Positions 1 to 64,000 of a stretch of DNA of 64,000 bases are shown piece after piece (within the stretch, counting starts at the first letter, position 1; each line of letters begins with the position of its first letter). The position numbers and the translations under genes are program-made. The stretch comes from Labrenzia sp. THAF82 (lineage in GTDB: Bacteria; Pseudomonadota; Alphaproteobacteria; Rhizobiales; Stappiaceae). The notes below the pieces were generated by a model. The model did not search any database. It was not told the DNA's origin and worked only from the letters and a program-made list of their open reading frames with translations. The stretch spans positions 3,748,501 to 3,812,500 of the forward strand of contig NZ_CP045354.1 of assembly GCF_009363435.1 (NCBI RefSeq), written 5' to 3'.

Positions 1-2
1 GC

Positions 3-1778
3 CGATGGTTTCCCGATGGTGTCTGCAACACCTGCTGGAACGCAGTCGACAGGCATGTTGCCGCTGGAAACGGCGATCGACTCGCCTTGGTTTATGACAG
101 TCCCGTCACCCAAGCCGTCAAGCGGTATTCCTTTCATGATCTCCAGTCAGAGATTGGAGCACTGGCTGAAGTTCTTCGGCTAAACGGTGTCGACAAGGGT
201 GACAGGGTCATCATCTATATGCCGATGGTTCCGGAAGCCATCTTCTCGATGCTGGCCTGTGCGCGACTGGGTGCAATTCACTCTGTCGTTTTCGGCGGAT
301 TTGCAGCCGCCGAACTGGCGACACGAATCGAAGACGCCAAACCAAAGGTAATCATCTCTGCATCTTGCGGCATTGAACCAAACCGGATCGTTGCCTACAA
401 ACCGCTTCTTGATGCCGCTATCGCGATGTCCGAGGACAAGCCCGAAAAATGCATCATCTTGCAGCGCGACGCGCTGACTGCCGATATGATCGATGGGCAG
501 GATCTCGACTATTCAACGGAAGTGGGTGCAACAAAGGGAACGCTGCCGGAATGTATTCCGGTCCTGGCGACAGACCCTGCCTATATTCTTTATACATCCG
601 GGACCACCGGACAGCCCAAAGGTGTCGTGCGAGATACGGGCGGCCACATGGTCGCGATGAAATGGTCCATGGAACACCACTATGACGTCAAACCGGGCGA
701 AGTGTTCTGGGCTGCCTCGGATGTCGGCTGGGTCGTTGGCCATTCCTATATTTGTTACGCCCCCCTCCTCCATGGGTGTGCGACGGTTGTGTATGAAGGA
801 AAGCCGGTCGGGACACCTGACGCAGGTGCCTTCTGGAGGGTTATTCAGGATCACAAGGTCGTAGCTCTGTTTACTGCACCGACAGCGTTTCGCGCGATCC
901 GCAAGGAAGACCCTTCAGGTGCACTCATCGACCAGCACGACCTCAACCATTTCCGCACCCTGTTTCTGGCCGGTGAACGCTCCGACCCGGCAACGATCGA
1001 ATGGGCGCAGCAGAAACTGAAACGCCCGGTAGTCGACCATTGGTGGCAGACCGAAACGGGCTGGCCAATGTCTGGCAATCCAGTCGGCCTAGGTGTCCTT
1101 CCCGTCAAACCTGGTTCACCCGGCGTCCCAATGCCCGGCTACAGGATTGAAGTGCTGGATGATGAAGGTCGTCAGTTACCTGCTGGAACGCTTGGCAACA
1201 TTGTCTGCAAGCTGCCCCTGCCCCCATCGGGAACACCTACACTATGGAATGCGGAAGAGCGCTTCCACAAAGCCTATCTGGAAGACTTTCCAGGTTACTA
1301 CGCGACATCTGATGCCGGAATTGTCGATGAAGACGGATATGTTTTCATCATGGCTCGCACGGACGACATCATCAATGTCGCCGGTCACCGCCTTTCAACC
1401 GGCGCTATGGAAGAAGTCATCGCAGCACATCAAGACATTGCCGAGTGCGCTGTCGTGGGAGCGGCAGACGCGCTCAAGGGGCAATTGCCTATCGGTTTCT
1501 TTGTCCAAAACGATGGTGCAAGCCGAGACCCCGTCGAGTTGGAGCGAGAACTCGTTTCTCTTGTCAGAGAAAAAATCGGCGCGGTCGCGGCCTTTAAGAC
1601 CGCGATGGAAGTCGAGCGTCTGCCGAAAACACGATCAGGCAAGGTTTTGCGAGGAACCATGCAGAAACTTGCCGACAACGAGGCGTTCAAAATGCCGGCT
1701 GCGATCGATGACCCAGCCATCCTGGACGAAATTTCAAGTGTCCTTGCCAATCGCGGATACAGAAAGGCTTCTAAATGA
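3..1778 (+). CDS. prpE: Propionyl/acetyl-CoA synthetase-like acyl-CoA ligase (5'-truncated)
   Basis: ATP-dependent acyl-CoA synthetase of the ANL superfamily, activating a short carboxylic acid to its CoA thioester through an acyl-adenylate. The open frame runs leftward through the window edge: position 3 onward encodes [18 protein letters not shown], the typical N-terminal region of PrpE/Acs enzymes, so the true start lies outside the window. 591 residues are visible. The AMP-binding P-loop reads [13 protein letters not shown], followed by [13 protein letters not shown] and, near the C-terminus, the catalytic-lysine motif [11 protein letters not shown]. The PrpE-like N-terminus favours propionate or a related short acid over acetate, but substrate cannot be fixed from sequence. 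It overlaps the next gene by ATGA, so it is co-translated with the RidA protein. Confidence 0.85.
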
Positions 1779-2125
1779 TTGAGCGGCTTCATACAGGCAC
1801 GCGCATGAGCAAGATCGTCAAGCACAATGGCGTTGCTTATCTGTGTGGACAGGTCGGTGCTGGCGATACAGTTGCGGACCAAACACGTGACTGCCTGTCC
1901 AGAGTTGACGCCCTGCTTGTCGAAGCAGGGTCGGATCGCGAGCACATCCTGCAGGCCATCGTCTGGCTCGCTGATATGGCCGATTTCCCAGAAATGAATG
2001 CGGTCTGGGACCAATGGGTGCCGGAAGGCCACGCGCCTGCACGCGCGTGCGGAGAAGCGCGTCTTGCCAGGGATGTATTGAAAGTCGAGATCATCGTGAC
2101 CGCCGCCATCAAGGAGGAAACGTAA
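1775..2125 (+). CDS. RidA/YjgF family protein
   Basis: A 116-residue RidA (YjgF/YER057c/UK114) protein. Family members hydrolyse reactive 2-aminoacrylate and other enamine/imine intermediates made by PLP enzymes and amino-acid oxidases. The fold signature is clear (YLCGQVGAG near the N-terminus, KVEIIVTAA near the C-terminus). The Arg that binds the substrate carboxylate in active imine deaminases is kept in the APARAC motif near residue 89, so activity is plausible. The ATG overlaps the stop of the acyl-CoA synthetase and the next gene starts one base after its stop, so it sits in the middle of a three-gene run. It could instead belong to a RidA subgroup with a catabolic rather than protective role. 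Confidence 0.8.
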
Positions 2126-2126
2126 A

Positions 2127-2867
2127 ATGGAAATACCTGCCGTCGAACTCCGACATGTGAATAAGTATTACGGAAGTTTCCACGCCTTGAAAGACATCGA
2201 GCTGTCGGTCACCAAAGGCGAAAAAATTGTTGTTTGCGGTCCGTCCGGCTCAGGCAAATCGACCATGATCAGAACAATCAATCAGCTTGAAGAGCACCAA
2301 TCGGGAGAAATCCTGATCCATGGCGACGAGATATACGCCGACGCACACAACATCGAATTGCTTCGCCGTGACGTCGGCATGGTTTTTCAGCATTTTAATC
2401 TGTTTCCGCACATGACCATTCTCGAAAACTGTACGCTGGCTCCGGTGCTTGCGCGCAAAGAAAGTCAAGCCGAGGCAGAAACGCATGCCATGCAGTATCT
2501 TGAAAAGGTTCGGATTGCGGATCAGGTTCAAAAGTATCCTGGTCAGCTGTCCGGAGGGCAACAGCAACGTGTTGCTATTGCAAGAGCACTTTGCATGAAG
2601 CCAGACATTCTCTTGTTCGACGAACCGACCTCGGCTCTCGATCCTGAAATGATCGGCGAAGTTCTGGATGTCATGGAAACTCTTGCAAAAGAAGGCATGA
2701 CCATGATCTGCGTAACCCACGAAATGGGCTTTGCAAAACGTGTCGCAGACCGAGTGATCTTCATGGATGCAGGGCAAATCGTCGAAGAAGCCGATCCGAT
2801 TTCATTCTTCGAGAACCCCACAAATCCGAGAACGAAACTGTTTCTGGAGCAAGTGCTGACCCACTAG
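2127..2867 (+). CDS. Amino-acid ABC transporter ATP-binding protein (GlnQ/AapP type)
   Basis: 246-residue cytoplasmic ATPase of a polar amino-acid importer. Walker A is GPSGSGKST (about residue 39), the signature is LSGGQQQR (about 140), Walker B is ILLFDEP, and the switch His lies in CVTHEMGF. The [10 protein letters not shown] start and compact length match GlnQ/AapP/GltL proteins rather than sugar-type ATPases. No permease or binding protein follows: a terminator lies 56 bp downstream and the next genes run the other way. Its partners are probably upstream, outside the window. Grouping with an acyl-CoA ligase and RidA suggests an operon that imports and degrades an amino acid or amino-acid-like compound (inference). 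Confidence 0.85.
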
Positions 2868-2922
2868 CTCTTTTGGTATCTTCCTCCCCAACCGGAAGCT
2901 GCTTATTTTTGCAGCCAACTGA

Positions 2923-2951
2923 AACCCGGCCTCTCGGCCGGGTTCTTTTTT
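2923..2951 (+). terminator. Rho-independent terminator of the prpE-ridA-ABC operon
   Basis: Perfect 9-bp stem AACCCGGCC / GGCCGGGTT with a TCTC loop, followed by CTTTTTT. It lies 56 bp after the ABC ATPase stop on the same strand. Confidence 0.85.
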
Positions 2952-2989
2952 GTCAAGCGTCAGCAAAGCAGGCCGAGAAACCGGAGCAA

Positions 2990-3021
2990 TGAATACCCGA
3001 CGCTTGTGCGCCGGGCATTCA
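2990..3021 (-). terminator. Hairpin downstream of the liv operon
   Basis: Imperfect inverted repeat with 14-bp arms (12 of 14 paired) around a TTGT loop, 10 bp beyond the stop of the leftward binding-protein gene. There is no clear T-run in the leftward direction, so this may be a 3'-end stabiliser rather than an intrinsic terminator. Confidence 0.4.
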
Positions 3022-3031
3022 ATCAAAGTTT

Positions 3032-4288
3032 CTACTTCTTCAGCGACGCAATGAAAGTGTCGACTTCACCAAGTGAGAGGTATTCCACCTCGTCAGTACC
3101 ACTGTCGGTGAACTTCCAGATAACGGCCGGAGCGGAAACGTCGCCATTTGCGTCGAACCGCACGTCGCCGGTTGCCCCCTGATATTTCACCGTTCCGCCG
3201 CCTGCTAGCGTTTCCTTCGCCGTCGTAAAGCCTGCAACATCTGCCGTTACCGGCGCGCCATCCGGGTCAGTGACCTTGGCAACGGCTGCAGCAATATCAG
3301 CACCCGATGCATTGGCACCAGCTGCTTCCATTGCAAGAAGCGCGATCATTGCGGCATCAAAACTGTTTGCAAGCCCTGGCCCGTTCGGTTCGGAACCAAA
3401 CTTTTCGACATAAGCAGCCTTAAAAGCATCTGCGCTGGCGACACGCGGTGATGCGGTGTCTGTGCCCAGTGCGTTTTCAAGATACTGAAGCCCGACATTG
3501 TCCCTGAATTCATCCGATTTCAGAGAGTTCGCCAGGATCATGTTTTGAGTTCCGCCAAGTGAAATCCACTCACGAACCGCCGAAGTTCCTTCGTTCGGAT
3601 AGAGCGCCAGGTAGATGGCATCAGGCGAACCACCCAGAGCTTCCGTAACTTCAGCACGATAGGAGGGTTGGGCGTCATTGATCGCCACAGACCCTGTGAC
3701 ATCGATACCGGCTGCAGCGAAATCGGCGGCGATCAAACGCGCCATATCCTGTCCCCAGTCGTCGTTCTTATAAAGAATGGCGACTGACTTATAGCCTTTA
3801 TCGGCAGCAACTTTTGCACCCATGGCGGACTGAACCGCGGTCGTCGCAAATGTCCGAAACCAAAGGCCATTGGTCTTGCCTTCTTCCGACAATTTGGTGA
3901 AGGCAGTGGAGGAAGAACAACAGGACATTTGCATAACGCCACCAGGGGCCGTCACGGACGTCAGAATAGGCATGGAGACACCAGACGAGACCGCGCCAAG
4001 CAATACATTCACACCCTCAAGATCGACAAGCGCCTTGGCAGCGTCCACGCCGACTTTCGGGTCGACCTGGGTGTCACGCAACACCATTTCGATTTTGCAG
4101 CCGGCCGCACCGCCGGCTTCGTTGACCTGGTCGACCGCAAATTGTGCCACCTCGGCTATGGGACGACCCCAATCCACCGAAGTTGGCAGCACTGCTCCGA
4201 CCTTTGTCGTACAGTCCTGTGCTTGAGCGCTGACACTCAGACCCGACATGCCGGCCGCGAAGGCCGCTAATGTTAGTAGCTTTTTCAT
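3032..4288 (-). CDS. Branched-chain-type ABC transporter substrate-binding protein (LivK-like)
   Basis: 418-residue periplasmic binding protein of the type I (LivK/Leu-Ile-Val) fold. A signal peptide is obvious (MKKLLTLAAFAAGMSGLSVSAQA, cleavage before QDC). The mature protein opens with VGAVLPTSVDWGRP and carries the two-lobed receptor pattern seen in HAAT importers. Its ATG overlaps the LivM stop (ATGA), placing it last in the leftward operon livG-livF-livH-livM-livK. Family members bind amino acids, urea, short amides or aromatic acids, so the ligand is open. Sharing an operon with an aldo/keto reductase and a TIGR04076-type protein argues against simple leucine uptake (inference). Confidence 0.88.
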   Translation of the reverse strand: MKKLLTLAAFAAGMSGLSVSAQAQDCTTKVGAVLPTSVDWGRPIAEVAQFAVDQVNEAGGAAGCKIEMVLRDTQVDPKVGVDAAKALVDLEGVNVLLGAVSSGVSMPILTSVTAPGGVMQMSCCSSSTAFTKLSEEGKTNGLWFRTFATTAVQSAMGAKVAADKGYKSVAILYKNDDWGQDMARLIAADFAAAGIDVTGSVAINDAQPSYRAEVTEALGGSPDAIYLALYPNEGTSAVREWISLGGTQNMILANSLKSDEFRDNVGLQYLENALGTDTASPRVASADAFKAAYVEKFGSEPNGPGLANSFDAAMIALLAMEAAGANASGADIAAAVAKVTDPDGAPVTADVAGFTTAKETLAGGGTVKYQGATGDVRFDANGDVSAPAVIWKFTDSGTDEVEYLSLGEVDTFIASLKK

Positions 4289-5262
4289 GTGAACCCCTCT
4301 GCTTGTGTCTTTTCCCGGTTCTGACCGGGTTGAGAAACGACCAGCCGCTCGGGGAAGAGACCTTGAGGTCTCCAGAGCAGCATGCCGACGATAACCAGAC
4401 CGATCAGCACAAACTGGATTGATCCGGTGTAAAGCTGTGCTTCAACAGGTGCGAAGCGCGACAACGCCCAACCCGAAAACGTCCAAGCGCCCCAAATTAA
4501 GAACGCTCCTGCCAATGCGCCTTTGGTGTTTCCTGCACCACCCACGATAAGCATTGCCCAAATCTGGAAAGTCAGAATGGGGAGAACATCTTGCGGACTG
4601 ACGAAGGCGTAAAAGGTGGCATAGAGCCCACCGGATAGACCTATGATCACCGACCCGGTCACAAATGAAATCAAACGGATACGATCCGGTGCCTTGCCAA
4701 GTGATCTGGCGGCGGTTTCATCTTCCCGGATTGCGCGCAACAACCGGCCGAAGGGTGATACGGTCAACCGTTCCAAGAACACATAGACCAGCAAGAGTGT
4801 GACAAGCACGCCAGCCAGAAACACCACATTGTAGGTAAAACCATCACCAAGCAGTGCTCTCAAGGGGCGCTCGAAACCACGTATGCCCTGCGCCCCGCCT
4901 GTGATCGTGGTCGCATTTCTCATCACGTTTTCAAATGCGACCGCCACCCCGAAGGTCGCAATCGCCAGATAGTCGTGGCGCAGTCGTAATGTCAGTTTGC
5001 CGACGACCCAGGCAAGAACACCAGCGGCAAGCATGCCCCCAGCCAAGGCGAGCGGATAGCTGAGGCCGAAACCGCCGAAATGACCATCTTGCGGCGGACC
5101 ACCAAGCATGAGCGTCGCATATGCACCTGCACCGAAAGAAGCCACCACACCGCCGTTGAACAGTCCCGTGTTGCCCCATTGCAGGTTCAGGCCCATGACC
5201 GCGATGCCCAATATGGCAGCCACTGTTGTGAAAAACACAAGATAGGAAACGACACCGATCAC
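4285..5262 (-). CDS. Branched-chain-type ABC transporter permease (LivM-like)
   Basis: 325-residue inner-membrane permease with about eight to ten hydrophobic segments and the LivM hallmark NLQWGNTGLFNGG close to the N-terminus. A longer open frame exists upstream but it is a shadow of LivH. The real start is the GTG at 5262, which overlaps the LivH stop (GTGA) and is preceded by a strong Shine-Dalgarno (GGGGAGG, 7-nt spacing). Typical LivM length is reached from this start. It forms the heterodimeric channel with LivH. Confidence 0.88.
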   Translation of the reverse strand: MIGVVSYLVFFTTVAAILGIAVMGLNLQWGNTGLFNGGVVASFGAGAYATLMLGGPPQDGHFGGFGLSYPLALAGGMLAAGVLAWVVGKLTLRLRHDYLAIATFGVAVAFENVMRNATTITGGAQGIRGFERPLRALLGDGFTYNVVFLAGVLVTLLLVYVFLERLTVSPFGRLLRAIREDETAARSLGKAPDRIRLISFVTGSVIIGLSGGLYATFYAFVSPQDVLPILTFQIWAMLIVGGAGNTKGALAGAFLIWGAWTFSGWALSRFAPVEAQLYTGSIQFVLIGLVIVGMLLWRPQGLFPERLVVSQPGQNREKTQAEGFT

Positions 5263-6173
5263 GCGCGGGCCTCCCCAAAGAGACCATTTGGCCGGATCAG
5301 TAGGACCAGCAATATCATCAGGAACGGAACTGATGGGCTGTACCCCGAAGGAAGTATGACGAGCGCAACGTTTGATGCGACACCGACGATAAACCCGCCA
5401 AGTACCGCGCCATAAACACTGCCGATGCCGCCAACGATTGTTGCAGCAAAAATCGGCAGCACCAGATCGCGCCCCATCACTGGCGTGATTTGATAACTGA
5501 GACCGTAGAAAACCCCTGCGATCGCTCCAAGCGAACCGCCAATCAGCCAAACCGCAACGATCATACGTTTCAAGTTCACGCCGTGCACTTGAGCAAGGCT
5601 TGGATTCTCGGCTATGGCGCGCAAGGCGAAGCCGAACCTTGTTCTCGACAGAACCAGATAAAGCGCAAACATGATGAGCAGCGCCGCGATCAGGACGAAG
5701 ACCTGATCGGGTTTCACCAACAACAACGGATCGCGTGAAATCACCATTGCGAACGCTATGTCACGTGAATAGAGCTCGCTGGACAGTCCGAAAATCAATC
5801 CGATGACGTTTCGAATTACAAGCGACATGCCAAAGGACGCGAACACCATCGAGAGTTCACCACCCTTCTCTCGAACGCGTCTGAATACAAGACGGTCTAT
5901 GGCAACAGCACTCAACCCAGTCAGCGCCATCGAGATAAGGATCGATAGAGCCAGCGCCGCCGTCATCGAAAGAGGACCGATTTTGGCGGATAACACAGGC
6001 GAAAGACTTTCGAAAAGCTTGTCGAAAACAAGTGCACAGTAAGCGCCGATCGACAGCAACTCTGCGTGAGAAAAATTCGCAAAGCGCAAGATATGCATGA
6101 CCATGGTCAGGCCGATTGCGCCCAGGGAAAGAAATGAGCCCACCAGGATACCGTCGACAAGATGCTGGATCAT
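5259..6173 (-). CDS. Branched-chain-type ABC transporter permease (LivH-like)
   Basis: 304-residue polytopic permease. The N-terminus (LVDGILVGSFLSLGAIGLTMVMHILRF) and the central ENPSLAQVHGVNLKR loop, which docks the ATPases, are characteristic of LivH. It overlaps LivF by ATGA upstream and LivM by GTGA downstream, so translation of the whole transporter is coupled. Confidence 0.88.
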   Translation of the reverse strand: MIQHLVDGILVGSFLSLGAIGLTMVMHILRFANFSHAELLSIGAYCALVFDKLFESLSPVLSAKIGPLSMTAALALSILISMALTGLSAVAIDRLVFRRVREKGGELSMVFASFGMSLVIRNVIGLIFGLSSELYSRDIAFAMVISRDPLLLVKPDQVFVLIAALLIMFALYLVLSRTRFGFALRAIAENPSLAQVHGVNLKRMIVAVWLIGGSLGAIAGVFYGLSYQITPVMGRDLVLPIFAATIVGGIGSVYGAVLGGFIVGVASNVALVILPSGYSPSVPFLMILLVLLIRPNGLFGEARA

Positions 6174-6898
6174 GCCGCCCCTCTCCTTTCACCGCCAAGA
6201 TAGATCCGTCCGAGAGCCGGATCTTCAAGGAGGTCTTCTGCAGGCCCGTCTATCTGGTTTCGACCTTCCGCCAAAACGTAGCAATGATCTCCACGTTTTA
6301 GTGCCTGTTTCACATTCTGTTCGACCAACAAGACAGAAACACCTTGTTGGGTCAGTCCTTTAACGTGGTCCAACACCTCTTCGGAAGCCTTGGGAGACAA
6401 GCCAGCGGATGGCTCATCCATGAGGATCAAACGAGGTTCAACGGCAAGCGCCATTGCAACCGCCAGAAACTGTCGCTGGCCACCGGAAAGTGAACCCGCC
6501 TTTTCGCGCCTCTTTTCCTTGAGTACAGGGAAGCGATCGAACAACACTTCAACTCTGTCCAATGGATCCTTTTGCACTGAAAGAGCGACCTCAAGGTTCT
6601 GCTGGATGGTCATGGTTCGAAAGACGTTGTCCGTCTGCGGCACATAGGCGATGCCGTTTCGGGTGAGCAGATCCGGCGACAAACCAGTAACATCCCTGCC
6701 CTCGAAGCGGATTTTTCCTGTGTCCACGTTCAGCAGACCGGCAACCGCTTTGATCAGGGTCGACTTTCCTGCACCATTGGGTCCAATGATTACGGTCAAC
6801 TTGCCGTGGTTGGCGAGAAGAGACACTTCCCGAAGTATCGGCAAATCCGGGACGTAACCCGCGGTCACAGCGGTTATTTCCAGGAGGGCCTCAGGCAT
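6170..6898 (-). CDS. Branched-chain-type ABC transporter ATPase (LivF-like)
   Basis: 242-residue ATPase. Walker A GPNGAGKST (about residue 38), signature LSGGQRQ, Walker B RLILMDEPSAGLSP, and the short LivF-type C-terminus. The chosen ATG at 6898 gives the canonical start MPEALLEITAVTAGY and overlaps the LivG stop by 8 bp. The open frame extending further upstream codes only an out-of-frame shadow of LivG. Confidence 0.88.
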   Translation of the reverse strand: MPEALLEITAVTAGYVPDLPILREVSLLANHGKLTVIIGPNGAGKSTLIKAVAGLLNVDTGKIRFEGRDVTGLSPDLLTRNGIAYVPQTDNVFRTMTIQQNLEVALSVQKDPLDRVEVLFDRFPVLKEKRREKAGSLSGGQRQFLAVAMALAVEPRLILMDEPSAGLSPKASEEVLDHVKGLTQQGVSVLLVEQNVKQALKRGDHCYVLAEGRNQIDGPAEDLLEDPALGRIYLGGERRGAA

Positions 6899-7673
6899 CG
6901 ACCGGTGCTCCCAGATAGGCATCGAGCAGCAAAGGATTGGACTGTGCCTCGGAAGATGTCCCCTGGAAAACGACGCGGCCTTCGGCCATGGCCACAACGG
7001 GATCGCAGTGCCGCATAACGAAATCCATGTCGTGCTCAATGATGAGAAAGGTCTTGCCGCCGCGGTTCAGCTCTTCGATCTTCTCAATCAGCGTCTCTGT
7101 CAGCACCGGATTGACGCCAGCTGCGGGCTCATCCAGCAGGATCACCTTGGGGTCGCCCATCAACACCCGCGCGAGTTCAAGAAGTTTCATCTGACCACCA
7201 GAGATCTTCCCTGCCGGTTGATCCGCCAGGTGACGAAGTGTCAGAAAATCCAATACTTCCAGCGCTTTTCTTCGAATGCGCTGCTCCTGGTCCCCGATAC
7301 GGCCACGGGAGAAAACCGCTCCCCAAAGCGTCTCACCTGTCTGGCCTGTTGGTGCAAGCATGACATTTTCCAAAACGCTCATACGCTTGAAGGGTCTGGG
7401 AATCTGAAATGTGCGCCCAAGGCCTAATTCAAACCGTTGATCGGGGTGCAAGCCGGTAACATCATTCCCGAACAACTTGATAGAACCCGTTGTCGGGGAC
7501 AATTCTCCGGCGACCACATTGAACAGTGTCGACTTCCCGGCACCGTTGGGACCGATCAATCCCGTGATGGACCCGGTCTCAATTTCAATCGTAACGTTGT
7601 CAACTGCCTTGAATTCACCGAAGGAGCGACTGATACCGGAAAGGCTTAGAATAGCTTCAGCCATTTGCTGCAC
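6891..7673 (-). CDS. Branched-chain-type ABC transporter ATPase (LivG-like)
   Basis: 260-residue ATPase with Walker A GPNGAGKST, LivG-specific insert around RFELGLGRTFQIPRPF, signature KISGGQMKLLELARVL and Walker B VILLDEPAAGVNP. The start may be 7673 or the second Met at 7664. It overlaps the end of the upstream aldo/keto reductase gene by 17 bp, so transporter and reductase are one transcription unit. Confidence 0.88.
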   Translation of the reverse strand: MQQMAEAILSLSGISRSFGEFKAVDNVTIEIETGSITGLIGPNGAGKSTLFNVVAGELSPTTGSIKLFGNDVTGLHPDQRFELGLGRTFQIPRPFKRMSVLENVMLAPTGQTGETLWGAVFSRGRIGDQEQRIRRKALEVLDFLTLRHLADQPAGKISGGQMKLLELARVLMGDPKVILLDEPAAGVNPVLTETLIEKIEELNRGGKTFLIIEHDMDFVMRHCDPVVAMAEGRVVFQGTSSEAQSNPLLLDAYLGAPVDA

Positions 7674-8739
7674 CCATCACAGCGTCGTCCGGACGATGAT
7701 TGAGATTGTACTTCATGATACGACCGTGCCGTCCATTTCGGTCGCGCTCGAGGGCAAATACCGGACCCTGTGGTCCTGGTGCTCGCGCAAGAAAATCCGA
7801 GATTCTCTTTAAATCACCGTCATCCAGTTCAAATCGGAACACATCAAGGGTTTGCGGCAAATGCCGTGCATATCTGGCGCCAACAATTGCGGCCGCGACC
7901 TGGGGCTGTTGGAGAACCCACCGCGTGGCAACGGAACTGAGAGTCGTGTCATGGCGCTCACCGATCTCCTTGAGCAAGGCAAGAAGCTCCTGAAAAGTCG
8001 CCCAGGATCCGAACTCGTCAATTATCAGGCGATATTTGACCAAGGATCTGTTTTCAAATGAGAAACCGGGGTCTGGCACACCAAGCCACCTATCGGTCAG
8101 AAATCCGCCGGCCAATGTTCCGTAACACAAGAGTTTAATATCGTGTGCGGCGCACCAGGGCACCAGGTCGACAGAAGGGCGACGGTCAAGCAGAGAATAC
8201 TGGACCTGTGTCGACACAAGATCGATACCAGCGTCGAGGTAGGGAACCGTTTCCTCAACATCCCAGTTGGTGACGCCGAGATGAGCGATCTTGCCCTTCT
8301 CCTGGCAGCGTTTCAAAACCTCCATCGCCTGTACAGGCGACCCGAGGCTCCTGTCCCACCAATAGAATTGCACCAAATGCAGCCGTTCTATTTGCAGTCG
8401 TTGGAGTGACCGGTCCACGATTGCTTCGATCTCGTGGGAGGCAAGACCTGCCAGTCTTTCAAGATCGGGAACCAACTTCGTATGCACCTGGACAAGATCG
8501 GCAACAGCAGACCCACGCCGCCGACGCACATCGGCAATGAAACTCCCAATCATTTCTTCTACGCCGGTATAGATATCCGCGCAGTCGAAGCTGGTTATGC
8601 CATTGTCGAGAAAAGCTTCCATGTCTGCGACCGCCGAAGCCGTGACAACGGGTCCGTGATCTCCAGCAAGTTGCCACCCGCCTTTGATAACCCTCGAGAT
8701 GGAATAGCCTGGGCGAAGCTCGGCAGTTTCGACCGTCAT
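7657..8739 (-). CDS. Aldo/keto reductase with Tyr in place of the catalytic His
   Basis: 360-residue NAD(P)-linked aldo/keto reductase (TIM barrel). The start at 8739 overlaps the stop of the TIGR04076-type gene by ATGA and gives MTVETAELRPGYSISRVIKGGWQ; the upstream extension is a shadow. Of the catalytic tetrad, Asp52 (FDCAD), Tyr57 and Lys88 (VHTKL) are visible, but the His usually found in LLQLHWP is Tyr126 (LVQFYWWD). Such a change alters the hydride-transfer pocket in some AKRs. It resembles the N-terminal part of the divergent AKR-RidA fusion, so the two are paralogues. The substrate is unknown; co-transcription with a liv-type importer suggests it acts on the imported compound. Confidence 0.8.
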   Translation of the reverse strand: MTVETAELRPGYSISRVIKGGWQLAGDHGPVVTASAVADMEAFLDNGITSFDCADIYTGVEEMIGSFIADVRRRRGSAVADLVQVHTKLVPDLERLAGLASHEIEAIVDRSLQRLQIERLHLVQFYWWDRSLGSPVQAMEVLKRCQEKGKIAHLGVTNWDVEETVPYLDAGIDLVSTQVQYSLLDRRPSVDLVPWCAAHDIKLLCYGTLAGGFLTDRWLGVPDPGFSFENRSLVKYRLIIDEFGSWATFQELLALLKEIGERHDTTLSSVATRWVLQQPQVAAAIVGARYARHLPQTLDVFRFELDDGDLKRISDFLARAPGPQGPVFALERDRNGRHGRIMKYNLNHRPDDAVMGAANG

Positions 8740-9143
8740 TTTCCCTGGTCCTTCTGCCAATACGGCGTTCCGCGGCTGTCCGGCAATCCCGTGGTGCCGG
8801 AATGACTGAACCATCTTCTTTCCGTCCGAGTGATCCGAAATCGGCCGCCACAATGGGGGTCAGGACAAGCCACCTCTGCGTCAGTGCTCATCCAATCGTT
8901 GTCATCAGTCTCACGTTGCTTGGCTGGAAGCAGAGGGAGGACAGCGGCAAGTGCGTACATGGACACACGCTGGCCTTCTGAGAACACAAGCGCCTCTCCC
9001 TCAACGCTGAAACTTTCGCCCTCAATGTGGCGACAAACAGGCGTACGGCCATCGAGCACTGTTTCGACTTTCAGGTCATAAAGCCAAAATCCAGCCTCAC
9101 GACCTGTCTTCAATTCGTCTTTGTCAGCGCGTTCGTCCGTCAC
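8736..9143 (-). CDS. TIGR04076-like small protein of unknown function
   Basis: 135-residue soluble protein. The middle and C-terminal parts (CRHIEGESFSVEGE, then SMYALAAVLPLLPAKQR and VACPDPHCGGRFRITR) match what I recall of the TIGR04076 family: a CxxG/H-x-GxxF segment, a helix beginning at ALxAL.P, and a final ACPDP motif. I selected the GTG at 9143 because a GAGGGG ribosome site lies five bases upstream; an earlier frame opening at 9209 has no such site. It is the first gene of the leftward operon and overlaps the aldo/keto reductase by ATGA. The family has no established function. Confidence is good that it is a gene, moderate for the family. Confidence 0.65.
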   Translation of the reverse strand: MTDERADKDELKTGREAGFWLYDLKVETVLDGRTPVCRHIEGESFSVEGEALVFSEGQRVSMYALAAVLPLLPAKQRETDDNDWMSTDAEVACPDPHCGGRFRITRTERRWFSHSGTTGLPDSRGTPYWQKDQGK

Positions 9144-9187
9144 CGCGCCCCTCACTTTTTTGTTTTGGCACCTTGCGTGTGATCTGT

Positions 9188-9205
9188 GATATTTTATACC
9201 ATATC
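9188..9205. promoter_or_regulatory. Possible GntR/FCD operator
   Basis: Interrupted palindrome GATAT-N8-ATATC enclosing TTATACC, in the 114-bp gap between the divergent TIGR04076-type gene and the GntR regulator. Position and AT content suit an operator for the adjacent regulator, but there is no second copy to compare. Confidence 0.35.
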
Positions 9206-9257
9206 TCAAATTGAAATTGTCAAGGCAAGAAACCCGTCAAGGGTCGAAGGAACAGGG

Positions 9258-9908
9258 ATGAGCCAACCCAAAATCGCGCGGATCGATCAATCGAAGCTGA
9301 GAGAAAGCGCCTATGAAGCCTTACATGAGGCCTTCACCCGGGGTGCTTTTGCACCCGGAGAAACGGTGAGCCTTAGAACGCTCGCAGATCAGCTCGGCAC
9401 ATCCATGACACCAGTTCGTGAAGCTGTCCGCCGACTGGTTGCCGAGGGCGCGCTCGTTGATACGCCAAGCCGAACGCTTGAGGTCCCCCCTTTTGACGCG
9501 GACAGAATGCGTGAACTCAAATCAGCACGCCTGGCACTGGAAGCGCTTTTGCTGGAAGAAGCAATGGACCGTATCGACGACGTTGCCATCGACACACTTG
9601 AACGCATTATTGTTGCTCCCAGATCAGCAGACGACATGCCGGATCTGAAGCAAAACTATGACTTTCATTTCAGTCTATATAGACAATCCGGTTCAAGAGT
9701 TATCCTGCCGTTGGTCGAAGCCCTGTGGTTGCAATACGGAGCCTTCCTGAATCTGGTGGTAAAGGAAAAGGCCGCCAACGAGATACCTGAACACATTCAT
9801 CACGAAGAGATCATTGCCGCCTTGCGAAAAAATGACCGCAAGGCAGCTCAAAAGGCCCTCGCCCTGGATATCGAACGAAGCTTCAAATTGCTGCTTCCGG
9901 AAACCTGA
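9258..9908 (+). CDS. GntR family transcriptional regulator (FCD/FadR subfamily)
   Basis: 216-residue DNA-binding regulator. The N-terminal winged helix occupies roughly residues 12-78 (SLRTLADQLGTSMTPVREAVRRLVAEGALV), and the rest is an all-helical FCD ligand domain with the metal-binding Asp/His pattern (NYDFHFSLY, HIHHEEIIAAL). The ATG at 9258 is preferred over an upstream GTG at 9186 because it has a Shine-Dalgarno (AAGGA) and because the GTG lies inside the putative operator. It probably represses or activates both its own operon (with the AKR-RidA fusion, 10 bp downstream) and the divergent TIGR04076/AKR/liv operon. Confidence 0.85.
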   Translation: MSQPKIARIDQSKLRESAYEALHEAFTRGAFAPGETVSLRTLADQLGTSMTPVREAVRRLVAEGALVDTPSRTLEVPPFDADRMRELKSARLALEALLLEEAMDRIDDVAIDTLERIIVAPRSADDMPDLKQNYDFHFSLYRQSGSRVILPLVEALWLQYGAFLNLVVKEKAANEIPEHIHHEEIIAALRKNDRKAAQKALALDIERSFKLLLPET

Positions 9909-9918
9909 AAGAATTTCA

Positions 9919-11400
9919 ATGACCGCTGCGCCCCTGCGCCATGCCATTTCAAGTGAACTGGAAATCAGCCGACTTGTGACAGGTTTGTGGCAAGTTGCCG
10001 ATATCGAAAAGACCGGTGACCTGCTTGACCCGGACAAGGCAGCTGACCACCTTGAGACCTATTTCAACGCCGGTTTTTCGACGTTTGACATGGCCGATCA
10101 TTACGGCAGTGCAGAACTCATTGCGGGCCGCCTGCTCACTCGCCATCAAGACGCTCGCAAACCGCAGATTTGTACAAAATGGTGCCCGGAACCCGGCCCA
10201 ATGACCCCGGAAATCGTTCGTGCTGGCGTTCAGGAACGGCTGGATCGGCTTGGAACCGATTGTATCGATCTGTTGCAGTTTCACTGGTGGAGCTTTGAAC
10301 ACCCAGCATGGCTCGACGCGCTTCATGAAATGACCAGGCTAAGAGAAGAAGGCTTGATTAAAGCCCTTGGCGTCACAAATTTCGACGCTGCGCATTTGCG
10401 ACTTGCTCTTGCTGACGGCATCCCTCTTGCGACAAATCAGGTTTCCTTCTCGATGGTCGATCGCCGTGCGCTGGGCCAACTTTCAGACCTTTGTGCCTCT
10501 TTCAATGTAAGCCTTCTGGCCTATGGCACCTTGTGTGGCGGCTTCCTGTCCGATCGCTGGCTTGGCCAGCCAGAACCATTGGATCTGACGGACTGGTCGA
10601 AGATGAAATACAAACGGTTCATCGACGCCACCGGGGGGTGGGCCGGATTCCAGAACATTCTTGAGGCAGCTTCAGAAGTTGCAACAAAACACCAAGTTTC
10701 ATTGGCAAATGTCGCGACACGCTGGGTACTGGAACAGGCCGCGGTTGCAGGCGTCATCGTTGGTGCTCGCCTTGGTGAGAGCGAACACATTACCGACAAT
10801 GCCAAACTGTTTTCCTTCGCGCTGGAAACAGAAGACCGGGAACGTCTCGACCAAGCGTTCAAAACCACTCACGAAGTTCCCGGCGATTGTGGTGATGAAT
10901 ACAGACGGCCACCATTTTTAACGGCGTCAGGAGACTTGAGCCATCACCTGGCGGAAATGCCCTTGGCACATAGTGCCGTGCCTGTGGATCATAGACCCGG
11001 CGCAACCCGCGTTTTAACCGGATCGGACTGGGAAGAAATCGCCGGTTACTGTCGTGCCCACAGGATCGGTGACCGGATCCTGGTTTCTGGCACCACAGCT
11101 GTTGCAGGCTTGTCTCGCGCAGTTGCGCCTGGCGATGCGGCGGCTCAAACGACCTATATCCTCGACAAGATACTTGCCGCACTTTCAGCGTTGGGGGCGT
11201 CGGCGCAAGATGTTGTCCGCACGCGCATCTACATCGTTGACGAAGACGATGTCCTCGACATTTCGAAAGCACATGGACGTGTGTTTTCCGATATCAAACC
11301 TGCAAATACGCTTGTCGTTGTTGCAGGACTTATTGGAGATCACAGGGTTGAAATTGAAGCCGAAGCTTCGCTGGTCGGGTCATCTGCTGTGTCCGACTGA
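9919..11400 (+). CDS. Aldo/keto reductase-RidA fusion protein
   Basis: 493-residue two-domain protein. Residues 1-345 form an aldo/keto reductase with the complete tetrad Asp57, Tyr62, Lys87 (ICTKW) and His122 (LLQFHWW). After a linker of about 25 residues, residues 370-485 are a RidA domain (RIGDRILVSGTTAV ... VEIEAEA). The Arg that anchors the substrate carboxylate in active RidA enzymes is replaced by Asn463 (KPANTL), so the domain probably does not deaminate imino acids and may bind a ligand or stabilise the oligomer. The two domains are in one uninterrupted frame with no internal stop. The start at 9919 lies 10 bp after the regulator stop. The gene ends tail-to-tail with the flavoprotein gene, overlapping by 21 bp. 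Confidence 0.8.
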   Translation: MTAAPLRHAISSELEISRLVTGLWQVADIEKTGDLLDPDKAADHLETYFNAGFSTFDMADHYGSAELIAGRLLTRHQDARKPQICTKWCPEPGPMTPEIVRAGVQERLDRLGTDCIDLLQFHWWSFEHPAWLDALHEMTRLREEGLIKALGVTNFDAAHLRLALADGIPLATNQVSFSMVDRRALGQLSDLCASFNVSLLAYGTLCGGFLSDRWLGQPEPLDLTDWSKMKYKRFIDATGGWAGFQNILEAASEVATKHQVSLANVATRWVLEQAAVAGVIVGARLGESEHITDNAKLFSFALETEDRERLDQAFKTTHEVPGDCGDEYRRPPFLTASGDLSHHLAEMPLAHSAVPVDHRPGATRVLTGSDWEEIAGYCRAHRIGDRILVSGTTAVAGLSRAVAPGDAAAQTTYILDKILAALSALGASAQDVVRTRIYIVDEDDVLDISKAHGRVFSDIKPANTLVVVAGLIGDHRVEIEAEASLVGSSAVSD

Positions 11401-12765
11401 TTGCCCTGCAAGCCGACCAAGGACAACGGCGCTCAACAATCCGTTTCCAGAAAGATAGCCGCTGTCAGACCGGCCCGACACACCACAGGCGGCACCGCCA
11501 CAGGCATGCAGATTGGGAAAAACGGTTCCGTCTGTTCGGAGAACGCGTGCGTTTTCATCCGTTCGCAGACCGCCCTGTGTGTGAAACAATGCGCCGGTGA
11601 CCCGGACCCCACAAAATGGAGCGGCGAGTTGCTCCGATACGAATTCACGACCGAATTCGTCTTTCCCCCTTGCGGGAAGCGTCGCCATCGTTTTCAAAAA
11701 CGGTTCGACGGGCAAGCCCAGTTCTTGTGCCAGTCCTTCCAGTGTTTCGCTGACCTTAACCGCACCAACGCCCTCAGCTTGCTTGAAGTCCTCAAACTGC
11801 CTGGCAATTGCGGCAATTCGACTGTCAAAAATGGTGAAAGCAATCCCCTCTGGCTGTGCCAGCACCGCACGTGCAGCTTCAGAGTAGCCCTGTGCTTCGT
11901 TCCAGAACCGCAAACCATCGCGATTGACCTGGACACCTCCTTGAGCAATCACGGCCCAAGTGATCAAGATTCCATGCGGGTGAGCAACATTGCCATGTCC
12001 CTGATAGGCTCCCAGATTGTTTAGTTCAGCACCAATCTCTTGCCCCCAAAGGAGCGCTTCCCCCCGATTGCCGTCGTGGCCAAACCAAAGTCCGCCTTCT
12101 ATGTCAGGCAGGAGCTGGCGAACCAGGTCCCGATTACCGCCAAAACCATTGCACGCAAGGATCAGTTTTTTGCACCCGATAGTCTCGGCACCGCCATCGG
12201 GACGTCTGACCGCAATACCCAGAACATTCCCGTCTTTGCAAAAAAGACGCGCCGCACGACGCTCACAAATAATATCGATATCGCAGCGTTCGCAGGTTGA
12301 CCTCAAAGCATTGATCAATTCGGCTCCGGATCGCGTCGGCAACCCGTGCATTCGGTGACGACTATGGCCTGGATATTCAAAGTTCGTTATGACCGAGAAC
12401 GGAAGCTGATACCTGTCGCTGAGCCAGTCTATTGTTGGTCCGGCGTTTTTCGCCAGGCGCTCAACCAATAACTGCTCGTTCTCATGCTTTGCCTTTGCCT
12501 GAATGTCCGCAGCAAAGAGCGTCGCATCATCCTCAATACCTTGTGCCGTCTGAAGCTTGGTGCCAGCAGCGGGAATGAGTCCTGCAGAAAGCGCAGTTGA
12601 CCCACTGGGTACAGCGTCTGCTTCAACAACCAATACTGATTGCCCAGTTTCATGTGCCGCGAGAGCGGCAACCAACCCGGCAGCGCCTGCACCGACAATC
12701 AAGGTCTCGCAATCTAGATCGAATGCGTCAGGCGGTGCGGCGACATCAACTGTCATTTCGGTCAT
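11380..12765 (-). CDS. FAD-dependent oxidoreductase, fumarate reductase flavoprotein-like
   Basis: 461-residue flavoprotein of the fumarate reductase/succinate dehydrogenase/3-ketosteroid dehydrogenase group. An N-terminal Rossmann FAD motif (TLIVGAGAAGLVAALAA, then VVEADAVPSGSTALSAG) and a C-terminal FAD-closing segment (NLHACGGAACGVSGRSDSG) are evident, with a TQGGL.TDENARV element typical of the family. ATG 12765 has an AAGG site; a TTG at 12783 is an alternative. No Tat or Sec signal, so it should be cytosolic. It is the last gene of the leftward hydantoinase operon, overlapping the lyase gene by 20 bp. It likely reduces or introduces a C=C next to a carbonyl or carboxylate in the pathway (inference). 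Confidence 0.78.
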   Translation of the reverse strand: MTEMTVDVAAPPDAFDLDCETLIVGAGAAGLVAALAAHETGQSVLVVEADAVPSGSTALSAGLIPAAGTKLQTAQGIEDDATLFAADIQAKAKHENEQLLVERLAKNAGPTIDWLSDRYQLPFSVITNFEYPGHSRHRMHGLPTRSGAELINALRSTCERCDIDIICERRAARLFCKDGNVLGIAVRRPDGGAETIGCKKLILACNGFGGNRDLVRQLLPDIEGGLWFGHDGNRGEALLWGQEIGAELNNLGAYQGHGNVAHPHGILITWAVIAQGGVQVNRDGLRFWNEAQGYSEAARAVLAQPEGIAFTIFDSRIAAIARQFEDFKQAEGVGAVKVSETLEGLAQELGLPVEPFLKTMATLPARGKDEFGREFVSEQLAAPFCGVRVTGALFHTQGGLRTDENARVLRTDGTVFPNLHACGGAACGVSGRSDSGYLSGNGLLSAVVLGRLAGQSVGHSR

Positions 12766-13612
12766 AGGCAACGCCTTTGGCAAGCATGTCAGCTGTGCCG
12801 ATCACGTCATTCAACCCGTTGAAATCGAACATTTTGTCCGCAAAGGGCCGGTTACTGCCGTTCTGACGAAGGCTTTCATAGTACTCAACCGCCGTCCGTC
12901 CAATCGCGCGTACGATCCCGCCTGGGAATATGACGATCGAATATCCTTGTTCTTCCAGATCGTCAGCTCCGGTGATCGGCGTTGCTCCACCTTCCACCAT
13001 ATTGGCAAGCAAGGGAACGCGAGGGGCAAATATCTGTGCGATCTCTGTGAGCTGTGCCCGCGATTGCGGAGCCTCGATGAAAAGCACATCAGCACCGGCT
13101 TCAAGGTATGCGTCAGCGCGATCTATCGCAGCCTGAAAGCCTTCAACCGCAATTGCATCAGTGCGTGCAATGATCAGCGTGTCTTCAGAGTTGCGGGCAT
13201 CTGCCATTGCTCTGACCTTACCCGCCATCTCATCGGCTGGTATCAGGGACTTGTCTGCCAGATGTCCACATCGCTTCGGGTAGGTTTGGTCTTCCACCTG
13301 CAGTGCGGACGCCCCTGCTCGCTCATATAGGCGCATGGTGCGCTGTGCGTTCAGCGCATTTCCGAACCCGGTATCTGCATCGATAATCACCGGCAATTCA
13401 GTTCGGTCCGCGATCAACGCCATCGTGTCAGCCATTTCGGTGACTGCTGTCAGACCGATGTCCGGTCGGCCAAGACGAGTATAGGAAACAGCTGCGCCAC
13501 TCAAATAAAGCGCTTCAAACCCGGCGGCTGCAGCCAGGGACGCCGTGAGGCCGTCATAGACACCAGGGGCAACCAGAATGTTGCTTTGCTGAAGACGAGA
13601 TTTAAGGCTCAT
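12746..13612 (-). CDS. Isocitrate lyase/PEP mutase superfamily C-C lyase
   Basis: 288-residue TIM-barrel enzyme of the ICL/PEPM superfamily, which includes 2-methylisocitrate lyase, 2,3-dimethylmalate lyase, oxaloacetate decarboxylase and PEP mutase. The Mg-binding DADTGFGN motif is at residues 78-85. The gating-loop motif KRCGH, with the catalytic Cys115 of the true lyases, is present, which favours C-C bond cleavage over mutase activity. Length matches the methylisocitrate/dimethylmalate lyase group. It overlaps the isochorismatase-like gene by ATGA. Given LeuCD-type hydro-lyase genes in the divergent operon, a substituted malate is a reasonable substrate (inference). Confidence 0.8.
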   Translation of the reverse strand: MSLKSRLQQSNILVAPGVYDGLTASLAAAAGFEALYLSGAAVSYTRLGRPDIGLTAVTEMADTMALIADRTELPVIIDADTGFGNALNAQRTMRLYERAGASALQVEDQTYPKRCGHLADKSLIPADEMAGKVRAMADARNSEDTLIIARTDAIAVEGFQAAIDRADAYLEAGADVLFIEAPQSRAQLTEIAQIFAPRVPLLANMVEGGATPITGADDLEEQGYSIVIFPGGIVRAIGRTAVEYYESLRQNGSNRPFADKMFDFNGLNDVIGTADMLAKGVAYDRNDS

Positions 13613-14229
13613 GCGGCTGCCTCCAACCAGGCTGACGCATCTCTGCAGCTCATCTGGTGAGTGACCGTTGCAAGCGACAGGAGTGTTGCCTGGTGCACAT
13701 CATCCTTGAATGCCGCACTGCCATCGGTCAGGAGCATCGTGTCGATGTTACGCAAGTGTGCGTCTCGCAAAGTGGACGCAACGCCGCCGTTGGTCACGAT
13801 GCCACCGACAATAAGGTTATCGATACCGACAGCTCTCATGATGTACTCAAGCCTGGTTTGATAGAATGCCGAATAGGCCACCTTCTCCACTACGAAATCC
13901 GCCGGGAAAAGTTCGTCTACCAGCGTGTTGCCGAAACTCCCCGGTGCAAAGTCTCCCTTGCCGAGAAAGGGGCGCAGTTTCTTCAAGTGAGGCGCGATGA
14001 GCGGTTCCCCGCGCGCATCGGGTACTAGAGTAAACTGCGCCGAGATATAGTGACCTCCACGATCCCGCAAAGTTTTTACCAAAGGTGCAATGCGTTTCGG
14101 AAGTGCAGCTATTGAATCTGCGCGCTGTCCTGCCCGACCGTAGGCTCCTTCTGGATGAAGAAAGTCGTTCTGCAGATCAATCGTCAGGAGTGCCGTCCTG
14201 GCCAGATCCCAGTTTGTCGGCTCATTCAC
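13609..14229 (-). CDS. Isochorismatase-fold protein with Cys-to-Gly at the catalytic position
   Basis: 206-residue protein of the isochorismatase/cysteine hydrolase fold. Asp18 (TIDLQNDF) and Lys116 (VVEKVAYSAF) of the catalytic triad are present, but the Cys of the usual TNxCVxxT motif is Gly149 (TNGGVASTLRDA). Amidases of this fold need the Cys; vinyl-ether hydrolases such as PhzD and EntB work without it. The protein may thus hydrolyse an enol ether or C-N bond without a thioester, or be non-catalytic. It is flanked by ATGA overlaps with HyuA and the lyase, so it is firmly part of the operon. Confidence 0.8.
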   Translation of the reverse strand: MNEPTNWDLARTALLTIDLQNDFLHPEGAYGRAGQRADSIAALPKRIAPLVKTLRDRGGHYISAQFTLVPDARGEPLIAPHLKKLRPFLGKGDFAPGSFGNTLVDELFPADFVVEKVAYSAFYQTRLEYIMRAVGIDNLIVGGIVTNGGVASTLRDAHLRNIDTMLLTDGSAAFKDDVHQATLLSLATVTHQMSCRDASAWLEAAA

Positions 14230-16289
14230 GATGGGACCTCCGTGGGTTCGATAATGGTGTTTCCAAAAGCATCGACGCGTGCCTGAAGATTTGGCTCAAC
14301 CAGAACCGTTGTGTCGGGCTGTTCCAATATGGCCGGTCCTTGGATCACGGCACCAACTGGAAGCGTTAGTCGGTCGTAAATCAACGTGTCATGCCAAGTG
14401 TCATCGAAATGAACCTGCCGGCTGTTTTTCGGAGAGACAGCACCTTCAACGGCTGGCGCGAGCGTTTTCAAGTCAAATTTGGGGCGTTTGCCGGTGACTG
14501 CGCTCCGCAAATTAAGAATCCGGCGAATACCGTTCTTCAACAGCCTTCCAAACGTGCCTTCATAGACCCGATCGAAGGCGACCTCGATTTCAGATCGAGT
14601 TGGTGGAAAAACCACTCCGTCTTTAACCTGAATGTCCAGTGGCACGGAGACAGTGTGTGTCTGCCCAACATAAGCCATATCCAGCTCAAAGCTGTACTCG
14701 CGTGCTTCGAAGTTGGTGCGTGCCGCATCTAACATTGCCTGTCCACGATCGGAATGCGCCTGCATGAACTGACCAAGAGCTTCCTCGTCCAGCGCTGAAA
14801 CCAGAGAGTTGATCGTTTGAACAAAGTCCTGGCGCATATCCGCAATGACGCACCCCATGGCCGATGTCACACCTGGATATCGGGGCACGATAGCTTTGGC
14901 GATCCCGACATCGGCAAGCATTGCGCCTGCATGCAACGCCCCGCCACCACCAAATGGCATAAATGCGAAGTGTTTCGGATCGAAACCTCGCTCGATGGAC
15001 ACCAACCGGATGGCGCCAGCCATGCGCGAATTGGCAACGCGAAGAATTGCTTCGGCAGCCGCTAGTGTTTCAAGCCCAAGAGGCTCGCCGACATGTTTGT
15101 CGATAGCCTTTGCCGCAGCATCTACATCAAGCCTGGCAAGCTTGCCGCCAATTGGATTTTCAGGGTCGATCCGACCAAGAACGACGTTCGCATCGGTTAC
15201 CGTGGGCCGCGTGTTGCCCAAACCATAGGCCACCGGCCCTGGATCAGAACCTGCGCTTTCCGGTCCGATATTGAGGAGCCCTCCCTTATCAACCCAGGCA
15301 ATCGACCCGCCACCAGCCCCGATCGTCGTAATTTCGATCATCGGTGTACGAACAACCATCCCGAAATCAATGGAAGTTTGCGGTGACAGCATTGAGTGAC
15401 CTTGAGAGATCAGGGACACATCAAAACTGGTTCCGCCCATATCTCCCGTAATGACATTGTCGAAGCCAGCTGAAGACGCAATGTAACCGGCTGCGATCAC
15501 TCCGGCAGCTGGACCTGACAAAGCAGTGCGTACCGGCAAACGGCACGCAGTATCCACTGCCATGACCCCGCCGTTGGATTGCACAATCATGAATTCGCCG
15601 TCGAAACCGCCCAACTTGAGCGCACCCTCCAGACGATCCAGATACCCGGAAACTTCGGGCTGCAGGTAGGCATTCAGGGCTGTTGTGGAAAATCGCTCGA
15701 ATTCACGGATTTCCGGCAGGATCTCCGAAGACGCCGAGACATGAGGGTTCGGCCAGATCTCGCGCACGACATTGACTGCAGCCGTTTCGTTTTGTGGATT
15801 TGCATATGAGTTGGCAAACAAGATCGCAACCGCTTCGCAGCCTTGCTCTTTCAATTGTTTGGCAGCGGCCCTAACAGCCTCAAGATCGACCGGAGTGCGG
15901 ATTGAACCGTCGGCAAGCGTCCTTTCAGGAACTTCCAGACGATTGCGCCGATCCACGACCGGTTCGAAATCTCCGCGTAAGCCCCAGGTACGGGGCCGGT
16001 CTCGGCGACGCATTTCCAGAACATCTCGCAGACCTTCGGTACAAATGACGCCTGTGGTTGCACCCTTGCGCTCGAGCAAGGCGTTTGTTCCTGCTGTTGT
16101 TCCGTGAACCACGACAGATATCCCGGCAAGGTCAGAAACCTGTCGGGCGATACCATCCAGAAATCCGCCTGACTGATCTGGACGGGTTGTCGGCACCTTA
16201 GCAACGGACGCACTGCCATCCGTTTCGTTCAAAACAAAGACGTCCGTGAAAGTGCCGCCGACATCGACGCCAATCATGCGCACACTCAT
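14226..16289 (-). CDS. hyuA: Hydantoinase/oxoprolinase family protein, subunit A
   Basis: 687-residue HyuA-type subunit. The actin-like ATPase motifs are clear: GVDVGGTFTDVFVL at residues 8-21 and GDMGGTSFDVSLI near residue 280, with a conserved FGGGGALHAG segment in the second half. The family includes N-methylhydantoinase, 5-oxoprolinase, caprolactamase and acetone/acetophenone carboxylases, which phosphorylate their substrate to open a ring or carboxylate a ketone. It overlaps HyuB by ATGA and the isochorismatase-like gene by ATGA. Which of these chemistries applies cannot be read from the sequence. Confidence 0.87.
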   Translation of the reverse strand: MSVRMIGVDVGGTFTDVFVLNETDGSASVAKVPTTRPDQSGGFLDGIARQVSDLAGISVVVHGTTAGTNALLERKGATTGVICTEGLRDVLEMRRRDRPRTWGLRGDFEPVVDRRNRLEVPERTLADGSIRTPVDLEAVRAAAKQLKEQGCEAVAILFANSYANPQNETAAVNVVREIWPNPHVSASSEILPEIREFERFSTTALNAYLQPEVSGYLDRLEGALKLGGFDGEFMIVQSNGGVMAVDTACRLPVRTALSGPAAGVIAAGYIASSAGFDNVITGDMGGTSFDVSLISQGHSMLSPQTSIDFGMVVRTPMIEITTIGAGGGSIAWVDKGGLLNIGPESAGSDPGPVAYGLGNTRPTVTDANVVLGRIDPENPIGGKLARLDVDAAAKAIDKHVGEPLGLETLAAAEAILRVANSRMAGAIRLVSIERGFDPKHFAFMPFGGGGALHAGAMLADVGIAKAIVPRYPGVTSAMGCVIADMRQDFVQTINSLVSALDEEALGQFMQAHSDRGQAMLDAARTNFEAREYSFELDMAYVGQTHTVSVPLDIQVKDGVVFPPTRSEIEVAFDRVYEGTFGRLLKNGIRRILNLRSAVTGKRPKFDLKTLAPAVEGAVSPKNSRQVHFDDTWHDTLIYDRLTLPVGAVIQGPAILEQPDTTVLVEPNLQARVDAFGNTIIEPTEVPS

Positions 16290-17980
16290 TGGGAGACCTC
16301 CCGCCAGGCAACTCCGTATAGGCGGTCTGCTGTAGCTGGGTTCACAAGGCCTCGGGCAACATCACGGGCAACATCTTCAGCAACGCGCTCCTCGGCTTTT
16401 CCGTAACCACCGCCGCCAGGTGTTTCCAGACGCACGCCCTGACCCTGGCGCAATTTGATACCCCGCATTTTGGATGCTAGTGGCGGTGTTTCCCAACCGT
16501 GATCCTGTTCGAAGGAAAACCTGTTCATCGCACCGTCTTGTCCATCCGCAATCCCCTTGGGCGCGAAACGCCCCCGCTCGCCAAACAGGAATGCTTCCGC
16601 TCCGTTTTCCTCCAGCACCTCTATCTCGTAGACTGCCCCCATCCCTCCTCTGTGCTTGCCGGCTCCTGAGCTGTCAGATCTTAGCGCCCACTTTCGAAAC
16701 ATCACCGGATAGGCGGCCTCAAGGATTTCCATCGGTGGAATGGTCGCGGTTGAAATCGGTGCATTGCCGTGATTGAGACCATCGCTTTCCGGCGACCCGC
16801 CATGTCCACCTCCATAGAAGCTGAACATCACCCAAGGCTGGCCATTGCTTCTCTTTCCGGCGATAGACAAAGCATTGATGGTGCCATAGGCGTTTGCGAC
16901 AACACGGTCGGGAGCTGCCTTTGCAAAGGCTGAAAAAATGACGTCAATCATTCTAAGGATTGTTTCGGTATAGCCACCGGTCGGGGCCGGAAACTCGGCT
17001 GAGAGCAACGACCCTTCAGGCACGATCACATCGATGGGCCGCATGACGCCAGCGTTTGCCGGCAGGGTCGGAAAGATGTGTTTAATCGCGACATAGGCAG
17101 TCGCAACAGTGGTTGGCAGCGCGATATTCACCGGCCCTGCGCATTGATCCGCCGAACCGGAAAAGTCGAGCGTCATTTTGTCGTCGCTGATCTGAAGCGC
17201 TACGCGAATGGCCAGTGGCTCATCCGTTATGCCATCATTGTCGAGATAGTCTTCCGCTTCCCAGCGTCCGTTTGGCAGTTCCTTCAATTCAGACCGCATC
17301 AGAGCTTCAGCGCGATGACCCAAGGAATCTAGCGCCGACCCAACTGTTTCAGCACCATACTCCTCCATCAACTCATCCATTCGCTTTGTGCCGAGGTCCA
17401 GCGCACTCAGCTGCCCGTTCAAATCTCCCATTGCGGATTGCGGTAGCCGGGTGTTGCGAAGAAGGATGTCTATGATGTCCTGGTTGATGACACCAGCACG
17501 GGCAAGCCGCACCGGTGGAAGCACAAAAGCTTCTTGAAATACCTCAGTGGCAGCAGGGTTGTAGTTGCCAGGCACGGCCCCTCCGACATCATGCCAATGC
17601 CCGACCGAAGCAAGATAACAAAACAATTCACCGTCCCGGAAATACGGCCGGACGAGACGCATATCAGACAGGTGCGTTCCGCCAATATGCGCGTCATTGA
17701 AGATGAAAATATCCCCGTCCTGCAAGTCTCCCTCGGAGGCTGCCTTTTCGATGACCGCCTTGACTGCGAAGGCCATCACGCCAACGAAAATCGGTAGACC
17801 CGACTTGCCTTGAACCAGTGTGTCTCCAGTATCGGCATGGTAGAGACCATGGCTGGCATCATGTGCCTCGGCAATTATCGGGTTGAAAGCCGCCCGGAAC
17901 AGCGTTGCGTCCATTTCATCCGCAATCTGTTCCATGCGCCCCGCCAAAACCGACAAGGTGATGGGGTCAATATCGCTCAT
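16286..17980 (-). CDS. hyuB: Hydantoinase/oxoprolinase family protein, subunit B
   Basis: 564-residue HyuB-type subunit, the partner of HyuA. Recognisable parts are the start DPITLSVLAGRMEQIADEMDATLFRAAFNP, the metal-site region FIFNDAHIGGTHLSDMRLVRP near residue 95, the TGGYTETILRMIDVIF segment and the C-terminal TPGGGGYG. Length agrees with the roughly 520-590 residues of the family. ATGA overlaps on both sides show coupled translation with HyuA and the upstream tautomerase fusion. Confidence 0.87.
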   Translation of the reverse strand: MSDIDPITLSVLAGRMEQIADEMDATLFRAAFNPIIAEAHDASHGLYHADTGDTLVQGKSGLPIFVGVMAFAVKAVIEKAASEGDLQDGDIFIFNDAHIGGTHLSDMRLVRPYFRDGELFCYLASVGHWHDVGGAVPGNYNPAATEVFQEAFVLPPVRLARAGVINQDIIDILLRNTRLPQSAMGDLNGQLSALDLGTKRMDELMEEYGAETVGSALDSLGHRAEALMRSELKELPNGRWEAEDYLDNDGITDEPLAIRVALQISDDKMTLDFSGSADQCAGPVNIALPTTVATAYVAIKHIFPTLPANAGVMRPIDVIVPEGSLLSAEFPAPTGGYTETILRMIDVIFSAFAKAAPDRVVANAYGTINALSIAGKRSNGQPWVMFSFYGGGHGGSPESDGLNHGNAPISTATIPPMEILEAAYPVMFRKWALRSDSSGAGKHRGGMGAVYEIEVLEENGAEAFLFGERGRFAPKGIADGQDGAMNRFSFEQDHGWETPPLASKMRGIKLRQGQGVRLETPGGGGYGKAEERVAEDVARDVARGLVNPATADRLYGVAWREVSQ

Positions 17981-18543
17981 AAACCTGCCTTTACTTCAGC
18001 AATGTCATTCCAAACGTCCTGGCGGCTGATTTTGCCCTTCACCAGTTCGAATCGATCGATAAAACGGATGTTTTCAAATGGCGTTCCGTCGAGCCATTCG
18101 CCCGACAGCGTGCCCCGGCAATAAACCAGAACTTCAGGCCCGGAACTCTGCATGACATCGAAACCCAAGTAAGCTTTCTTGACAAAGCGGTAGCGCTGCG
18201 TCGCCCACTTGATCAACGTTTCGAGCTCATGCATTGGCTGAGCACCGGGAAAAAACATGGCAAAGTCTTCTGCTAGAAACGCTCGTGCGGCCTCGATTTC
18301 ACGAGCTTCCATGGTCTTAAGAAAAGCCCTGACTATCTCCCCTGCATCACCAAGGGCCGGCGCTCCTTTGCGCTGTTTGCCACCGCGCGAATAGTTGGCA
18401 GCTTTCATTTCGTGGATCATTACTGTGATCGCATCGGGGCTGGCGGGAACGACAAGCCGAACTGCATCGGTCAATGCCGTGTGCAACCGACGCTTTTCAT
18501 CCGTCCCATAACCTTCCAGGACATGCAGCTCGACAATCGGCAT
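17977..18543 (-). CDS. 4-oxalocrotonate tautomerase-SnoaL fusion protein
   Basis: 188-residue two-part protein. Residues 1-62 resemble a 4-oxalocrotonate tautomerase monomer, with Pro2 available as the catalytic N-terminal base after Met removal (MPIVELHVLEGYGTDEKRRL). Residues 66-188 look like an NTF2/SnoaL-type alpha+beta cone (EIVRAFLKTMEAREIEAARAFLAEDFAMFFPGAQP, then FENIRFIDRFELVKGKI). Both parts are known in isolation; the joined form is unusual. It is the first gene of the leftward operon, 146 bp from the divergent regulator start, and overlaps HyuB by ATGA. A keto-enol or double-bond isomerase role on an unsaturated acid intermediate is inferred. Confidence 0.72.
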   Translation of the reverse strand: MPIVELHVLEGYGTDEKRRLHTALTDAVRLVVPASPDAITVMIHEMKAANYSRGGKQRKGAPALGDAGEIVRAFLKTMEAREIEAARAFLAEDFAMFFPGAQPMHELETLIKWATQRYRFVKKAYLGFDVMQSSGPEVLVYCRGTLSGEWLDGTPFENIRFIDRFELVKGKISRQDVWNDIAEVKAGL

Positions 18544-18555
18544 ACCGCCTCCGTG

Positions 18556-18626
18556 ACAAATTTGTACTATTTATAATACAGATTATTCTCTCTTGTTAAT
18601 ACAGAAATTTTGTATTCCAACATACA
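18556..18626. promoter_or_regulatory. Cluster of TGTA...TACA palindromes (putative GntR operators)
   Basis: The 145-bp divergent gap holds several related inverted repeats: ACAAATTTGT (18556-18565, perfect), TGTACTAT-TT-ATAATACA (18563-18580, 7 of 8 arm positions symmetric on allowing for the centre), AATACA-N7-TGTATT (18598-18616) and TGTAT-N6-ATACA (18611-18626). The recurring TGTA/TACA ends suggest a multi-site operator for the adjacent GntR protein, controlling both operons. They overlap where core promoter elements would be expected. Confidence 0.55.
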
Positions 18627-18688
18627 GAAGCTTGATCTTTTTAAAACCTGCTGTCACATTGAACGCGTTGCAAAGAGGACTTTACGGC

Positions 18689-19492
18689 GTGAATAAACCT
18701 GAAAAATCATTGCTTCCAGATGGAGCCAAGGCACGTCAGGTTTACCTCTCCCTGCGCGACCAAATCGCCGACGGCCGTCTTGAAGACGGTGAAAACCTGC
18801 CGCCCGAACAAAAGCTTGCTGAGATATATGCCGTATCTCGGGTAACTGTTCGAAGAGCACTCGATGCGTTAGCAGCAGCAGGCCTGATTGTCCGGCGGGC
18901 CGGCAGCGGAACAACGGTCAGCACGTCCGGCAAATCGGGAAAGCCGATGGCCATGAACCTGGCAACGCTGATGCCGCAGCTTGTCGAAATGGGGCAATCC
19001 ACTACGGCGCGCCTGTTGTCTTTTTCATATGGTGCCGCACCGGAATTCGTCGCGAACGCTCTTAGATTGGACCCAAAGGAACAGGTTCAAATAGCAACTC
19101 GCGTACGTAGCGCGGACGAGATCCCCTTCTCTCACCTTACGACATATGTGCCGGCCACGATTGCTAGCAACTATTCAGAAAACGATCTTGCCACAACGCC
19201 TTTATTCAAACTTCTCGAGTTGAGCGGTGTCCACATCAAGGACGCCCACCAATCTGTGTCGGCAACATTGGCCGGACCCGAGGTTGCCGAGGCACTGGGC
19301 ATTGCGGTTGGATCGGCTTTGCTATCGCTCCGCCGGGTCGTGCGCGACGTAAATGACAATGGAGTTGAGTTTCTCTCAGGTCTCTACCGCCCGGATATGT
19401 TTCGACTTGAAATGCCTCTCACCCGCGTTGGAGAGGAAAGTGCGCGCCATTGGGAACCGGCAATCGGCAAACCATCCGGTGAACAAGCATGA
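18689..19492 (+). CDS. GntR family transcriptional regulator (HutC/UTRA subfamily)
   Basis: 267-residue regulator from the GTG at 18689, which has a GAGGA site upstream; the frame is open further upstream but that part lies in the operator cluster. Residues about 15-85 form the winged helix (LPPEQKLAEIYAVSRVTVRRALDALAAAGLIVRRAGSGTTV split over the recognition helix and wing). The remainder is a UTRA ligand domain (IPFSHLTTYVP, GSALLSLRRVVRD, FLSGLYRPDMFRLEM). Its stop overlaps the LeuC-type start by ATGA, so regulator and hydro-lyase are co-expressed. It most likely responds to a pathway acid and controls both divergent operons. Confidence 0.85.
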   Translation: MNKPEKSLLPDGAKARQVYLSLRDQIADGRLEDGENLPPEQKLAEIYAVSRVTVRRALDALAAAGLIVRRAGSGTTVSTSGKSGKPMAMNLATLMPQLVEMGQSTTARLLSFSYGAAPEFVANALRLDPKEQVQIATRVRSADEIPFSHLTTYVPATIASNYSENDLATTPLFKLLELSGVHIKDAHQSVSATLAGPEVAEALGIAVGSALLSLRRVVRDVNDNGVEFLSGLYRPDMFRLEMPLTRVGEESARHWEPAIGKPSGEQA

Positions 19493-20895
19493 CGTTGCCG
19501 CGCACGCTTTTAGACAGGCTTTGGGCCACGCATGAAATCGTCTTGCGAGAGGACGGCGCTTCGCTCCTGTGGGTTGATAGGCACCTTGTCCACGAGGGTT
19601 CCCATCATGCCTTCAATAAGCTTCGGGTTCGTGAGATTGCTGTTGCCGAACCGGACCTGACATTCGCAGTTGTAGATCACTACGCGCCAACACGTGACCG
19701 CCAACGGATATCAAGCCCTCAGATTCAGTACATGATCGAGACACTGCGAAAAAACGCAGGCCGACACTGTTTGAAATTGTTTGACATCGACGATCCACGT
19801 CAAGGCATTGTGCACGTCGTTGGACCTGAACAGGGACTGACCCTGCCCGGCCTTCTGATCAATTGTGGCGATAGCCATACGTCCACGCACGGGGCATTCG
19901 GTGCGCTCGCATTCGGCATCGGAGCAACTGAAGTCGCTCACGTACTTGCCACGCAAACGATTTGGCAAAAGAAGCCTGCTGTGATGCGCATTTGGATTGA
20001 TGGCCAGCTTGGCCCTGGCGTGAGCGCAAAAGACCTCGCCCTCAACTGGATTGCTGCTCTTGGTGCGGACGGTGCGCGTGGTCACGCGATCGAATATGGT
20101 GGCAGCGCCATTCGCGACCTGACAATGGAAGGGCGCATGACCCTATGCAACCTCTCCATTGAGGGAGGCGCAAGGCTCGGTCTGATCGCACCAGACCAGA
20201 CAACATTCGATTATGTTGAAGGACGGCCTTTCGCGCCTACCGGCGCAGAATGGGAAGCGGCTGTTGAGGCCTGGAGCGAGCTCCGCTCCGATGACGACGC
20301 TCATTTTGACAAAGAAGTCCATCTGAGCGGCGATGACATAGCACCGACAGTCACCTGGGGTACCAGTCCGGACCAAGCTATTCCCGTGACAGCGGCGATA
20401 CCGGATCCGAAATCGCTTGTGAACGGCAAGGCACAGTCTGTCGAAGATGCGCTTGACTACATGCAGCTGTCTGCAGGTCGCCCGATCGAGGGCACGCCGA
20501 TCGATCAGGTTTTTGTTGGCTCCTGCACAAATGGGCGCATTGAGGATTTGCGCATTGCAGCTGCCGTCCTTGCAGGTCGAACAGCCAAGGTGCCAGGGCT
20601 CATCTCTCCAGGGTCTGCACAGGTCAAGACACAAGCGGAACAGGAAGGCCTGGACAAGGTTTTCATCGACGCCGGACTTGAATGGGCTTCACCTGGATGT
20701 TCGATGTGTGTCGGTATGAATGGAGATCTTGTCCAACCTGGCAAAAGGTGTGCTTCGTCCACCAATCGCAACTTTCGCGGACGCCAGGGACCTGGTTCAC
20801 TGACGCATCTGATGTCGCCTGCAATGGTGGCCGCTGCGGCTGTAACAGGAGAAATCACCGACGTTCGACCACTCTTGAAGGGGCGGTTGATATGA
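19489..20895 (+). CDS. LeuC-type hydro-lyase large subunit (aconitase superfamily)
   Basis: 468-residue large subunit with the three [4Fe-4S] ligands Cys346 (VGSCTNG), Cys404 and Cys407 (PGCSMCVG). Family segments NCGDSHTSTHGAFGALAFGIG and NRNFRGRQG are present. LeuC-type pairs also serve as citramalate/methylmalate isomerases, maleate hydratase and dimethylmaleate hydratase. Because no leuA or leuB is nearby, the gene is co-transcribed with a regulator and TRAP transporter, and a malate-type lyase sits in the divergent operon, a catabolic hydro-lyase is more likely than leucine biosynthesis (inference). ATGA overlaps join it to both neighbours. Confidence 0.82.
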   Translation: MTLPRTLLDRLWATHEIVLREDGASLLWVDRHLVHEGSHHAFNKLRVREIAVAEPDLTFAVVDHYAPTRDRQRISSPQIQYMIETLRKNAGRHCLKLFDIDDPRQGIVHVVGPEQGLTLPGLLINCGDSHTSTHGAFGALAFGIGATEVAHVLATQTIWQKKPAVMRIWIDGQLGPGVSAKDLALNWIAALGADGARGHAIEYGGSAIRDLTMEGRMTLCNLSIEGGARLGLIAPDQTTFDYVEGRPFAPTGAEWEAAVEAWSELRSDDDAHFDKEVHLSGDDIAPTVTWGTSPDQAIPVTAAIPDPKSLVNGKAQSVEDALDYMQLSAGRPIEGTPIDQVFVGSCTNGRIEDLRIAAAVLAGRTAKVPGLISPGSAQVKTQAEQEGLDKVFIDAGLEWASPGCSMCVGMNGDLVQPGKRCASSTNRNFRGRQGPGSLTHLMSPAMVAAAAVTGEITDVRPLLKGRLI

Positions 20896-21515
20896 CCTCA
20901 GGGTGGACGCAACACGAAGGCCACGCGATTGTTTTGCCGGCTCACAATGTCGATACGGACCAGTTGATTCCATCCAGGTTCATGTCGACACCGCGCGATG
21001 AAGGCTATGGTAAGTTCCTGCTGCATGATCTTCGCCGGGATGCCGATGGCAACGAACACCCACATTTCCCGCTGAACCGTTTCCGAAACGCCAGCATACT
21101 TGTTGCCGGGCGCAACTTTGGCAGTGGGTCGTCCCGCGAGGCTGCTGTTTACGCTTTGGTTGATGCCGGAATCCGAGCGGTATTCGCACCGAGTTTTGGT
21201 GACATATTCTCTAGCAACGCAATCAACAACGGGATGCTGCCCGCGCAAATATCTCCAGCGGACCACATCACATTAATTGGCTTATTGAATGAGACTTCAA
21301 TGCGCGCGCAGATTTGCCTGGAGGAAAGTCACATCAGCATTGGTGACTGCAGAATAGGTTTTGAACTCGACCAGACCTGGCGGACAAAACTGATCAATGG
21401 CTGGGACGACATTGATCTGACCTTGCAGCGCAGCCAAGACATTAAAAAACATAAGAAAAATCTTGAGCAATCGACGCCGTGGATCCTTCCCACGGCAAAT
21501 CGACAACGATGTTGA
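20892..21515 (+). CDS. LeuD-type hydro-lyase small subunit
   Basis: 207-residue swivel-domain subunit that completes the LeuC-type enzyme. Hallmarks are HNVDTDQLIPSRFM near the start and GRNFGSGSSREAAVYAL with FGDIFSSNAINNGMLP. ATG 20892 overlaps the large-subunit stop (ATGA); longer readings upstream are shadows of LeuC. The C-terminus carries a Lys-rich, slightly longer tail (residues 180-207). A gap of 84 bp with a GGAG site separates it from the TRAP genes. Confidence 0.82.
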   Translation: MTSGWTQHEGHAIVLPAHNVDTDQLIPSRFMSTPRDEGYGKFLLHDLRRDADGNEHPHFPLNRFRNASILVAGRNFGSGSSREAAVYALVDAGIRAVFAPSFGDIFSSNAINNGMLPAQISPADHITLIGLLNETSMRAQICLEESHISIGDCRIGFELDQTWRTKLINGWDDIDLTLQRSQDIKKHKKNLEQSTPWILPTANRQRC

Positions 21516-21599
21516 AGCAACCAACAACCTAAGCATCAGGGCATTGCCTGAGAACCAGAGGGATAAGGCATAAAGCCAACCCTAAAGTGGAGTGAGACT

Positions 21600-22613
21600 A
21601 TGAAAAGACTAATACTTGCCGGTCTTGTCGCCGGCTCGGCTCTGTTCTCTGCCTCAGCACTGGCGGAAGACAAAATCACAGCAGTTCACGCATTTCCAGA
21701 AACGCTGATCTACACCAAAAGCTTCCTGTCCTTCGTGGACAAAGTGAACGAAGCCGGAAAGGGTGTGGTGCAAATTGAAGTCCGTGGGGGTCCTGAGGCC
21801 ATCGGTATGTTCCAGCAGCCTGACGCGGTTCGCGATGGTATTGTGGACATGGTCTATACGCCTGGTTCGTTTTATGGCGGAGCACTTCCCGAAAAAGATG
21901 CCATGGTCGCGTCCAACCTGACCGCAGTCGAAACCCGTGAAAACGGCGGCATTGAGCTTATCGATCAGATCCATCAGGAAAAGATGGGATTGAAGTACCT
22001 TGGCTGGTTCGACAGTGGGGTCTGCTACAATCTTTGGACCAGAGACGAGCCAACCTTTGACAAGGACGGCAACCTTGAAGTTGAAGGCCTGAAACTGCGC
22101 GGCAACAACGTCTACAATGCGTTCTTTACAAACTACCTCGGCGCACAGGTTATCGATCTCCCAACTGGTGAAGTCTATTCCGCCCTTCAGCGCGGCGTTG
22201 TTGATGCAACTGGCTGGACCCAGATCGGTCTCATCGACCTGAAATGGAACGAGTTCCTGAACTATCGCATCGAGCCCTGCTTTTTCTCCACAGACCTTGG
22301 CGTCATCGTCAATCTTGAGAAGTGGAACTCTCTTTCCGATGAATCCAAAAAGATCCTTCAGGACGTCGCCATCCAGCACGAAAAGGATAGCGTTGAAGCC
22401 CTTCGCGCCAAACGCGATGAAGACTTTGCTGCTCTCGATGCTGCGGGCATGACAGCTATCTCCCTGGAAGGAGAAGCCAAGGCCAATTACCTCGCCGCCG
22501 CGCGTGAAAAGACCTGGGAGCGGATGAAGGGCCTGATGGCAGAACAGCCAGGTGGCACCGGAAACTATGACCGGTTGATCGAACTGTTCTACGATCTGAA
22601 TTCGGCCAAATAA
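21600..22613 (+). CDS. TRAP transporter substrate-binding protein (DctP family)
   Basis: 337-residue periplasmic receptor with a signal peptide (MKRLILAGLVAGSALFSASALA). The segment GLKLRGNNVYNAF contains the conserved Arg that forms a salt bridge to the carboxylate of TRAP ligands, so an organic acid is the likely ligand. NL.KWNSLSDESKKILQDVA is a typical C-terminal element. It is followed by an intercistronic stem-loop and then the two membrane genes. Linked to the hydro-lyase, it probably imports the pathway substrate. Confidence 0.87.
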   Translation: MKRLILAGLVAGSALFSASALAEDKITAVHAFPETLIYTKSFLSFVDKVNEAGKGVVQIEVRGGPEAIGMFQQPDAVRDGIVDMVYTPGSFYGGALPEKDAMVASNLTAVETRENGGIELIDQIHQEKMGLKYLGWFDSGVCYNLWTRDEPTFDKDGNLEVEGLKLRGNNVYNAFFTNYLGAQVIDLPTGEVYSALQRGVVDATGWTQIGLIDLKWNEFLNYRIEPCFFSTDLGVIVNLEKWNSLSDESKKILQDVAIQHEKDSVEALRAKRDEDFAALDAAGMTAISLEGEAKANYLAAAREKTWERMKGLMAEQPGGTGNYDRLIELFYDLNSAK

Positions 22614-22619
22614 GTGAAT

Positions 22620-22647
22620 AGCAGGCCCGCTTAGCAGCGGGCCTGCT
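22620..22647 (+). terminator. Intercistronic stem-loop between dctP and dctQ
   Basis: Perfect 11-bp stem AGCAGGCCCGC / GCGGGCCTGCT with a 6-nt loop, starting six bases after the dctP stop. There is no adjacent T-run (a T10 tract comes 15 bp later). It likely attenuates readthrough or protects the dctP mRNA 3' end so that the receptor is made in excess over the membrane subunits. Confidence 0.65.
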
Positions 22648-22672
22648 CATCTGGCATCCAGGTTTTTTTTTT

Positions 22673-23179
22673 ATGAGCGGTCTTATTAGGTCTTACAGGT
22701 TATTGATCAATGCCATGGCCTTTGTCGCCGGAGCCACGCTTGTTTGGCTGATGGTATCGGTCGTGGTTTCGGTTCTGATGCGCAATCTTGGCCTTCAACC
22801 CTTCGCCTGGCTTTTCACCTCTTCTGAATATGGACTGCTCTACATGACCATGCTTGGTGCACCCTGGTTGGTACGCGAAAAGGGGCATGTTCACATTGAG
22901 CTGGTCACCTCAATCTTGCCTGAAACGTCCCGCCGTGTTGTCAGTCGGTTGGTCGCATTTGCGTGTGTGGTTGTGTGCATCATTCTAGCCTGGAAGGGGC
23001 TGGAACTGTTTTTGAAAAATATTGAACGCGGTGACTATGACACCCGCGCCTATTACTATCCACGATGGCTGCTGACAGTCGCGTTCCCCGTAAGCTTCGG
23101 CTTGATGGCAATTGAATTCTTCCGCTTTGTAACGGGCTCCGATCTCATGCACACCGGCGAAGCGGGGATCCACGAATAA
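22673..23179 (+). CDS. TRAP transporter small permease (DctQ family)
   Basis: 168-residue membrane protein with four hydrophobic segments, the number expected for DctQ. A typical RVVSRLVAFACVVVCIILAWKG stretch lies in the middle, preceded by VREKGHVHIEL. The ATG follows a CCAGG site and a run of ten T (22663-22672). Its TAA stop shares its last base with the ATG of the large permease. Confidence 0.83.
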   Translation: MSGLIRSYRLLINAMAFVAGATLVWLMVSVVVSVLMRNLGLQPFAWLFTSSEYGLLYMTMLGAPWLVREKGHVHIELVTSILPETSRRVVSRLVAFACVVVCIILAWKGLELFLKNIERGDYDTRAYYYPRWLLTVAFPVSFGLMAIEFFRFVTGSDLMHTGEAGIHE

Positions 23180-24486
23180 TGGAATGGTACGAAGCGCTGG
23201 CCCTGCTGATCGGGGTAATCGTATTACTCATGGCCATGGGCATGCCGGTTGCGCTGGCGTTTCTCGCCGCGAACATCATCGGCGCCTGGGTGTTCATGGG
23301 TGGTGAACGCGGCATCGGGCAGTTGCTCAACAATGGCCTTGGTTCACTGACGAAATTCGCCCTTGTTCCGATCCCTTTGTTTCTGCTTATGGGAGAAATC
23401 TTTTTTCATACGGGCCTTGGCGGGCGCATGTTCAATGCGATCGACCGACTGCTGGGTCGCCTTTCCGGCCGGCTGAGCTATGTTACCGTCCTGGGAGGGA
23501 CGGCTTTCTCGACATTGTCCGGATCGTCGATGGGCTCAACTGCTCTGCTCGGCTCACTTATGGTGCCGGAGATGAACAGGCGTGGATACAAGCCTCACAT
23601 GAGCATCGGCCCAATCCTGGGAACGGGTGGCCTTGCAATCATCATCCCGCCTTCTGCACTTGCAGTTCTACTGGCCACACTGGCGCAAATTGACGTTGGA
23701 GCGTTGCTGATCGCCGGTGTGATACCCGGGTTGATCCTGGCGTTTTTCTATATCGGCACGATCTGGCTTCAAACGCGATTGGATCCGAACGCGGCCCCTG
23801 CTTACGACGTTGAACCACTGTCTTTCATGAGTAAGGTCACACTGCTTCTGCGCGAAGTCGTGCCAATGGTTGGCGTTATGGTCGTCATCATCATCTTGAT
23901 GATCAACGGTTTCGTGACACCTTCCGAAGCGGCCGCCTTCGGCGCGCTCGGCGTGATTATCCTTGCAGCCGTTTTCAGGTGCCTGACTTGGGAGGCGATG
24001 CGCAAGTCCGTGACAGGTGCTTTGAAAGTAACGCTGATGGCCTATCTGATTGTTTTTGGATCTGCGACATTCAGCCAGCTTCTCGCCTTTTCCGGTGCTT
24101 CGCGCGGATTGGTCAATTGGGCTATTTCCTTTGAGTTGGCACCAATCGCCATGCTTATGGTCATGTTTGCGGTGCTGTTGCTTCTCGGCATGTTCATGGA
24201 ACAGATTTCCATCATGCTCTTGACCGTGCCGATATTCTTTCCTCTGGCAATGAACCTTGGCTTTGACCCGATATGGTTTGGCCTGATCATGCTGTTGGCG
24301 CTTGAGATCAGTTTTACAACACCCCCGTTCGGGCTGTTGCTGTTTGTTATGAAGGGCGTTGCGCCACCTGGAACGAGCATGCGCACGATTTACACATCCG
24401 CCTTTCCGTTTATCGGTTGCTCGCTGTTGCTCGTGGTTCTTCTCGTCGTTTTTCCTGAACTCGCACTTTGGTTGCCCGGCCTTTAG
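23179..24486 (+). CDS. TRAP transporter large permease (DctM family)
   Basis: 435-residue polytopic permease with about 12 hydrophobic segments. DctM hallmarks are GMPVALAFLAANIIGAW near the start, ALLGSLMVPEMNRRGY and IIIPPSALAVLLATLAQIDVG in the first half, and MFMEQISIMLLTVPIFFPL plus FTTPPFGLLLFVMKGVAP in the second. It completes the binding protein-dependent secondary importer. Confidence 0.87.
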   Translation: MEWYEALALLIGVIVLLMAMGMPVALAFLAANIIGAWVFMGGERGIGQLLNNGLGSLTKFALVPIPLFLLMGEIFFHTGLGGRMFNAIDRLLGRLSGRLSYVTVLGGTAFSTLSGSSMGSTALLGSLMVPEMNRRGYKPHMSIGPILGTGGLAIIIPPSALAVLLATLAQIDVGALLIAGVIPGLILAFFYIGTIWLQTRLDPNAAPAYDVEPLSFMSKVTLLLREVVPMVGVMVVIIILMINGFVTPSEAAAFGALGVIILAAVFRCLTWEAMRKSVTGALKVTLMAYLIVFGSATFSQLLAFSGASRGLVNWAISFELAPIAMLMVMFAVLLLLGMFMEQISIMLLTVPIFFPLAMNLGFDPIWFGLIMLLALEISFTTPPFGLLLFVMKGVAPPGTSMRTIYTSAFPFIGCSLLLVVLLVVFPELALWLPGL

Positions 24487-24500
24487 ACGAGCACCGAGCA

Positions 24501-24518
24501 ACGCTAGTTTGATAGCGT
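24501..24518 (+). terminator. Weak hairpin after the TRAP operon
   Basis: ACGCTA / TAGCGT stem with a 6-nt loop, 15 bp after the DctM stop. No T-run follows directly, so termination here is uncertain. Confidence 0.25.
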
Positions 24519-24570
24519 AGCCTGCTGATCTATTTTGTGACGTTAGATGTTCAATACCCAAGGACCCAGC

Positions 24571-25890
24571 GTGAAACTCGGGCAAGACATGAATGGAGTT
24601 TGCTTAAGGGTCGTTGGGTTCCCGATAATCTTGCTTTTGTTCTTTTGCTCAACGGTCATTGCACAAACAGTTAGAGAGTCCGATCTCAAGCCTGTTGATT
24701 GGGTTCAACAAGCCGTTGCGGAGGTCTGCGGCAATCCGCAATTGAGCGGCTTGGACATTCAGGAACTTGTGCCGCAAAGCTGGCTGTTGGAAGAAAAACG
24801 ACAGCCAAACAGCCAATCCCCAGTACGAATAATGATCCGTTTGGCTTTACCGGAAGGCGATGAGCTTCAACTGGAGGCTCGTTTGGTGAATGGGCAAACC
24901 CGACAGTTTCGTGCAAGCTACTTTGAAGCAGCGGGCCCTAAGCTGCAGGCTCACTTGCTTGCAATTGCTGACGGCAATTGCGTCATCCAATCAGGGCGCG
25001 TAATTCGTCATGGTACGAGCCCATGGATCTTTCTCGATCAGCTGGATGGTGATCTTGAAACACTGAGATGGAGTGAAACGCTTCAGGCACCCTGGCCTTC
25101 AGGGTCTGATACCGGTGGTGTGCGGGTTGCACTTGTCGATTCAGGACTGGCCTATGACCTGCCCTTGTTCCGTGAGCGGCTTGCTCGCGATTTAAACGGT
25201 GTTCCGCTCGGGTACGATTTTTGGGACCTCGATCCCTGGCCATATGACGGAGACACTTCAAGGGGTGCCTTCTTGCCGATCCGCCACGGCACTGCCGTTG
25301 CCTCGATCCTGGCCCGCGAAGCACCTGACGCAACGCTGGTGCCATTTCGGTATCCAAGGCCGGACATGAGCCGTATGGCTGATATCGTACAGAAAGCCGC
25401 GGAAGACGGGGTCAGAATTTTGGCTATGCCCCTCGGGAGCAACAATCTGGACGACTGGACAGCCTTTTCCGACTCTATGAAAGACAAGAACATACTTGCC
25501 ATCGTGTCGGCCGGAAACAACGGGAGAAACATCGACCAGGAGCCAGTTTATCCAGCCGCACTCCCGCTTGAAAACATCATTACCGTTACGTCGGCGGACA
25601 ACTTTGGGCGTTTGGCGTCCGGTTCAAACTGGGGTCGCAACACCGTCGATATCATGCTGCCAGCCGAGAACCTGACAGTGACAGACTTTCGCGGTGCGTC
25701 TGGCGTTACATCCGGGTCGAGCTATGCTGTCCCGAGACTTGCCGCTCTGGCCGCAAGACTGCTCCATAAAGATCCCGGATTGTCGGCCAAAGACCTCAAG
25801 GCACAGATACTGTCATTTGCCACACCTTCACCGTTTGAAGCCCGGGACGTTGTGTCTGCCGGGTGGATACCTGATCCGACACTAGACTGA
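24571..25890 (+). CDS. Exported S8 (subtilisin-like) serine protease
   Basis: 439-residue subtilase from the GTG at 24571, selected for its AAGGA site six bases upstream (an ATG at 24547 is possible). A signal peptide or anchor is present (FPIILLLFFCSTVIAQ). The triad is Asp190 (VALVDSGL), His239 (IRHGTAVASIL) and Ser384 (GSSYAVP), with the oxyanion Asn region AGNNGRN. About 150 residues precede the catalytic domain and could act as a pro-domain. Its stop lies two bases from the end of the convergent trypsin-like protease, so the genes meet tail to tail without room for a separate terminator. Confidence 0.8.
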   Translation: MKLGQDMNGVCLRVVGFPIILLLFFCSTVIAQTVRESDLKPVDWVQQAVAEVCGNPQLSGLDIQELVPQSWLLEEKRQPNSQSPVRIMIRLALPEGDELQLEARLVNGQTRQFRASYFEAAGPKLQAHLLAIADGNCVIQSGRVIRHGTSPWIFLDQLDGDLETLRWSETLQAPWPSGSDTGGVRVALVDSGLAYDLPLFRERLARDLNGVPLGYDFWDLDPWPYDGDTSRGAFLPIRHGTAVASILAREAPDATLVPFRYPRPDMSRMADIVQKAAEDGVRILAMPLGSNNLDDWTAFSDSMKDKNILAIVSAGNNGRNIDQEPVYPAALPLENIITVTSADNFGRLASGSNWGRNTVDIMLPAENLTVTDFRGASGVTSGSSYAVPRLAALAARLLHKDPGLSAKDLKAQILSFATPSPFEARDVVSAGWIPDPTLD

Positions 25891-25892
25891 GA

Positions 25893-27944
25893 TCAGCGGC
25901 GGGGCGGCGTCGGTGGCGCGTTGTCAATAAACCGCCTTGCTGCCTGTGCCTGTCTTGGGTCCGCCTTCAACAACGCCTGATAGCCCTCCTCAGCCAGTTC
26001 CGGTTCATTGCCCCAGACGCCTGACTGAATGGAAAATCTAAGAGCTTGAGGATCATCGGGTGCCAATTCCATCAAACGCCGTGCATGTTCTGTCATATCT
26101 TCAAAGCGTCCGGCCAATTGCAGCGACACGAGGAGTGACATTCTTGAGTTGATCGAGTTCGGCACCTGATCGACCGCTTCGCCATGAATGCGAATCGCTT
26201 GATCAAAAGCGCCGGTCTGCGCCAGAATCCGCCCCGCTTTCAGCAATTGTCCATGGTTGGAAGATCTTGAGCAGATGTCTGTCACATCAGCCAGAACAGT
26301 GTCTTTGACAGATTGAGTGGCTGCACTCTCCATCGCCTCTTCACATGCCACAAAGTCAACGCCCAGGCTTTCGGTCAAACGAATTGCATCCTTATCGTCC
26401 CGAAGCACCAGAAGTTCACGAACATCTGCCACTGGAATGGCTTCAAAGCGTCCATCTCCACCACCCACGGCAATTCCGGCCAAAGCACCGTTTTCGGTTA
26501 CAAGAGCGCCCCCGCTCACACCAGGCTGCATATGAGCGCCAACGTGAAGTCGGCCCAATTGTGCGCTTTTCTCCGGTAAGGCGATGAGATCTCCAGGATC
26601 GAAGACCCGCACTTCTCGTCGGGCGATGTCGGCACCGATCACGCGGTATCGGTCTGAGGTGCCTGTTGCAACGTCGAGTTCGGGAATGACGCCCGTATCC
26701 GGAAGGTTCTCTACTTCCAGCAGGACAAGATCACCTTGGTAAGAAGAAGGGACCAGCCGGGCTTTCAACGGACCATTCGGAGTGTGAACCGTTGCCTCAA
26801 TTTGATCCCCGACCACATGCCGATTGGTCACCAAAAGATCTTCAGCGATACGCGTCGCACTGCCGACCGGGTCAAAACTTGAGATCGGAAACACCGCCTG
26901 TCTCAACTGACAAATTTCGGCGGGATGCGGACAGTCTGTTTCCAGCGAAGTCACTGCTTTAACGTTGGCAGACTTTGACGGTTCAGAGACCGCGAACGAA
27001 AGTGTCGCAAGCAGATTATCATCGCCGCGGCGATACAGCACCTGGACTTCTTTTTGCGCCTTGGAAATCAGGGCAAGGGCCGTCTTCGCATCGCGCGGTG
27101 TTCGGACCCTGCGACCGCCCACTTCAAGGATCAAATCGCCAACTCTTATCCCGGCTGATCCGGCCATTCCATCCGACTGAACAGCGCGAACGACTGGCGC
27201 GGCAACCAGCGCAACGGCGGAGCGGTCTGCTCTCGTGAGCTGCCAGCCCGCATCCAGATACTCAACTTCTCCTTGATCCAGCAACGCATCGGCAACACGT
27301 ATCAACAGCTCTGTTGAAACGGCAAAATTGACGCCGATATTTGTGTCGGAACCCGAAGCGAAAATCGCTGACATCATTCCGACCAGCCTTCCTTCTGCGT
27401 CCACGAGCGCACCTCCGGAAGAGCCGGGATTCGCAGCCGCATCGGTTTGCACGAAATCCTCGATTTCATTGAAACCGGCATTGCTGACACTCTTGGCCGA
27501 GACAACACCGCAGGTGAGTGACAGCCCCAGACCGAAGGCGTTGCCGATAGCGCAAACGGGTTGGACCAAGTTGGGTGGTGGCGCGATTGCGATTGGTTGC
27601 AGTGTTTCTTCGACCTTCAGAAGCGCAATGTCAGTGGCGGCATCATGTGCCAAAAGACGCGCAGGAATTATGCGACCGTCATGCAATCGGACATCTATGC
27701 GGCGGGCTGGTTCCACAACATGCCAGGCTGTAGCAATCACACCCTCACGCAGCACCACCCCACTGCCTTCGGGGGCCTGGCCGGGACGAGCGCCCTGTCC
27801 GCCCCGTTCGTGTCCAGGCCACACCGGCAGCACCGACACCACATGCGCGAGAGCTCCTTCAGGCGACGCTTTTGCCTGGCCGGTCATGAGCCCGAAAAAG
27901 CTCAGAACCAAACAGAAAACCGCATGAGAAAAACAACGTGGCAT
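25893..27944 (-). CDS. Exported protease with two trypsin-like domains, PDZ and TPR (HtrA-related)
   Basis: 683-residue exported protein. After a signal peptide (residues 1-27), a DegP-like trypsin domain has His75 (ATAWHVV), Asp105 (ATDIALL) and Ser176 (NPGSSGGAL). A PDZ-like segment follows (AGIRVGDLILEVGGRRVRT). A second trypsin-like domain carries its own apparent triad: TNRHVVGD, QGDLVLLEV and QPGVSGGAL. The C-terminal 130 residues look like TPR repeats (GQLLKAGRILAQTGAFDQAIRIHGEA and two further units), ending PPTPPRR. I chose ATG 27944 because the GGAG site is seven bases upstream; ATG 27950 is equally in frame. Likely periplasmic quality control or signalling. Confidence 0.78.
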   Translation of the reverse strand: MPRCFSHAVFCLVLSFFGLMTGQAKASPEGALAHVVSVLPVWPGHERGGQGARPGQAPEGSGVVLREGVIATAWHVVEPARRIDVRLHDGRIIPARLLAHDAATDIALLKVEETLQPIAIAPPPNLVQPVCAIGNAFGLGLSLTCGVVSAKSVSNAGFNEIEDFVQTDAAANPGSSGGALVDAEGRLVGMMSAIFASGSDTNIGVNFAVSTELLIRVADALLDQGEVEYLDAGWQLTRADRSAVALVAAPVVRAVQSDGMAGSAGIRVGDLILEVGGRRVRTPRDAKTALALISKAQKEVQVLYRRGDDNLLATLSFAVSEPSKSANVKAVTSLETDCPHPAEICQLRQAVFPISSFDPVGSATRIAEDLLVTNRHVVGDQIEATVHTPNGPLKARLVPSSYQGDLVLLEVENLPDTGVIPELDVATGTSDRYRVIGADIARREVRVFDPGDLIALPEKSAQLGRLHVGAHMQPGVSGGALVTENGALAGIAVGGGDGRFEAIPVADVRELLVLRDDKDAIRLTESLGVDFVACEEAMESAATQSVKDTVLADVTDICSRSSNHGQLLKAGRILAQTGAFDQAIRIHGEAVDQVPNSINSRMSLLVSLQLAGRFEDMTEHARRLMELAPDDPQALRFSIQSGVWGNEPELAEEGYQALLKADPRQAQAARRFIDNAPPTPPRR

Positions 27945-28107
27945 CGGCATGCTCCGGGGGTGTTACACGGCGGAAATGTCCCGCACGGCTAAGAGGGAGC
28001 AACCTTAGCACCTTGTGCGCAAAACCCAATCCGCAGCGACACTGGCAAGCCGATAGCGTTGATTGCCTTCCAGTCCACGTGCACGCTTCGTTGCAATTGT
28101 CGAAGAT

Positions 28108-29745
28108 CTAACTGCCTTCCTGTACCATCTTGATGGCCCCGCATGGGCACTCCAAGGCACACATGCCGCAGCCCTTGCAATAGTCGTAGTTGAATTCAAA
28201 CCGATTGCCAGGCCCGAGTTTTGCGACCGCGTTGTCCGGGCAAATGCCGTAACAATTGTCACACTCAAAACAATTGCCGCAAGACAGACAGCGCCGTGCC
28301 TCGTAAAGCGCGTTGTCTTCGGTCAGACCTTTGAGAACTTCTTCAAATCCGGTTTGCCTGCGAACGGGATCAAGCTGTTCCTGTTTGCTTTGCGGAGCAT
28401 CGTCATAGTACCAGGGATTGATGTTTTCAAATGCTGCCAGCTCGGGTTTCAAAGGTGGTTCGTATGCCTTCCCACGAAGCCAAGCGTCGATATTGCGTGC
28501 AGCCTTTTTGCCGTGGCCGACGCCAACCGTCACAGTCCGTTCTGCCGGCACCATATCACCGCCCGCAAACAGACCTGCCCGACCTGTCATCATCTGGGCA
28601 TTGACTGTCACAACACCATCTCTTGCGATCTCGACACCCTCAACTTTCTCCAGAAAGCTGGTATCGACATCCTGGCCGAGCGCCAAAATAAGAGTGTCGG
28701 CTTCGATGGTTTCAAATTCGCCTGTCGGTTGAGGTCGTCCGTTTTCGTCGATCTGCATTTTTTCGACTGTGACGCTGGTGCCATCGACCTCTTTGATTGT
28801 TCGTAGCCAATGCATCAGAACGCCCTCGTCCTCGGCCTCTGTTGCTTCAAAGTCATGCGCAGGCATTTCCTTGCGAGAACGCCTGTATACGATCATGCTC
28901 TCGTCGACGCCTAGGCGCTTGGCAGTTCGAGCGACATCCATCGCGGTGTTACCACCCCCATAGACGATCACGCGTCGTCCCAGTTTCGGGGGCTCGCCAC
29001 CCGTTTCCATCTCCTTCAATACGCTCACCGCATCCAGGATCTTTCCGGCCGCATGTGCGGGAATATCAATACGCTTTGCCAAATGAGCACCGACAGCCAC
29101 AAAAACCGCATCAAAGCCTTCGTTCTCGAAAGCCGCTTCGATGTCTTCCACCTTTTTGTTGAGCTCCAGTTGGACGCCGGTATCCAGTATTCGCTGGATC
29201 TCATAATCCAGAACATCCCGCGGCAAGCGGTACTTGGGGATCCCGAACCGCATCATTCCACCCGCCATTGGACCGGCTTCCCGGATCGTCACATCATGGC
29301 CGAGACGACGCAAATGATAAGCAGCACTCAACCCGCTCGGCCCCGCACCAACAACAAGGACCTTTTTTCCTGTATCAGGTGCCGTGAACCTGGGTGTCCA
29401 GCCCTTCTCGAAGGCCATGCGGCCGAGAAACCTTTCAATGGCATGAATTGCGACTGGTTCGTCCAGCTGCCCGCGATTGCACGCGGTTTCACAGGTGTGA
29501 TAGCAGACTCGTCCCATGACGCCAGGCATCGGGTTGTCTTCCATGATTACCTGGAAGGCTTGCTCATAGTCGCCTTCCTCAGCATGAAACAACCACTTTT
29601 GAATGTTCTCGCCCGCCGGGCATGTGTGGTTGCAAGGCGGAAGCCGATCCAGGTAGACGGGGCGCTCGGTTCGCCAGGAACCTGTCTTGTTTGCAAGACT
29701 GGTACTGGGATCCAACGTGATGGCAAATGGCAACTCGTGTGTCAT
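28108..29745 (-). CDS. GltD-like NAD(P)H flavoprotein fused to a ferredoxin domain
   Basis: 545-residue iron-sulfur flavoprotein. The N-terminal 4Fe-4S domain (CNHTCPAGENIQ and CYHTCETACNRG), FAD site (VLVVGAGPSGLSAAYHL) and NAD(P)H site (VIVYGGGNTAMDVARTA) match glutamate synthase small subunit and dihydropyrimidine dehydrogenase N-terminal units. At the C-terminus is an additional two-cluster ferredoxin domain (CLSCGNCFECDNCYGICP, CKGCGMCALECPCGAI). Joined by ATGA to the oxidoreductase beta gene, it should shuttle electrons between NAD(P)H and the thiamine-dependent core. No GltB-type large subunit is nearby, so glutamate synthase is unlikely. Confidence 0.82.
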   Translation of the reverse strand: MTHELPFAITLDPSTSLANKTGSWRTERPVYLDRLPPCNHTCPAGENIQKWLFHAEEGDYEQAFQVIMEDNPMPGVMGRVCYHTCETACNRGQLDEPVAIHAIERFLGRMAFEKGWTPRFTAPDTGKKVLVVGAGPSGLSAAYHLRRLGHDVTIREAGPMAGGMMRFGIPKYRLPRDVLDYEIQRILDTGVQLELNKKVEDIEAAFENEGFDAVFVAVGAHLAKRIDIPAHAAGKILDAVSVLKEMETGGEPPKLGRRVIVYGGGNTAMDVARTAKRLGVDESMIVYRRSRKEMPAHDFEATEAEDEGVLMHWLRTIKEVDGTSVTVEKMQIDENGRPQPTGEFETIEADTLILALGQDVDTSFLEKVEGVEIARDGVVTVNAQMMTGRAGLFAGGDMVPAERTVTVGVGHGKKAARNIDAWLRGKAYEPPLKPELAAFENINPWYYDDAPQSKQEQLDPVRRQTGFEEVLKGLTEDNALYEARRCLSCGNCFECDNCYGICPDNAVAKLGPGNRFEFNYDYCKGCGMCALECPCGAIKMVQEGS

Positions 29746-30761
29746 GGCGCCGACCTTTCCCCCAAAAGATTGAAACGGTCGATGTTCGCATCGGCCATTT
29801 TCTGTATTGCTGCTATTCGATCAACGTCTTCACGATCTTTCTTAAACAGATGTGCGAACCGTTTTTGGAGTTTCAAATAGTCTTCAACCGGCACCTTCTT
29901 GCGTATTTTTTGCGTTCTAACGACAGCCCCGTCCTCTGCCTCGAAAAGCGGGAACAATCCACTTTCAACTGCAAGTCTCGCCAGCAGAATTGTATGGTTC
30001 GTTGCAGACCCCCAACCAAGCGGGCATGTCACCAGCACATGGATGTATCGGGAGCCGGACATGTTCATGGCGCGTGTCACCTTGGTTTCAAGGTCATGCA
30101 GGTCCGCAACGGTGGCGGTTGCCACATAAGGGATGTTGTGCGCCATGGCGATCAAAGGCAGGTTTTTGCCTGTGCCGAATACATTGCCCGGCGCTTCCCC
30201 CACAGCAGGCGTCGTCGCTGTTCGTGCAGTTGGCGGTGTCGCTGACGAGCGCTGTACGCCGGTATTCATATAGGCCTGATTGTCGTAACAAATGTAGAGC
30301 ACATCGTCATTTCGCTCGAACATTCCTGACAGGCAGCCGAAGCCGATATCCGTTGTTCCACCATCTCCGCCCTGCGCAATGACCTTCGTCTGGGCGCGGC
30401 CTTTCCGCCGCATGGCTGCCGCGACACCTGTTGCGACTGCAGGCGCATTTCCAAACAGGGAATGAACCCAAGGGATCTGCCAAGAGGTTTCAGGATAAGG
30501 TGTCGTGAACACTTCCAGGCACCCGGTGGCATTTACCGCGACCATATTGCCATCGCATGAGCGCATGGCGGCATCCAGTGCAAAACGCGCGCCCAGTGCT
30601 TCGCCGCATCCCTGGCAGGCCCGGTGTCCGGACGTAATCGCATTCGAGCGATCAATGGAGGATTGTACGCTTCGCTTGTCCTCATCCATCAAACGATTGC
30701 CGACAGTATGCGTCCCGGTCTGATAGAATTTCACCCGTTGCAAGGCCGTATCTTCGCTCAT
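29742..30761 (-). CDS. 2-oxoacid:acceptor oxidoreductase, beta (TPP-binding) subunit
   Basis: 339-residue thiamine-diphosphate subunit. The TPP/Mg motif is GDGGTTDIGFGCLSG followed by NQAYMNTGVQRS. Cys ligands for the proximal 4Fe-4S cluster are present (HRACQGCGEAL and ATGCLEVF), as in pyruvate:ferredoxin oxidoreductase beta subunits. ATGA overlaps on both sides connect it to the alpha subunit and to the flavoprotein. The substrate may be pyruvate or another 2-oxo acid. Confidence 0.85.
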   Translation of the reverse strand: MSEDTALQRVKFYQTGTHTVGNRLMDEDKRSVQSSIDRSNAITSGHRACQGCGEALGARFALDAAMRSCDGNMVAVNATGCLEVFTTPYPETSWQIPWVHSLFGNAPAVATGVAAAMRRKGRAQTKVIAQGGDGGTTDIGFGCLSGMFERNDDVLYICYDNQAYMNTGVQRSSATPPTARTATTPAVGEAPGNVFGTGKNLPLIAMAHNIPYVATATVADLHDLETKVTRAMNMSGSRYIHVLVTCPLGWGSATNHTILLARLAVESGLFPLFEAEDGAVVRTQKIRKKVPVEDYLKLQKRFAHLFKKDREDVDRIAAIQKMADANIDRFNLLGERSAP

Positions 30762-32023
30762 GACGCTTTACTCCGCTCTGCAGCCGGACGATTTTGAATG
30801 GCTTTGAGAATTCCTTCAGCCGTCGGCCCGGCGTGTCTCATCTCCGCCGATCGCGCAATTTCCCTGTCAATGACGGCTTGCTCCAGACCGAGGAACGTCA
30901 CATCTGACAATGATCCGTTCTCAGCTGCGTGCAGCACTTCGGATATACCCTTCATGGTGATCGCCCTGCCTCCAAGGCCGGCGATGACAGTCTGTACGGG
31001 AAGTGGAACCTCTCTGAGTGCCATGCGCACGTTTGATGCGAGAACACCTCCAAGGCCGGGAGCCAGGCTCTTTTCGACTACGACGACCCGCTTTGCACCT
31101 TTCAAAGCGCTCTTTAATTCTTCAAGTGGAAACGGACGGAACGAACAGATTGAAACCGACCCGACACTCTTACCAGCTTCCCTTTCAGCATCGACGACCT
31201 CTTTGATGGTTCCATTGACGGACCCCATTGCCACAAAAATGGTGTCTGCGCCCTCTGTGCGATAGGAATGCAAAAGACCACCGGACTCCCGGCCAAAGAC
31301 GTCTTTGAAAATGGTTCCGATCTGCGGAATGAGATCGAGCGCCTGCATTTGTTTGCGATGTGCCAGGTAGCGGACTTCCGTAAATGCCTCAGGTCCAACC
31401 ATGGCACCAATCGAATAGGGATCGGCGGGGTCCAAAACTTGCACGGGTTCATAGCCCGGCAGAAATGCGTCGACTTCTTCTTGGGTTGGAATATCAACGC
31501 GTTCATAGGCGTGGGTCAGAATAAACCCGTCCATGCAGACCATCACCGGACAGCTGAGTTCTTCCGCAAGTCTGAATGCCTGAATATGCAGATCAGCAGC
31601 TTCCTGATTGGTTTCTGCAAATAGCTGGATCCAACCCGCGTCCTTCATGGACATTGCGTCTGTATGGTCATTCCAGATGTTGATTGGTGCACCTATCGCA
31701 CGGTTGCCGAGTGTCATGACGATCGGCAAACCTAGACCCGAAGCATTGTAAACGGCTTCCGCCATGAACAGCAGACCCTGGCTTGCGGTCGCTGTATAGG
31801 CGCGAGCGCCGGCTGCGGAAGCTCCTATAGCAACGGAAAGCGCAGCAAATTCCGATTCAACATTGATGTATTCGCAATTTTCCAGTTCCCCGGATTTTAC
31901 AAGCTCTCCAACACCTTCAACAATATGGGTCTGTGGCGTGATCGGATAGGCGCAAACCACTTCCGGACGACAAAGCGCGACGGCCTGTGCCACGGCAGCA
32001 GATCCTTCAATCTGTTTGAGCAT
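30758..32023 (-). CDS. 2-oxoacid:acceptor oxidoreductase, alpha subunit
   Basis: 421-residue POR_N-type subunit. Identifiable parts are CAYPITPQTHIVEGV, NVESEFAALSVAIGASAAGARAYTATASQGL, and the YPI-type pyrimidine-binding loop, then the C-terminal transketolase-like domain (VVVVEKSLAPGLGGVL). Length agrees with alpha chains of the four-subunit enzymes. It starts 11 bp after the gamma stop. Confidence 0.85.
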   Translation of the reverse strand: MLKQIEGSAAVAQAVALCRPEVVCAYPITPQTHIVEGVGELVKSGELENCEYINVESEFAALSVAIGASAAGARAYTATASQGLLFMAEAVYNASGLGLPIVMTLGNRAIGAPINIWNDHTDAMSMKDAGWIQLFAETNQEAADLHIQAFRLAEELSCPVMVCMDGFILTHAYERVDIPTQEEVDAFLPGYEPVQVLDPADPYSIGAMVGPEAFTEVRYLAHRKQMQALDLIPQIGTIFKDVFGRESGGLLHSYRTEGADTIFVAMGSVNGTIKEVVDAEREAGKSVGSVSICSFRPFPLEELKSALKGAKRVVVVEKSLAPGLGGVLASNVRMALREVPLPVQTVIAGLGGRAITMKGISEVLHAAENGSLSDVTFLGLEQAVIDREIARSAEMRHAGPTAEGILKAIQNRPAAERSKAS

Positions 32024-32034
32024 TTCACCCTCTC

Positions 32035-32592
32035 CTATCCTACTGCGACGTCGTAGGCCTCGCGTGCGGCAGCGATATTGGCTGCACCGACCTGCCCGGG
32101 AAATTTTTGGGAAATTGCCTGTTCGACAGCCGCAATCGACACCTCGCCGCTCATAGCTGCGAGGCTGCCAAGCAATGCTGCGTTGGGAAGCGGCCGGCCG
32201 ATATGTTTTCGAGCAATCTCGCTGGCGCCGACATCTCGGAAGTGATTGTCCGGAAATTCAGCTGCAAAGTCGTCAATTCCCAGCTCTTCGAAAGTTTGCT
32301 GGGAGTTGATCAAGACATAGCCCTGACCGTTGAGCCCTGCGAACAAATCAACAGAGTGAATGAGTGTCGGATCCTGAATAACAAGAGCGTCGGGTTGTGA
32401 TACCGGTTCGCGCGACCGAATTTCCGTGTTTGCTATTCGACAGTAGGAAACAACGGGTGCTCCCATGCGTTCCGACCCGAAGCTCGGAAAAGCCTGCGCG
32501 TGCTTACCCTCTTTGAATGCTGCGATGGACAGGAGTTCGGCGGCGGTAACTACGCCCTGGCCGCCCCGGCCATGAAATCGTACCTGGAACAA
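32035..32592 (-). CDS. 2-oxoacid:acceptor oxidoreductase, gamma subunit
   Basis: 185-residue gamma subunit beginning FQVRFHGRGGQGVVTAAELL, the standard opening of this family, which decides for the TTG start at 32592. A strong purine-rich site (GGGGGAGAGG) precedes it. Reading the frame further upstream adds about 60 residues that do not look like the family. FPSFGSERMGAPVVSYCRI is another conserved element. It is the first gene of the four-gene leftward operon. Confidence 0.82.
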   Translation of the reverse strand: MFQVRFHGRGGQGVVTAAELLSIAAFKEGKHAQAFPSFGSERMGAPVVSYCRIANTEIRSREPVSQPDALVIQDPTLIHSVDLFAGLNGQGYVLINSQQTFEELGIDDFAAEFPDNHFRDVGASEIARKHIGRPLPNAALLGSLAAMSGEVSIAAVEQAISQKFPGQVGAANIAAAREAYDVAVG

Positions 32593-32814
32593 GACCTCTC
32601 CCCCGATTGGAACATGCTGGCGACAGCTGGTCGTCAGGCAACGCTTGGGAGAGTACAAACGCAGGCGACCGTCAACATTGACATGTCTCAATCGTTTCAA
32701 AGGCTGTCGTCTGCAACCCAGAAATGAATGCTGGTTTGAGTTGATTTGGAAGGTCGGCAGACACGCCAAAAGTCAGTCGTCAATGGAGACCACGTGACAT
32801 AATCTTGACGACCG

Positions 32815-33966
32815 TCAGTCGTTCAAGGTGTGACCGGAAAGCCAGACGCCGGCAATCCTGAAGTCATCGTCAAGGCATACAAAATCTGCTGGATACCCCA
32901 CCTTCAACCGTCCAAGGGGGCGGCCAATGATATCAGCCGGGTAGCTGGTCGCCATGGCGAGCGCCGTCTCAACATCTACGCCAACACTCTCAACGAGATT
33001 CGCGACAGACGAAGGGAGATCGATGTCTGCGCCTGCCAACGTCCCGTCGGAGAGTGTCAACCTGCCGTCCTGCCTGAAGATTTCACGCCCACCGAGATGA
33101 AACGAAGTCACATCAGTGCCGGTTTGAGACATGGCATCTGTTACAAGGAATATCCGGCCCGGTCCGGATTTGGCTTCAAGCGCAATTCTGATTGCAACGG
33201 GATCAACATGGACACCGTCGGCTATCAAGCCCGCGCTCAAGCTTCCAAGATCAAGCGCAGCCCCAACAAGCCCAGGTTCGCGATGTTGAAGTGGGCTCAT
33301 GGCATTAAAAAGATGCGTCACGCAGGCCGCACCAGCATTGGCAGCTGTTGAACACTCTTCATAAGAGGCGCCGCTATGTCCAAGACTGACGTGAATACCG
33401 GCACCCGCCAATTGGCTGATCTGCCCTAGAGTTACGGTTTCTGGCGCAACCGTGATCATCAAAGATGGCAATTGACTGGCTGCATAGAGATAGAGATCCA
33501 TATCTTCATCGTCTATCGGCCTGATCAAGGAAGCGTCATGCGCTCCCTTTCTGCCTGCATAAAGATGAGGGCCTTCCAAATGCAGTCCGTGGAAACCGCG
33601 GACACCTTTGGCCCACGCCTCAATTCCGAGCTTGAGCACTCTGCGTGTGGCCTCAGGACTATCGGTAATCAAGGTTGGTGTCAGCGAAGTAGTGCCAAGC
33701 TTCAGATGAGCGTGACAGATGCGCGCAATATCTTCCACACAGTCCACGTCGCCCAGCATCAGTCCACCGCCGCCATTGACCTGAAGATCCACAAAACCGG
33801 GTCCCAGCGTGCATTCACCAAGGTCAATCTTCGGCTGGTCTGCCTGAAGAGTAACAAGAGGCACAATTGCCTTGACGCACCCACCTTCCACCAGAAGTGC
33901 AGCATCTTCGTGGAAGATGTCACCATCAAATATTCTGCTGCTGATGTAGGCAGTTAGTCCAGTCAT
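32815..33966 (-). CDS. nagA: N-acetylglucosamine-6-phosphate deacetylase
   Basis: 383-residue amidohydrolase-superfamily enzyme that removes acetate from GlcNAc-6-P in the cytoplasm. Metal and substrate motifs are visible: GPGFVDLQVNGGGG, GLHLEGPHL, SLGHSGA, THLFNAMSP and the catalytic Asp in VTDAMSQTG. The start at 33966 overlaps the SIS-protein stop (ATGA), so extra upstream sequence is not coding. Together with the SIS deaminase it forms the GlcNAc-6-P to fructose-6-P route. Confidence 0.9.
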   Translation of the reverse strand: MTGLTAYISSRIFDGDIFHEDAALLVEGGCVKAIVPLVTLQADQPKIDLGECTLGPGFVDLQVNGGGGLMLGDVDCVEDIARICHAHLKLGTTSLTPTLITDSPEATRRVLKLGIEAWAKGVRGFHGLHLEGPHLYAGRKGAHDASLIRPIDDEDMDLYLYAASQLPSLMITVAPETVTLGQISQLAGAGIHVSLGHSGASYEECSTAANAGAACVTHLFNAMSPLQHREPGLVGAALDLGSLSAGLIADGVHVDPVAIRIALEAKSGPGRIFLVTDAMSQTGTDVTSFHLGGREIFRQDGRLTLSDGTLAGADIDLPSSVANLVESVGVDVETALAMATSYPADIIGRPLGRLKVGYPADFVCLDDDFRIAGVWLSGHTLND

Positions 33967-35015
33967 ACTGTCTGCGTCACCTTTTTCAGATGCTTTGGTA
34001 CATCCGGGTTGAACCCGCGTTGCCGCGAAAACCACTCGATAAATGCATAAAAGGAGACAATCTGAGCAAGTGCGTCGGTGATCGCGTGGTCGGTGGAGAC
34101 AAACGGAAGTCTGTGCGCGCGCTTAACAAGGTTCGTGGTTGCGTAGACACTGCCCCCTTGAGCCGACATGACATCCGCCGCCTCTGCCAGTCCGGCCTCA
34201 GCAGCATCCCTCACCCCGAGCGCCAAAATCGGATACCCACCTTCGACAATCGAAACAGGTCCGTGCATCACTTCTGCCGACGAATAGGCTTCTGCGTGCA
34301 CCTGGCATGTTTCCTTGAATTTCAAGGCCGCTTCGTTGGCGATCGCAAGCCCTGGGCCGCGCCCGATTACATAGAGCGAACCACGTTTTTCAATCGGTTC
34401 TGCCAGTTGCCGCCAATCGATACCAATTGCGTCCTCAAACGCGACAGGCAACTTTGCAAGCGCACTCAGAAGTCTTTCATCTCCCCCAATTTCTGCAAGC
34501 AATATCAATCCGGCTACCACGGAATTCACGAAGGTTTTCGTCGCAGCAACACTGCGCTCCGGACCTGCGCCAATGTCCAGCGCTGCACTGGAGAGTTCCG
34601 CCAGTTTGCTGTCAGCTGTGTTGGTCAAACCAACTGTGAATGCCCCCTGCTCCTTCGCACTTTGCACCACCGATAGAATGTCCGGGCTTGCACCGGACTG
34701 AGAGATCGCAATCACCAGCGCCTGATCAAGCCGAACTTTGCCGCCATAAATCGAAGACACTGACGGTCCAAGCGAAGCCATGGCGAGACCAAGATAGATC
34801 TCAGATGCGTATTTCAGGAACGTCGCGGCATGGTCCGAAGACCCCCGCGCCACGCTCGCCAGAAACACGGGTGTGCCAGCGCGCTTCGCTATGTCGCGAA
34901 TGTGAGCGCGGCCCTCAGTCAGCAATCTGTTCGCAACGTCAGGGATTTCTTCGATCTCCTGCCGCATGTGCGTTTGGGCGGAAGGGTTTAGCAGTTCACT
35001 CATTAAATCAGTCAT
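33963..35015 (-). CDS. nagB-II: SIS-domain glucosamine-6-phosphate deaminase (NagB-II/AgaS type)
   Basis: 350-residue protein with two sugar-isomerase domains (VARGSSDHAATFLKYASE with SQSGASPDILSVV; then YVIGRGPGLAIANEAALKFKE). The second-domain AEAYSSAEVMHGP motif and short C-terminal Lys tail resemble the isomerase half of GlmS. In proteobacteria lacking the classical NagB, such proteins deaminate GlcN-6-P. Start 35015 overlaps the regulator stop by 8 bp; ATG 35003 is an alternative. NagA follows with an ATGA overlap. Confidence 0.8.
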   Translation of the reverse strand: MTDLMSELLNPSAQTHMRQEIEEIPDVANRLLTEGRAHIRDIAKRAGTPVFLASVARGSSDHAATFLKYASEIYLGLAMASLGPSVSSIYGGKVRLDQALVIAISQSGASPDILSVVQSAKEQGAFTVGLTNTADSKLAELSSAALDIGAGPERSVAATKTFVNSVVAGLILLAEIGGDERLLSALAKLPVAFEDAIGIDWRQLAEPIEKRGSLYVIGRGPGLAIANEAALKFKETCQVHAEAYSSAEVMHGPVSIVEGGYPILALGVRDAAEAGLAEAADVMSAQGGSVYATTNLVKRAHRLPFVSTDHAITDALAQIVSFYAFIEWFSRQRGFNPDVPKHLKKVTQTV

Positions 35016-35769
35016 CCGACATTTGCAGTTCAGCAATGAAATCATATGCGTCGCCGCGATAGACCGAGCGGGTAAACTCGACGACATGTCCGGAAGCGAG
35101 GTAGGAGACGCGTTCGATCTTAAGTCCGGCTGAACCAACGGGAACATTGAGAATTTCAGCGTCCATCGATTCAAGATTGCGGGCAGAGATACGTTGTATG
35201 GCGCGTACGGGCTGCAGCCCTGTCGATCGCAGCACCGCGTAAAGAGACGTCGAAACGCGTTCAGGATTAGGCAGGACCTTTTCCGACAGCGAGGCCCGTT
35301 CGATTGCCATTGGTGTTCCATCTGCCTTGCGCAATCTGTCAACCCGCGCAACGCGCTGGCCCGATGTCAGGCCAAGTGTAAAAATTTCTTCGGGCGAAGC
35401 GGGAAAGAGCCCCCGACGCAACCACTCGCTGCTTGCTGTAAGACCACGGCGCGCCATGTCTTCGCTGAACGAAGTCAAGCTCGAAAGACGTTGTTCCACC
35501 TTGTGAACCTTGGGCGCAACAAAGGAACCGCTGCCGCGTTTTTGAACAACGATCTGGTCCTCCACAAGACCAGCAACAGCCTTGCGCACAGTCACGCGAG
35601 ACAGATCGGTTATGGAAGCGATTTCACGCTCCGAAGGCAGCGGCTCGTTTTCCTTCAGCACACCATCGTCAATCGCCTGCTGAATGCGTCGACGAAGCTG
35701 GAGATAGCGTGGCCCGCTTGAACTGGCCAACCAGTCATCGTTTTCCAGCATGGAGATGAAGTTTGTCAT
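35008..35769 (-). CDS. GntR/UTRA transcriptional regulator of amino-sugar use (NagR-like)
   Basis: 253-residue HutC-subfamily regulator. The winged helix is at about residues 20-90 (LPSEREIASITDLSRVTVRKAVAGLVEDQIVV), followed by a UTRA domain (SSLTSFSEDMARRGLTASSEW, ARVDRLRKADGTPMAIERASL). B. subtilis NagR/YvoA and Streptomyces DasR, which sense phosphorylated amino sugars, belong to this subfamily. It heads the leftward nag operon. A 22-bp element found before this gene and again before the kinase/ABC operon is its probable target. Confidence 0.84.
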   Translation of the reverse strand: MTNFISMLENDDWLASSSGPRYLQLRRRIQQAIDDGVLKENEPLPSEREIASITDLSRVTVRKAVAGLVEDQIVVQKRGSGSFVAPKVHKVEQRLSSLTSFSEDMARRGLTASSEWLRRGLFPASPEEIFTLGLTSGQRVARVDRLRKADGTPMAIERASLSEKVLPNPERVSTSLYAVLRSTGLQPVRAIQRISARNLESMDAEILNVPVGSAGLKIERVSYLASGHVVEFTRSVYRGDAYDFIAELQMSDD

Positions 35770-35795
35770 GAAACAAGATGCCTTGGGCGAGAAGA

Positions 35796-35817
35796 ATAAT
35801 ACCTTTCAGATACCAAT
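35796..35817 (-). promoter_or_regulatory. Putative NagR-type operator, copy 1
   Basis: Read on the minus strand: ATTGGT, 5 bases, AAA, GGTATTAT. The same spaced pattern occurs at 37046-37067. The two GGT cores are 11 bp apart, one helical turn. ATTGGTAT resembles the half-site described for B. subtilis NagR. It lies between the regulator gene and murQ. Confidence 0.55.
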
Positions 35818-35966
35818 TTAAACTCTATCGAAACCGAAAATCAAGTGCTAAAAGGTGTTTCATTAACCTTTGGGACTGCCCTTTGAACGGAGATATGCGA
35901 GCAAGATCACGCTGATAGCCTTGAATTGATCGCCAACCGACCGCTTAAGTGACCTGAGCCCGGAAC

Positions 35967-36848
35967 ATGACGCTGCCGACCACAGAAGACCGAGACCCGC
36001 TTGCCATCGGTCTTTCAAACAGATCTGACAAAGAAGTTCTATCCTTGCTGCTTGAGCGGCAGATGGAAGCGTTGAAAGCCGTGGGTCCTGCGCTACCGCA
36101 AATTGTCAATGCGGCAAAAGCCCTTCAAGAAACAGCCCAGAACGGAAACAAGATTGGCTATTCAGGCGCTGGAAGCGCCGGTCTGACCGCGCTTTCAGAT
36201 TGCCTGGAACTGCCAGGTACTTTCGGCTTCCCTGCCGATCGGATGCGCATGCTTTACGCTGGCGGCGTTGAGAATCTTCTTCACCTTGCCGGCGCGCACG
36301 AAGACGACATCGCGTTGGGAATTCAAGACTTTGATCAAAGCGGTCTGGGCGACGGCGACATTTTGATCGGAGTTTCAGCAAGTGGCACAACGCCTTATAC
36401 GCTCGGCACGTTTCAGGCCGCCGCAAAAGCAGGCACTGAGACAATCGCGATTGTAAACAATCCCGACACCCCGCTCGCCAAGCAATCGAACTATCCGGTC
36501 TTGTTAAACACCCCCGTTGAAATCATTGCAGGCTCAACGCGCATGGGGGCAGCGAGCGCGCAAAAGGCCGCACTCAACATGCTGTCAACTCTGGTTGCCC
36601 TGAGGCTCGGTCACGCTGTACGCGGCCATATGGTCAACCTGGTTGCCGACAATGAAAAACTGCGGTCTCGCGCCCAGAGAATGCTGCAGGATTTGACCGG
36701 CTGCACCGAAGAAACCGCAGCCAATGCTCTAAGTCAGGCCAATGGTCGGGTAAAAATCGCAGCTGTCATGATTCGGGAGGATGTCAGCGTCGATAAGGCG
36801 GAAGACATCCTGAATAGATACGACGGCAACCTGCGCGCCCTGCTCTGA
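35967..36848 (+). CDS. murQ: N-acetylmuramic acid 6-phosphate etherase
   Basis: 293-residue SIS-domain lyase that cleaves the D-lactyl ether of MurNAc-6-P to give GlcNAc-6-P, linking peptidoglycan recycling to NagA. Signature parts are IGYSGAGSAGLTALSDCLE, ILIGVSASGTTPYTLG, EIIAGSTRMGAASAQKAALNML and MVNLVADNEKLRSRAQRM; the small C-terminal helical domain (ETAANALSQANGRVKIAAVMI) is present. It diverges from the NagR operon. The preceding 197-bp region holds the putative operator. Confidence 0.88.
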   Translation: MTLPTTEDRDPLAIGLSNRSDKEVLSLLLERQMEALKAVGPALPQIVNAAKALQETAQNGNKIGYSGAGSAGLTALSDCLELPGTFGFPADRMRMLYAGGVENLLHLAGAHEDDIALGIQDFDQSGLGDGDILIGVSASGTTPYTLGTFQAAAKAGTETIAIVNNPDTPLAKQSNYPVLLNTPVEIIAGSTRMGAASAQKAALNMLSTLVALRLGHAVRGHMVNLVADNEKLRSRAQRMLQDLTGCTEETAANALSQANGRVKIAAVMIREDVSVDKAEDILNRYDGNLRALL

Positions 36849-37045
36849 TCTGCACCCCACTCGCTCATCCAATTCTGTGAATTCGTGACAAGCTCCTCCC
36901 TATTCAGGCAGTTGGCTCCACGTTCGCGCGCAGTAATATTTCAGTTGTTCGTTGGCTGATTGCGCTGCTTGAAACGGGCGCTGCCTCACGGCCATAATCG
37001 TTAAAAAAATCAGGCCAATTATTTTTTTGGTTTACTAACACCTCA

Positions 37046-37067
37046 ATTGGTTGCATATTGGTATTAT
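37046..37067 (+). promoter_or_regulatory. Putative NagR-type operator, copy 2
   Basis: ATTGGT, 5 bases, ATT, GGTATTAT, 44 bp before the kinase start. It matches copy 1 at both conserved blocks (14 identical bases) with the same spacing. The rest of the 262-bp gap from 36849 has no evident gene; it is AT-rich from 37005 on, as expected for a promoter. Confidence 0.6.
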
Positions 37068-37110
37068 AAATGGACACAAACAAATAGATCCAGAGGCGTT
37101 AATACAGGCG

Positions 37111-38022
37111 ATGATCACCTGTTTCGATATTGGGGGGTCCTTCATTCGGCACGGGACGCTGCGTGAAGATGGCTCCGTTATAGAAAACGGCCGCGTCGCT
37201 ACGCCCGGTGCCGACTGGGAAGCTTTTGTTAGCGCCATTCACTCGTGCGCCGAAAGTGCGAGCACTCCAATTTCAATCTCACTTGCCGGCGCATTCGATG
37301 AACGGTCTGGAATTGCCGACGTTGCAAATATTCCCTGCCTCCACAGACGTCCCGTGTTGTCCGATCTGGAAAGAGCTCTGGGACGCCCCGTTGTCATCAC
37401 AAATGACGCAAATGCATTCGCGCTTGCCGAAGCCGTCGACGGTTCCGGCAGAGGTCGATCCGTCGTGTTCGGTATTATTCTGGGTTCCGGCGTTGGCGGT
37501 GGTCTTGTCATAGATGGCAAGCTGGTAAAGGGCTTTGGCGGCATAGCAGGTGAATGGGGGCATGGTCCCGTTCTGGACCCGACCGCAGGTGGCCAGTTGA
37601 AGGGTATCGGTCACTATGCATGCGGGTGCGGTCAAATTGGCTGCATCGACGCGGTCTGTTCCGCACGCGGCCTGGAAAGGATCCACCAGTCGCTTCACGG
37701 CATTACCGCTTCCAGCAAGGAAATCACCGAGGCATGGCACCAGGCAGATGTGAAAGCCGCGTCAACGATTGATGCTTATTCAACCCTTCTGTCCCGTGCT
37801 CTTTCAGTCCTCGTCAATACGCTTGGACCTGACGTTATTCCGGTTAGCGGGGGGCTTTCCAACGACACCACTTTGCTTGATCTGATTGATCGCAAGACCC
37901 GCGAGATTGTCTTGGCGAAATATGATCAGGCATTGGTTCTGAAAGGCCATTTTGCGGAAAATGGTGGCCTGCAGGGCGCGGGTATCGTTGCCCGCATGTC
38001 GTTCAGGGAGTGGGCCGCATGA
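37111..38022 (+). CDS. ROK-family amino-sugar kinase (NagK-like)
   Basis: 303-residue sugar kinase. ATG 37111 gives MITCFDIGGSFIRHGTL, the phosphate-binding loop at the N-terminus expected in ROK kinases; a TTG at 37051 is possible but lies within the operator. The catalytic Asp is in ITNDANAFALAEA, then GSGVGGGLVIDG, GEWGHGP and the zinc-binding HYACGCGQIGCIDAVCSARG. It should phosphorylate GlcNAc (or MurNAc/ManNAc) at O6, feeding NagA and MurQ. It is first in a rightward operon with cutC, an oxidoreductase and a sugar ABC importer. Confidence 0.83.
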   Translation: MITCFDIGGSFIRHGTLREDGSVIENGRVATPGADWEAFVSAIHSCAESASTPISISLAGAFDERSGIADVANIPCLHRRPVLSDLERALGRPVVITNDANAFALAEAVDGSGRGRSVVFGIILGSGVGGGLVIDGKLVKGFGGIAGEWGHGPVLDPTAGGQLKGIGHYACGCGQIGCIDAVCSARGLERIHQSLHGITASSKEITEAWHQADVKAASTIDAYSTLLSRALSVLVNTLGPDVIPVSGGLSNDTTLLDLIDRKTREIVLAKYDQALVLKGHFAENGGLQGAGIVARMSFREWAA

Positions 38023-38783
38023 GTTTACCCCCCTCAAACGACAACCTCATCCTCGAGATTTGCGTCGACACTCTTGAAGGCGCCTGGACGGCTGCAGAGT
38101 GTGGAGCTGATCGCATTGAACTTTGTGCAGCACTGGGCGACGGCGGACTGACGCCATCGGCCGGGATGATGTCGGCAGCCTCAAAGCTGCCTGTTGACGT
38201 TTATGCGATGATCCGACCGCGTGCAGGCGACTTCTATTTTTCGGACGCAGAAAAGGCACTGATGTTGCGCGATATCCAGATGGCCGAAAGCGCTGGTCTG
38301 GAAGGGGTTGTCATTGGTGCTGTTACCGAACGGCGCGAGTTGGATCGAGACTTTCTGGCTGCAGCTATTGAAAGCACAACACTGCCCGTCACCCTTCATC
38401 GCGCAATCGATACAGTGAAGGATTACTCAATAGCGGTGGAAACCGCTATCGAACTCGGGTTTGAACGCATTCTTTCTTCCGGCCAGGCCTCGACAGCGGA
38501 TCTTGGCCGCGACGCACTCGCAGCTGCCGTCAAACAAGCTGCGGGCCGGATTTCGATCATGGCAGGTTCCGGTGTTTCAGCGGCCAGTGCAGAGAGACTT
38601 CTTCTGCACGCGGGCGTCCGAGAACTCCACGCATCTTGTGCCTCCTATGTGGATGCGCCGTCGCCCGATGCCCTTGAAAACAAACTCGGCTTTGTTGCCA
38701 AAACCGGCGTCCGATCAACAGATGCGAAGCTCGTGCGTGCATTGAGAGATGCCATGGACAAATATTTGGAGGCCGCAGCATGA
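38019..38783 (+). CDS. cutC: CutC family protein
   Basis: 254-residue TIM-barrel protein of the CutC family. Typical parts are LEICVDTLEGAWTAAECGADRIELCAAL at the start, MIRPRAGDFYFS, TLHRAIDT and RILSSGQ; the final region has IMAGSGVSAASAERLL. ATG 38019 overlaps the kinase stop (ATGA) and has a GGGAG site. CutC was named for copper tolerance, but the family has barrel residues typical of enzymes and is often found with sugar genes. Here it sits inside an amino-sugar operon, so a metabolic role is at least as likely (inference). Confidence 0.85.
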   Translation: MSLPPSNDNLILEICVDTLEGAWTAAECGADRIELCAALGDGGLTPSAGMMSAASKLPVDVYAMIRPRAGDFYFSDAEKALMLRDIQMAESAGLEGVVIGAVTERRELDRDFLAAAIESTTLPVTLHRAIDTVKDYSIAVETAIELGFERILSSGQASTADLGRDALAAAVKQAAGRISIMAGSGVSAASAERLLLHAGVRELHASCASYVDAPSPDALENKLGFVAKTGVRSTDAKLVRALRDAMDKYLEAAA

Positions 38784-39946
38784 AGACCGGTTACCTTGGC
38801 CTTGGCGCCCGAATAGCCAATGTCAGCAATTGCCTTCAGGATGTGTCCACGGACCTCGAACCGGCAGTCTATGTGGACCCTACCCCTGCCGGCTTGAAAC
38901 ATGTTGAGCAGAAATCCGGGCAACGCCTGAGAAGCTATTCAGACCCCGTTGATATGCTGGCAAAGGAAAACCTTGATCTCCTGATGATCGGTTCTCCAAA
39001 TTTCATGCACCTCGACCACCTCCGGGCAGCTCTTCAATCCGACGTGCCTTACATTTTCTGCGAGAAACCGGTTGTCGTCAGCGAAGAGGAAACCTTTGAG
39101 CTGCTGTCATTGATGAAGGCGAATGACGGAGCGAAACGAGTACTTGTCGGATTGGTCTTGCGTTATTCGCCGCTATACACCGAACTTCGGCGCAGCCTGG
39201 ACGGAGGTCAGATCGGTAAAGTTGTTTCAATCGAGGCTGCAGAACATATCGGTCCTTACCATGGCTCCTTTTTCATGCGGGACTGGCGCCGTTATGAGAA
39301 GAATTCCGGTGGCTTCATGCTCGAGAAATGCTGCCACGACCTCGATCTCTATCAAGGCGTCGTCGGATGCCGTCCGAGATATGTTTCCAGTTTCGGTGGC
39401 CGGAAGAGCTTCGTTCCGGAAAACCGTCCCGAACAGGACCATAGCTTCCCTGCACCAGAAGTCTCAGGCCGTGTCGACCCGTTCACACCTCGATGGGGTG
39501 GCGGAAACGCAGACTTCGATTCAGATGGTGACATCATCGACTACCAGACAGCACTGATTGAATATGAAGACGGCGCGAACCTTTGCTTTCATACAAACAT
39601 GTATGTCCCCGATGAGTTTCGGCGCTTTGCGATCATGGGCACCAAGGGCATGGCAGAAGGTGATTTCATCCGGAACTATTTCCTGGTGCACGATGCGCTG
39701 ACATCGAAACGTCTTGTCGACAAACCGCAACTCGCTGAAGCGCGCGACGGTCACTACGGCGCTGACGAAGCTATGGCAAAGGACCTCGTTCACTACTTCA
39801 AAAACGGCGGCGGGTTGCCAGTCGGTGTTCTTGATGCGCTTGAAGCAGGGCTCACTGCAATCAAACTCGATGAAGCACGTCACACACGCACCGTTATCGA
39901 CTTGAAAGATACCTGGGACCAATTTGACAGCTATGGGTTGGCTTAG
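38780..39946 (+). CDS. Gfo/Idh/MocA family oxidoreductase
   Basis: 388-residue NAD(P)-dependent sugar oxidoreductase. The N-terminal Rossmann fold is degenerate (GYLGLGARIANVSNCLQ), followed by GSPNFMHLDHLRAAL and the catalytic Lys in FCEKPVVVSEEE. The C-terminal half shows the usual substrate part (EKCCHDLDLYQGVVG, with an His-Asp pair). It is joined by ATGA to cutC and stands 8 bp before the ABC permease, so it likely oxidises or epimerises the imported sugar. Confidence 0.82.
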   Translation: MKTGYLGLGARIANVSNCLQDVSTDLEPAVYVDPTPAGLKHVEQKSGQRLRSYSDPVDMLAKENLDLLMIGSPNFMHLDHLRAALQSDVPYIFCEKPVVVSEEETFELLSLMKANDGAKRVLVGLVLRYSPLYTELRRSLDGGQIGKVVSIEAAEHIGPYHGSFFMRDWRRYEKNSGGFMLEKCCHDLDLYQGVVGCRPRYVSSFGGRKSFVPENRPEQDHSFPAPEVSGRVDPFTPRWGGGNADFDSDGDIIDYQTALIEYEDGANLCFHTNMYVPDEFRRFAIMGTKGMAEGDFIRNYFLVHDALTSKRLVDKPQLAEARDGHYGADEAMAKDLVHYFKNGGGLPVGVLDALEAGLTAIKLDEARHTRTVIDLKDTWDQFDSYGLA

Positions 39947-39954
39947 AGGGGACA

Positions 39955-40845
39955 ATGGCGTTCAACACTCGAAAAACTGACTATTTCCCGTACCTATTGC
40001 TGATACCGGCAACAGTTGTGACGTTGATCGTAGTCGCATGGCCTCTTGTGGAGACGATCCGCTTGTCCTTCACTGATGCCTCGCTGCGGCCTGTCGAAAA
40101 CTATGTTGGTTTTGCCAACTACGAAAAGATGTTTTCCCGGCGTTTTCCGGAGGTAATCGCGCGAACATTCTATTGGATGGCCCTGTCTGTTATTTTCAAA
40201 ATAGTCGTCGGAACACTCGGAGCAGTGCTTCTTAACGCTGCCATTCCCGGCAAAACTCTAATGCGTGTATTGGTGATGCCTCCCTGGATCATCCCAATCC
40301 CGATTGGCGTTTTCATCTGGGGCTGGATGTATAACGGGCAGTTCGGAATGATCTCCGGAATTGGTCAGTCCATTGGACTGCTTGAAGGGCCATTCGAATT
40401 TCTGGCTTTCAAGTCTTCTGCCTTCTTCTCGACCATTGTCACGGATGTCTGGATCGGAACCCCGCTTGTCACCGTCTATCTACTGGCGGCAATGCAGGCT
40501 ATTTCGCCTGACCTGCACGAGGCGGCGTGGGTCGACGGAGCTTCCAGGTTCTATCGTTTTCGCCGCATAACGCTGCCGCTCATTATGCCAGCCATCGCGA
40601 CGATGTCGTTGTTGTCCGCCATCTGGACCTTCAATTCTTTCGACATCATCTGGATCCTGACGGAAGGCGGTCCTCGCAACGCGACCACGACAATGATTAT
40701 CGACACCTACAAGACTGCGATCAGCCGGTTCAAATACGGCGAAGGCGCAGCACGTGCCGTCATGATCGTGGTCTTCCTGTCGTTGTTCTCAACGTTCTAC
40801 TTCCTGATGATTTCCAGGCTATCCAAGAAGGACAAAGAGGTATGA
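39955..40845 (+). CDS. Carbohydrate ABC transporter permease (MalF/UgpA type)
   Basis: 296-residue permease with six hydrophobic segments and the EAA loop EAAWVDGASRFYRFRRITLPLIMP that contacts the ATPase. The short N-terminus lacks the extended MalF periplasmic loop, as in CUT1 importers. ATGA overlap with the second permease. Confidence 0.87.
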   Translation: MAFNTRKTDYFPYLLLIPATVVTLIVVAWPLVETIRLSFTDASLRPVENYVGFANYEKMFSRRFPEVIARTFYWMALSVIFKIVVGTLGAVLLNAAIPGKTLMRVLVMPPWIIPIPIGVFIWGWMYNGQFGMISGIGQSIGLLEGPFEFLAFKSSAFFSTIVTDVWIGTPLVTVYLLAAMQAISPDLHEAAWVDGASRFYRFRRITLPLIMPAIATMSLLSAIWTFNSFDIIWILTEGGPRNATTTMIIDTYKTAISRFKYGEGAARAVMIVVFLSLFSTFYFLMISRLSKKDKEV

Positions 40846-41684
40846 TCAACAAGTATCGCTGGTACGAGTTTGTATTGATCTATGCCGGGCTCGCCCTGTT
40901 TTTGACCTTCATTCTCGCGCCGTTCATCACCGCTTTCACCGTGTCCTTGCGACCAATGCAGTCGCTGTTTTCGATCCCCTATCGGTTTCTGTCGGAAAAC
41001 ATGACGTTCGAAGCCTACTGGCAAATGTGGAGCAGCGTTCCTTTACTAGCGCGCTACATGGTCAACTCGATCTTCATTTCCAGTGCGATCACCATTTGCG
41101 GGTTGTTGGCCATCGTTCCGGCTGCTTATGCATTTGCACGATTTGAGTTCTCCGGACGCACCGGCCTACTCGCAGGTTTCCTGGCCGTGAACATGGTCTC
41201 CGGCGCGGTTCTGATCATCCCGCTATACAAGGTGATGCAGCAGCTCGGTGTTCTGAACACCTATTTCGCGATGATTGTTCCAGGCACTGCGTTTGTTATC
41301 CCGACAGGTATCTGGTTGCTGCGCTCCTACCTAATGAAGATACCGCGAGAGCTTGAAGAAGCTGCCTGGGTTGATGGCGCCGGCAAACTCTACACCATGA
41401 TCCGGGTCATACTGCCAATCGCCCTGCCCGGCATCATGGTCGTCGCTATCGCAACGTTCATTGCGGCATACGCGCAACAATTCATCTTTGCTCTCACCTT
41501 CAATTCGGTGAATGAGCTCAACCCGCTCCCAGTCGGACTGTTCCAGTTCTTTGGCCGCCAAACGGTCGTATGGAACGAACTGATGGCTGCAAGTTTGGTC
41601 GGCATCCTTCCAGTGCTGCTCCTCTACGTCTTCCTCCAACGCTACATCGTCGCGGGCCTGACCGCCGGTGCCGTGAAGGAGTAA
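40842..41684 (+). CDS. Carbohydrate ABC transporter permease (MalG/UgpE type)
   Basis: 280-residue permease. ATG 40842 (site AAAGAGG) overlaps the first permease stop; longer upstream reading is a shadow. Six hydrophobic segments and the EAA loop EEAAWVDGAGKLYTMIRVILPIALPG. Partner of the preceding gene in a CUT1 importer. Confidence 0.87.
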   Translation: MINKYRWYEFVLIYAGLALFLTFILAPFITAFTVSLRPMQSLFSIPYRFLSENMTFEAYWQMWSSVPLLARYMVNSIFISSAITICGLLAIVPAAYAFARFEFSGRTGLLAGFLAVNMVSGAVLIIPLYKVMQQLGVLNTYFAMIVPGTAFVIPTGIWLLRSYLMKIPRELEEAAWVDGAGKLYTMIRVILPIALPGIMVVAIATFIAAYAQQFIFALTFNSVNELNPLPVGLFQFFGRQTVVWNELMAASLVGILPVLLLYVFLQRYIVAGLTAGAVKE

Positions 41685-41725
41685 GTCCCGCATAGCAACC
41701 CACACACAATAACCGGAGGTGGAAA

Positions 41726-42940
41726 ATGACTATGAAGTCCATTTTGATGGCAAGCGTGTTTGCAGTCGGTCTGACCGGCGCAGCCGCTGCGGAAGACAAG
41801 ATGATCAACATGATCAACTGCGGCGACGATACAGGTGCGGGCATCCCGCTCCAGGCGCAGCTGATCGAGGAATGGAAGTCTGCAAATCCTGGATATGATG
41901 TCACAGTGGAATTTGTTCCCTGGGGTCAGTGTCAGGAAAAATCCACGACGCTTGCAAGTGCGGGTAACCCGCCGGCAATCGCCTATATGGGGTCTCGCAC
42001 GCTTAAGCAGCTGGCCGCCAACGATCTGATCATTCCGGTGAACATGACCGAAGACGAAAAGGCGACGTATGCTCCGCCGATCCTCGGCACAATTACTGCC
42101 GGCGGTCAGCAGTGGGGTTTACCGCGCGCGTTTTCGACAAAGGCCCTTTACTGGAACAAAGACCTTTTCAAAGAAGCTGGACTTGATCCAGAAACGCCGC
42201 CCAAAACCTGGGACGAAATGTACAATGCCGCTTCGGCAATCAAGGAAAAGACAGACGCCGACGGGTTCGGTCTGGCTGCAGCGTCCTTTGACAACACCAT
42301 GCACCAGTTCATGAACTACGTTTACACCAACGGCGGTGAAGTCATTAACAGCGACGGCGAGATCGTCTTCAACTCGCCGAACAACGTGGAAGCGCTTGCC
42401 TTCTACGGCAAGATGGCCGGCGTCTCTCAACCTGGCCCCATCGCCTATGACCGCGCAAAGCTGCGTCCGCTCTTTTCCGAAGGAAAGATCGGCATGTTTA
42501 TTTCCGGTCCGTGGGAACGCGGACAGGTTGGCGACTCTGTCAACTGGGGTGTCGCTCCGATCCCGGTGGGTCCGAGTGGGAAACCTGGTACGCTGTTGAT
42601 CACGGATTCCCTGGCAGTCTTTAAAGGAAGCGGTGTTGAAGAGCAGGCGCTGTCTCTTGCAAAACTGCTGACCAATCCGGAAAACCAGATGGCCTTTGAA
42701 CTGGCCGAAGGTTTCACGCCACTGCGTGACCTGCCTGAGGTGAAGGGCCTCGTTGAAAAAGATCCGACCTGGGCTGCATTTCTTGATGCAATTCCGACAG
42801 GCGGACCGGAGCCGTTCCTAACCGATTATGTCGGTCTTCAGGACACGATCAACGAAGCTGTCCAAGGCGTTGTCTCTGGCGATGTCGACCCGTCCGAAGC
42901 GGTGGAATTTGCCGCTGAGGAACTGGAAGAATTCAAATAA
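41726..42940 (+). CDS. Carbohydrate ABC transporter substrate-binding protein
   Basis: 404-residue periplasmic receptor (MalE/UgpB-like). Signal peptide MTMKSILMASVFAVGLTGAAAA, without a lipobox Cys; an alternative ATG lies two codons later. Conserved features are GTITAGGQQWGLPRAFSTKALYWNKDLFKEAGL and LFSEGKIGMFISGPWE. Placed between the permeases and the ATPase. In this operon an amino sugar or small chito- or muro-saccharide is the likely ligand (inference). Confidence 0.87.
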   Translation: MTMKSILMASVFAVGLTGAAAAEDKMINMINCGDDTGAGIPLQAQLIEEWKSANPGYDVTVEFVPWGQCQEKSTTLASAGNPPAIAYMGSRTLKQLAANDLIIPVNMTEDEKATYAPPILGTITAGGQQWGLPRAFSTKALYWNKDLFKEAGLDPETPPKTWDEMYNAASAIKEKTDADGFGLAAASFDNTMHQFMNYVYTNGGEVINSDGEIVFNSPNNVEALAFYGKMAGVSQPGPIAYDRAKLRPLFSEGKIGMFISGPWERGQVGDSVNWGVAPIPVGPSGKPGTLLITDSLAVFKGSGVEEQALSLAKLLTNPENQMAFELAEGFTPLRDLPEVKGLVEKDPTWAAFLDAIPTGGPEPFLTDYVGLQDTINEAVQGVVSGDVDPSEAVEFAAEELEEFK

Positions 42941-42955
42941 TCCTCCCGCAAACTC

Positions 42956-42989
42956 GTCCGGACCCTCATTCTTGAGGGCCCGGACCTTT
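42956..42989 (+). terminator. Intercistronic hairpin between the binding protein and ATPase genes
   Basis: 13-bp stem (12 paired, one A-C mismatch) with a TTCT loop followed by CTTTT, 16 bp after the binding-protein stop and 22 bp before the ATPase start. It probably acts as a partial terminator that makes the receptor more abundant than the ATPase. Confidence 0.6.
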
Positions 42990-43010
42990 TCAGACATATG
43001 AGGAATTCCG

Positions 43011-44138
43011 ATGGGCGAACTACGCCTCGATGACGTCCGTAAATCCTTCGGCAACCTGGAAGTGATCAAGGGCGTTTCACTGGACATCAGTCATGGCGAA
43101 TTTGTTGTATTCGTCGGACCTTCGGGATGTGGCAAATCCACGTTGCTTCGCATGATCGCCGGGCTGGAGGAAATCAGCGGTGGCACCGCAGAGATCAGCG
43201 GCAAGACGGTCAACAACCTTCCGCCGGTCGAACGTGGCATCGCCATGGTGTTTCAGTCCTACGCGCTTTATCCGCATATGTCCGTTTACGAGAACATTGC
43301 ATTTCCGCTCAGGGTCGAAAAGCTCTCCAACGATCTGGTTGAGCAGAAGGTTCACCAGGCTGCACGTATTCTCAAACTGGAAGAACGGCTAAAGCACCGT
43401 CCCGGCCAGCTCTCGGGCGGCCAGCGACAAAGGGTTGCGATCGGTCGTGCAATTGTTCGGGAACCATCGGTGTTCCTGTTCGACGAACCACTTTCCAACC
43501 TGGACGCAGCGCTGCGGGCAGAAATGCGGGTGGAACTTGCCAAGCTCCATGACGAACTCGACGCTACCATGATCTATGTGACGCATGATCAGGTTGAAGC
43601 CATGACAATGGCTGACCGAATTGTCGTTCTAGATCAGGGTGTTATTTCGCAAGTCGGGACACCACTTGATCTCTACCACAAACCGCAGAACCTCTTTGTG
43701 GCCGGTTTCATCGGCAACCCGAAAATGAATTTCCTGAAAGTGACAGGGATAGGATCTGACGAAAAAGGCGCAAGAGTGACCATGCCGAATGGGCAAGAGT
43801 TGCTGGTTGGCGTATCAGCCAACAACGACATTTCGGGTAAAACCCTTACCCTCGGCATCAGACCCGAGGACCTGACCTTGAACCCTGCCGACGCTTCTAT
43901 CGAAGTCGTCCCGAACGTGGTTGAACATCTCGGTATCCACACAGTCACCTACAGTGTGGTGGACGGAGCAAAAGACACATTTTGCTCTTTGTTGCCGGGC
44001 TCTGCGCCTGCCAGGGTCGGCACGCCGGTCGCAATGGGTCTAAACGGGTCTGACTGCCATTTGTTTGAAGAAAATGGCGTGGCGTTCGAACGCAGGGTCG
44101 CATTGTCAGATCTTGACCCCGCCAAAATGCAAATCTGA
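43011..44138 (+). CDS. Carbohydrate ABC transporter ATP-binding protein (UgpC/MsmX type)
   Basis: 375-residue ATPase. Walker [10 protein letters not shown], signature [15 protein letters not shown], Walker [17 protein letters not shown], switch [16 protein letters not shown], and a C-terminal TOBE domain ([12 protein letters not shown]), all diagnostic of CUT1 importers. Last gene of the nagK operon; a bidirectional hairpin lies 66 bp downstream. Confidence 0.88.
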
Positions 44139-44204
44139 TCTAACGCAGGCCGAGTAGTAGACCTGATTGCAGGTGCAAATATCGGGCAAGCCGTCTGGAG
44201 GACG

Positions 44205-44230
44205 GGGCAATTTTTCTTTCGAAATTGCCC
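44205..44230. terminator. Bidirectional hairpin between convergent operons
   Basis: Perfect 9-bp stem GGGCAATTT / AAATTGCCC with an 8-nt loop, placed between the sugar ATPase and the end of the convergent D-threonine-aldolase-type gene, whose stop it abuts. T-rich inside rather than after the stem. Confidence 0.5.
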
Positions 44231-45297
44231 TAGACGACTTGCCCTCGAGCAGAGACGGGCTCAATGCGCGTCACCACTCCGTCCCGATGAAAAACCAGTT
44301 TGTCGAACATGTTTGAAACCACACATGTGTGATTGGGTATGATCCGCACTCGCTCGCCAATTTGAGGTTTCTGTTGCGACCTGCTCAGATCGACAACGGC
44401 GTGTTCCTCACTCAATTTCGCGATAGAGGCCTCTGGATAGCCGATCATCCGACCATGATCGGCAAAGCCGAGCAGATCGGATGTGAGTGCTTTGGAACCG
44501 GCGTCAAGCACGGCCCTGTTCTCGGTAGGTCTGGACACCACCGTGGCAATCACATGCATGGCGCAATCCTCATAGTCGCACATTCCAGCGCGCACCATCG
44601 AGCGATCATTGAATATGTATGTGCCAGCTCTGTGTTCAGTGGCACATTTGACCAGGTCTGAATCAAAGAGACTGGGTGATCCACCGTGAGAAACAACCGG
44701 ACACTCAAGCCCTTCGCGCTTCAGGAGGTCGATTGTCTTTGCGAAAAACGCCTCAACGTCAGCCTCGCTCGACGGTTTTGGATACGTCAGAAGACCATGG
44801 AACGTAAGACCGGATTTTTGGTCAATCTGCTTGGCAAGCTCTACCGCCTCTTCCGGTGTCTGGACGCCATTTCGTTCCGAACCGGTGTCGCACTCGACCA
44901 ACACTTTCAAAGGGGCATTCTCGTTAAAGCGGGTCGCAAGGCCTTCAACAACAAGACCGTTGTCGGCAACCACCTGAAGGTCCACCTTTGCATTCAGTGC
45001 TTTGAGCCGGTCCAATCGCGCATCACCAAGCATGTTGAAAGTGATCAGGATGTCTGTGAAACCCGCGTCTGCGAATACCTCAGCTTCGCTGATTTTTTGG
45101 CAGTTGATACCTTTTGCTCCTGCTGCGACCTGCAATGACGCAAGAGCGGGTATTTTGTGAGTCTTGATGTGAGGCCTGAAGTTTCGGCCGATCCGATTGA
45201 AATACTGCTGCGCGACATTGATGTTGGATTCCATGACCGTTTCATCGATCACGACGACTGGTGTAAGCAAGTCGTTTATGGAGTATCCGACACTCAT
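44230..45297 (-). CDS. D-threonine aldolase/D-serine dehydratase-like PLP enzyme
   Basis: 355-residue fold-type III PLP enzyme (alanine racemase N-terminal barrel). The PLP Lys45 is in RPHIKTHK, and a C-terminal metal-binding segment (RIIPNHTCVVSN, with an upstream Asp/His-rich part) is characteristic of the D-threonine aldolase/D-serine dehydratase group. It acts on D-hydroxy amino acids, giving glycine plus aldehyde or pyruvate plus ammonia. It overlaps the M81 gene by ATGA. Being next to MurQ/Nag genes suggests use of D-amino acids, perhaps from peptidoglycan (inference). Confidence 0.82.
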   Translation of the reverse strand: MSVGYSINDLLTPVVVIDETVMESNINVAQQYFNRIGRNFRPHIKTHKIPALASLQVAAGAKGINCQKISEAEVFADAGFTDILITFNMLGDARLDRLKALNAKVDLQVVADNGLVVEGLATRFNENAPLKVLVECDTGSERNGVQTPEEAVELAKQIDQKSGLTFHGLLTYPKPSSEADVEAFFAKTIDLLKREGLECPVVSHGGSPSLFDSDLVKCATEHRAGTYIFNDRSMVRAGMCDYEDCAMHVIATVVSRPTENRAVLDAGSKALTSDLLGFADHGRMIGYPEASIAKLSEEHAVVDLSRSQQKPQIGERVRIIPNHTCVVSNMFDKLVFHRDGVVTRIEPVSARGQVV

Positions 45298-46817
45298 AAT
45301 AAGCCTCCTGAACGGCCGGTCGCTTTCAAGTTTCCCTGCTCGTCTTCAGCTGGTGCCATCGTGTTGTCCAAGATCGGCCAGATGTCGCGAGGCGCCTTTT
45401 CATAAGGCGTCTTTCTTGGATCATTCGGATAGGGCTGCCCAGCTGAGCAGTACAGTATGAGCGGACTGATTTCGGCAAAAGACCGGTAAAAGTGATTGGT
45501 CGATTTAACGACCACTATTTTGAGATCCGCCAACTCAATACCAAAGTTGGTGAAGAGACTTGTATCGAAACACTGGGCTCGCGTTGAGTTCAAGATTACG
45601 TCGATCCCATGTACTTTGATCCAGGTGGCATCGCCGATCGGGACGATGCTGTCTCCAAAGATCTGCGTCGCATTCTTCACATTGCGAATGACGTCCACTT
45701 CAGCGTCTATTGGATTTCCGGTTTCGGGTGCAGATTTGGCACCGAACCGAAGTTTCATCGACGTCCCCTCGCCTGCAGCATGGCAGAGCTTGACGGCAAT
45801 CGGGTCCCAGATGCTGCCGAACGCGATCCCGGTGATCCCACGTCTCAAGGCCTCAGCGAGAAGTATCGTCGAGTCTCCTGCCGTTCCCCCACCCGGATTG
45901 TCCCACATATCAGCAATCGTGACCGGACACCCTTTACAGCCAAGCGCTTTGTCGAATGCTTCGCTGGGGGTCAGTTCAGGGTTTCGGACCTTGCCCCGCA
46001 AGCTATAGAGCTTCGCTCCAAGTTCCTTTGCAACCCGGTCCCCCAACAGGCGATCATCATTAGTGACCACAAGGATCTTCGAACCCATTTCCGGAACATC
46101 ACCTGCCATGAAACCATGAACAAGCGAGAGCGACAGAATGCCAGGGGTTCCGGCTTCGAGTGCGATCATCTCATCGACGAAACCGCGCATTGGTTCTTTG
46201 CTTGTCGGAAACACATCGATCATTTTGGGATCGAAAACACTCATGACGGGCTGCGTGCGACCGGCAACTGTCTCTCCGGCAAGGCGCCAGGCATCTTCAG
46301 CTCTTTCCACAAAGTCGGTGTGAGGAAATTCCTTGAAGGCGATCAAAGCATTGGCTGCTGACACCCGTTTGCGGGTCAGATGACTATGCGGATCCATGGT
46401 CGCAATGATGGGAACAGTCGGTCCAACAATCTTCCGAACCCTCGTGAGGAAGTCTCCCTCAGGGTCGTCATATTCTGCTGCAACCATCGCGCCGTGCAGG
46501 CCGAGGACAAGAACATCAAAAGGACCGTTGGTTCTCAGCTGTTCAAGGATTTCATCCCGCAGAAGCTCATAGCAGTCACGCGACACCAGACCAGCAGGAT
46601 CCGCCCAGGCGGAAGTGCCCTCAATAAGTTGCCAGTCATTGTCCTCGGCAAATTTCCGGCCAACGGTCACTACCGCAGAACACAGTGTCGGTGTGTCTGG
46701 ATGCTCACCTGGACGCGCGAGCAAAGACGCTTCAAAAGCGTCGATATCGATGCGAATTGGTGAAAATGTATTGGTTTCTGTTGCCAATACGGCTGTGAAG
46801 GCACGTCGTTGGGTCAT
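45294..46817 (-). CDS. M81 family (MlrC-like) metallopeptidase, copy 1
   Basis: 507-residue MlrC-type protein. The start MTQRRAFTAVLATETNTFSP at 46817 fits the family opening (alternative frames upstream read through the neighbour). Metal-ligand motifs include VLGLHGAMVAAEYDDPEGD and ATMDPHSHLT; the C-terminal DUF1485 part has IADMWDNPGGGTAGDST. MlrC degrades linear peptides in the microcystin pathway; most members have unknown substrates. It starts 2 bp from the SnoaL-like stop and is coupled by ATGA to the D-threonine-aldolase-type gene. Confidence 0.82.
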   Translation of the reverse strand: MTQRRAFTAVLATETNTFSPIRIDIDAFEASLLARPGEHPDTPTLCSAVVTVGRKFAEDNDWQLIEGTSAWADPAGLVSRDCYELLRDEILEQLRTNGPFDVLVLGLHGAMVAAEYDDPEGDFLTRVRKIVGPTVPIIATMDPHSHLTRKRVSAANALIAFKEFPHTDFVERAEDAWRLAGETVAGRTQPVMSVFDPKMIDVFPTSKEPMRGFVDEMIALEAGTPGILSLSLVHGFMAGDVPEMGSKILVVTNDDRLLGDRVAKELGAKLYSLRGKVRNPELTPSEAFDKALGCKGCPVTIADMWDNPGGGTAGDSTILLAEALRRGITGIAFGSIWDPIAVKLCHAAGEGTSMKLRFGAKSAPETGNPIDAEVDVIRNVKNATQIFGDSIVPIGDATWIKVHGIDVILNSTRAQCFDTSLFTNFGIELADLKIVVVKSTNHFYRSFAEISPLILYCSAGQPYPNDPRKTPYEKAPRDIWPILDNTMAPAEDEQGNLKATGRSGGLL

Positions 46818-46819
46818 CT

Positions 46820-47341
46820 TCAGATTGCAGTGCCGAGCGGATTTGGCAAGTAGCCTGTAAAGCTGCAAATCTTCCAGCGTCCGTCGTTTTTGACGCAATA
46901 GTAAAGTGTCTGCCAAAGCAAACGGTCTTCGCTACCATCTGCCTTTTTGATCCGACCATCGAATTTCTTGCGAGCAATGGCCCGGGAACCATTGATTTCG
47001 ATATTGGTCAATCGGGTTGCATTGAAGATCGCGGCTCTTGTGTCTTCCGCAAAATCGGTCTTGGAAAATTCCTCTGCCTGACGAAGCCATTCATTCTTAT
47101 AGGTTTCGAGATCGGGAAAACCGAGTTGCCATTCATCTGGATTGGCCACCTTCTTTCCGTCGATACCGAAAAATGCAGCTTCCTCAAAGTCGTTTGAAAC
47201 GAGATCCCAGTCGGCGGCGAGAAAGGCTGTAATATCTCGTTCAACGAGCATTTCCCAGATTTCCGCGCGATCGGGATCCTGACCCGAGAATGGATTGATT
47301 TGATTTTCAGATTTATCCCGCATTTCGGAAACCATTTTCAT
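46820..47341 (-). CDS. SnoaL/NTF2-like protein
   Basis: 173-residue soluble protein, first in the leftward operon with the M81 and D-threonine-aldolase-type genes. The order EIWEMLVERDITAFLAADWDLVSNDF, SRAIARKKFDG and WKICSFTGYLP resembles nuclear-transport-factor-2-like barrels. The start is uncertain: ATGs at 47341, 47335 and 47323 are in frame and none has a strong ribosome site. No catalytic function can be assigned. Confidence 0.65.
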   Translation of the reverse strand: MKMVSEMRDKSENQINPFSGQDPDRAEIWEMLVERDITAFLAADWDLVSNDFEEAAFFGIDGKKVANPDEWQLGFPDLETYKNEWLRQAEEFSKTDFAEDTRAAIFNATRLTNIEINGSRAIARKKFDGRIKKADGSEDRLLWQTLYYCVKNDGRWKICSFTGYLPNPLGTAI

Positions 47342-47418
47342 TTGTATGGTTGATTTTTCCAAAATATAGGAGTGAAATGAAACCAATGTCAAACCACTAT
47401 GTAAATCATTTTCATTTT
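47333..47418. repeat. Direct repeats in a divergent promoter (possible RpiR operators)
   Basis: CATTTTCATTT occurs at 47333-47343 and again at 47407-47417, and a similar inverted copy TGAAATGA lies at about 47373-47380. The repeats bracket the gap between the SnoaL-like gene and ridA-rpiR. They are plausible binding sites for the RpiR protein, though the first one overlaps the SnoaL-like start codon. Confidence 0.4.
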
Positions 47419-47428
47419 GGAGCTTGAA

Positions 47429-47815
47429 ATGAGCATTACGCGATATGGAGCCGACAAATCAGGAGCCAGCGGCCAAAATCTTCCCTTTGCGCGCGCTGTA
47501 GAAGCCGACGGATGGCTTCATGTTTCCGGACAGGTCGCAATGAAAGATGGAGAGATCGTAAATGGCGGCATCGTTGAACAAACACATCTGACAATCAAGA
47601 ACGTCATCGCCATTCTGGAGGAAGCCGGATACGGGCTTGAACACATTGTTCGTGTTGGTGTTTGGCTTGATGACCCGCGAGACTTCTGGTCTTTCAATGG
47701 AGTCTATAAATCCTATTTTGGCGAGCATCCGCCCGCACGCGCATGCGTCCAAGCGTCCATGATGGTCGACTGCAAGGTGGAAATCGACTGTATCGCTTAC
47801 AAGAAACCGGATTGA
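47429..47815 (+). CDS. RidA/YjgF family protein
   Basis: 128-residue RidA protein. ATG 47429 has a TTGGAG site six bases upstream. WLHVSGQVAMKDGEIV, the PPARACVQA motif with the carboxylate-binding Arg, and CKVEIDCIAY are all present, so imine deaminase activity is plausible. It sits 6 bp before the RpiR gene. With a nearby PLP enzyme that can produce 2-aminoacrylate from D-serine, a protective role is sensible. Confidence 0.82.
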   Translation: MSITRYGADKSGASGQNLPFARAVEADGWLHVSGQVAMKDGEIVNGGIVEQTHLTIKNVIAILEEAGYGLEHIVRVGVWLDDPRDFWSFNGVYKSYFGEHPPARACVQASMMVDCKVEIDCIAYKKPD

Positions 47816-47821
47816 TCGGTT

Positions 47822-48688
47822 ATGCGGGACATTCTGTCGGTGTTGCAGGGTGTTGAACCTGAACTGTCAAAGTCGGAACGGATTCTGGCGTCGATATTAC
47901 GCAAAGACGCAGAATTTATCGTCAACGCGGGCATTACCGAATTTGCCGAACGTGCTGGCGTGTCGCCGCCGACAGTGACGCGGTTTTGCCGCAGACTTGG
48001 GTGTGAAAGCTATACGGCCTTCAAGGTGCAGGTTGCCCAGGTCACTTTTGCCGGCACCCGCTATCTTGCGACCAATGCCGCTTCCGAGGCTCCGCAAGAC
48101 ATTGCCGACAGTCTTATGGTTCAGCTCCAGGAAACGGCCGCAAATACCAGGTCCGCGTTGGATATGGAGACGGTCCAGAATGCGGCAGAGCTGCTCAGCA
48201 ATGCCGGCCTTGTTGCAGCCTATGGTGCTGGCGGCACTTCGTCGATGGTTGCAGACGAGATACAGAACCGCTTCTTCCGCCTCGGATTGCGCACTGTCAG
48301 CATTACCGATCACGCCATGCAGCTTATGCACGCGGCAACCTTGCGCCCCGGAGATGTTGTCGTGGCTTCTTCCGTCTCAGGACGCAATGTCCAGATGGCC
48401 CGCGCGCTTGAAGCTGCCAAAACGTATGGCGCGACCATAATTGCACTCACCCGGCCTGATCGCCCTGTTGCAGCTCTTGCTGATATCACCATCGGGATCG
48501 ATCTGCCGGAGGGCGACAACATCTTAAGACCAAGCTGCAGTCGTTATGCGTTTCTCTTTGTCGTCGATTTGCTTTCGACTTTGATTGCGGTGAGACGCGG
48601 AGATGAAGCTCGTGAGACCCTGCGTAGGGTCAAACATCAGCTTACCAATACCCGTGATCAGGATGACAAGGAGGCACTTGGTGACTGA
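47822..48688 (+). CDS. RpiR/MurR family transcriptional regulator
   Basis: 288-residue regulator with an N-terminal RpiR helix-turn-helix (LSKSERILASILRKDAEFIVNAGITEFAERAGVSPPTVTRFCRRLG split around the turn) and a C-terminal SIS sugar-phosphate domain (VAAYGAGGTSSMVADEIQNRF, VVVASSVSGRNVQMARALEAAK). MurR of E. coli, which senses MurNAc-6-P, is a family member, which suits the nearby MurQ. Its stop overlaps the SDR start by 8 bp. Confidence 0.85.
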   Translation: MRDILSVLQGVEPELSKSERILASILRKDAEFIVNAGITEFAERAGVSPPTVTRFCRRLGCESYTAFKVQVAQVTFAGTRYLATNAASEAPQDIADSLMVQLQETAANTRSALDMETVQNAAELLSNAGLVAAYGAGGTSSMVADEIQNRFFRLGLRTVSITDHAMQLMHAATLRPGDVVVASSVSGRNVQMARALEAAKTYGATIIALTRPDRPVAALADITIGIDLPEGDNILRPSCSRYAFLFVVDLLSTLIAVRRGDEARETLRRVKHQLTNTRDQDDKEALGD

Positions 48689-49481
48689 ACTGACTTCACA
48701 ACCGGTCGCCGTCGTTACAGGTGCCGCTGGTGACATTGGTGCCGCCATTGCGGAGAAATTGGCAAACACCTACACCATTGCTGCGGTCGACCTGGACCAA
48801 GACGGCCTTGAAAAGACAGTCAGATCTCTTCAAGACCAAGGCTTCAGAGCGTCGGGACTTCCGTTTGATCTGACAAGCGCTGACAGTCTTGTCGAGTTGG
48901 CGGTATTTGCCAGGTCGCTTGGTTCCGTCGAGACATTGATCAACAACGCCGGGGCGGCAAGCGCGCTCTCGCTCCAACATATGACACGGGGAGATCTGGC
49001 GCAGGACGTTGGTCTGAACCTGGAAGCTGCGCTCAACTGTTTCAAGGTGCTTGAAGATGATCTTATTGCCTGCGGGCATGCCAACGTCATCAATATCGCT
49101 TCGGTGAACGGGCTTGGGACCTATGGTCATCCTGCTTACAGTGCGGCCAAGGCAGGGTTGATACACGCGACAAAAGCAATCGCTGTCGAATACGGAAAAT
49201 ATGGACTAAGGGCAAATGCCGTCGCCCCCGGAACCGTGAAGACTCAGGCCTGGAAAACAAGACAGTCGGACAATCCGAAAGTTTTTGAAGAAGCTCTTCG
49301 CTGGTACCCATTCAAAGCACTTCCGGAACCGGCCGATATTGCCGAGGCTGTTTCATTTTTGTTGAGTCCAGCGGCAAGATGCATCACCGGCGTCTGCCTT
49401 CCTGTCGACAGCGGCTTGACTGCTGGTTCCCCCGCCCTCCCCAGAACGTTTACGCAATCGCCCGACTTTGACGGAACTTGA
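48681..49481 (+). CDS. SDR family oxidoreductase
   Basis: 266-residue classical short-chain dehydrogenase from GTG 48681, chosen for its GGAGG site. Cofactor motif VTGAAGDIG, NNAG, the catalytic Ser in INIASVNG and Tyr/Lys in YSAAK are intact. The C-terminus (FLLSPAARCITGVCLPVDSGL) is normal. Embedded between RpiR and hexosaminidase genes; its substrate is unknown but could be a sugar or hydroxy acid. Confidence 0.83.
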   Translation: MTELTSQPVAVVTGAAGDIGAAIAEKLANTYTIAAVDLDQDGLEKTVRSLQDQGFRASGLPFDLTSADSLVELAVFARSLGSVETLINNAGAASALSLQHMTRGDLAQDVGLNLEAALNCFKVLEDDLIACGHANVINIASVNGLGTYGHPAYSAAKAGLIHATKAIAVEYGKYGLRANAVAPGTVKTQAWKTRQSDNPKVFEEALRWYPFKALPEPADIAEAVSFLLSPAARCITGVCLPVDSGLTAGSPALPRTFTQSPDFDGT

Positions 49482-49485
49482 ATTC

Positions 49486-51396
49486 ATGACCGAAGTTGTC
49501 CTCGACTGTTTCTATCGTCCCGCAGAAAACCTCGCAGATGCGCGCCTGGAGTTTAGCCTGACCAATACGGGCAAGAAGACGCTGCAATCCTTCACGCTCG
49601 CATATTCAGCAATGACACGCGCAGCCGCAAACGCATCTCTGGAAAATGCGGAAGGTCTGACGCGCATTGCCAATTTTCATGAGCTCTCACCGCCATCCGG
49701 GTTTCAGCTTGAGCCAGGAAAGAGCTGGAACTTCGTTGTTCAAGGCCTCGTAAATCCGGCCCGTCACCGACTTGATGGGCCAAAATCAGCCTATATCACC
49801 GTATTTGGTCAAATTATCGAGGTCCTCTGCAATGATCTCGATACGCCACCGGATTCAGATACCGGTGAGCGCAGAAATGTGCCAATCGGCATGGTGGACT
49901 TGCCAATCCATATCGTGCCTTGGCCCCAGTCAATCGGTGTTTCGGCGTGGACAGACAAGATAACGGCATTCCATTTGTCTGAAGGAACGTCTGAAGAAAA
50001 GGCGGCAGCTGCAAAAATAAACGGTCTTTCAAAGCGCCTGTTTCCAGACGCCCCCTTTCCGTTCAGGTTTTCAGCCTCTGCTAATACACACGCACTTGTC
50101 TTGAGGCATGATGTTGCTCTGTCCGACGAAGCCTACGGCATCGAGTTTTCGGACGACCAGGCGGTACTCAGCTATGGAGGGCAACCAGGCCGCGACTATG
50201 GTTTGACCGTGCTGGCACAAATCGCCTACGGCGCTTATGTCGACCCAGGCACCTACCGCTTTCCCGCTACGGGGACGATTGCAGATTCTCCCAGGTTTGG
50301 GTGGCGAGGAACGCATCTGGATGTTTCACGCCACTTCAGACAGAAGAATGAAGTGCTTCGCCTGCTCGACCTTCTGGCCTGGGGCCGCATGAATGTTCTG
50401 CAATGGCACCTGACAGATGACGAAGGATGGCGTCTTGAGATCAAGGCTTACCCTGAACTCACAAGCAGTGGAGCCAAACGCGGTCCTGGTTGCCAACAAG
50501 TTGGGCAACTCGGGTTTTCATCAGAGATTTACGAAGGATCTTATTCTCAGGATGATGTCAGAGACATCGTTTCCCACGCGATTGATCTCAACATCGATAT
50601 CGTTCCGGAAATCGATGTACCGGGTCATTCAACCGCGGTCCTGAAAACCTATCCCAAATTTGCCGATCAGGCCGAACCCGACAACAGCTATCACTCCATT
50701 CAGGGCTATCCCAACAACGCGCTTAACCCGGCGATGGATGAAACCTATGACTTTCTGGAAAAGGTGTTCGCGGAAGTCGCAAGCCTGTTTCCCAGCGAAT
50801 TCATTCATATTGGCGGCGACGAGGTTGATGTCCACTCCTGGCTGGAGTCGCCCAAAGCACAGCGGTTGATGAGTGAAGAGAACCTCACCGGAACGCTGGA
50901 ATTGCAAGCGTATTTCATGGGCAGAGTGCGCAAGATCCTCGCAAAGCACGGCAAGAAACTTGCCGGATGGGATGAGGTATCACACGGTGGCGGAATAGAT
51001 CCGGACGGCGTCCTCCTTATGGCCTGGCAAAAGCGCGAGGTGACAAAGGAGTTGATTGACCAGGGCTACGATGTGATCAGCACGCCTGGGCAACACTATT
51101 ATCTCGACATGGTTCAGGCCTCCGGTTGGAGGGAACCTGGCGCAAGCTGGGCTGGCGTTTCCACGCCTGAAGCATCCTATGCTTATGAGCCTTCAGACGG
51201 TCTTGATGAGAGCAAACTGAACCAATTGAAAGGTGTTCAAGCCTGCATCTGGAGTGAGCACCTCACTGACAACGCGCTTTTCAATCACATGGTCTTTCCG
51301 AGAATTTATGCTGTTGCGGAATCAGGTTGGACGTCACCTGACCGGAAAAATTGGCAACGCTTTGCAGCGGCAAGTGCGATCTTCCCTACCCTTTGA
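49486..51396 (+). CDS. Beta-N-acetylhexosaminidase (GH20), cytoplasmic
   Basis: 636-residue glycoside hydrolase family 20 enzyme releasing terminal GlcNAc or GalNAc. The catalytic pair is Asp445-Glu446 in HIGGDEV; other GH20 parts are RGTHLDVSRHF, NVLQWHLTDDEGWR, DIVPEIDVPGHS, and a Trp-rich C-terminus (ACIWSEHLTD). The first 150 residues form a beta-rich region like the N-terminal domain of this family. There is no signal peptide, so it should act on imported di- or oligosaccharides. ATG 49486 lies 4 bp after the SDR stop; a TTG at 49468 is possible. Confidence 0.85.
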   Translation: MTEVVLDCFYRPAENLADARLEFSLTNTGKKTLQSFTLAYSAMTRAAANASLENAEGLTRIANFHELSPPSGFQLEPGKSWNFVVQGLVNPARHRLDGPKSAYITVFGQIIEVLCNDLDTPPDSDTGERRNVPIGMVDLPIHIVPWPQSIGVSAWTDKITAFHLSEGTSEEKAAAAKINGLSKRLFPDAPFPFRFSASANTHALVLRHDVALSDEAYGIEFSDDQAVLSYGGQPGRDYGLTVLAQIAYGAYVDPGTYRFPATGTIADSPRFGWRGTHLDVSRHFRQKNEVLRLLDLLAWGRMNVLQWHLTDDEGWRLEIKAYPELTSSGAKRGPGCQQVGQLGFSSEIYEGSYSQDDVRDIVSHAIDLNIDIVPEIDVPGHSTAVLKTYPKFADQAEPDNSYHSIQGYPNNALNPAMDETYDFLEKVFAEVASLFPSEFIHIGGDEVDVHSWLESPKAQRLMSEENLTGTLELQAYFMGRVRKILAKHGKKLAGWDEVSHGGGIDPDGVLLMAWQKREVTKELIDQGYDVISTPGQHYYLDMVQASGWREPGASWAGVSTPEASYAYEPSDGLDESKLNQLKGVQACIWSEHLTDNALFNHMVFPRIYAVAESGWTSPDRKNWQRFAAASAIFPTL

Positions 51397-51415
51397 ATAA
51401 GACGACAGGCGAACG

Positions 51416-52861
51416 ATGAAAGTAGCGGTTGGCGGTATCCATACAGAATGCAGCACTTATTCTCCTCTGATCCAAACCGCAGACGACTTTAAGATTGTTC
51501 GCGGCGAAGACCTTATGAGAGAGGCAGGATTGGCAAGTGGCCGGTTTGCCGAAATCACCTTTCAACCCCTCTTTCATGCCCGTTCTGTCCCTGGAGGTCC
51601 AGTCGATGCGGCCTGCTATCAATCCTTTAAAAGAGACTTTCTGAAACAGCTTGAGGACAGTCTTCCCGTCGACGGTGTACTTCTGATCATGCATGGCGCA
51701 ATGCATGTTGTCGGCTTGGACGACGCGGAAGGTGATTGGATTTCAGCTGTTCGGAAAATCGTCGGACCAAATCCACCGATTGCGGTCAGCTATGATTTAC
51801 ACGGTAACCTGACCCAAAAAATCATAGATCAGATCGATATTTTCTGCGCCTATCGGACAGCTCCCCATATTGACGTTCAGGAAACCCACCAACGCGCTGC
51901 CAATCTGTTGATAGACCAACTTAACGGCGGCCCCAAACGATGTGTTGCCTGGGTGCCGGTACCAGTTCTTCATCCCGGGGAGCGAACGAGCACTGAAGAC
52001 AAACCGATGAAGTCGCTTTACACGGGCTTGCCGTTGTTTGACGCATCTGACGGCGTAGAAGACAGCAATTTGATGGTAGGCTACGTTTGGGCCGATACTG
52101 AAAGAGCGACAGCTTCTGCCGTTGTGACCGGTACAGATCCCGCGGCGACCAAGAAAGCTGCCGAACTCATCGCGGCCGGTTATTGGAACAATCGTGAGAA
52201 CTGCCGGATTGGCGTTCCAACGAAGTCACTTGAGGACTGCCTGGCAGATGCCAGGGACTGCAAAACTCATCCTTTTATACTCGCAGATAGTGGCGACAAC
52301 CCGACCGGTGGAGGCGTAGGGGACAGGACGGACGTGCTTCACCTCTGGCTTGAAAAAGGTATGGAAGGTGGAGTTTTCGCCGGCATTGCAGACCCGGAAG
52401 CGGTCGAGGCGGCTTGGTGGTCTGAAATTGATACCGAGCTTGATCTCATGATTGGAGGAGCCCATGGAAGCTCCTGCCCAACCGTGGCGTGCCAAGCGAA
52501 AGTGCAACTGAAACGCGGCGATCCTGACACCAAGTCGAGAGAGGTGTTGCTCGAGGTTGCCAAGAACCTCGTGATCCTGTCGGAATTTCGCCGTCCATTC
52601 CACAAGCTGGATGATTTCAAAGCTTTCGGTATCGACCCCACCAGCGCCCTATACCTGATTGTTAAATCTGGATATCTGTCCCCTGAACTAGCGCCGATCG
52701 CCTGTCCGCCACGAATGGCACTGACAAACGGAGCAGTAAATCAGGACATCCGCGCTCTGCAAAACGAACAGCGCCAATCACCATCCTTTCCATTTCAACA
52801 AGACTTCGATTGGCTGCCAACGGCAAGGCTTTCTGCAAGAGTTGCGAACAAAGCACCGTAA
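51416..52861 (+). CDS. M81 family (MlrC-like) metallopeptidase, copy 2
   Basis: 481-residue second MlrC-type protein. Start MKVAVGGIHTECSTYSP; ligand motifs LLIMHGAMHVVGLDDAEGDW and SYDLHGNLT, then ADSGDNPTGGGVGDRTD in the C-terminal region. It diverges strongly from the first copy, so this is not a recent duplication. It begins 19 bp after the hexosaminidase stop and ends the rightward rid-rpiR-SDR-GH20 operon. Confidence 0.82.
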   Translation: MKVAVGGIHTECSTYSPLIQTADDFKIVRGEDLMREAGLASGRFAEITFQPLFHARSVPGGPVDAACYQSFKRDFLKQLEDSLPVDGVLLIMHGAMHVVGLDDAEGDWISAVRKIVGPNPPIAVSYDLHGNLTQKIIDQIDIFCAYRTAPHIDVQETHQRAANLLIDQLNGGPKRCVAWVPVPVLHPGERTSTEDKPMKSLYTGLPLFDASDGVEDSNLMVGYVWADTERATASAVVTGTDPAATKKAAELIAAGYWNNRENCRIGVPTKSLEDCLADARDCKTHPFILADSGDNPTGGGVGDRTDVLHLWLEKGMEGGVFAGIADPEAVEAAWWSEIDTELDLMIGGAHGSSCPTVACQAKVQLKRGDPDTKSREVLLEVAKNLVILSEFRRPFHKLDDFKAFGIDPTSALYLIVKSGYLSPELAPIACPPRMALTNGAVNQDIRALQNEQRQSPSFPFQQDFDWLPTARLSARVANKAP

Positions 52862-52995
52862 GTCCATGAAATTGCGCCGGTCGCAGTTTCCCTGCTGCTT
52901 TTTGCCGTTTCACCATGCCAAACAAGAACACCTTTAACCTTCAAACTGTGCACGGAGCAGCCACTGGGGCGTAATTCAGAATGCTGTTGCAACCA

Positions 52996-53022
52996 GCGGA
53001 TGATCAGTGATCAACCATCCGC
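52996..53022. terminator. Stem-loop between convergent genes
   Basis: GCGGATG / CATCCGC, 7-bp stem enclosing a second small palindrome (GATCA-G-TGATC). It lies between the M81 stop and the end of the convergent 75-residue gene. No T-run on either side. Confidence 0.35.
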
Positions 53023-53041
53023 AGAATTGCGTTGTGAGTGT

Positions 53042-53269
53042 TTAGGACTGGATCCAAAAATTGTTGGCCTGGGCGACGGTTTGAAAGTTCGTCGCAACGA
53101 CGTGAGACGCCATCGTCAGGCTGTCAGCATTATTGGCATAATCAGCGCGAAGCTTGCTTCTGATCTCGTCGTCCGGTTGGGTCATTTTTACGGCCATTCG
53201 CGACATCTTTATCGCGAGGCTGTAGCCTTCTTCGGGTGTGGCAGTTTTCAAACTCGGTAGCCAGCTCAT
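53042..53269 (-). CDS. Small protein of unknown function divergent from an OhrR-like gene
   Basis: 75-residue soluble protein, MSWLPSLKTATPEEGYSLAI and on, mostly helical by composition, with no Cys and no membrane segment. ATG 53269 has a GAGGGAG site seven bases upstream, which argues that it is a real gene. I recognise no family. Its position across a shared promoter from a peroxide-sensing MarR protein suggests it is a target of that regulator, where an ohr gene would usually be found. Confidence 0.6.
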   Translation of the reverse strand: MSWLPSLKTATPEEGYSLAIKMSRMAVKMTQPDDEIRSKLRADYANNADSLTMASHVVATNFQTVAQANNFWIQS

Positions 53270-53452
53270 GAATAACTCCCTCTGTTCATGATTGATCAAT
53301 GGTGCTCAGTGGCACTGCGAAAGAAGCTCAACACAGGCGCTGCCTTCCCCCAGCAACAAATTCACGTCCAGTCGAAGGCCTGGAAAACCAGCGACAACAC
53401 TCTGCCGGTAACCAGGGCCAGTCACACTGTGTTCTGAACTTACCCATTTAAT

Positions 53453-53469
53453 AAACTATCTAATAGTTT
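53453..53469. promoter_or_regulatory. Perfect palindrome, probable MarR/OhrR operator
   Basis: AAACTAT-CTA-ATAGTTT, perfect 7-bp arms with a 3-bp centre, 92 bp before the chosen regulator start and 184 bp before the divergent small gene. Length and AT content are typical of OhrR/MarR sites. Confidence 0.65.
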
Positions 53470-53560
53470 GCTTGCTTACTTTTTGCAACAAAAATATCTT
53501 GCGAGAAACTCACGCGATGTTACCAACTCTTATCCACACGAGATCAAAGGCCTGAACCCA

Positions 53561-54004
53561 TTGCCCGATCGAACCGAACCGAACGAAAAACCGAAGATCA
53601 GGCTAGACAACCAATTGTGCTTCGCCCTCTACGCAGCATCGAACGCGGTTGGTCAGCATTACCAAACGCTCCTCAAGTCCTATGATCTGACGTATTCGCA
53701 ATATCTGGTTTTGATGGCATTGGCTGAAGAAGACGGCATTTCGATTTCCAGACTTGCCCGCCGCCTGGAAGTGTCAAAGGCAACAATGACACCAATGCTT
53801 CGAAGACTGGAAAGCAAGGGTCTCCTGATCCGCCAAATTCAGGAGGGAAACGAACGTCAAAAGATTATCGCACTGACCGAGGCAGGCCATAAAACCTGGG
53901 CCAAGTGCTGTGATATTTCCCTGGATGTATTTGAACGCACTGGCCTAACCGTGGCTGAGGCGCAACAAGTCATTCGGATCTGTGCGAAAATTGCTCGTGA
54001 CTAG
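53561..54004 (+). CDS. ohrR: MarR family regulator, OhrR-like
   Basis: 147-residue winged-helix regulator. The region RLDNQLCFALYAASNAVGQHYQ contains Cys20 at the position of the peroxide-reactive Cys of OhrR proteins; Cys116 or Cys117 (WAKCCD) could serve as the resolving Cys of the two-Cys class. HTH at about residues 60-85 (SRLARRLEVSKATMTPMLRRLESKG). TTG 53561 is chosen because it gives the family length; reading from TTG 53468 would run through the operator. Neither start has a strong ribosome site. Confidence 0.72.
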   Translation: MPDRTEPNEKPKIRLDNQLCFALYAASNAVGQHYQTLLKSYDLTYSQYLVLMALAEEDGISISRLARRLEVSKATMTPMLRRLESKGLLIRQIQEGNERQKIIALTEAGHKTWAKCCDISLDVFERTGLTVAEAQQVIRICAKIARD

Positions 54005-55076
54005 CGTTTTGGACCACTGAAAGATTCGACTGGCACAGCACCTAGTCATTTCTTGAGATGCCGCTCTACGCTCAAGACGGGCAAGACAGCTTTTGCGCAC
54101 CCTCGAATAACGCTTCTGCAGAAGTTATTGGGCTTAAAACCTTCAGATCGCACAACGGCTTAGACTCTTGAAGCTCAGCCCCCTTGGCAGCAATAAACAA
54201 CAAACAATTCAGTTTCGCCTAACTTTCCGGCGCAATTAATTAAGGCTACAAAAAAAAGCAACAGCACCCAGCAAAGTGTTCATTCCCTTTTGTTTTCCGT
54301 TATTTAGTTGCCAGATTATAGACACAAAAAATCCACATCTCTATTTTTATTGTCAATTTTTACAGGGTTGAATGTGACTGAGCACTCATCTCTGTTGGAT
54401 TTGTAGAACAAATTCAACAGGTGGATTCTTTCTCCCCAGCGACTTGGTATTTCATTCCGATATCGAAGACTTCGCCTCCGGCCTGAACCCTTAAGCGGCA
54501 GCAAATAACACCGCAAATTAGGCCTGAGAGGCACAACGGGATCGCGATACGTAACCCCATCGACCGTATTGTTCCCGAGAGAGCTCCGCCGGACAGATCC
54601 GGCGGAGTTTTCATTTGAAGACTTCGCTTTCCAAATTGCTCCCAAGCATGCCGTACAATCAGGCGCTATAATACCGGTGCACACAAACAATCATCGGAAT
54701 TTAGGTAAAGAAAACTGACCTGTATTTGCACGACACATACTGAATGCAACCATTGTAAAAAAGTCACAGTCAAGAAAGTTACGCTACGTATATTGGCAGT
54801 TTTTACAGGTCATTTTAGCTCACAAACCCGTGACGCTTCTTGAATTGACCCCTGCAGACCACACTTATTAACTGAAAGTAACCGGAATCAACCGATTTTG
54901 TGATCTTTATTACACTTAATTGCGAGATTGTGGTGCGATAATGGCTAAATCGTGGCCGCGTGCTAGGGGCGCATCCGCAATAGACGGAATTGCCGAAAAG
55001 GCTGAAGAGTCCAAAAGGACCAAAATAAAGTCTCAGGCGCGGTAAAATAGAGTTGTATTTGCCTTGGGAGGCGAAC
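54005..55076. other. Gene-poor 1.07-kb intergenic region
   Basis: No coding region here is convincing: the longer open frames on the minus strand have no ribosome site and unlikely compositions. Visible structure is a near-palindrome at 54106-54129 centred on the perfect 12-bp CTTCTGCAGAAG, an AT-rich tract near 54230-54360, a rightward intrinsic terminator at 54584-54611 without an upstream gene, and an AT-rich stretch 54690-54830. A small RNA ending at the terminator is possible. Confidence 0.5.
54584..54611 (+). terminator. Orphan intrinsic terminator
   Basis: Perfect 10-bp stem CTCCGCCGGA / TCCGGCGGAG with a CAGA loop, followed by TTTT. It lies 580 bp beyond the ohrR stop with no gene directly upstream on that strand, pointing to an unrecognised transcript or a long 3' tail. 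Confidence 0.65.
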
Positions 55077-55676
55077 ATGCAACGGAATACCAGAGCAGGA
55101 ACATTTGCGCTTGGCCTCATCCTCGCCTTGGCGGGAAGCGCAGCCGCAGCGCCATTACCTCAGGAAACGATAACGCTGCCTGAAGACCGTCTGGCCGTGA
55201 CGGTAGCGTCAGCATCACTGGATCAAATGGACCCACTGGAAAGTGAGCTCACGATCTGGGTTGGTGAAATCGAACTTGATGGTCGTAAGGCCGTTTGGGT
55301 CGAACTGATCGATTCCTATGGTGAAGTCATTTACGATTCCGAAGTCAGCACGAACGAGACTCACCTGCTTCCGGATGGAAGGGCTGTAGTTGTTCGCGCC
55401 ATGGACCAGAACACAGTCGTCGCCGGCAAAGATGAGTCCAGGCTCGTGACCGAAGGAGCGTTGACTGTGACCCGTCGTGTCGTCAATGACGGGCTGGACG
55501 CTACCACTGTCGAACTGATCGAATCCGGTGAAGAGCGGGATCCGAAAACAGGCCCCATGCTTCATGTTGCCGACTTCGGACAGATGGTCTGGGACAAGGT
55601 GGTCGCATTTTTCGACGCCGCCAGAGTCCGTGTTGAAGTTGCCTGGAATTGGATTGTCGATACCATCCAGGCTTGA
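55077..55676 (+). CDS. Secreted/periplasmic protein of unknown function
   Basis: 199-residue exported protein. ATG 55077 has a strong GGGAGGCG site. The signal peptide is RAGTFALGLILALAGSAAAA with cleavage before APLPQ. The mature part is acidic and beta-rich (ELTIWVGEIELDGRKAVWVELIDSYGEVIYDSEVS) and ends in an amphipathic, aromatic segment (VWDKVVAFFDAARVRVEVAWNWIVDTI), which might associate with a membrane. No Cys in the mature part. I do not recognise the family. It is monocistronic, followed by a terminator. Confidence 0.7.
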   Translation: MQRNTRAGTFALGLILALAGSAAAAPLPQETITLPEDRLAVTVASASLDQMDPLESELTIWVGEIELDGRKAVWVELIDSYGEVIYDSEVSTNETHLLPDGRAVVVRAMDQNTVVAGKDESRLVTEGALTVTRRVVNDGLDATTVELIESGEERDPKTGPMLHVADFGQMVWDKVVAFFDAARVRVEVAWNWIVDTIQA

Positions 55677-55737
55677 TGACAAGACAAACTTCTCAAGCAG
55701 CCTGCGAAAATCGGGCTTGCCGGATTGTTGGAAAGAC

Positions 55738-55769
55738 CGCTCGACCAGTTTATTGGTCGGGCGTTTTTT
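55738..55769 (+). terminator. Rho-independent terminator after the secreted protein gene
   Basis: Stem CGC-CGACCA / TGGTCG-GCG with one T-G mismatch and a 6-nt loop, then TTTTTT. It is 61 bp after the stop. Confidence 0.75.
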
Positions 55770-55857
55770 CTTTCAAGCCAACCTTTGCTGCAATCCGCCA
55801 AGCAATGGTGTAGTTCAAACTCAATCACAAAAATATATTAAAATTCATTGGCCTGCG

Positions 55858-55887
55858 TGATCCGCGCTTCCTGTAGAGCCGTAAGTG
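55858..55887 (+). promoter_or_regulatory. RpoE/ChrR-type ECF sigma promoter
   Basis: TGATCC (55858-55863), 18 bp, TAAGTG (55882-55887). This closely resembles the TGATCC-N18-TAAG-type promoters that I recall for RpoE of Rhodobacter sphaeroides. It lies 74 bp before the FAD oxidoreductase start. A related site precedes the ChrR-like gene. Confidence 0.6.
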
Positions 55888-55961
55888 GGTAAGAAAACAA
55901 AAAACAGTTTCACCATGGCGAGAACCTTCAGAGGCCTGCCCAGTCACATAAAGGAACAAAC

Positions 55962-57257
55962 ATGCGGATTGCCGTCATCGGCTCCGGTATTTCCGGAAAC
56001 AGCGCAGCTTGGGCACTAAGCGATAGACACGATGTAGTTTTGTACGAGAAGCGGACCCGCCCTGGGGGGCACAGCGCGACAGAAGACATTGACTATGACG
56101 GCACAAAAATGTCCGTCGATACGGGATTTATTGTTTACAACGAACTCAATTACCCCAATTTTACCGCTTTGCTTGACCATCTTGGCGTTGCCAGTGAAAT
56201 CAGCGACATGAGTTTTGCACTGTCCGCCGACAGGGGCCAACTCGAATGGTCGGGCGACTCTATCAACACGATATTCGCACAGCGCAAAAACATCTTCTCT
56301 CCACGCTTTTTGGGTATGCTGCGTGACATCTTTCGTTTTAACAAGGCGTCGGTTGAAGACTTGAAGGCCGGACGACTTTCCGGAAAGACGCTCGGTGGCT
56401 ACCTCGAAGAAGAACGCTATTCGAGCGGCTTCATCAACGACTATCTGCTCGCCATGGGAGCCGCTATCTGGTCGACTCCGATCAACGAAATGCGCGCCTA
56501 TCCCGCAGAAAGCTTTGTCGCCTTCTTCGATAATCACCGCCTGCTTTCCACCGACAGGCCGCTTTGGCGCACGATCTCCGGCGGTAGCCGAAACTATGTC
56601 AGCCGTCTCATCGCGCCCTTGGCTGGAAAAATCCGATTGGGAACACCTGTCACTCAGATTCTCCGTAAAGACGGGCAAGTTATCGTCACAGACACCACTG
56701 GCCATACTGACGTGTTTGATCATGTGATCCTGGCGAGCCATACGGATCAAAGCCTGGCCATGCTCGGCGACCCAAGTCCGGAAGAACGCGAAATTTTGGG
56801 ATCAATCCGATACCGTCCAAATGAAGTCTACCTGCATCGCGATGAAGCTTTGATGCCAAAGAACAAACGCGTTTGGGCATCGTGGAACTACATGTCAGAC
56901 CGTGAAGCGGGAGAAACACGCGACGTAACGGTGAGCTACTGGATGAACCGATTGCAGAACATTGATCGTAGCAAGCCTGTGTTTGTGACGCTCAACCCGT
57001 TCGAAGCGCCGGACGAAGACAAGACGTTCGCCAAATACATTTATGATCACCCTCAATTCGATGCGTCCGCGCTGGCGGCCAAGAAGCGCCTGGGAGATAT
57101 TCAAGGTGTCAGGAACACCTGGTTCTGCGGTGCCTGGGGTGGCCACGGTTTCCATGAAGACGGGCTTTCGTCCGGTCTGAGTGTAGCCAGATCGCTTGGG
57201 GCTCAATTGCCCTGGGAACGTCAGGACAATGACACCTTTCTGGAAGCTGCCGAATGA
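55962..57257 (+). CDS. FAD-dependent oxidoreductase of the amine-oxidase type, CFA-linked
   Basis: 431-residue flavoprotein. N-terminal Rossmann motif IAVIGSGISGNSAAWAL, then YEKRTRPGGHSATEDIDYDG and SVDTGFIVYNELNYPNFTALLDHLGV; C-terminal FAD segment FCGAWGGHGFHEDGLSSGLSVARSLG. These features define the NAD(P)-binding protein regularly found before DUF1365 and cyclopropane fatty acid synthase genes. It may oxidise or desaturate a modified acyl chain (inference). Overlap with the DUF1365 gene by ATGA. Confidence 0.83.
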   Translation: MRIAVIGSGISGNSAAWALSDRHDVVLYEKRTRPGGHSATEDIDYDGTKMSVDTGFIVYNELNYPNFTALLDHLGVASEISDMSFALSADRGQLEWSGDSINTIFAQRKNIFSPRFLGMLRDIFRFNKASVEDLKAGRLSGKTLGGYLEEERYSSGFINDYLLAMGAAIWSTPINEMRAYPAESFVAFFDNHRLLSTDRPLWRTISGGSRNYVSRLIAPLAGKIRLGTPVTQILRKDGQVIVTDTTGHTDVFDHVILASHTDQSLAMLGDPSPEEREILGSIRYRPNEVYLHRDEALMPKNKRVWASWNYMSDREAGETRDVTVSYWMNRLQNIDRSKPVFVTLNPFEAPDEDKTFAKYIYDHPQFDASALAAKKRLGDIQGVRNTWFCGAWGGHGFHEDGLSSGLSVARSLGAQLPWERQDNDTFLEAAE

Positions 57258-58105
57258 TCTCATCGCGGAACAACAGGTTACGCGACAACGGGCCTGCGCC
57301 TGAAAACGCAGTCTCGCTTTATCCGGGTTCGGTCATGCATCATCGCATGAAGCCGAAGCCTCACAGGTTCGACTATCGGGTCTTCTCGATGTTGTTGGAT
57401 CTCGATCGCTTGAAAGAGGCATCGCGCAGCAGCTGGCTCTTTTCGGTCGACAAGTTCAACTTGCTGTCGTTTCACCACAAGGACCACGGCCCTCGAGACG
57501 GTAGCTGTCTTAGGCAGCATGTAGAGATGTTGTTGGCAGATAAGGGCGTTGCCGCCCCAAAACGGATATTGCTTCTGGCGTATCCGCGACTGTTTGGTTA
57601 CGGCTTCAACCCTTTGAGTGTCTACTACGCCTACGACGAAGATGAGATGTTGACCGGTGTCGTCTACGAAGTTCGCAATACATTCGGGGGACTGCACACT
57701 TATGCCCTCCCCGTGGAACCGGGCCAGATGTCCGACGCCGGTGTTCGACAGACACAGCGTAAGGAGTTTTATGTGTCTCCGTTCCTGAGCATGCAGCAAC
57801 ACTATTTTTTCAGGATGCTGCCACCGGGCGATAGTGTTCGCGTACGGATTCTGGAAAAGGATGCCAAAGGTCCAATTCTTTCAGCAACGTTTTCCGGGGA
57901 AAGAAAGAAGTTCTCGACAGGTTCCATACTTGGAGAATGCCTGCGGGTGCCATTTCTGACTTTCAAAATCATGGCCGCCATCCATTGGGAAGCCTTTAAA
58001 ATTTGGCGGAAGCGTGTACCATTTCACCCTCGGCCCGCGCAGGATGCATTGGATGGGGGGCCGGATCGGCACAACCGCCACGCCTCGCTGGCATCAAATG
58101 AATAA
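57254..58105 (+). CDS. DUF1365 family protein
   Basis: 283-residue protein of the DUF1365 family. Characteristic pieces are LYPGSVMHHRMKPKPHRFDYRVFSMLLDLD at the start, RILLLAYPRLFGYGFNPLSVYYAYD in the centre, VYEVRNTFGGLHTY, and KEFYVSPFL. The biochemical function is not settled; its constant association with CFA-type methyltransferases suggests a step in fatty-acid modification. Central gene of the trio. Confidence 0.85.
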   Translation: MISSRNNRLRDNGPAPENAVSLYPGSVMHHRMKPKPHRFDYRVFSMLLDLDRLKEASRSSWLFSVDKFNLLSFHHKDHGPRDGSCLRQHVEMLLADKGVAAPKRILLLAYPRLFGYGFNPLSVYYAYDEDEMLTGVVYEVRNTFGGLHTYALPVEPGQMSDAGVRQTQRKEFYVSPFLSMQQHYFFRMLPPGDSVRVRILEKDAKGPILSATFSGERKKFSTGSILGECLRVPFLTFKIMAAIHWEAFKIWRKRVPFHPRPAQDALDGGPDRHNRHASLASNE

Positions 58106-58124
58106 CATTTCAAGAGGTTCTGCC

Positions 58125-59357
58125 ATGAGTAGTGAGCCTATTGTTCTGACACAAGACAACCTTCGCAGCGAGTTGAAGGGCACTCCCCGCCTCGCTCGAA
58201 TGGCAGCAAATCTTGCCGTCAAGATCCGCTACGGTTCATTGGAAGTTCAGTTTCCCGATGGTCGCCGCTATCTGATTGAAGGCCGCGAGAACGGTCCGCA
58301 CGGCGTTTTGAAGATCCACAACTGGCGTTTCTTCAGAATGGTTGTACAAGCAGGCGATGTCGGGGTCGGAGAAGCCTTTATGGCAGGTTACTGGTCCTCA
58401 CCTGATGTTACGACCTTTCTCGAGGTCTTTTGCATCAATCAGGAATCCACGCTGGAGGCTCTGCAAGGCAGGCCGTTCTCGCGCTTCCTGCTCTCCCTTC
58501 GTCATTGGTTGAACGCCAATACGAAACGAGGATCGAAACGCAACATCTCCGCGCATTACGATCTTGGAAACGCGTTCTACAAGGAATGGCTCGATCCTTC
58601 GATGACCTATTCCTCAGCCATTTACAGCAATGAAACCAACAACCTGGAGCAAGCCCAAGCGGAAAAATATGCTTCGCTTGTACGGCAAACAGGCATTCGT
58701 CCGGAGCATCAGGTTCTGGAGATCGGATGTGGTTGGGGAGGTTTTGCAGAACATGTTGCAAAGACCGTTGGTGCTCACGTAAAAGCCCTGACCATTTCGC
58801 AGGAACAATTCGACTATGCACGCGAACGGATCTACAAGGCTGGCCTCAACGAAAAAGTCGATGTCGTATTCCAGGATTATCGAGATGAACGCGGCGTCTA
58901 CGACCGGATAGCCTCGATCGAAATGTTTGAAGCGGTTGGTGAAAAATATTGGCCGACCTATTTCGAACAGCTCTCCAAATGCCTGAAACCCGGTGGTAAA
59001 GCAGGTCTTCAGATCATTACCATTCAAGACAAGATGTTTGAGGACTATAGGCGCGGAACCGACTTCATTCAGCGCTATATATTCCCTGGTGGAATGTTGC
59101 CTCCTCCCGGCCGATTGAAAGACATTGGCAAGTCACTCGGGCTCGATCTCGAAGACCAGACAATTTTCGGTCAGGACTATGCGCGCACGTTGGCTGAGTG
59201 GCGGCACAGTTTCCGCCAGGCTTGGCCGAAAATCCGCCCACTAGGCTTCGACGAGCGTTTCAAGCGTTTGTGGGAGTTTTATCTGCACTATTGTGAAGCC
59301 GGGTTCCGCTCAGGCAACATCGATGTGCGACAGATGGTGTACGTGAAAGCGCCCTGA
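58125..59357 (+). CDS. cfa: Cyclopropane-fatty-acyl-phospholipid synthase family methyltransferase
   Basis: 410-residue SAM-dependent enzyme transferring a methylene or methyl group to unsaturated acyl chains of membrane lipids. ATG 58125 has an AGAGG site; ATG 58098 lies inside the DUF1365 end. The N-terminal lipid-binding domain is followed by YDLGNAFYKEWLDPSMTYSSAIY, SAM motif VLEIGCGWGGFAEHVA, and FEAVGEKYWPTYFEQL. The C-terminal Tyr/His residues expected for the bicarbonate site are in the FIQRYIFPGGMLP region. Depending on the group, it may produce cyclopropane, methylated or furan-precursor acids. Confidence 0.87.
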   Translation: MSSEPIVLTQDNLRSELKGTPRLARMAANLAVKIRYGSLEVQFPDGRRYLIEGRENGPHGVLKIHNWRFFRMVVQAGDVGVGEAFMAGYWSSPDVTTFLEVFCINQESTLEALQGRPFSRFLLSLRHWLNANTKRGSKRNISAHYDLGNAFYKEWLDPSMTYSSAIYSNETNNLEQAQAEKYASLVRQTGIRPEHQVLEIGCGWGGFAEHVAKTVGAHVKALTISQEQFDYARERIYKAGLNEKVDVVFQDYRDERGVYDRIASIEMFEAVGEKYWPTYFEQLSKCLKPGGKAGLQIITIQDKMFEDYRRGTDFIQRYIFPGGMLPPPGRLKDIGKSLGLDLEDQTIFGQDYARTLAEWRHSFRQAWPKIRPLGFDERFKRLWEFYLHYCEAGFRSGNIDVRQMVYVKAP

Positions 59358-59378
59358 CCAAAATCGCAGAAGACAAGG

Positions 59379-59406
59379 AAAAGGCCGGGATTTACCCGGC
59401 CTTTTT
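59379..59406. terminator. Bidirectional terminator between cfa and SDR genes
   Basis: AAAAGGCCGGG / CCCGGCCTTTTT, 11-bp stem with a 5-nt loop, A-run on one side and T-run on the other, so it can stop both convergent transcripts. The SDR stop codon is in the loop. Confidence 0.8.
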
Positions 59407-60198
59407 CTTGTTCCAACCAGTCGCACGCGACATAAAGGCAAAATAGAGCCGATAAGGTAACAGCTTCAAAAACTTGAGCTGAAGCACAAAGATCGTTGGA
59501 AACGCGATTTCGAAGCGTTTGCTATCTTCCAGACCCTCTCTAATTTTTTGAACCGCTTGTTCAACCGTTAGGAGATGCGGCATCGGGAAAGGGTTTGAAC
59601 GCGTTGCCGGTGTGTCGACAAAACCTGGATTGACGACCTGAATGCGAATACCGGCTCGATCAAGATCGAATTTCAGGGATTCTGCGAGATTTATGAGCCC
59701 TGCCTTGGTAGCGCCATAAGCGGCTGAGGTCGGTAGGCCGCTATACCCGGCAACAGAGGAAACGACGGCAATCTGCCCCCTGCCCTCCGGCTTCATCGCT
59801 TCAATCACGGGCAACAAGACATTGACTGTGCCCATCAGATTGACGTCAAAACTCTTCTTGAAAGCAGCTGCCTCTGCCTTCAGCCCATCCTGGGGCAGAT
59901 AGACGCCGGCATTGGCAATCATCAACGCAATTTTTCCGATACCAGCCAGGATCGACTTGCAGATGTCCGACATTGATTGCGTGTCGGATACATCACCAGG
60001 ATAAGGGTGAATGGATCCGGGTAGGTTCTGTGCCTGAATGGAAAGAGCTTCGAGGTCTTTTGAAGATCTGGCAGTGACAGCCACCGTCCATCCGGACCGG
60101 GCAAGATCAAGTGCGAGCTCTTTGCCGATGCCCGAACTTGCGCCTGTCACCCACGCACAGCCGTCATCCGGTTTTGCAACGTAGTTTTGGTTTCTCAA
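59392..60198 (-). CDS. SDR family oxidoreductase
   Basis: 268-residue short-chain dehydrogenase. VTGASSGIG cofactor loop, IANAGVY, SSVAGYSG and the catalytic pair in YGATK. The C-terminus (LQLKFLKLLPYRLYFAFMSRATGWNKK) is hydrophobic and basic, as in membrane-associated members acting on lipids. It lies 67 bp downstream of the ChrR-like gene on the same strand. In R. sphaeroides an SDR is among the RpoE-dependent genes grouped with a CFA-type synthase (from memory), which matches this arrangement. Confidence 0.83.
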   Translation of the reverse strand: MRNQNYVAKPDDGCAWVTGASSGIGKELALDLARSGWTVAVTARSSKDLEALSIQAQNLPGSIHPYPGDVSDTQSMSDICKSILAGIGKIALMIANAGVYLPQDGLKAEAAAFKKSFDVNLMGTVNVLLPVIEAMKPEGRGQIAVVSSVAGYSGLPTSAAYGATKAGLINLAESLKFDLDRAGIRIQVVNPGFVDTPATRSNPFPMPHLLTVEQAVQKIREGLEDSKRFEIAFPTIFVLQLKFLKLLPYRLYFAFMSRATGWNKKKAG

Positions 60199-60265
60199 GT
60201 TGAATTCTCCAAGCGTTTACACTGTCTACGCAAAACGCCTGGAGAGTGGATCTGATTATGTGAAA

Positions 60266-60922
60266 TTATCGCATGAAAGGTGCGAACCAGCGGCCCACAG
60301 GTCCGGTCAGTTCCAGACGACCGGCAGTCACTGCGAAGCAAATGCAGTCTTCACCCTCGTCAGCGATGGGCTTGTGGTCGACATCCCCGTCAGCGAATGC
60401 GACATCGCCGGAAATATAATGACCGTCCTCATCCTTGAACCCGCCTTTGAGAACAAGGGTAAGTTCGGTTCCGTGGTGTGTATGCGACGGCATTGCCCGC
60501 CCGGCACGCACCCACAGAAGACTGCTCACACAGCCGTCAATCTCCCCGAACTTGCATTCTTTTACACCTGGAAGAAGTGTTTTCCAGGGAAGCTTGTCCA
60601 TGGAGGTGCCGACGATAGACAGGAGCGATTCAGGAACATCACTCGCGGCTTCCGAATGCGTACCCGAAAGCGGGACGTTGTCGTTCAGCAGCGTGTCGTC
60701 ACCATCGAATATTGCAGACAAAGCCGCGTCGCGATTTGAAATATCAATCGGCGCGGCATCGTCAAGCCCCACCCCGGCCAGGGTTTCCAGGGACGACACA
60801 TAGCCACGGTTCCGGTCGCTCAATTCCAAATGCGCGCCGACAAGGGCTTGTGCTGGATAGGACAGACTTCCAGCCGCATATCCGGCTAGCAGCTCATCCA
60901 TGCCAGTCACATTCTTTTCCAT
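60266..60922 (-). CDS. ChrR-like cupin protein lacking the zinc anti-sigma motif
   Basis: 218-residue homologue of ChrR, the anti-sigma factor of the singlet-oxygen response. ATG 60922 gives numbering parallel to R. sphaeroides ChrR. The ZAS ligands H6, H31, C35 and C38 become Thr6, His31, Ser35 and Asn38 (HLELSDRN), so the zinc site that holds RpoE appears lost. All four cupin ligands remain (His147, His149, Glu153 in SHTHHGTE; His183 in VDHKP), at a constant offset of six. No rpoE gene adjoins it. ATG 60934 is a possible start. It may be a cupin sensor or enzyme rather than an anti-sigma factor. Confidence 0.75.
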   Translation of the reverse strand: MEKNVTGMDELLAGYAAGSLSYPAQALVGAHLELSDRNRGYVSSLETLAGVGLDDAAPIDISNRDAALSAIFDGDDTLLNDNVPLSGTHSEAASDVPESLLSIVGTSMDKLPWKTLLPGVKECKFGEIDGCVSSLLWVRAGRAMPSHTHHGTELTLVLKGGFKDEDGHYISGDVAFADGDVDHKPIADEGEDCICFAVTAGRLELTGPVGRWFAPFMR

Positions 60923-60934
60923 TACCGCTCTCAT

Positions 60935-61239
60935 ATATTTCCGCGAGCCCAGGTTGCTTTGTAGCCATTACGCGTAACAACCTTTTCCAGATCATTGTCT
61001 ACACTATAAATAACCGATTCAAAATCCTGATCTAGGTGGGCATGAGAACAACTCGGCGACGACTTTCAATCGATCTGGAGAAATTCACCCGTGTGTTTCC
61101 CGCCAATTATGGCATTCCATGCCCAAGAGACTTACATAGAATCTTGAACAACCTCCTCAGGAGCTTTAGCGTCCGGAGCTCACCTCAAGACTTTTGGCCG
61201 GTTCATTCGAACTGCCCATTCAGCCAGGAATAGTACTAA
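60935..61239. other. Intergenic region between the ChrR-like and cysteine synthase genes
   Basis: Holds the promoter of the ChrR-like gene. A 65-codon open frame at 61036-61233 on the plus strand (basic, ATG at 61042) has only a poor ribosome site and I do not accept it as a gene. No sigma-factor remnant is recognisable on either strand. Confidence 0.5.
60965..60994 (-). promoter_or_regulatory. RpoE/ChrR-type promoter before the ChrR-like gene
   Basis: Minus strand: TGATCT (60994-60989), 18 bp, TAATGG (60970-60965), 43 bp before ATG 60922. Same -35 core and spacing as the promoter at 55858, with a weaker -10. Confidence 0.5.
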
Positions 61240-62274
61240 ATGTCTGTGTCCGTTTCAGTTGTTGATGCGATCGGCAACACGCCACTTATCCGACTCAAGG
61301 CCCTATCAGATGAAACGGGTTGCGAAATTCTTGGCAAAGCTGAATTTATGAACCCCGGGCAGTCGGTCAAGGACCGCCCGGCGCGCCAGATGATATTGGA
61401 GGCCGAAGCTCGCGGAGACCTCAAGCCGGGCGGCGTCATCGTCGAGGGCACTGCTGGTAACACCGGGATCGGTCTTGCGCTCGTTGCAAGCGCAAAAGGC
61501 TACCGAACAGTCATCGTCATTCCTGAAACGCAGAGCCAAGAGAAGAAGGACATGCTTCGACTTTGCGGAGCGGAACTCGTCGAAGTGCCAGCAAAGCCTT
61601 TCAAGGACCCCAACAACTATCAGCATGTTGCCCGTCGCCTTGCTGAAGACATGGCAAAAAGCGAGCCCAATGGGGTGATCTTCGCGGACCAATGGAACAA
61701 CCTGGACAATCGCAAAGCCCACTATCTGACGACCGGCCCAGAAATTCTCTCCCAGACAGACGGCAAGGTTGACGGGTTCATTTGCGCTGTCGGTTCCGGC
61801 GGAACCCTTGGCGGTGTTTCAAAGTTTCTGCAGGAGAACAAACCGGGCATTGTCATCGGCTGCGCAGACCCGCGAGGCGCTGCTATGCAGTCTCTTTTCA
61901 CAACCGGCGAAGCAGTTGCTTCAGAAGGTGGTTCAATTTCAGAAGGAATTGGTCTTGGCCGCAAGACTGCAATCGTCGGAGATCTTAAGGTGGATCACGC
62001 CTATACAATTCCTGACGAGGAAGCGATGCCCCTGGTGTTCGACCTCGCTGAAAACGAAGGCCTTCTGCTTGGCGGCTCAAGCGCCATCAATCTGGCTGGC
62101 GCTCGGCGCCTGGCCAAGGAACTGGGGCCAGGAAAAACCATCGTGACCATCCTGTGCGACCACGGAACCCGTTATCAGTCGAAGCTCTATAATCCGGACT
62201 TCTTGAGATCGAAGAACCTGACAGTTCCCCATTGGCTTGAGCGGACCGTCAACATCGAGCCCCCGTTTGCGTGA
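61240..62274 (+). CDS. cysK: Cysteine synthase A-like PLP enzyme
   Basis: 344-residue fold-type II PLP enzyme making cysteine from O-acetylserine and sulfide. PLP Lys44 in NPGQSVKDR, the phosphate loop in GSGGTLGG, and the Asn loop EGTAGNTGIGL. It is about 30 residues longer than the common CysK owing to a C-terminal tail, and differs at the usual TSGNTG motif, so a related role such as cystathionine beta-synthase-type activity cannot be ruled out. It is 29 bp before the cardiolipin synthase gene, on the same strand. Confidence 0.82.
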   Translation: MSVSVSVVDAIGNTPLIRLKALSDETGCEILGKAEFMNPGQSVKDRPARQMILEAEARGDLKPGGVIVEGTAGNTGIGLALVASAKGYRTVIVIPETQSQEKKDMLRLCGAELVEVPAKPFKDPNNYQHVARRLAEDMAKSEPNGVIFADQWNNLDNRKAHYLTTGPEILSQTDGKVDGFICAVGSGGTLGGVSKFLQENKPGIVIGCADPRGAAMQSLFTTGEAVASEGGSISEGIGLGRKTAIVGDLKVDHAYTIPDEEAMPLVFDLAENEGLLLGGSSAINLAGARRLAKELGPGKTIVTILCDHGTRYQSKLYNPDFLRSKNLTVPHWLERTVNIEPPFA

Positions 62275-62303
62275 CACGCTTGAACCTTTGAGACCGACGA
62301 TAA

Positions 62304-63818
62304 ATGGAGCCGGAACCCCAAGCGCTAGATAGGGATGGAGCTGCGGCCGAAACCGTTATTCAGGATGCCGTAACAGATATCAGCATTTTGGATGTGGTGG
62401 CCAACAATCTCGGATTGGTCGCAGCCTTCGTCGCTTTGATCTATATTACGGCAGGAATATGCGCCGTTCGGGAGGTCATGAACTCAAGGACATCCCAAGG
62501 ATCCGTCGCCTGGCTTCTGTCCCTGTTTTTCATTCCCTACATTACGGTGCCGCTCTATTTCGTTTTTGGCTGGCGCTCCTTTGCGGACTACGCGAAAATC
62601 CAGGCAACGCTTGGCCGGGCTGAACGTGCACGTCGCGCCGACGAACTTGGATTGACAGACCACGAAGAAACGAGGGACTGGCCCGTTCTGTCCCGTGTTG
62701 CTGGCGTTCCATTTCTGGCGGGCAACAAGACGAACCTTCTAATTGACGGACCGGCGACATTTACAGCCATTAAGCAGGCCATCGAAGAGGCCAGCCACAG
62801 TATCTTTTTCCAGTTTTTTGCCATTCATGACGATGAGCTCGGCCGGGAGATGGCCGACGCATTGATTGCGCGTGCAAAGGACGGGTTGAAAGTCTGCTTT
62901 CTTTACGACGATGTCGGAAGCCATTCACTTTCGAACGAATTCATCGTTCGCCTGCAAGACGCTGGGGTCAATGTTTGCGGTTTTAATGAAAATCACCGCT
63001 TCTTGCGCCTGCTTGGACCGATGCGCCTAAATTATCGCAACCATCGAAAACTGGTTGTTACCGACTTCAGGATTGCCTTCGTCGGCGGACACAACGTTGC
63101 GGACCAGTATGTCGGACGGAGCAAATGGTTTGGCCATTGGCGCGACACGCATGTTTGCGTGGAAGGTCCTGCCGCTGTTGCTTGCGCCTTGTCCTTCGTC
63201 GAAGACTGGCTTTGGGCAAGCGGCGAACGCATCGAGCTGCCACAAGTCACTGAAATACCAATGCCTGGAGATGAATCCGTTCTTGTCATGCCGACCGGGC
63301 CGGCCGACAAACTGGAAGAGTGCGCGATCGCATTTGTCGAGGCTGCAGCTCAAGCAAAACAGCGATTTTGGATCACAACGCCCTATCTCGTACCTTCGCT
63401 TGATGTCCAAACAGCGCTTTGTTCCGCAGCCATGCGGGGCGTTGATGTTCGCATACTGCTCCCTGAAAAACGGGACCACTGGACTGTGTGGCTGGCAAGC
63501 CATGCATATGAGCACATCCTCGTGCAACGCGGGGTCAAGGTTTATCGCTATTCCGAGGGCTTCCTGCATCAGAAGGTCACTTTGATGGACGAAGACCTGG
63601 TCTCGATTGGCACGGTGAATTTCGACAATCGCTCATTTCAGATCAATTTTGAACTCACGCTCTGGTTCACACATGAACGAACAATTCGAAACGTGGAGAG
63701 CATGCTCGAAACTGACTTTCAAAATGCCAGACTAACCTGGCCTGATGCCTTTCAGTCTCGCAGTTACATTTTTCAGGTTCTGGCTCAGGGCGCTCGTCTC
63801 CTGTCGCCGATTTTGTAA
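62304..63818 (+). CDS. cls: Cardiolipin synthase (phospholipase D family)
   Basis: 504-residue membrane-bound enzyme condensing phosphatidylglycerol to cardiolipin. Two N-terminal transmembrane segments (about residues 32-53 and 65-90) precede two HKD catalytic motifs, NHRKLVVTD (about 250) and HQKVTLMD (about 420), the latter followed by SIGTVNFDNRS. Length matches bacterial Cls. The end of the gene is followed by 116 bp before the next start. Confidence 0.86.
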   Translation: MEPEPQALDRDGAAAETVIQDAVTDISILDVVANNLGLVAAFVALIYITAGICAVREVMNSRTSQGSVAWLLSLFFIPYITVPLYFVFGWRSFADYAKIQATLGRAERARRADELGLTDHEETRDWPVLSRVAGVPFLAGNKTNLLIDGPATFTAIKQAIEEASHSIFFQFFAIHDDELGREMADALIARAKDGLKVCFLYDDVGSHSLSNEFIVRLQDAGVNVCGFNENHRFLRLLGPMRLNYRNHRKLVVTDFRIAFVGGHNVADQYVGRSKWFGHWRDTHVCVEGPAAVACALSFVEDWLWASGERIELPQVTEIPMPGDESVLVMPTGPADKLEECAIAFVEAAAQAKQRFWITTPYLVPSLDVQTALCSAAMRGVDVRILLPEKRDHWTVWLASHAYEHILVQRGVKVYRYSEGFLHQKVTLMDEDLVSIGTVNFDNRSFQINFELTLWFTHERTIRNVESMLETDFQNARLTWPDAFQSRSYIFQVLAQGARLLSPIL

Positions 63819-63934
63819 TTTTTACCTCGACCGGCATAAAAACTGTCGCGTTAACGGAATCTGTGAGACCAGATTCATTCAATCTTAAACGGGTTGCATT
63901 CAGGTTGCACAACCCATTTCTGATTGAGGTTTTC

Positions 63935-64000
63935 ATGAGAGCGCTTGTCTTTTTCCTTGCCTTAGTGCTTGCAGGGCCGTTTTTCTTCTTCACAGACGGG
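63935..64000 (+). CDS. Start of an exported protein (3'-truncated)
   Basis: Only 22 codons are inside the window: MRALVFFLALVLAG and then a Phe-rich segment, a signal peptide or membrane anchor. A GAGG site is five bases upstream. Nothing more can be said. Confidence 0.5.
   Translation, partial: MRALVFFLALVLAGPFFFFTDG

Follow-up and report, generated by a model that had tools for sequence, protein, structure and literature searches.

A conserved gene cluster of marine bacteria as a candidate route for the catabolism of a cyclic imide, possibly hematinic acid

Related systems and organization of the locus

The tail of nicotinate fermentation in Eubacterium barkeri consists of dimethylmaleate hydratase (DmdAB) and 2,3-dimethylmalate lyase, an aconitase-family hydratase and a lyase of the isocitrate lyase (ICL) superfamily that act on a substituted maleate/malate. 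The locus described here has the same two enzyme types, but its two operons are without nicotinate genes, HyuAB and a hydrolase lacking the catalytic Cys stand in front, and it points to glutarate and not to propionate. A PrpB-like lyase is also shared with the methylcitrate cycle (PrpB, PrpD, AcnD/AcnB), and an MmgE/PrpD gene was found in 12 of 92 comparable loci; unlike that cycle, the operons have no citrate synthase and carry putative imide-opening enzymes and an importer of their own. Both subunits of the ATP-dependent hydantoinases and lactamases (N-methylhydantoinase, caprolactamase CapAB) are present at full length, but the HyuAB proteins score below the CapAB cut-offs (510 of 1000 and 311 of 1000) and, unlike in the known systems, their genes are linked to those of a hydratase and a lyase.

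The window, that is, the whole stretch of 64,000 nucleotides of Labrenzia sp. THAF82 DNA that was analysed, contains two divergent, tightly packed operons that flank a single GntR regulator, as had been proposed. All genes lie where the original prediction had placed them, with open reading frames and Pfam/NCBIfam matches in agreement (Table 1). The minus-strand operon is transcribed in the order tautomerase–SnoaL fusion, HyuB, HyuA, isochorismatase-fold protein, lyase and flavoprotein. The junctions had been described as nearly overlapping throughout; most do overlap, by 1–38 bases, but LeuD and DctP are separated by 84 bases and DctP and DctQ by 59. Overlaps of 4 bases were found at tautomerase/HyuB, HyuB/HyuA, HyuA/isochorismatase, isochorismatase/lyase, GntR/LeuC and LeuC/LeuD, and one of 1 base at DctQ/DctM; that of lyase/flavoprotein varies with the flavoprotein start chosen, from 11 to 38 bases. 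For the regulator, a GTG start at 18690, after AAAGAGGA, appears better placed than TTG 18593. The LeuD start was set at ATG 20892, and its NF002458 score was obtained from a longer reading frame (20682–21515). The ligand of the TRAP structure closest to DctP is presumably benzoylformate.

The operator-like repeat was recognised from words shared among 63 intergenic regions, 10 of which were inspected by eye. With up to 3 mismatches it matched one other site in the genome, and a reversed control pattern gave 2 matches. A GntR operator tying the cluster to a distant glutaryl-CoA dehydrogenase (GCDH) gene (G000:C1:83062) was considered and rejected, the site being present only at the divergent promoter and that one other place.

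Table 1. Coordinates and supporting matches of the features of the cluster
Feature	Position	Strand	Support
Flavoprotein, flavocytochrome c/fumarate reductase-like family	11380..12783	-	PF00890 E 4.9e-54; TIGR01813 235 bits (cut-off 285)
C-C lyase of the PrpB/ICL superfamily, KRCGH	12746..13612	-	PF13714, PF00463; TIGR02317 301 bits (cut-off 354)
Isochorismatase-fold hydrolase without catalytic Cys	13609..14229	-	PF00857 E 3.1e-30
HyuA, ATP-dependent hydantoinase/lactamase subunit	14226..16289	-	PF05378, PF01968, PF19278
HyuB, partner subunit	16286..17980	-	PF02538 E 9.4e-171
Tautomerase + SnoaL fusion	17977..18543	-	PF01361 (residues 2-56), PF12680 (residues 71-174)
Operator-like imperfect inverted repeat, divergent promoter	18561..18581		words common to intergenic regions
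GntR/HutC-type regulator, UTRA domain	18690..19492	+	PF00392, PF07702
LeuC-like hydratase large subunit, PRK12466 type	19489..20895	+	PF00330; NF009116 717 bits (cut-off 531)
LeuD-like hydratase small subunit	20892..21515	+	PF00694; NF002458 201 bits (cut-off 167)
TRAP solute-binding protein DctP	21600..22613	+	PF03480; nearest solved chain 4mnc/4mni, E 1e-49
TRAP small permease DctQ	22673..23179	+	PF04290
TRAP large permease DctM	23179..24486	+	PF06808

Conservation of the gene set

A total of 119 loci was collected by way of the lyase (L035–L038), an isochorismatase-fold profile (L039–L118, the best 80 of 295 relatives) and HyuA (L119–L153); each of these three genes is present by construction in the loci fetched with it, and the remaining counts are free of this. 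Two of the 119 (L152 and L153) hold only HyuA paralogs (46–47% identity) without the module. Genes of the relatives were called with a home-made codon-bias caller. Presence was scored by BLAST at 1e-8 or by clusters at 38% identity, any family member in the stretch being counted, so that the counts may be slightly inflated by unrelated members of the LeuC, flavoprotein or ABC families. For the residue counts, a row had to reach at least 45% identity to its window counterpart in the isochorismatase and lyase alignments, and 40% in that of the flavoprotein.

HyuA and HyuB were found in 92/92 distinct sampled loci of at least 15 kb that have the isochorismatase-fold gene. In the same loci the lyase was in view in 91, the hydratase in 87 (absent from 5), the flavoprotein in 83 (absent from 9), the importer in 82 (none in view in 10) and the tautomerase–SnoaL fusion in 60. 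Many genera carry this gene set, with HyuA and HyuB at about 57–89% identity; copies lie on plasmids in Sulfitobacter, and the cluster also occurs in one genome from another class of the phylum (L185). Nicotinate-type neighbours (S190) were seen at one locus only. This recurrence shows that the gene association is real and beyond chance. The original prediction had called for a neighbourhood comparison of HyuAB with LeuCD-like genes, naming failure to co-occur as the result that would speak against it; in this comparison the two operons co-occur.

To judge by the sequences, this looks like a conserved marine-bacterial gene set for a pathway that appears undescribed. Current annotation assigns its genes to leucine synthesis or names them 'cysteine hydrolase'. 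Among the open-licence papers listed as matches, no title or opening of an abstract concerned the cluster, bacterial catabolism of hematinic acid, or bacterial use of one-ring maleimide fragments of chlorophyll. No heme, bilin or chlorophyll genes were found among the neighbours scanned.

Enzymes of the cluster

The solved relatives of HyuA are, in order, N-methylhydantoinase (7hk5, 436 bits), acetophenone carboxylase gamma (319 bits) and acetone carboxylase (222 bits), and the best for HyuB is N-methylhydantoinase (266 bits). The domains of both are full-length and nearer to hydrolases than to carboxylases, and a Pfam/NCBIfam scan found no additional carboxylase subunit in the window operons.

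The isochorismatase fold of the third protein was confirmed (predicted structure with pLDDT 85; nearest structures TrtA, RutB and BiuH, prob 1.00), but the nucleophilic Cys expected from this assignment is absent. Gly149 replaces the Cys of the T-N-x-C-V motif in 117/117 aligned rows (114/114 distinct ones, in a sample that includes the best 80 of 295 relatives), and TNGG was also read in 5 loci added later, of which one duplicates L115. Asp18 and Lys116, which we take to be the catalytic Asp and Lys of isochorismatase-like amidohydrolases, are kept in 117/117 aligned rows. The protein thus has the fold, Asp and Lys in common with the maleamate amidohydrolase NicF and with RutB/BiuH/TrtA, and differs from them in the nucleophile in every member examined. 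It may catalyse a different reaction, or none.

In the lyase the K-K/R-C-G-H loop and the metal-site aspartates are present (K113, C115, D78 and D80 in 113/113 rows; residue 114 is Arg in 108 and Lys in 5). The protein stays below the methylisocitrate lyase cut-off (301 against 354 bits) and differs from PrpB in two motifs, EGG instead of EFG and PGG instead of PLS. Against isocitrate lyase it reached 69 bits, and its solved relatives include 2,3-dimethylmalate lyase (3fa3).

The flavoprotein belongs to the flavocytochrome c/fumarate reductase-like family but lacks the arginines of fumarate reductase. Relative to Fcc3, R402 is replaced by Tyr300 and R544 by Tyr443 (Tyr in 99/99 and 97/97 ungapped rows), and H365 and H504 are kept; we take Fcc3 Arg402 to be the proton donor and Arg544 the substrate Arg. 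The cluster protein shares family and two histidines with tricarballylate dehydrogenase TcuA and the fumarate reductase flavoproteins, but has Tyr for the catalytic and substrate Arg of fumarate reductase. It is probably an alpha,beta-desaturase.

The hydratase slot is filled in relatives by LeuCD, by a HacA/DmdB-type pair or by MmgE/PrpD (some of the 12 loci with MmgE/PrpD also have a LeuC-family gene), and the three types need 5 changes on the HyuB tree. The families concerned act on pairs of unsaturated acids and hydroxy acids. Three types in one slot suggest that hydration is required and the enzyme exchangeable.

The module LeuC and LeuD exceed the NCBI isopropylmalate dehydratase cut-offs (LeuC 610 against 560 bits with TIGR00170), as would be expected if LeuCD served leucine synthesis and the lyase the methylcitrate cycle, beside an unrelated hydantoinase operon. 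That arrangement is very improbable: the genome encodes another LeuC (G000:C1:399842) with higher scores (TIGR00170 795 bits; PRK05478 825 against 663 bits for the module LeuC), which argues against a leucine role for the module, two more PrpB-like genes are present, one adjoining an aconitase and a PrpF-like gene, and the gene set is conserved as a unit. Both ordinary roles were set aside as improbable, given the paralogs and the co-conservation.

The representatives of some loci have a LeuD/DmdB-type small subunit, and on the Sulfitobacter plasmid of L036 the cluster adjoins genes for a molybdenum hydroxylase, a 6-hydroxynicotinate reductase and an amidohydrolase. Both features agree with HyuAB opening a lactam formed in the breakdown of an N-heteroaromatic (pyridine or pyrrole), in a route like nicotinate fermentation with a DmdAB/dimethylmalate lyase tail. 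The L036 hydroxylase and reductase, however, have no relative of at least 38% identity in the other 118 loci, and we regard such a route as unlikely.

Glutarate and the candidate substrate

In 10/117 distinct loci (11/119 of all) the operon runs on into GCDH, which overlaps the flavoprotein gene by 8–14 bases; a glutarate CoA-transferase-like gene follows at -4 to +2 bases in 9/11 (8/10 distinct). The cluster of Marivita lacus (L110), a cultured bacterium, is among those that include GCDH. Well-supported branches of the HyuB tree force at least 4 changes of the GCDH-neighbour label, and 80/90 rows with a visible neighbour, the window among them, have no GCDH there. The GCDH of one representative (L121) is closest to GCDH, with 702 bits to 4w9u, 611 and 551 bits to the solved GCDHs 3gnc and 1sir, compared with 221 bits for the top-scoring chain beyond the GCDH-named group; the remaining members were assigned by similarity. 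The 4w9u chain carries the name acyl-CoA dehydrogenase. Three representatives stayed below the cut-off of the GCDH model NF045552 (217, 211 and 208 of 470 bits). Two CoA-transferase representatives gave 529 and 538 bits with the succinate–glutarate CoA-transferase model, below its cut-off of 750, and at most 303 bits with the next model. The operon copy of GCDH is the sole match at E<=1e-140 in G021 and likewise in G134, a genome that is 78% complete.

The mere presence of GCDH was set aside as evidence. It was found in 76/80 genomes (43/44 with module-type HyuA, 33/36 without). HyuA reaches 59% or more in 46 genomes, of which 44 were used here and two left out; besides the window's own, 32 of the 44 were inspected as loci. 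GCDH is near-universal in the order, so that only its operon position is informative.

Cleavage to a 2-oxo acid and a short acid, as originally proposed, fits these data, but the operon-borne GCDH and CoA-transferase-like gene make glutarate, rather than propionate, the likely short acid. The AMP-binding, PrpE-like ligase (87–1778 of the window), suggested to activate that acid, was dropped from the scheme, having one match (22%) in the 119 loci, whose flanks extend about 10 kb only. The adjoining aldo-keto reductase–RidA fusion was likewise rejected, as a search of the 119 loci at E 1e-15 gave no match.

A different dialkylmaleimide or alkylsuccinimide (dimethyl- or ethylmethylmaleimide) could pass through the identical order of enzymes to a 2-oxo acid and propionate or butyrate, which was the earlier reading, and the proximity of the lyase to methylisocitrate lyase and 3fa3 fits such substrates. 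It is nevertheless quite unlikely in view of the operon-borne GCDH (10 distinct loci, 8 with the CoA-transferase-like gene) and of a ligase without a recurring relative in the flanks; a TRAP acid importer would also suit a carboxylate more than a neutral imide. Glutarate would be explained equally well if the substrate were derived, as imide or lactam, from a homoaconitate-like triacid; with no methyl group present, cleavage would give glyoxylate and glutarate. A HacA-family (homoaconitase-type) hydratase does occur in some loci (above family cut-offs in L126, a scanned representative). We consider such a substrate distinctly unlikely, the lyase being nearer to methylisocitrate than to isocitrate lyase; nor are we aware of a natural imide of this type that is abundant.

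If an ICL-type lyase releases glutarate, the malate that it cleaves needs a carboxyethyl branch; if the other carbon of this malate bears a methyl group, the corresponding imide precursor is hematinic acid. It is quite possible, though short of probable, that the cluster forms a regulon for the degradation of a five-membered cyclic imide with a propionate side chain, with hematinic acid and its dihydro form as the best candidates. Hematinic acid is 3-(2-carboxyethyl)-4-methylmaleimide, and the dihydro form comes from chlorin rings. According to PMC10343206, heme oxidation yields hematinic acid, as does, in work cited there, E. coli ChuS; hemin and peroxide serve for its preparation in that paper. 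PMC7318184 gives chlorophyll as an in vitro source and reports hematinic acid in leaves.

From the observed gene content, conservation, residue changes and operon link to GCDH we infer the substrate and all reactions of the following route for hematinic acid, in which family chemistry guides the assignments. The acidic ring would be imported by the TRAP system. The flavoprotein would introduce the double bond into saturated forms of the ring (or of the diacid), and the tautomerase may shift a double bond. HyuAB would open the imide at the cost of ATP, and the isochorismatase-fold enzyme would release ammonia, possibly with the neighbouring carboxylate of the substrate attacking the amide in place of Cys; an adjacent carboxyl group cleaves maleamic amides, according to PMC3913492. 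The LeuCD-like pair would convert the cis-diacid to a substituted malate, from which the KRCGH lyase would form pyruvate and glutarate. Glutarate would be converted to crotonyl-CoA by a CoA-transferase and GCDH, whose genes are in the operon in some relatives and elsewhere in the window's genome.

This preserves the predicted sequence of imide opening, nitrogen loss, hydration and malate cleavage, with which families and conservation agree; its details are altered by the Cys-less hydrolase, the flavoprotein without the arginines and the ligase. The fuller version, in which the cluster specifically serves the use of this propionate-carrying fragment of heme and chlorophyll through substrate-assisted catalysis by a Cys-less amidase, is doubtful; in it the carboxylate of the dialkylmaleamate would stand in for the nucleophile, and the resistance of dialkylmaleimides to net ring opening would explain why HyuAB consumes ATP. 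If the hematinic acid reading is right, this widespread alphaproteobacterial gene set would be a genetic marker for this end of marine tetrapyrrole turnover, and its hydrolase would offer a testable example of an amidase without its nucleophile. According to PMC7318184, the yearly production and destruction of chlorophyll is on the scale of 10^12 kg.

Gene content and conservation

The module consists of known enzyme families, is strongly conserved, has lost one catalytic residue and has a concrete predicted substrate; no description of this combination of enzyme families was found in the literature searched. All twelve genes of the original prediction were found in the window, at the coordinates given to them there. 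The better placement of the GntR start is GTG 18690, so the divergent promoter is 146 bases. An imperfect inverted repeat within it recurs (≤3 mismatches) at one other site in the 6.4-Mb genome, against two matches for a reversed control pattern, and the regulator thus looks local in action, judged by this repeat.

For comparison, 119 loci were collected. Four plasmid loci came via the lyase and 80 via one isochorismatase-profile scan of genome contigs, these being the best 80 of 295 relatives. The other 35 were picked after the order had been searched with HyuA, which matched 64 of 297 genomes at E≤1e-150. Two of these 35 are HyuA paralogs (46-47% identity) without the module. Two identical pairs reduce the set to 117 distinct loci. 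Presence was counted in the 92 distinct loci that contain the hydrolase and span at least 15 kb, drawn partly from the best 80 of 295 relatives. HyuA and HyuB were each found in 92, the lyase in 91, the flavoprotein in 83, a hydratase in 87 (LeuC family 82, MmgE/PrpD 12, some with both), an importer in 82 (TRAP 59, branched-chain-type ABC 27), GntR in 65 and the tautomerase in 60. The module holds as a unit, as had been proposed: Sulfitobacter plasmid copies retain the entire gene order, and in Azospirillum and Roseomonas the core is retained with differing importers or hydratases. Among 398 genomes sampled from the phylum, the hydrolase was detected at E≤1e-60 in eight, including the window's own and one of another class, whose locus (L185) carries lyase, flavoprotein, hydrolase, HyuAB, LeuCD-type genes and an ABC importer.

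Asp/Glu/hydantoin-racemase-family genes lie near eight of the 92 loci. Following the module in four loci (L137, L140, L146 and L148) are an M24 peptidase (neighbour cluster c29), chemoreceptor-type genes (c20, which includes a gene of locus L037 annotated as a methyl-accepting chemotaxis protein) and an amidase (c30). No heme, bilin or chlorophyll gene was found among the scanned neighbour genes, which are part of all neighbours.

Features of the module and its surroundings in the window, elsewhere in the genome and in relatives' loci
Location	Coordinates	Feature
Window, minus strand		tautomerase-SnoaL, HyuB, HyuA, isochorismatase fold, PrpB/ICL-type lyase, flavoprotein
Window, plus strand		GntR, LeuC, LeuD, DctP, DctQ, DctM
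Window, divergent promoter	18561-18581	imperfect inverted repeat
Window	9186-11400	GntR/FCD regulator, then aldo-keto reductase fused to RidA/L-PSP domain; the latter gene converges on the flavoprotein gene, overlaps its end by 21 bases and has no match across the 119 loci
Window	28108-32769	split 2-oxoacid:ferredoxin oxidoreductase (POR gamma, POR_N, TPP-binding subunits) and GltD-like Fe-S flavoprotein, adjoining an amidohydrolase gene and a SIS-domain gene
Window	45294-46916	M81 metallopeptidase/MlrC-family gene (PF07364, PF07171)
L178, same genome (G000:C1, ~2.21 Mb)	7812-13285	second PrpB-like lyase adjoining aconitase and PrpF/oxalomesaconate-tautomerase-like gene
L113	12547-14028	Asp/Glu/hydantoin-racemase-family gene adjoining the module
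L061	12844-13617	likewise, in an unlike context
L036, Sulfitobacter sp. S190 plasmid	17104-24849	xanthine-dehydrogenase-family, 6-hydroxynicotinate reductase, UPF0280, two 'amino acid synthesis' and amidohydrolase genes beside the module

Hydrolase, flavoprotein and hydratase

In alignment with RutB, TNGGV of the hydrolase stands opposite the motif TNVCV. TNGG was found in 114/114 distinct members and likewise in five later loci, of which one duplicates L115; Gly149, Asp18 and Lys116 are invariant (117/117 aligned rows). Triuret hydrolase, RutB and biuret hydrolase were the closest structures to an AlphaFold model (pLDDT 85), and the maleamate amidohydrolase NicF ranked lower. The RutB-like fold with TNGG for TNVCV makes this, by alignment and model, an amide-hydrolase fold without its nucleophile. 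Substrate assistance would be one chemical route round the missing cysteine. Kirby and Lancaster reportedly observed strong acceleration of maleamic amide cleavage by alkyl groups on the double bond. In maleamic amides the adjacent carboxyl attacks and cleaves the amide (PMC3913492).

Relative to flavocytochrome c3, the flavoprotein has Tyr300 and Tyr443 at the R402 and R544 positions (99/99 and 97/97 ungapped rows), whereas H365 and H504 are kept; numbers and roles are those that we take these residues to have in flavocytochrome c3. The two tyrosines indicate that it is not a standard succinate/fumarate enzyme. It may desaturate beside a ring carbonyl, as ketosteroid dehydrogenases do, or it may oxidize a saturated triacid in the manner of tricarballylate dehydrogenase, whose model it matched with 157 bits.

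The LeuC-type sequences are of two types, one PRK12466-like (the window's) and one with L126 as representative, in which HacA-family and LeuD/DmdB models were matched above cut-offs; a third group of loci has MmgE/PrpD instead. With these states set by identity thresholds, a HyuB tree (FastTree, 112 rows) requires five changes among them. That distant or unrelated enzymes fill this slot is a sign that one particular reaction is needed there, in the simplest case the hydration of an unsaturated acid ahead of the lyase. Elsewhere in the window's genome there is a LeuC with a higher score than that of the module, and the lyase, aconitase and PrpF-like set of L178 is possibly another tricarboxylate route.

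Glutaryl-CoA dehydrogenase and the predicted substrate

The predicted chemistry (opening of a cyclic imide, lactam or hydantoin, nitrogen loss, hydration and malate cleavage) was largely upheld; the short acid and its PrpE-like ligase were not. Glutarate is indicated instead, by a glutaryl-CoA dehydrogenase (GCDH) gene in operon position in 10 distinct loci (11 in all), where the flavoprotein gene overlaps it by 8-14 bases. Among them are loci of Cohaesibacteraceae, Marivita, Boseongicola, Dinoroseobacter and further alphaproteobacterial records. Of the 11, nine have a CoA-transferase gene next in line, spaced at -4 to +2 bases, one reaches the contig end and one has its next gene on the opposite strand. 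Against solved chains the dehydrogenase scored 702 bits with 4w9u (named acyl-CoA dehydrogenase), 611 with 3gnc and 551 with 1sir, and no more than 221 with any chain outside the GCDH-named group; its identity as GCDH appears clear from these relatives. No NCBIfam model was matched at cut-off (NF045552, GCDH, 208-217 of 470 bits). The model nearest to the CoA-transferase was succinate-glutarate, in which two representatives scored 529 and 538 bits, below its cut-off of 750.

GCDH is near-universal in the order (43/44 genomes with module-type HyuA, 33/36 without), so only the position of the gene carries evidential weight. The window's genome has it at a distance from the module (C1:83062); in the genomes G021 and G134 the operon copy was the sole match at E≤1e-140. 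The GCDH label needs 4-5 changes on the HyuB tree; well-supported branches force at least four of these, with gains and losses inseparable.

From a 2-hydroxy-3-substituted succinate, lyases of the ICL superfamily form a 2-oxo acid together with a second acid; were this second acid glutarate, the substituent would be 2-carboxyethyl. The lyase is nearer methylisocitrate lyase (301 bits) than isocitrate lyase (69 bits). This resemblance suggests that the carbinol carbon bears a methyl group and that the 2-oxo acid is pyruvate. Dehydrated, the diacid would be 2-(2-carboxyethyl)-3-methylmaleate, and its imide, hematinic acid, is the predicted substrate; from gene position to compound, every link is one that we infer. 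Hematinic acid would fit the acid importer. It is described as a known heme oxidation product, formed also by E. coli ChuS on heme (as cited in PMC10343206), and as a chlorophyll breakdown product present in leaves (PMC7318184).
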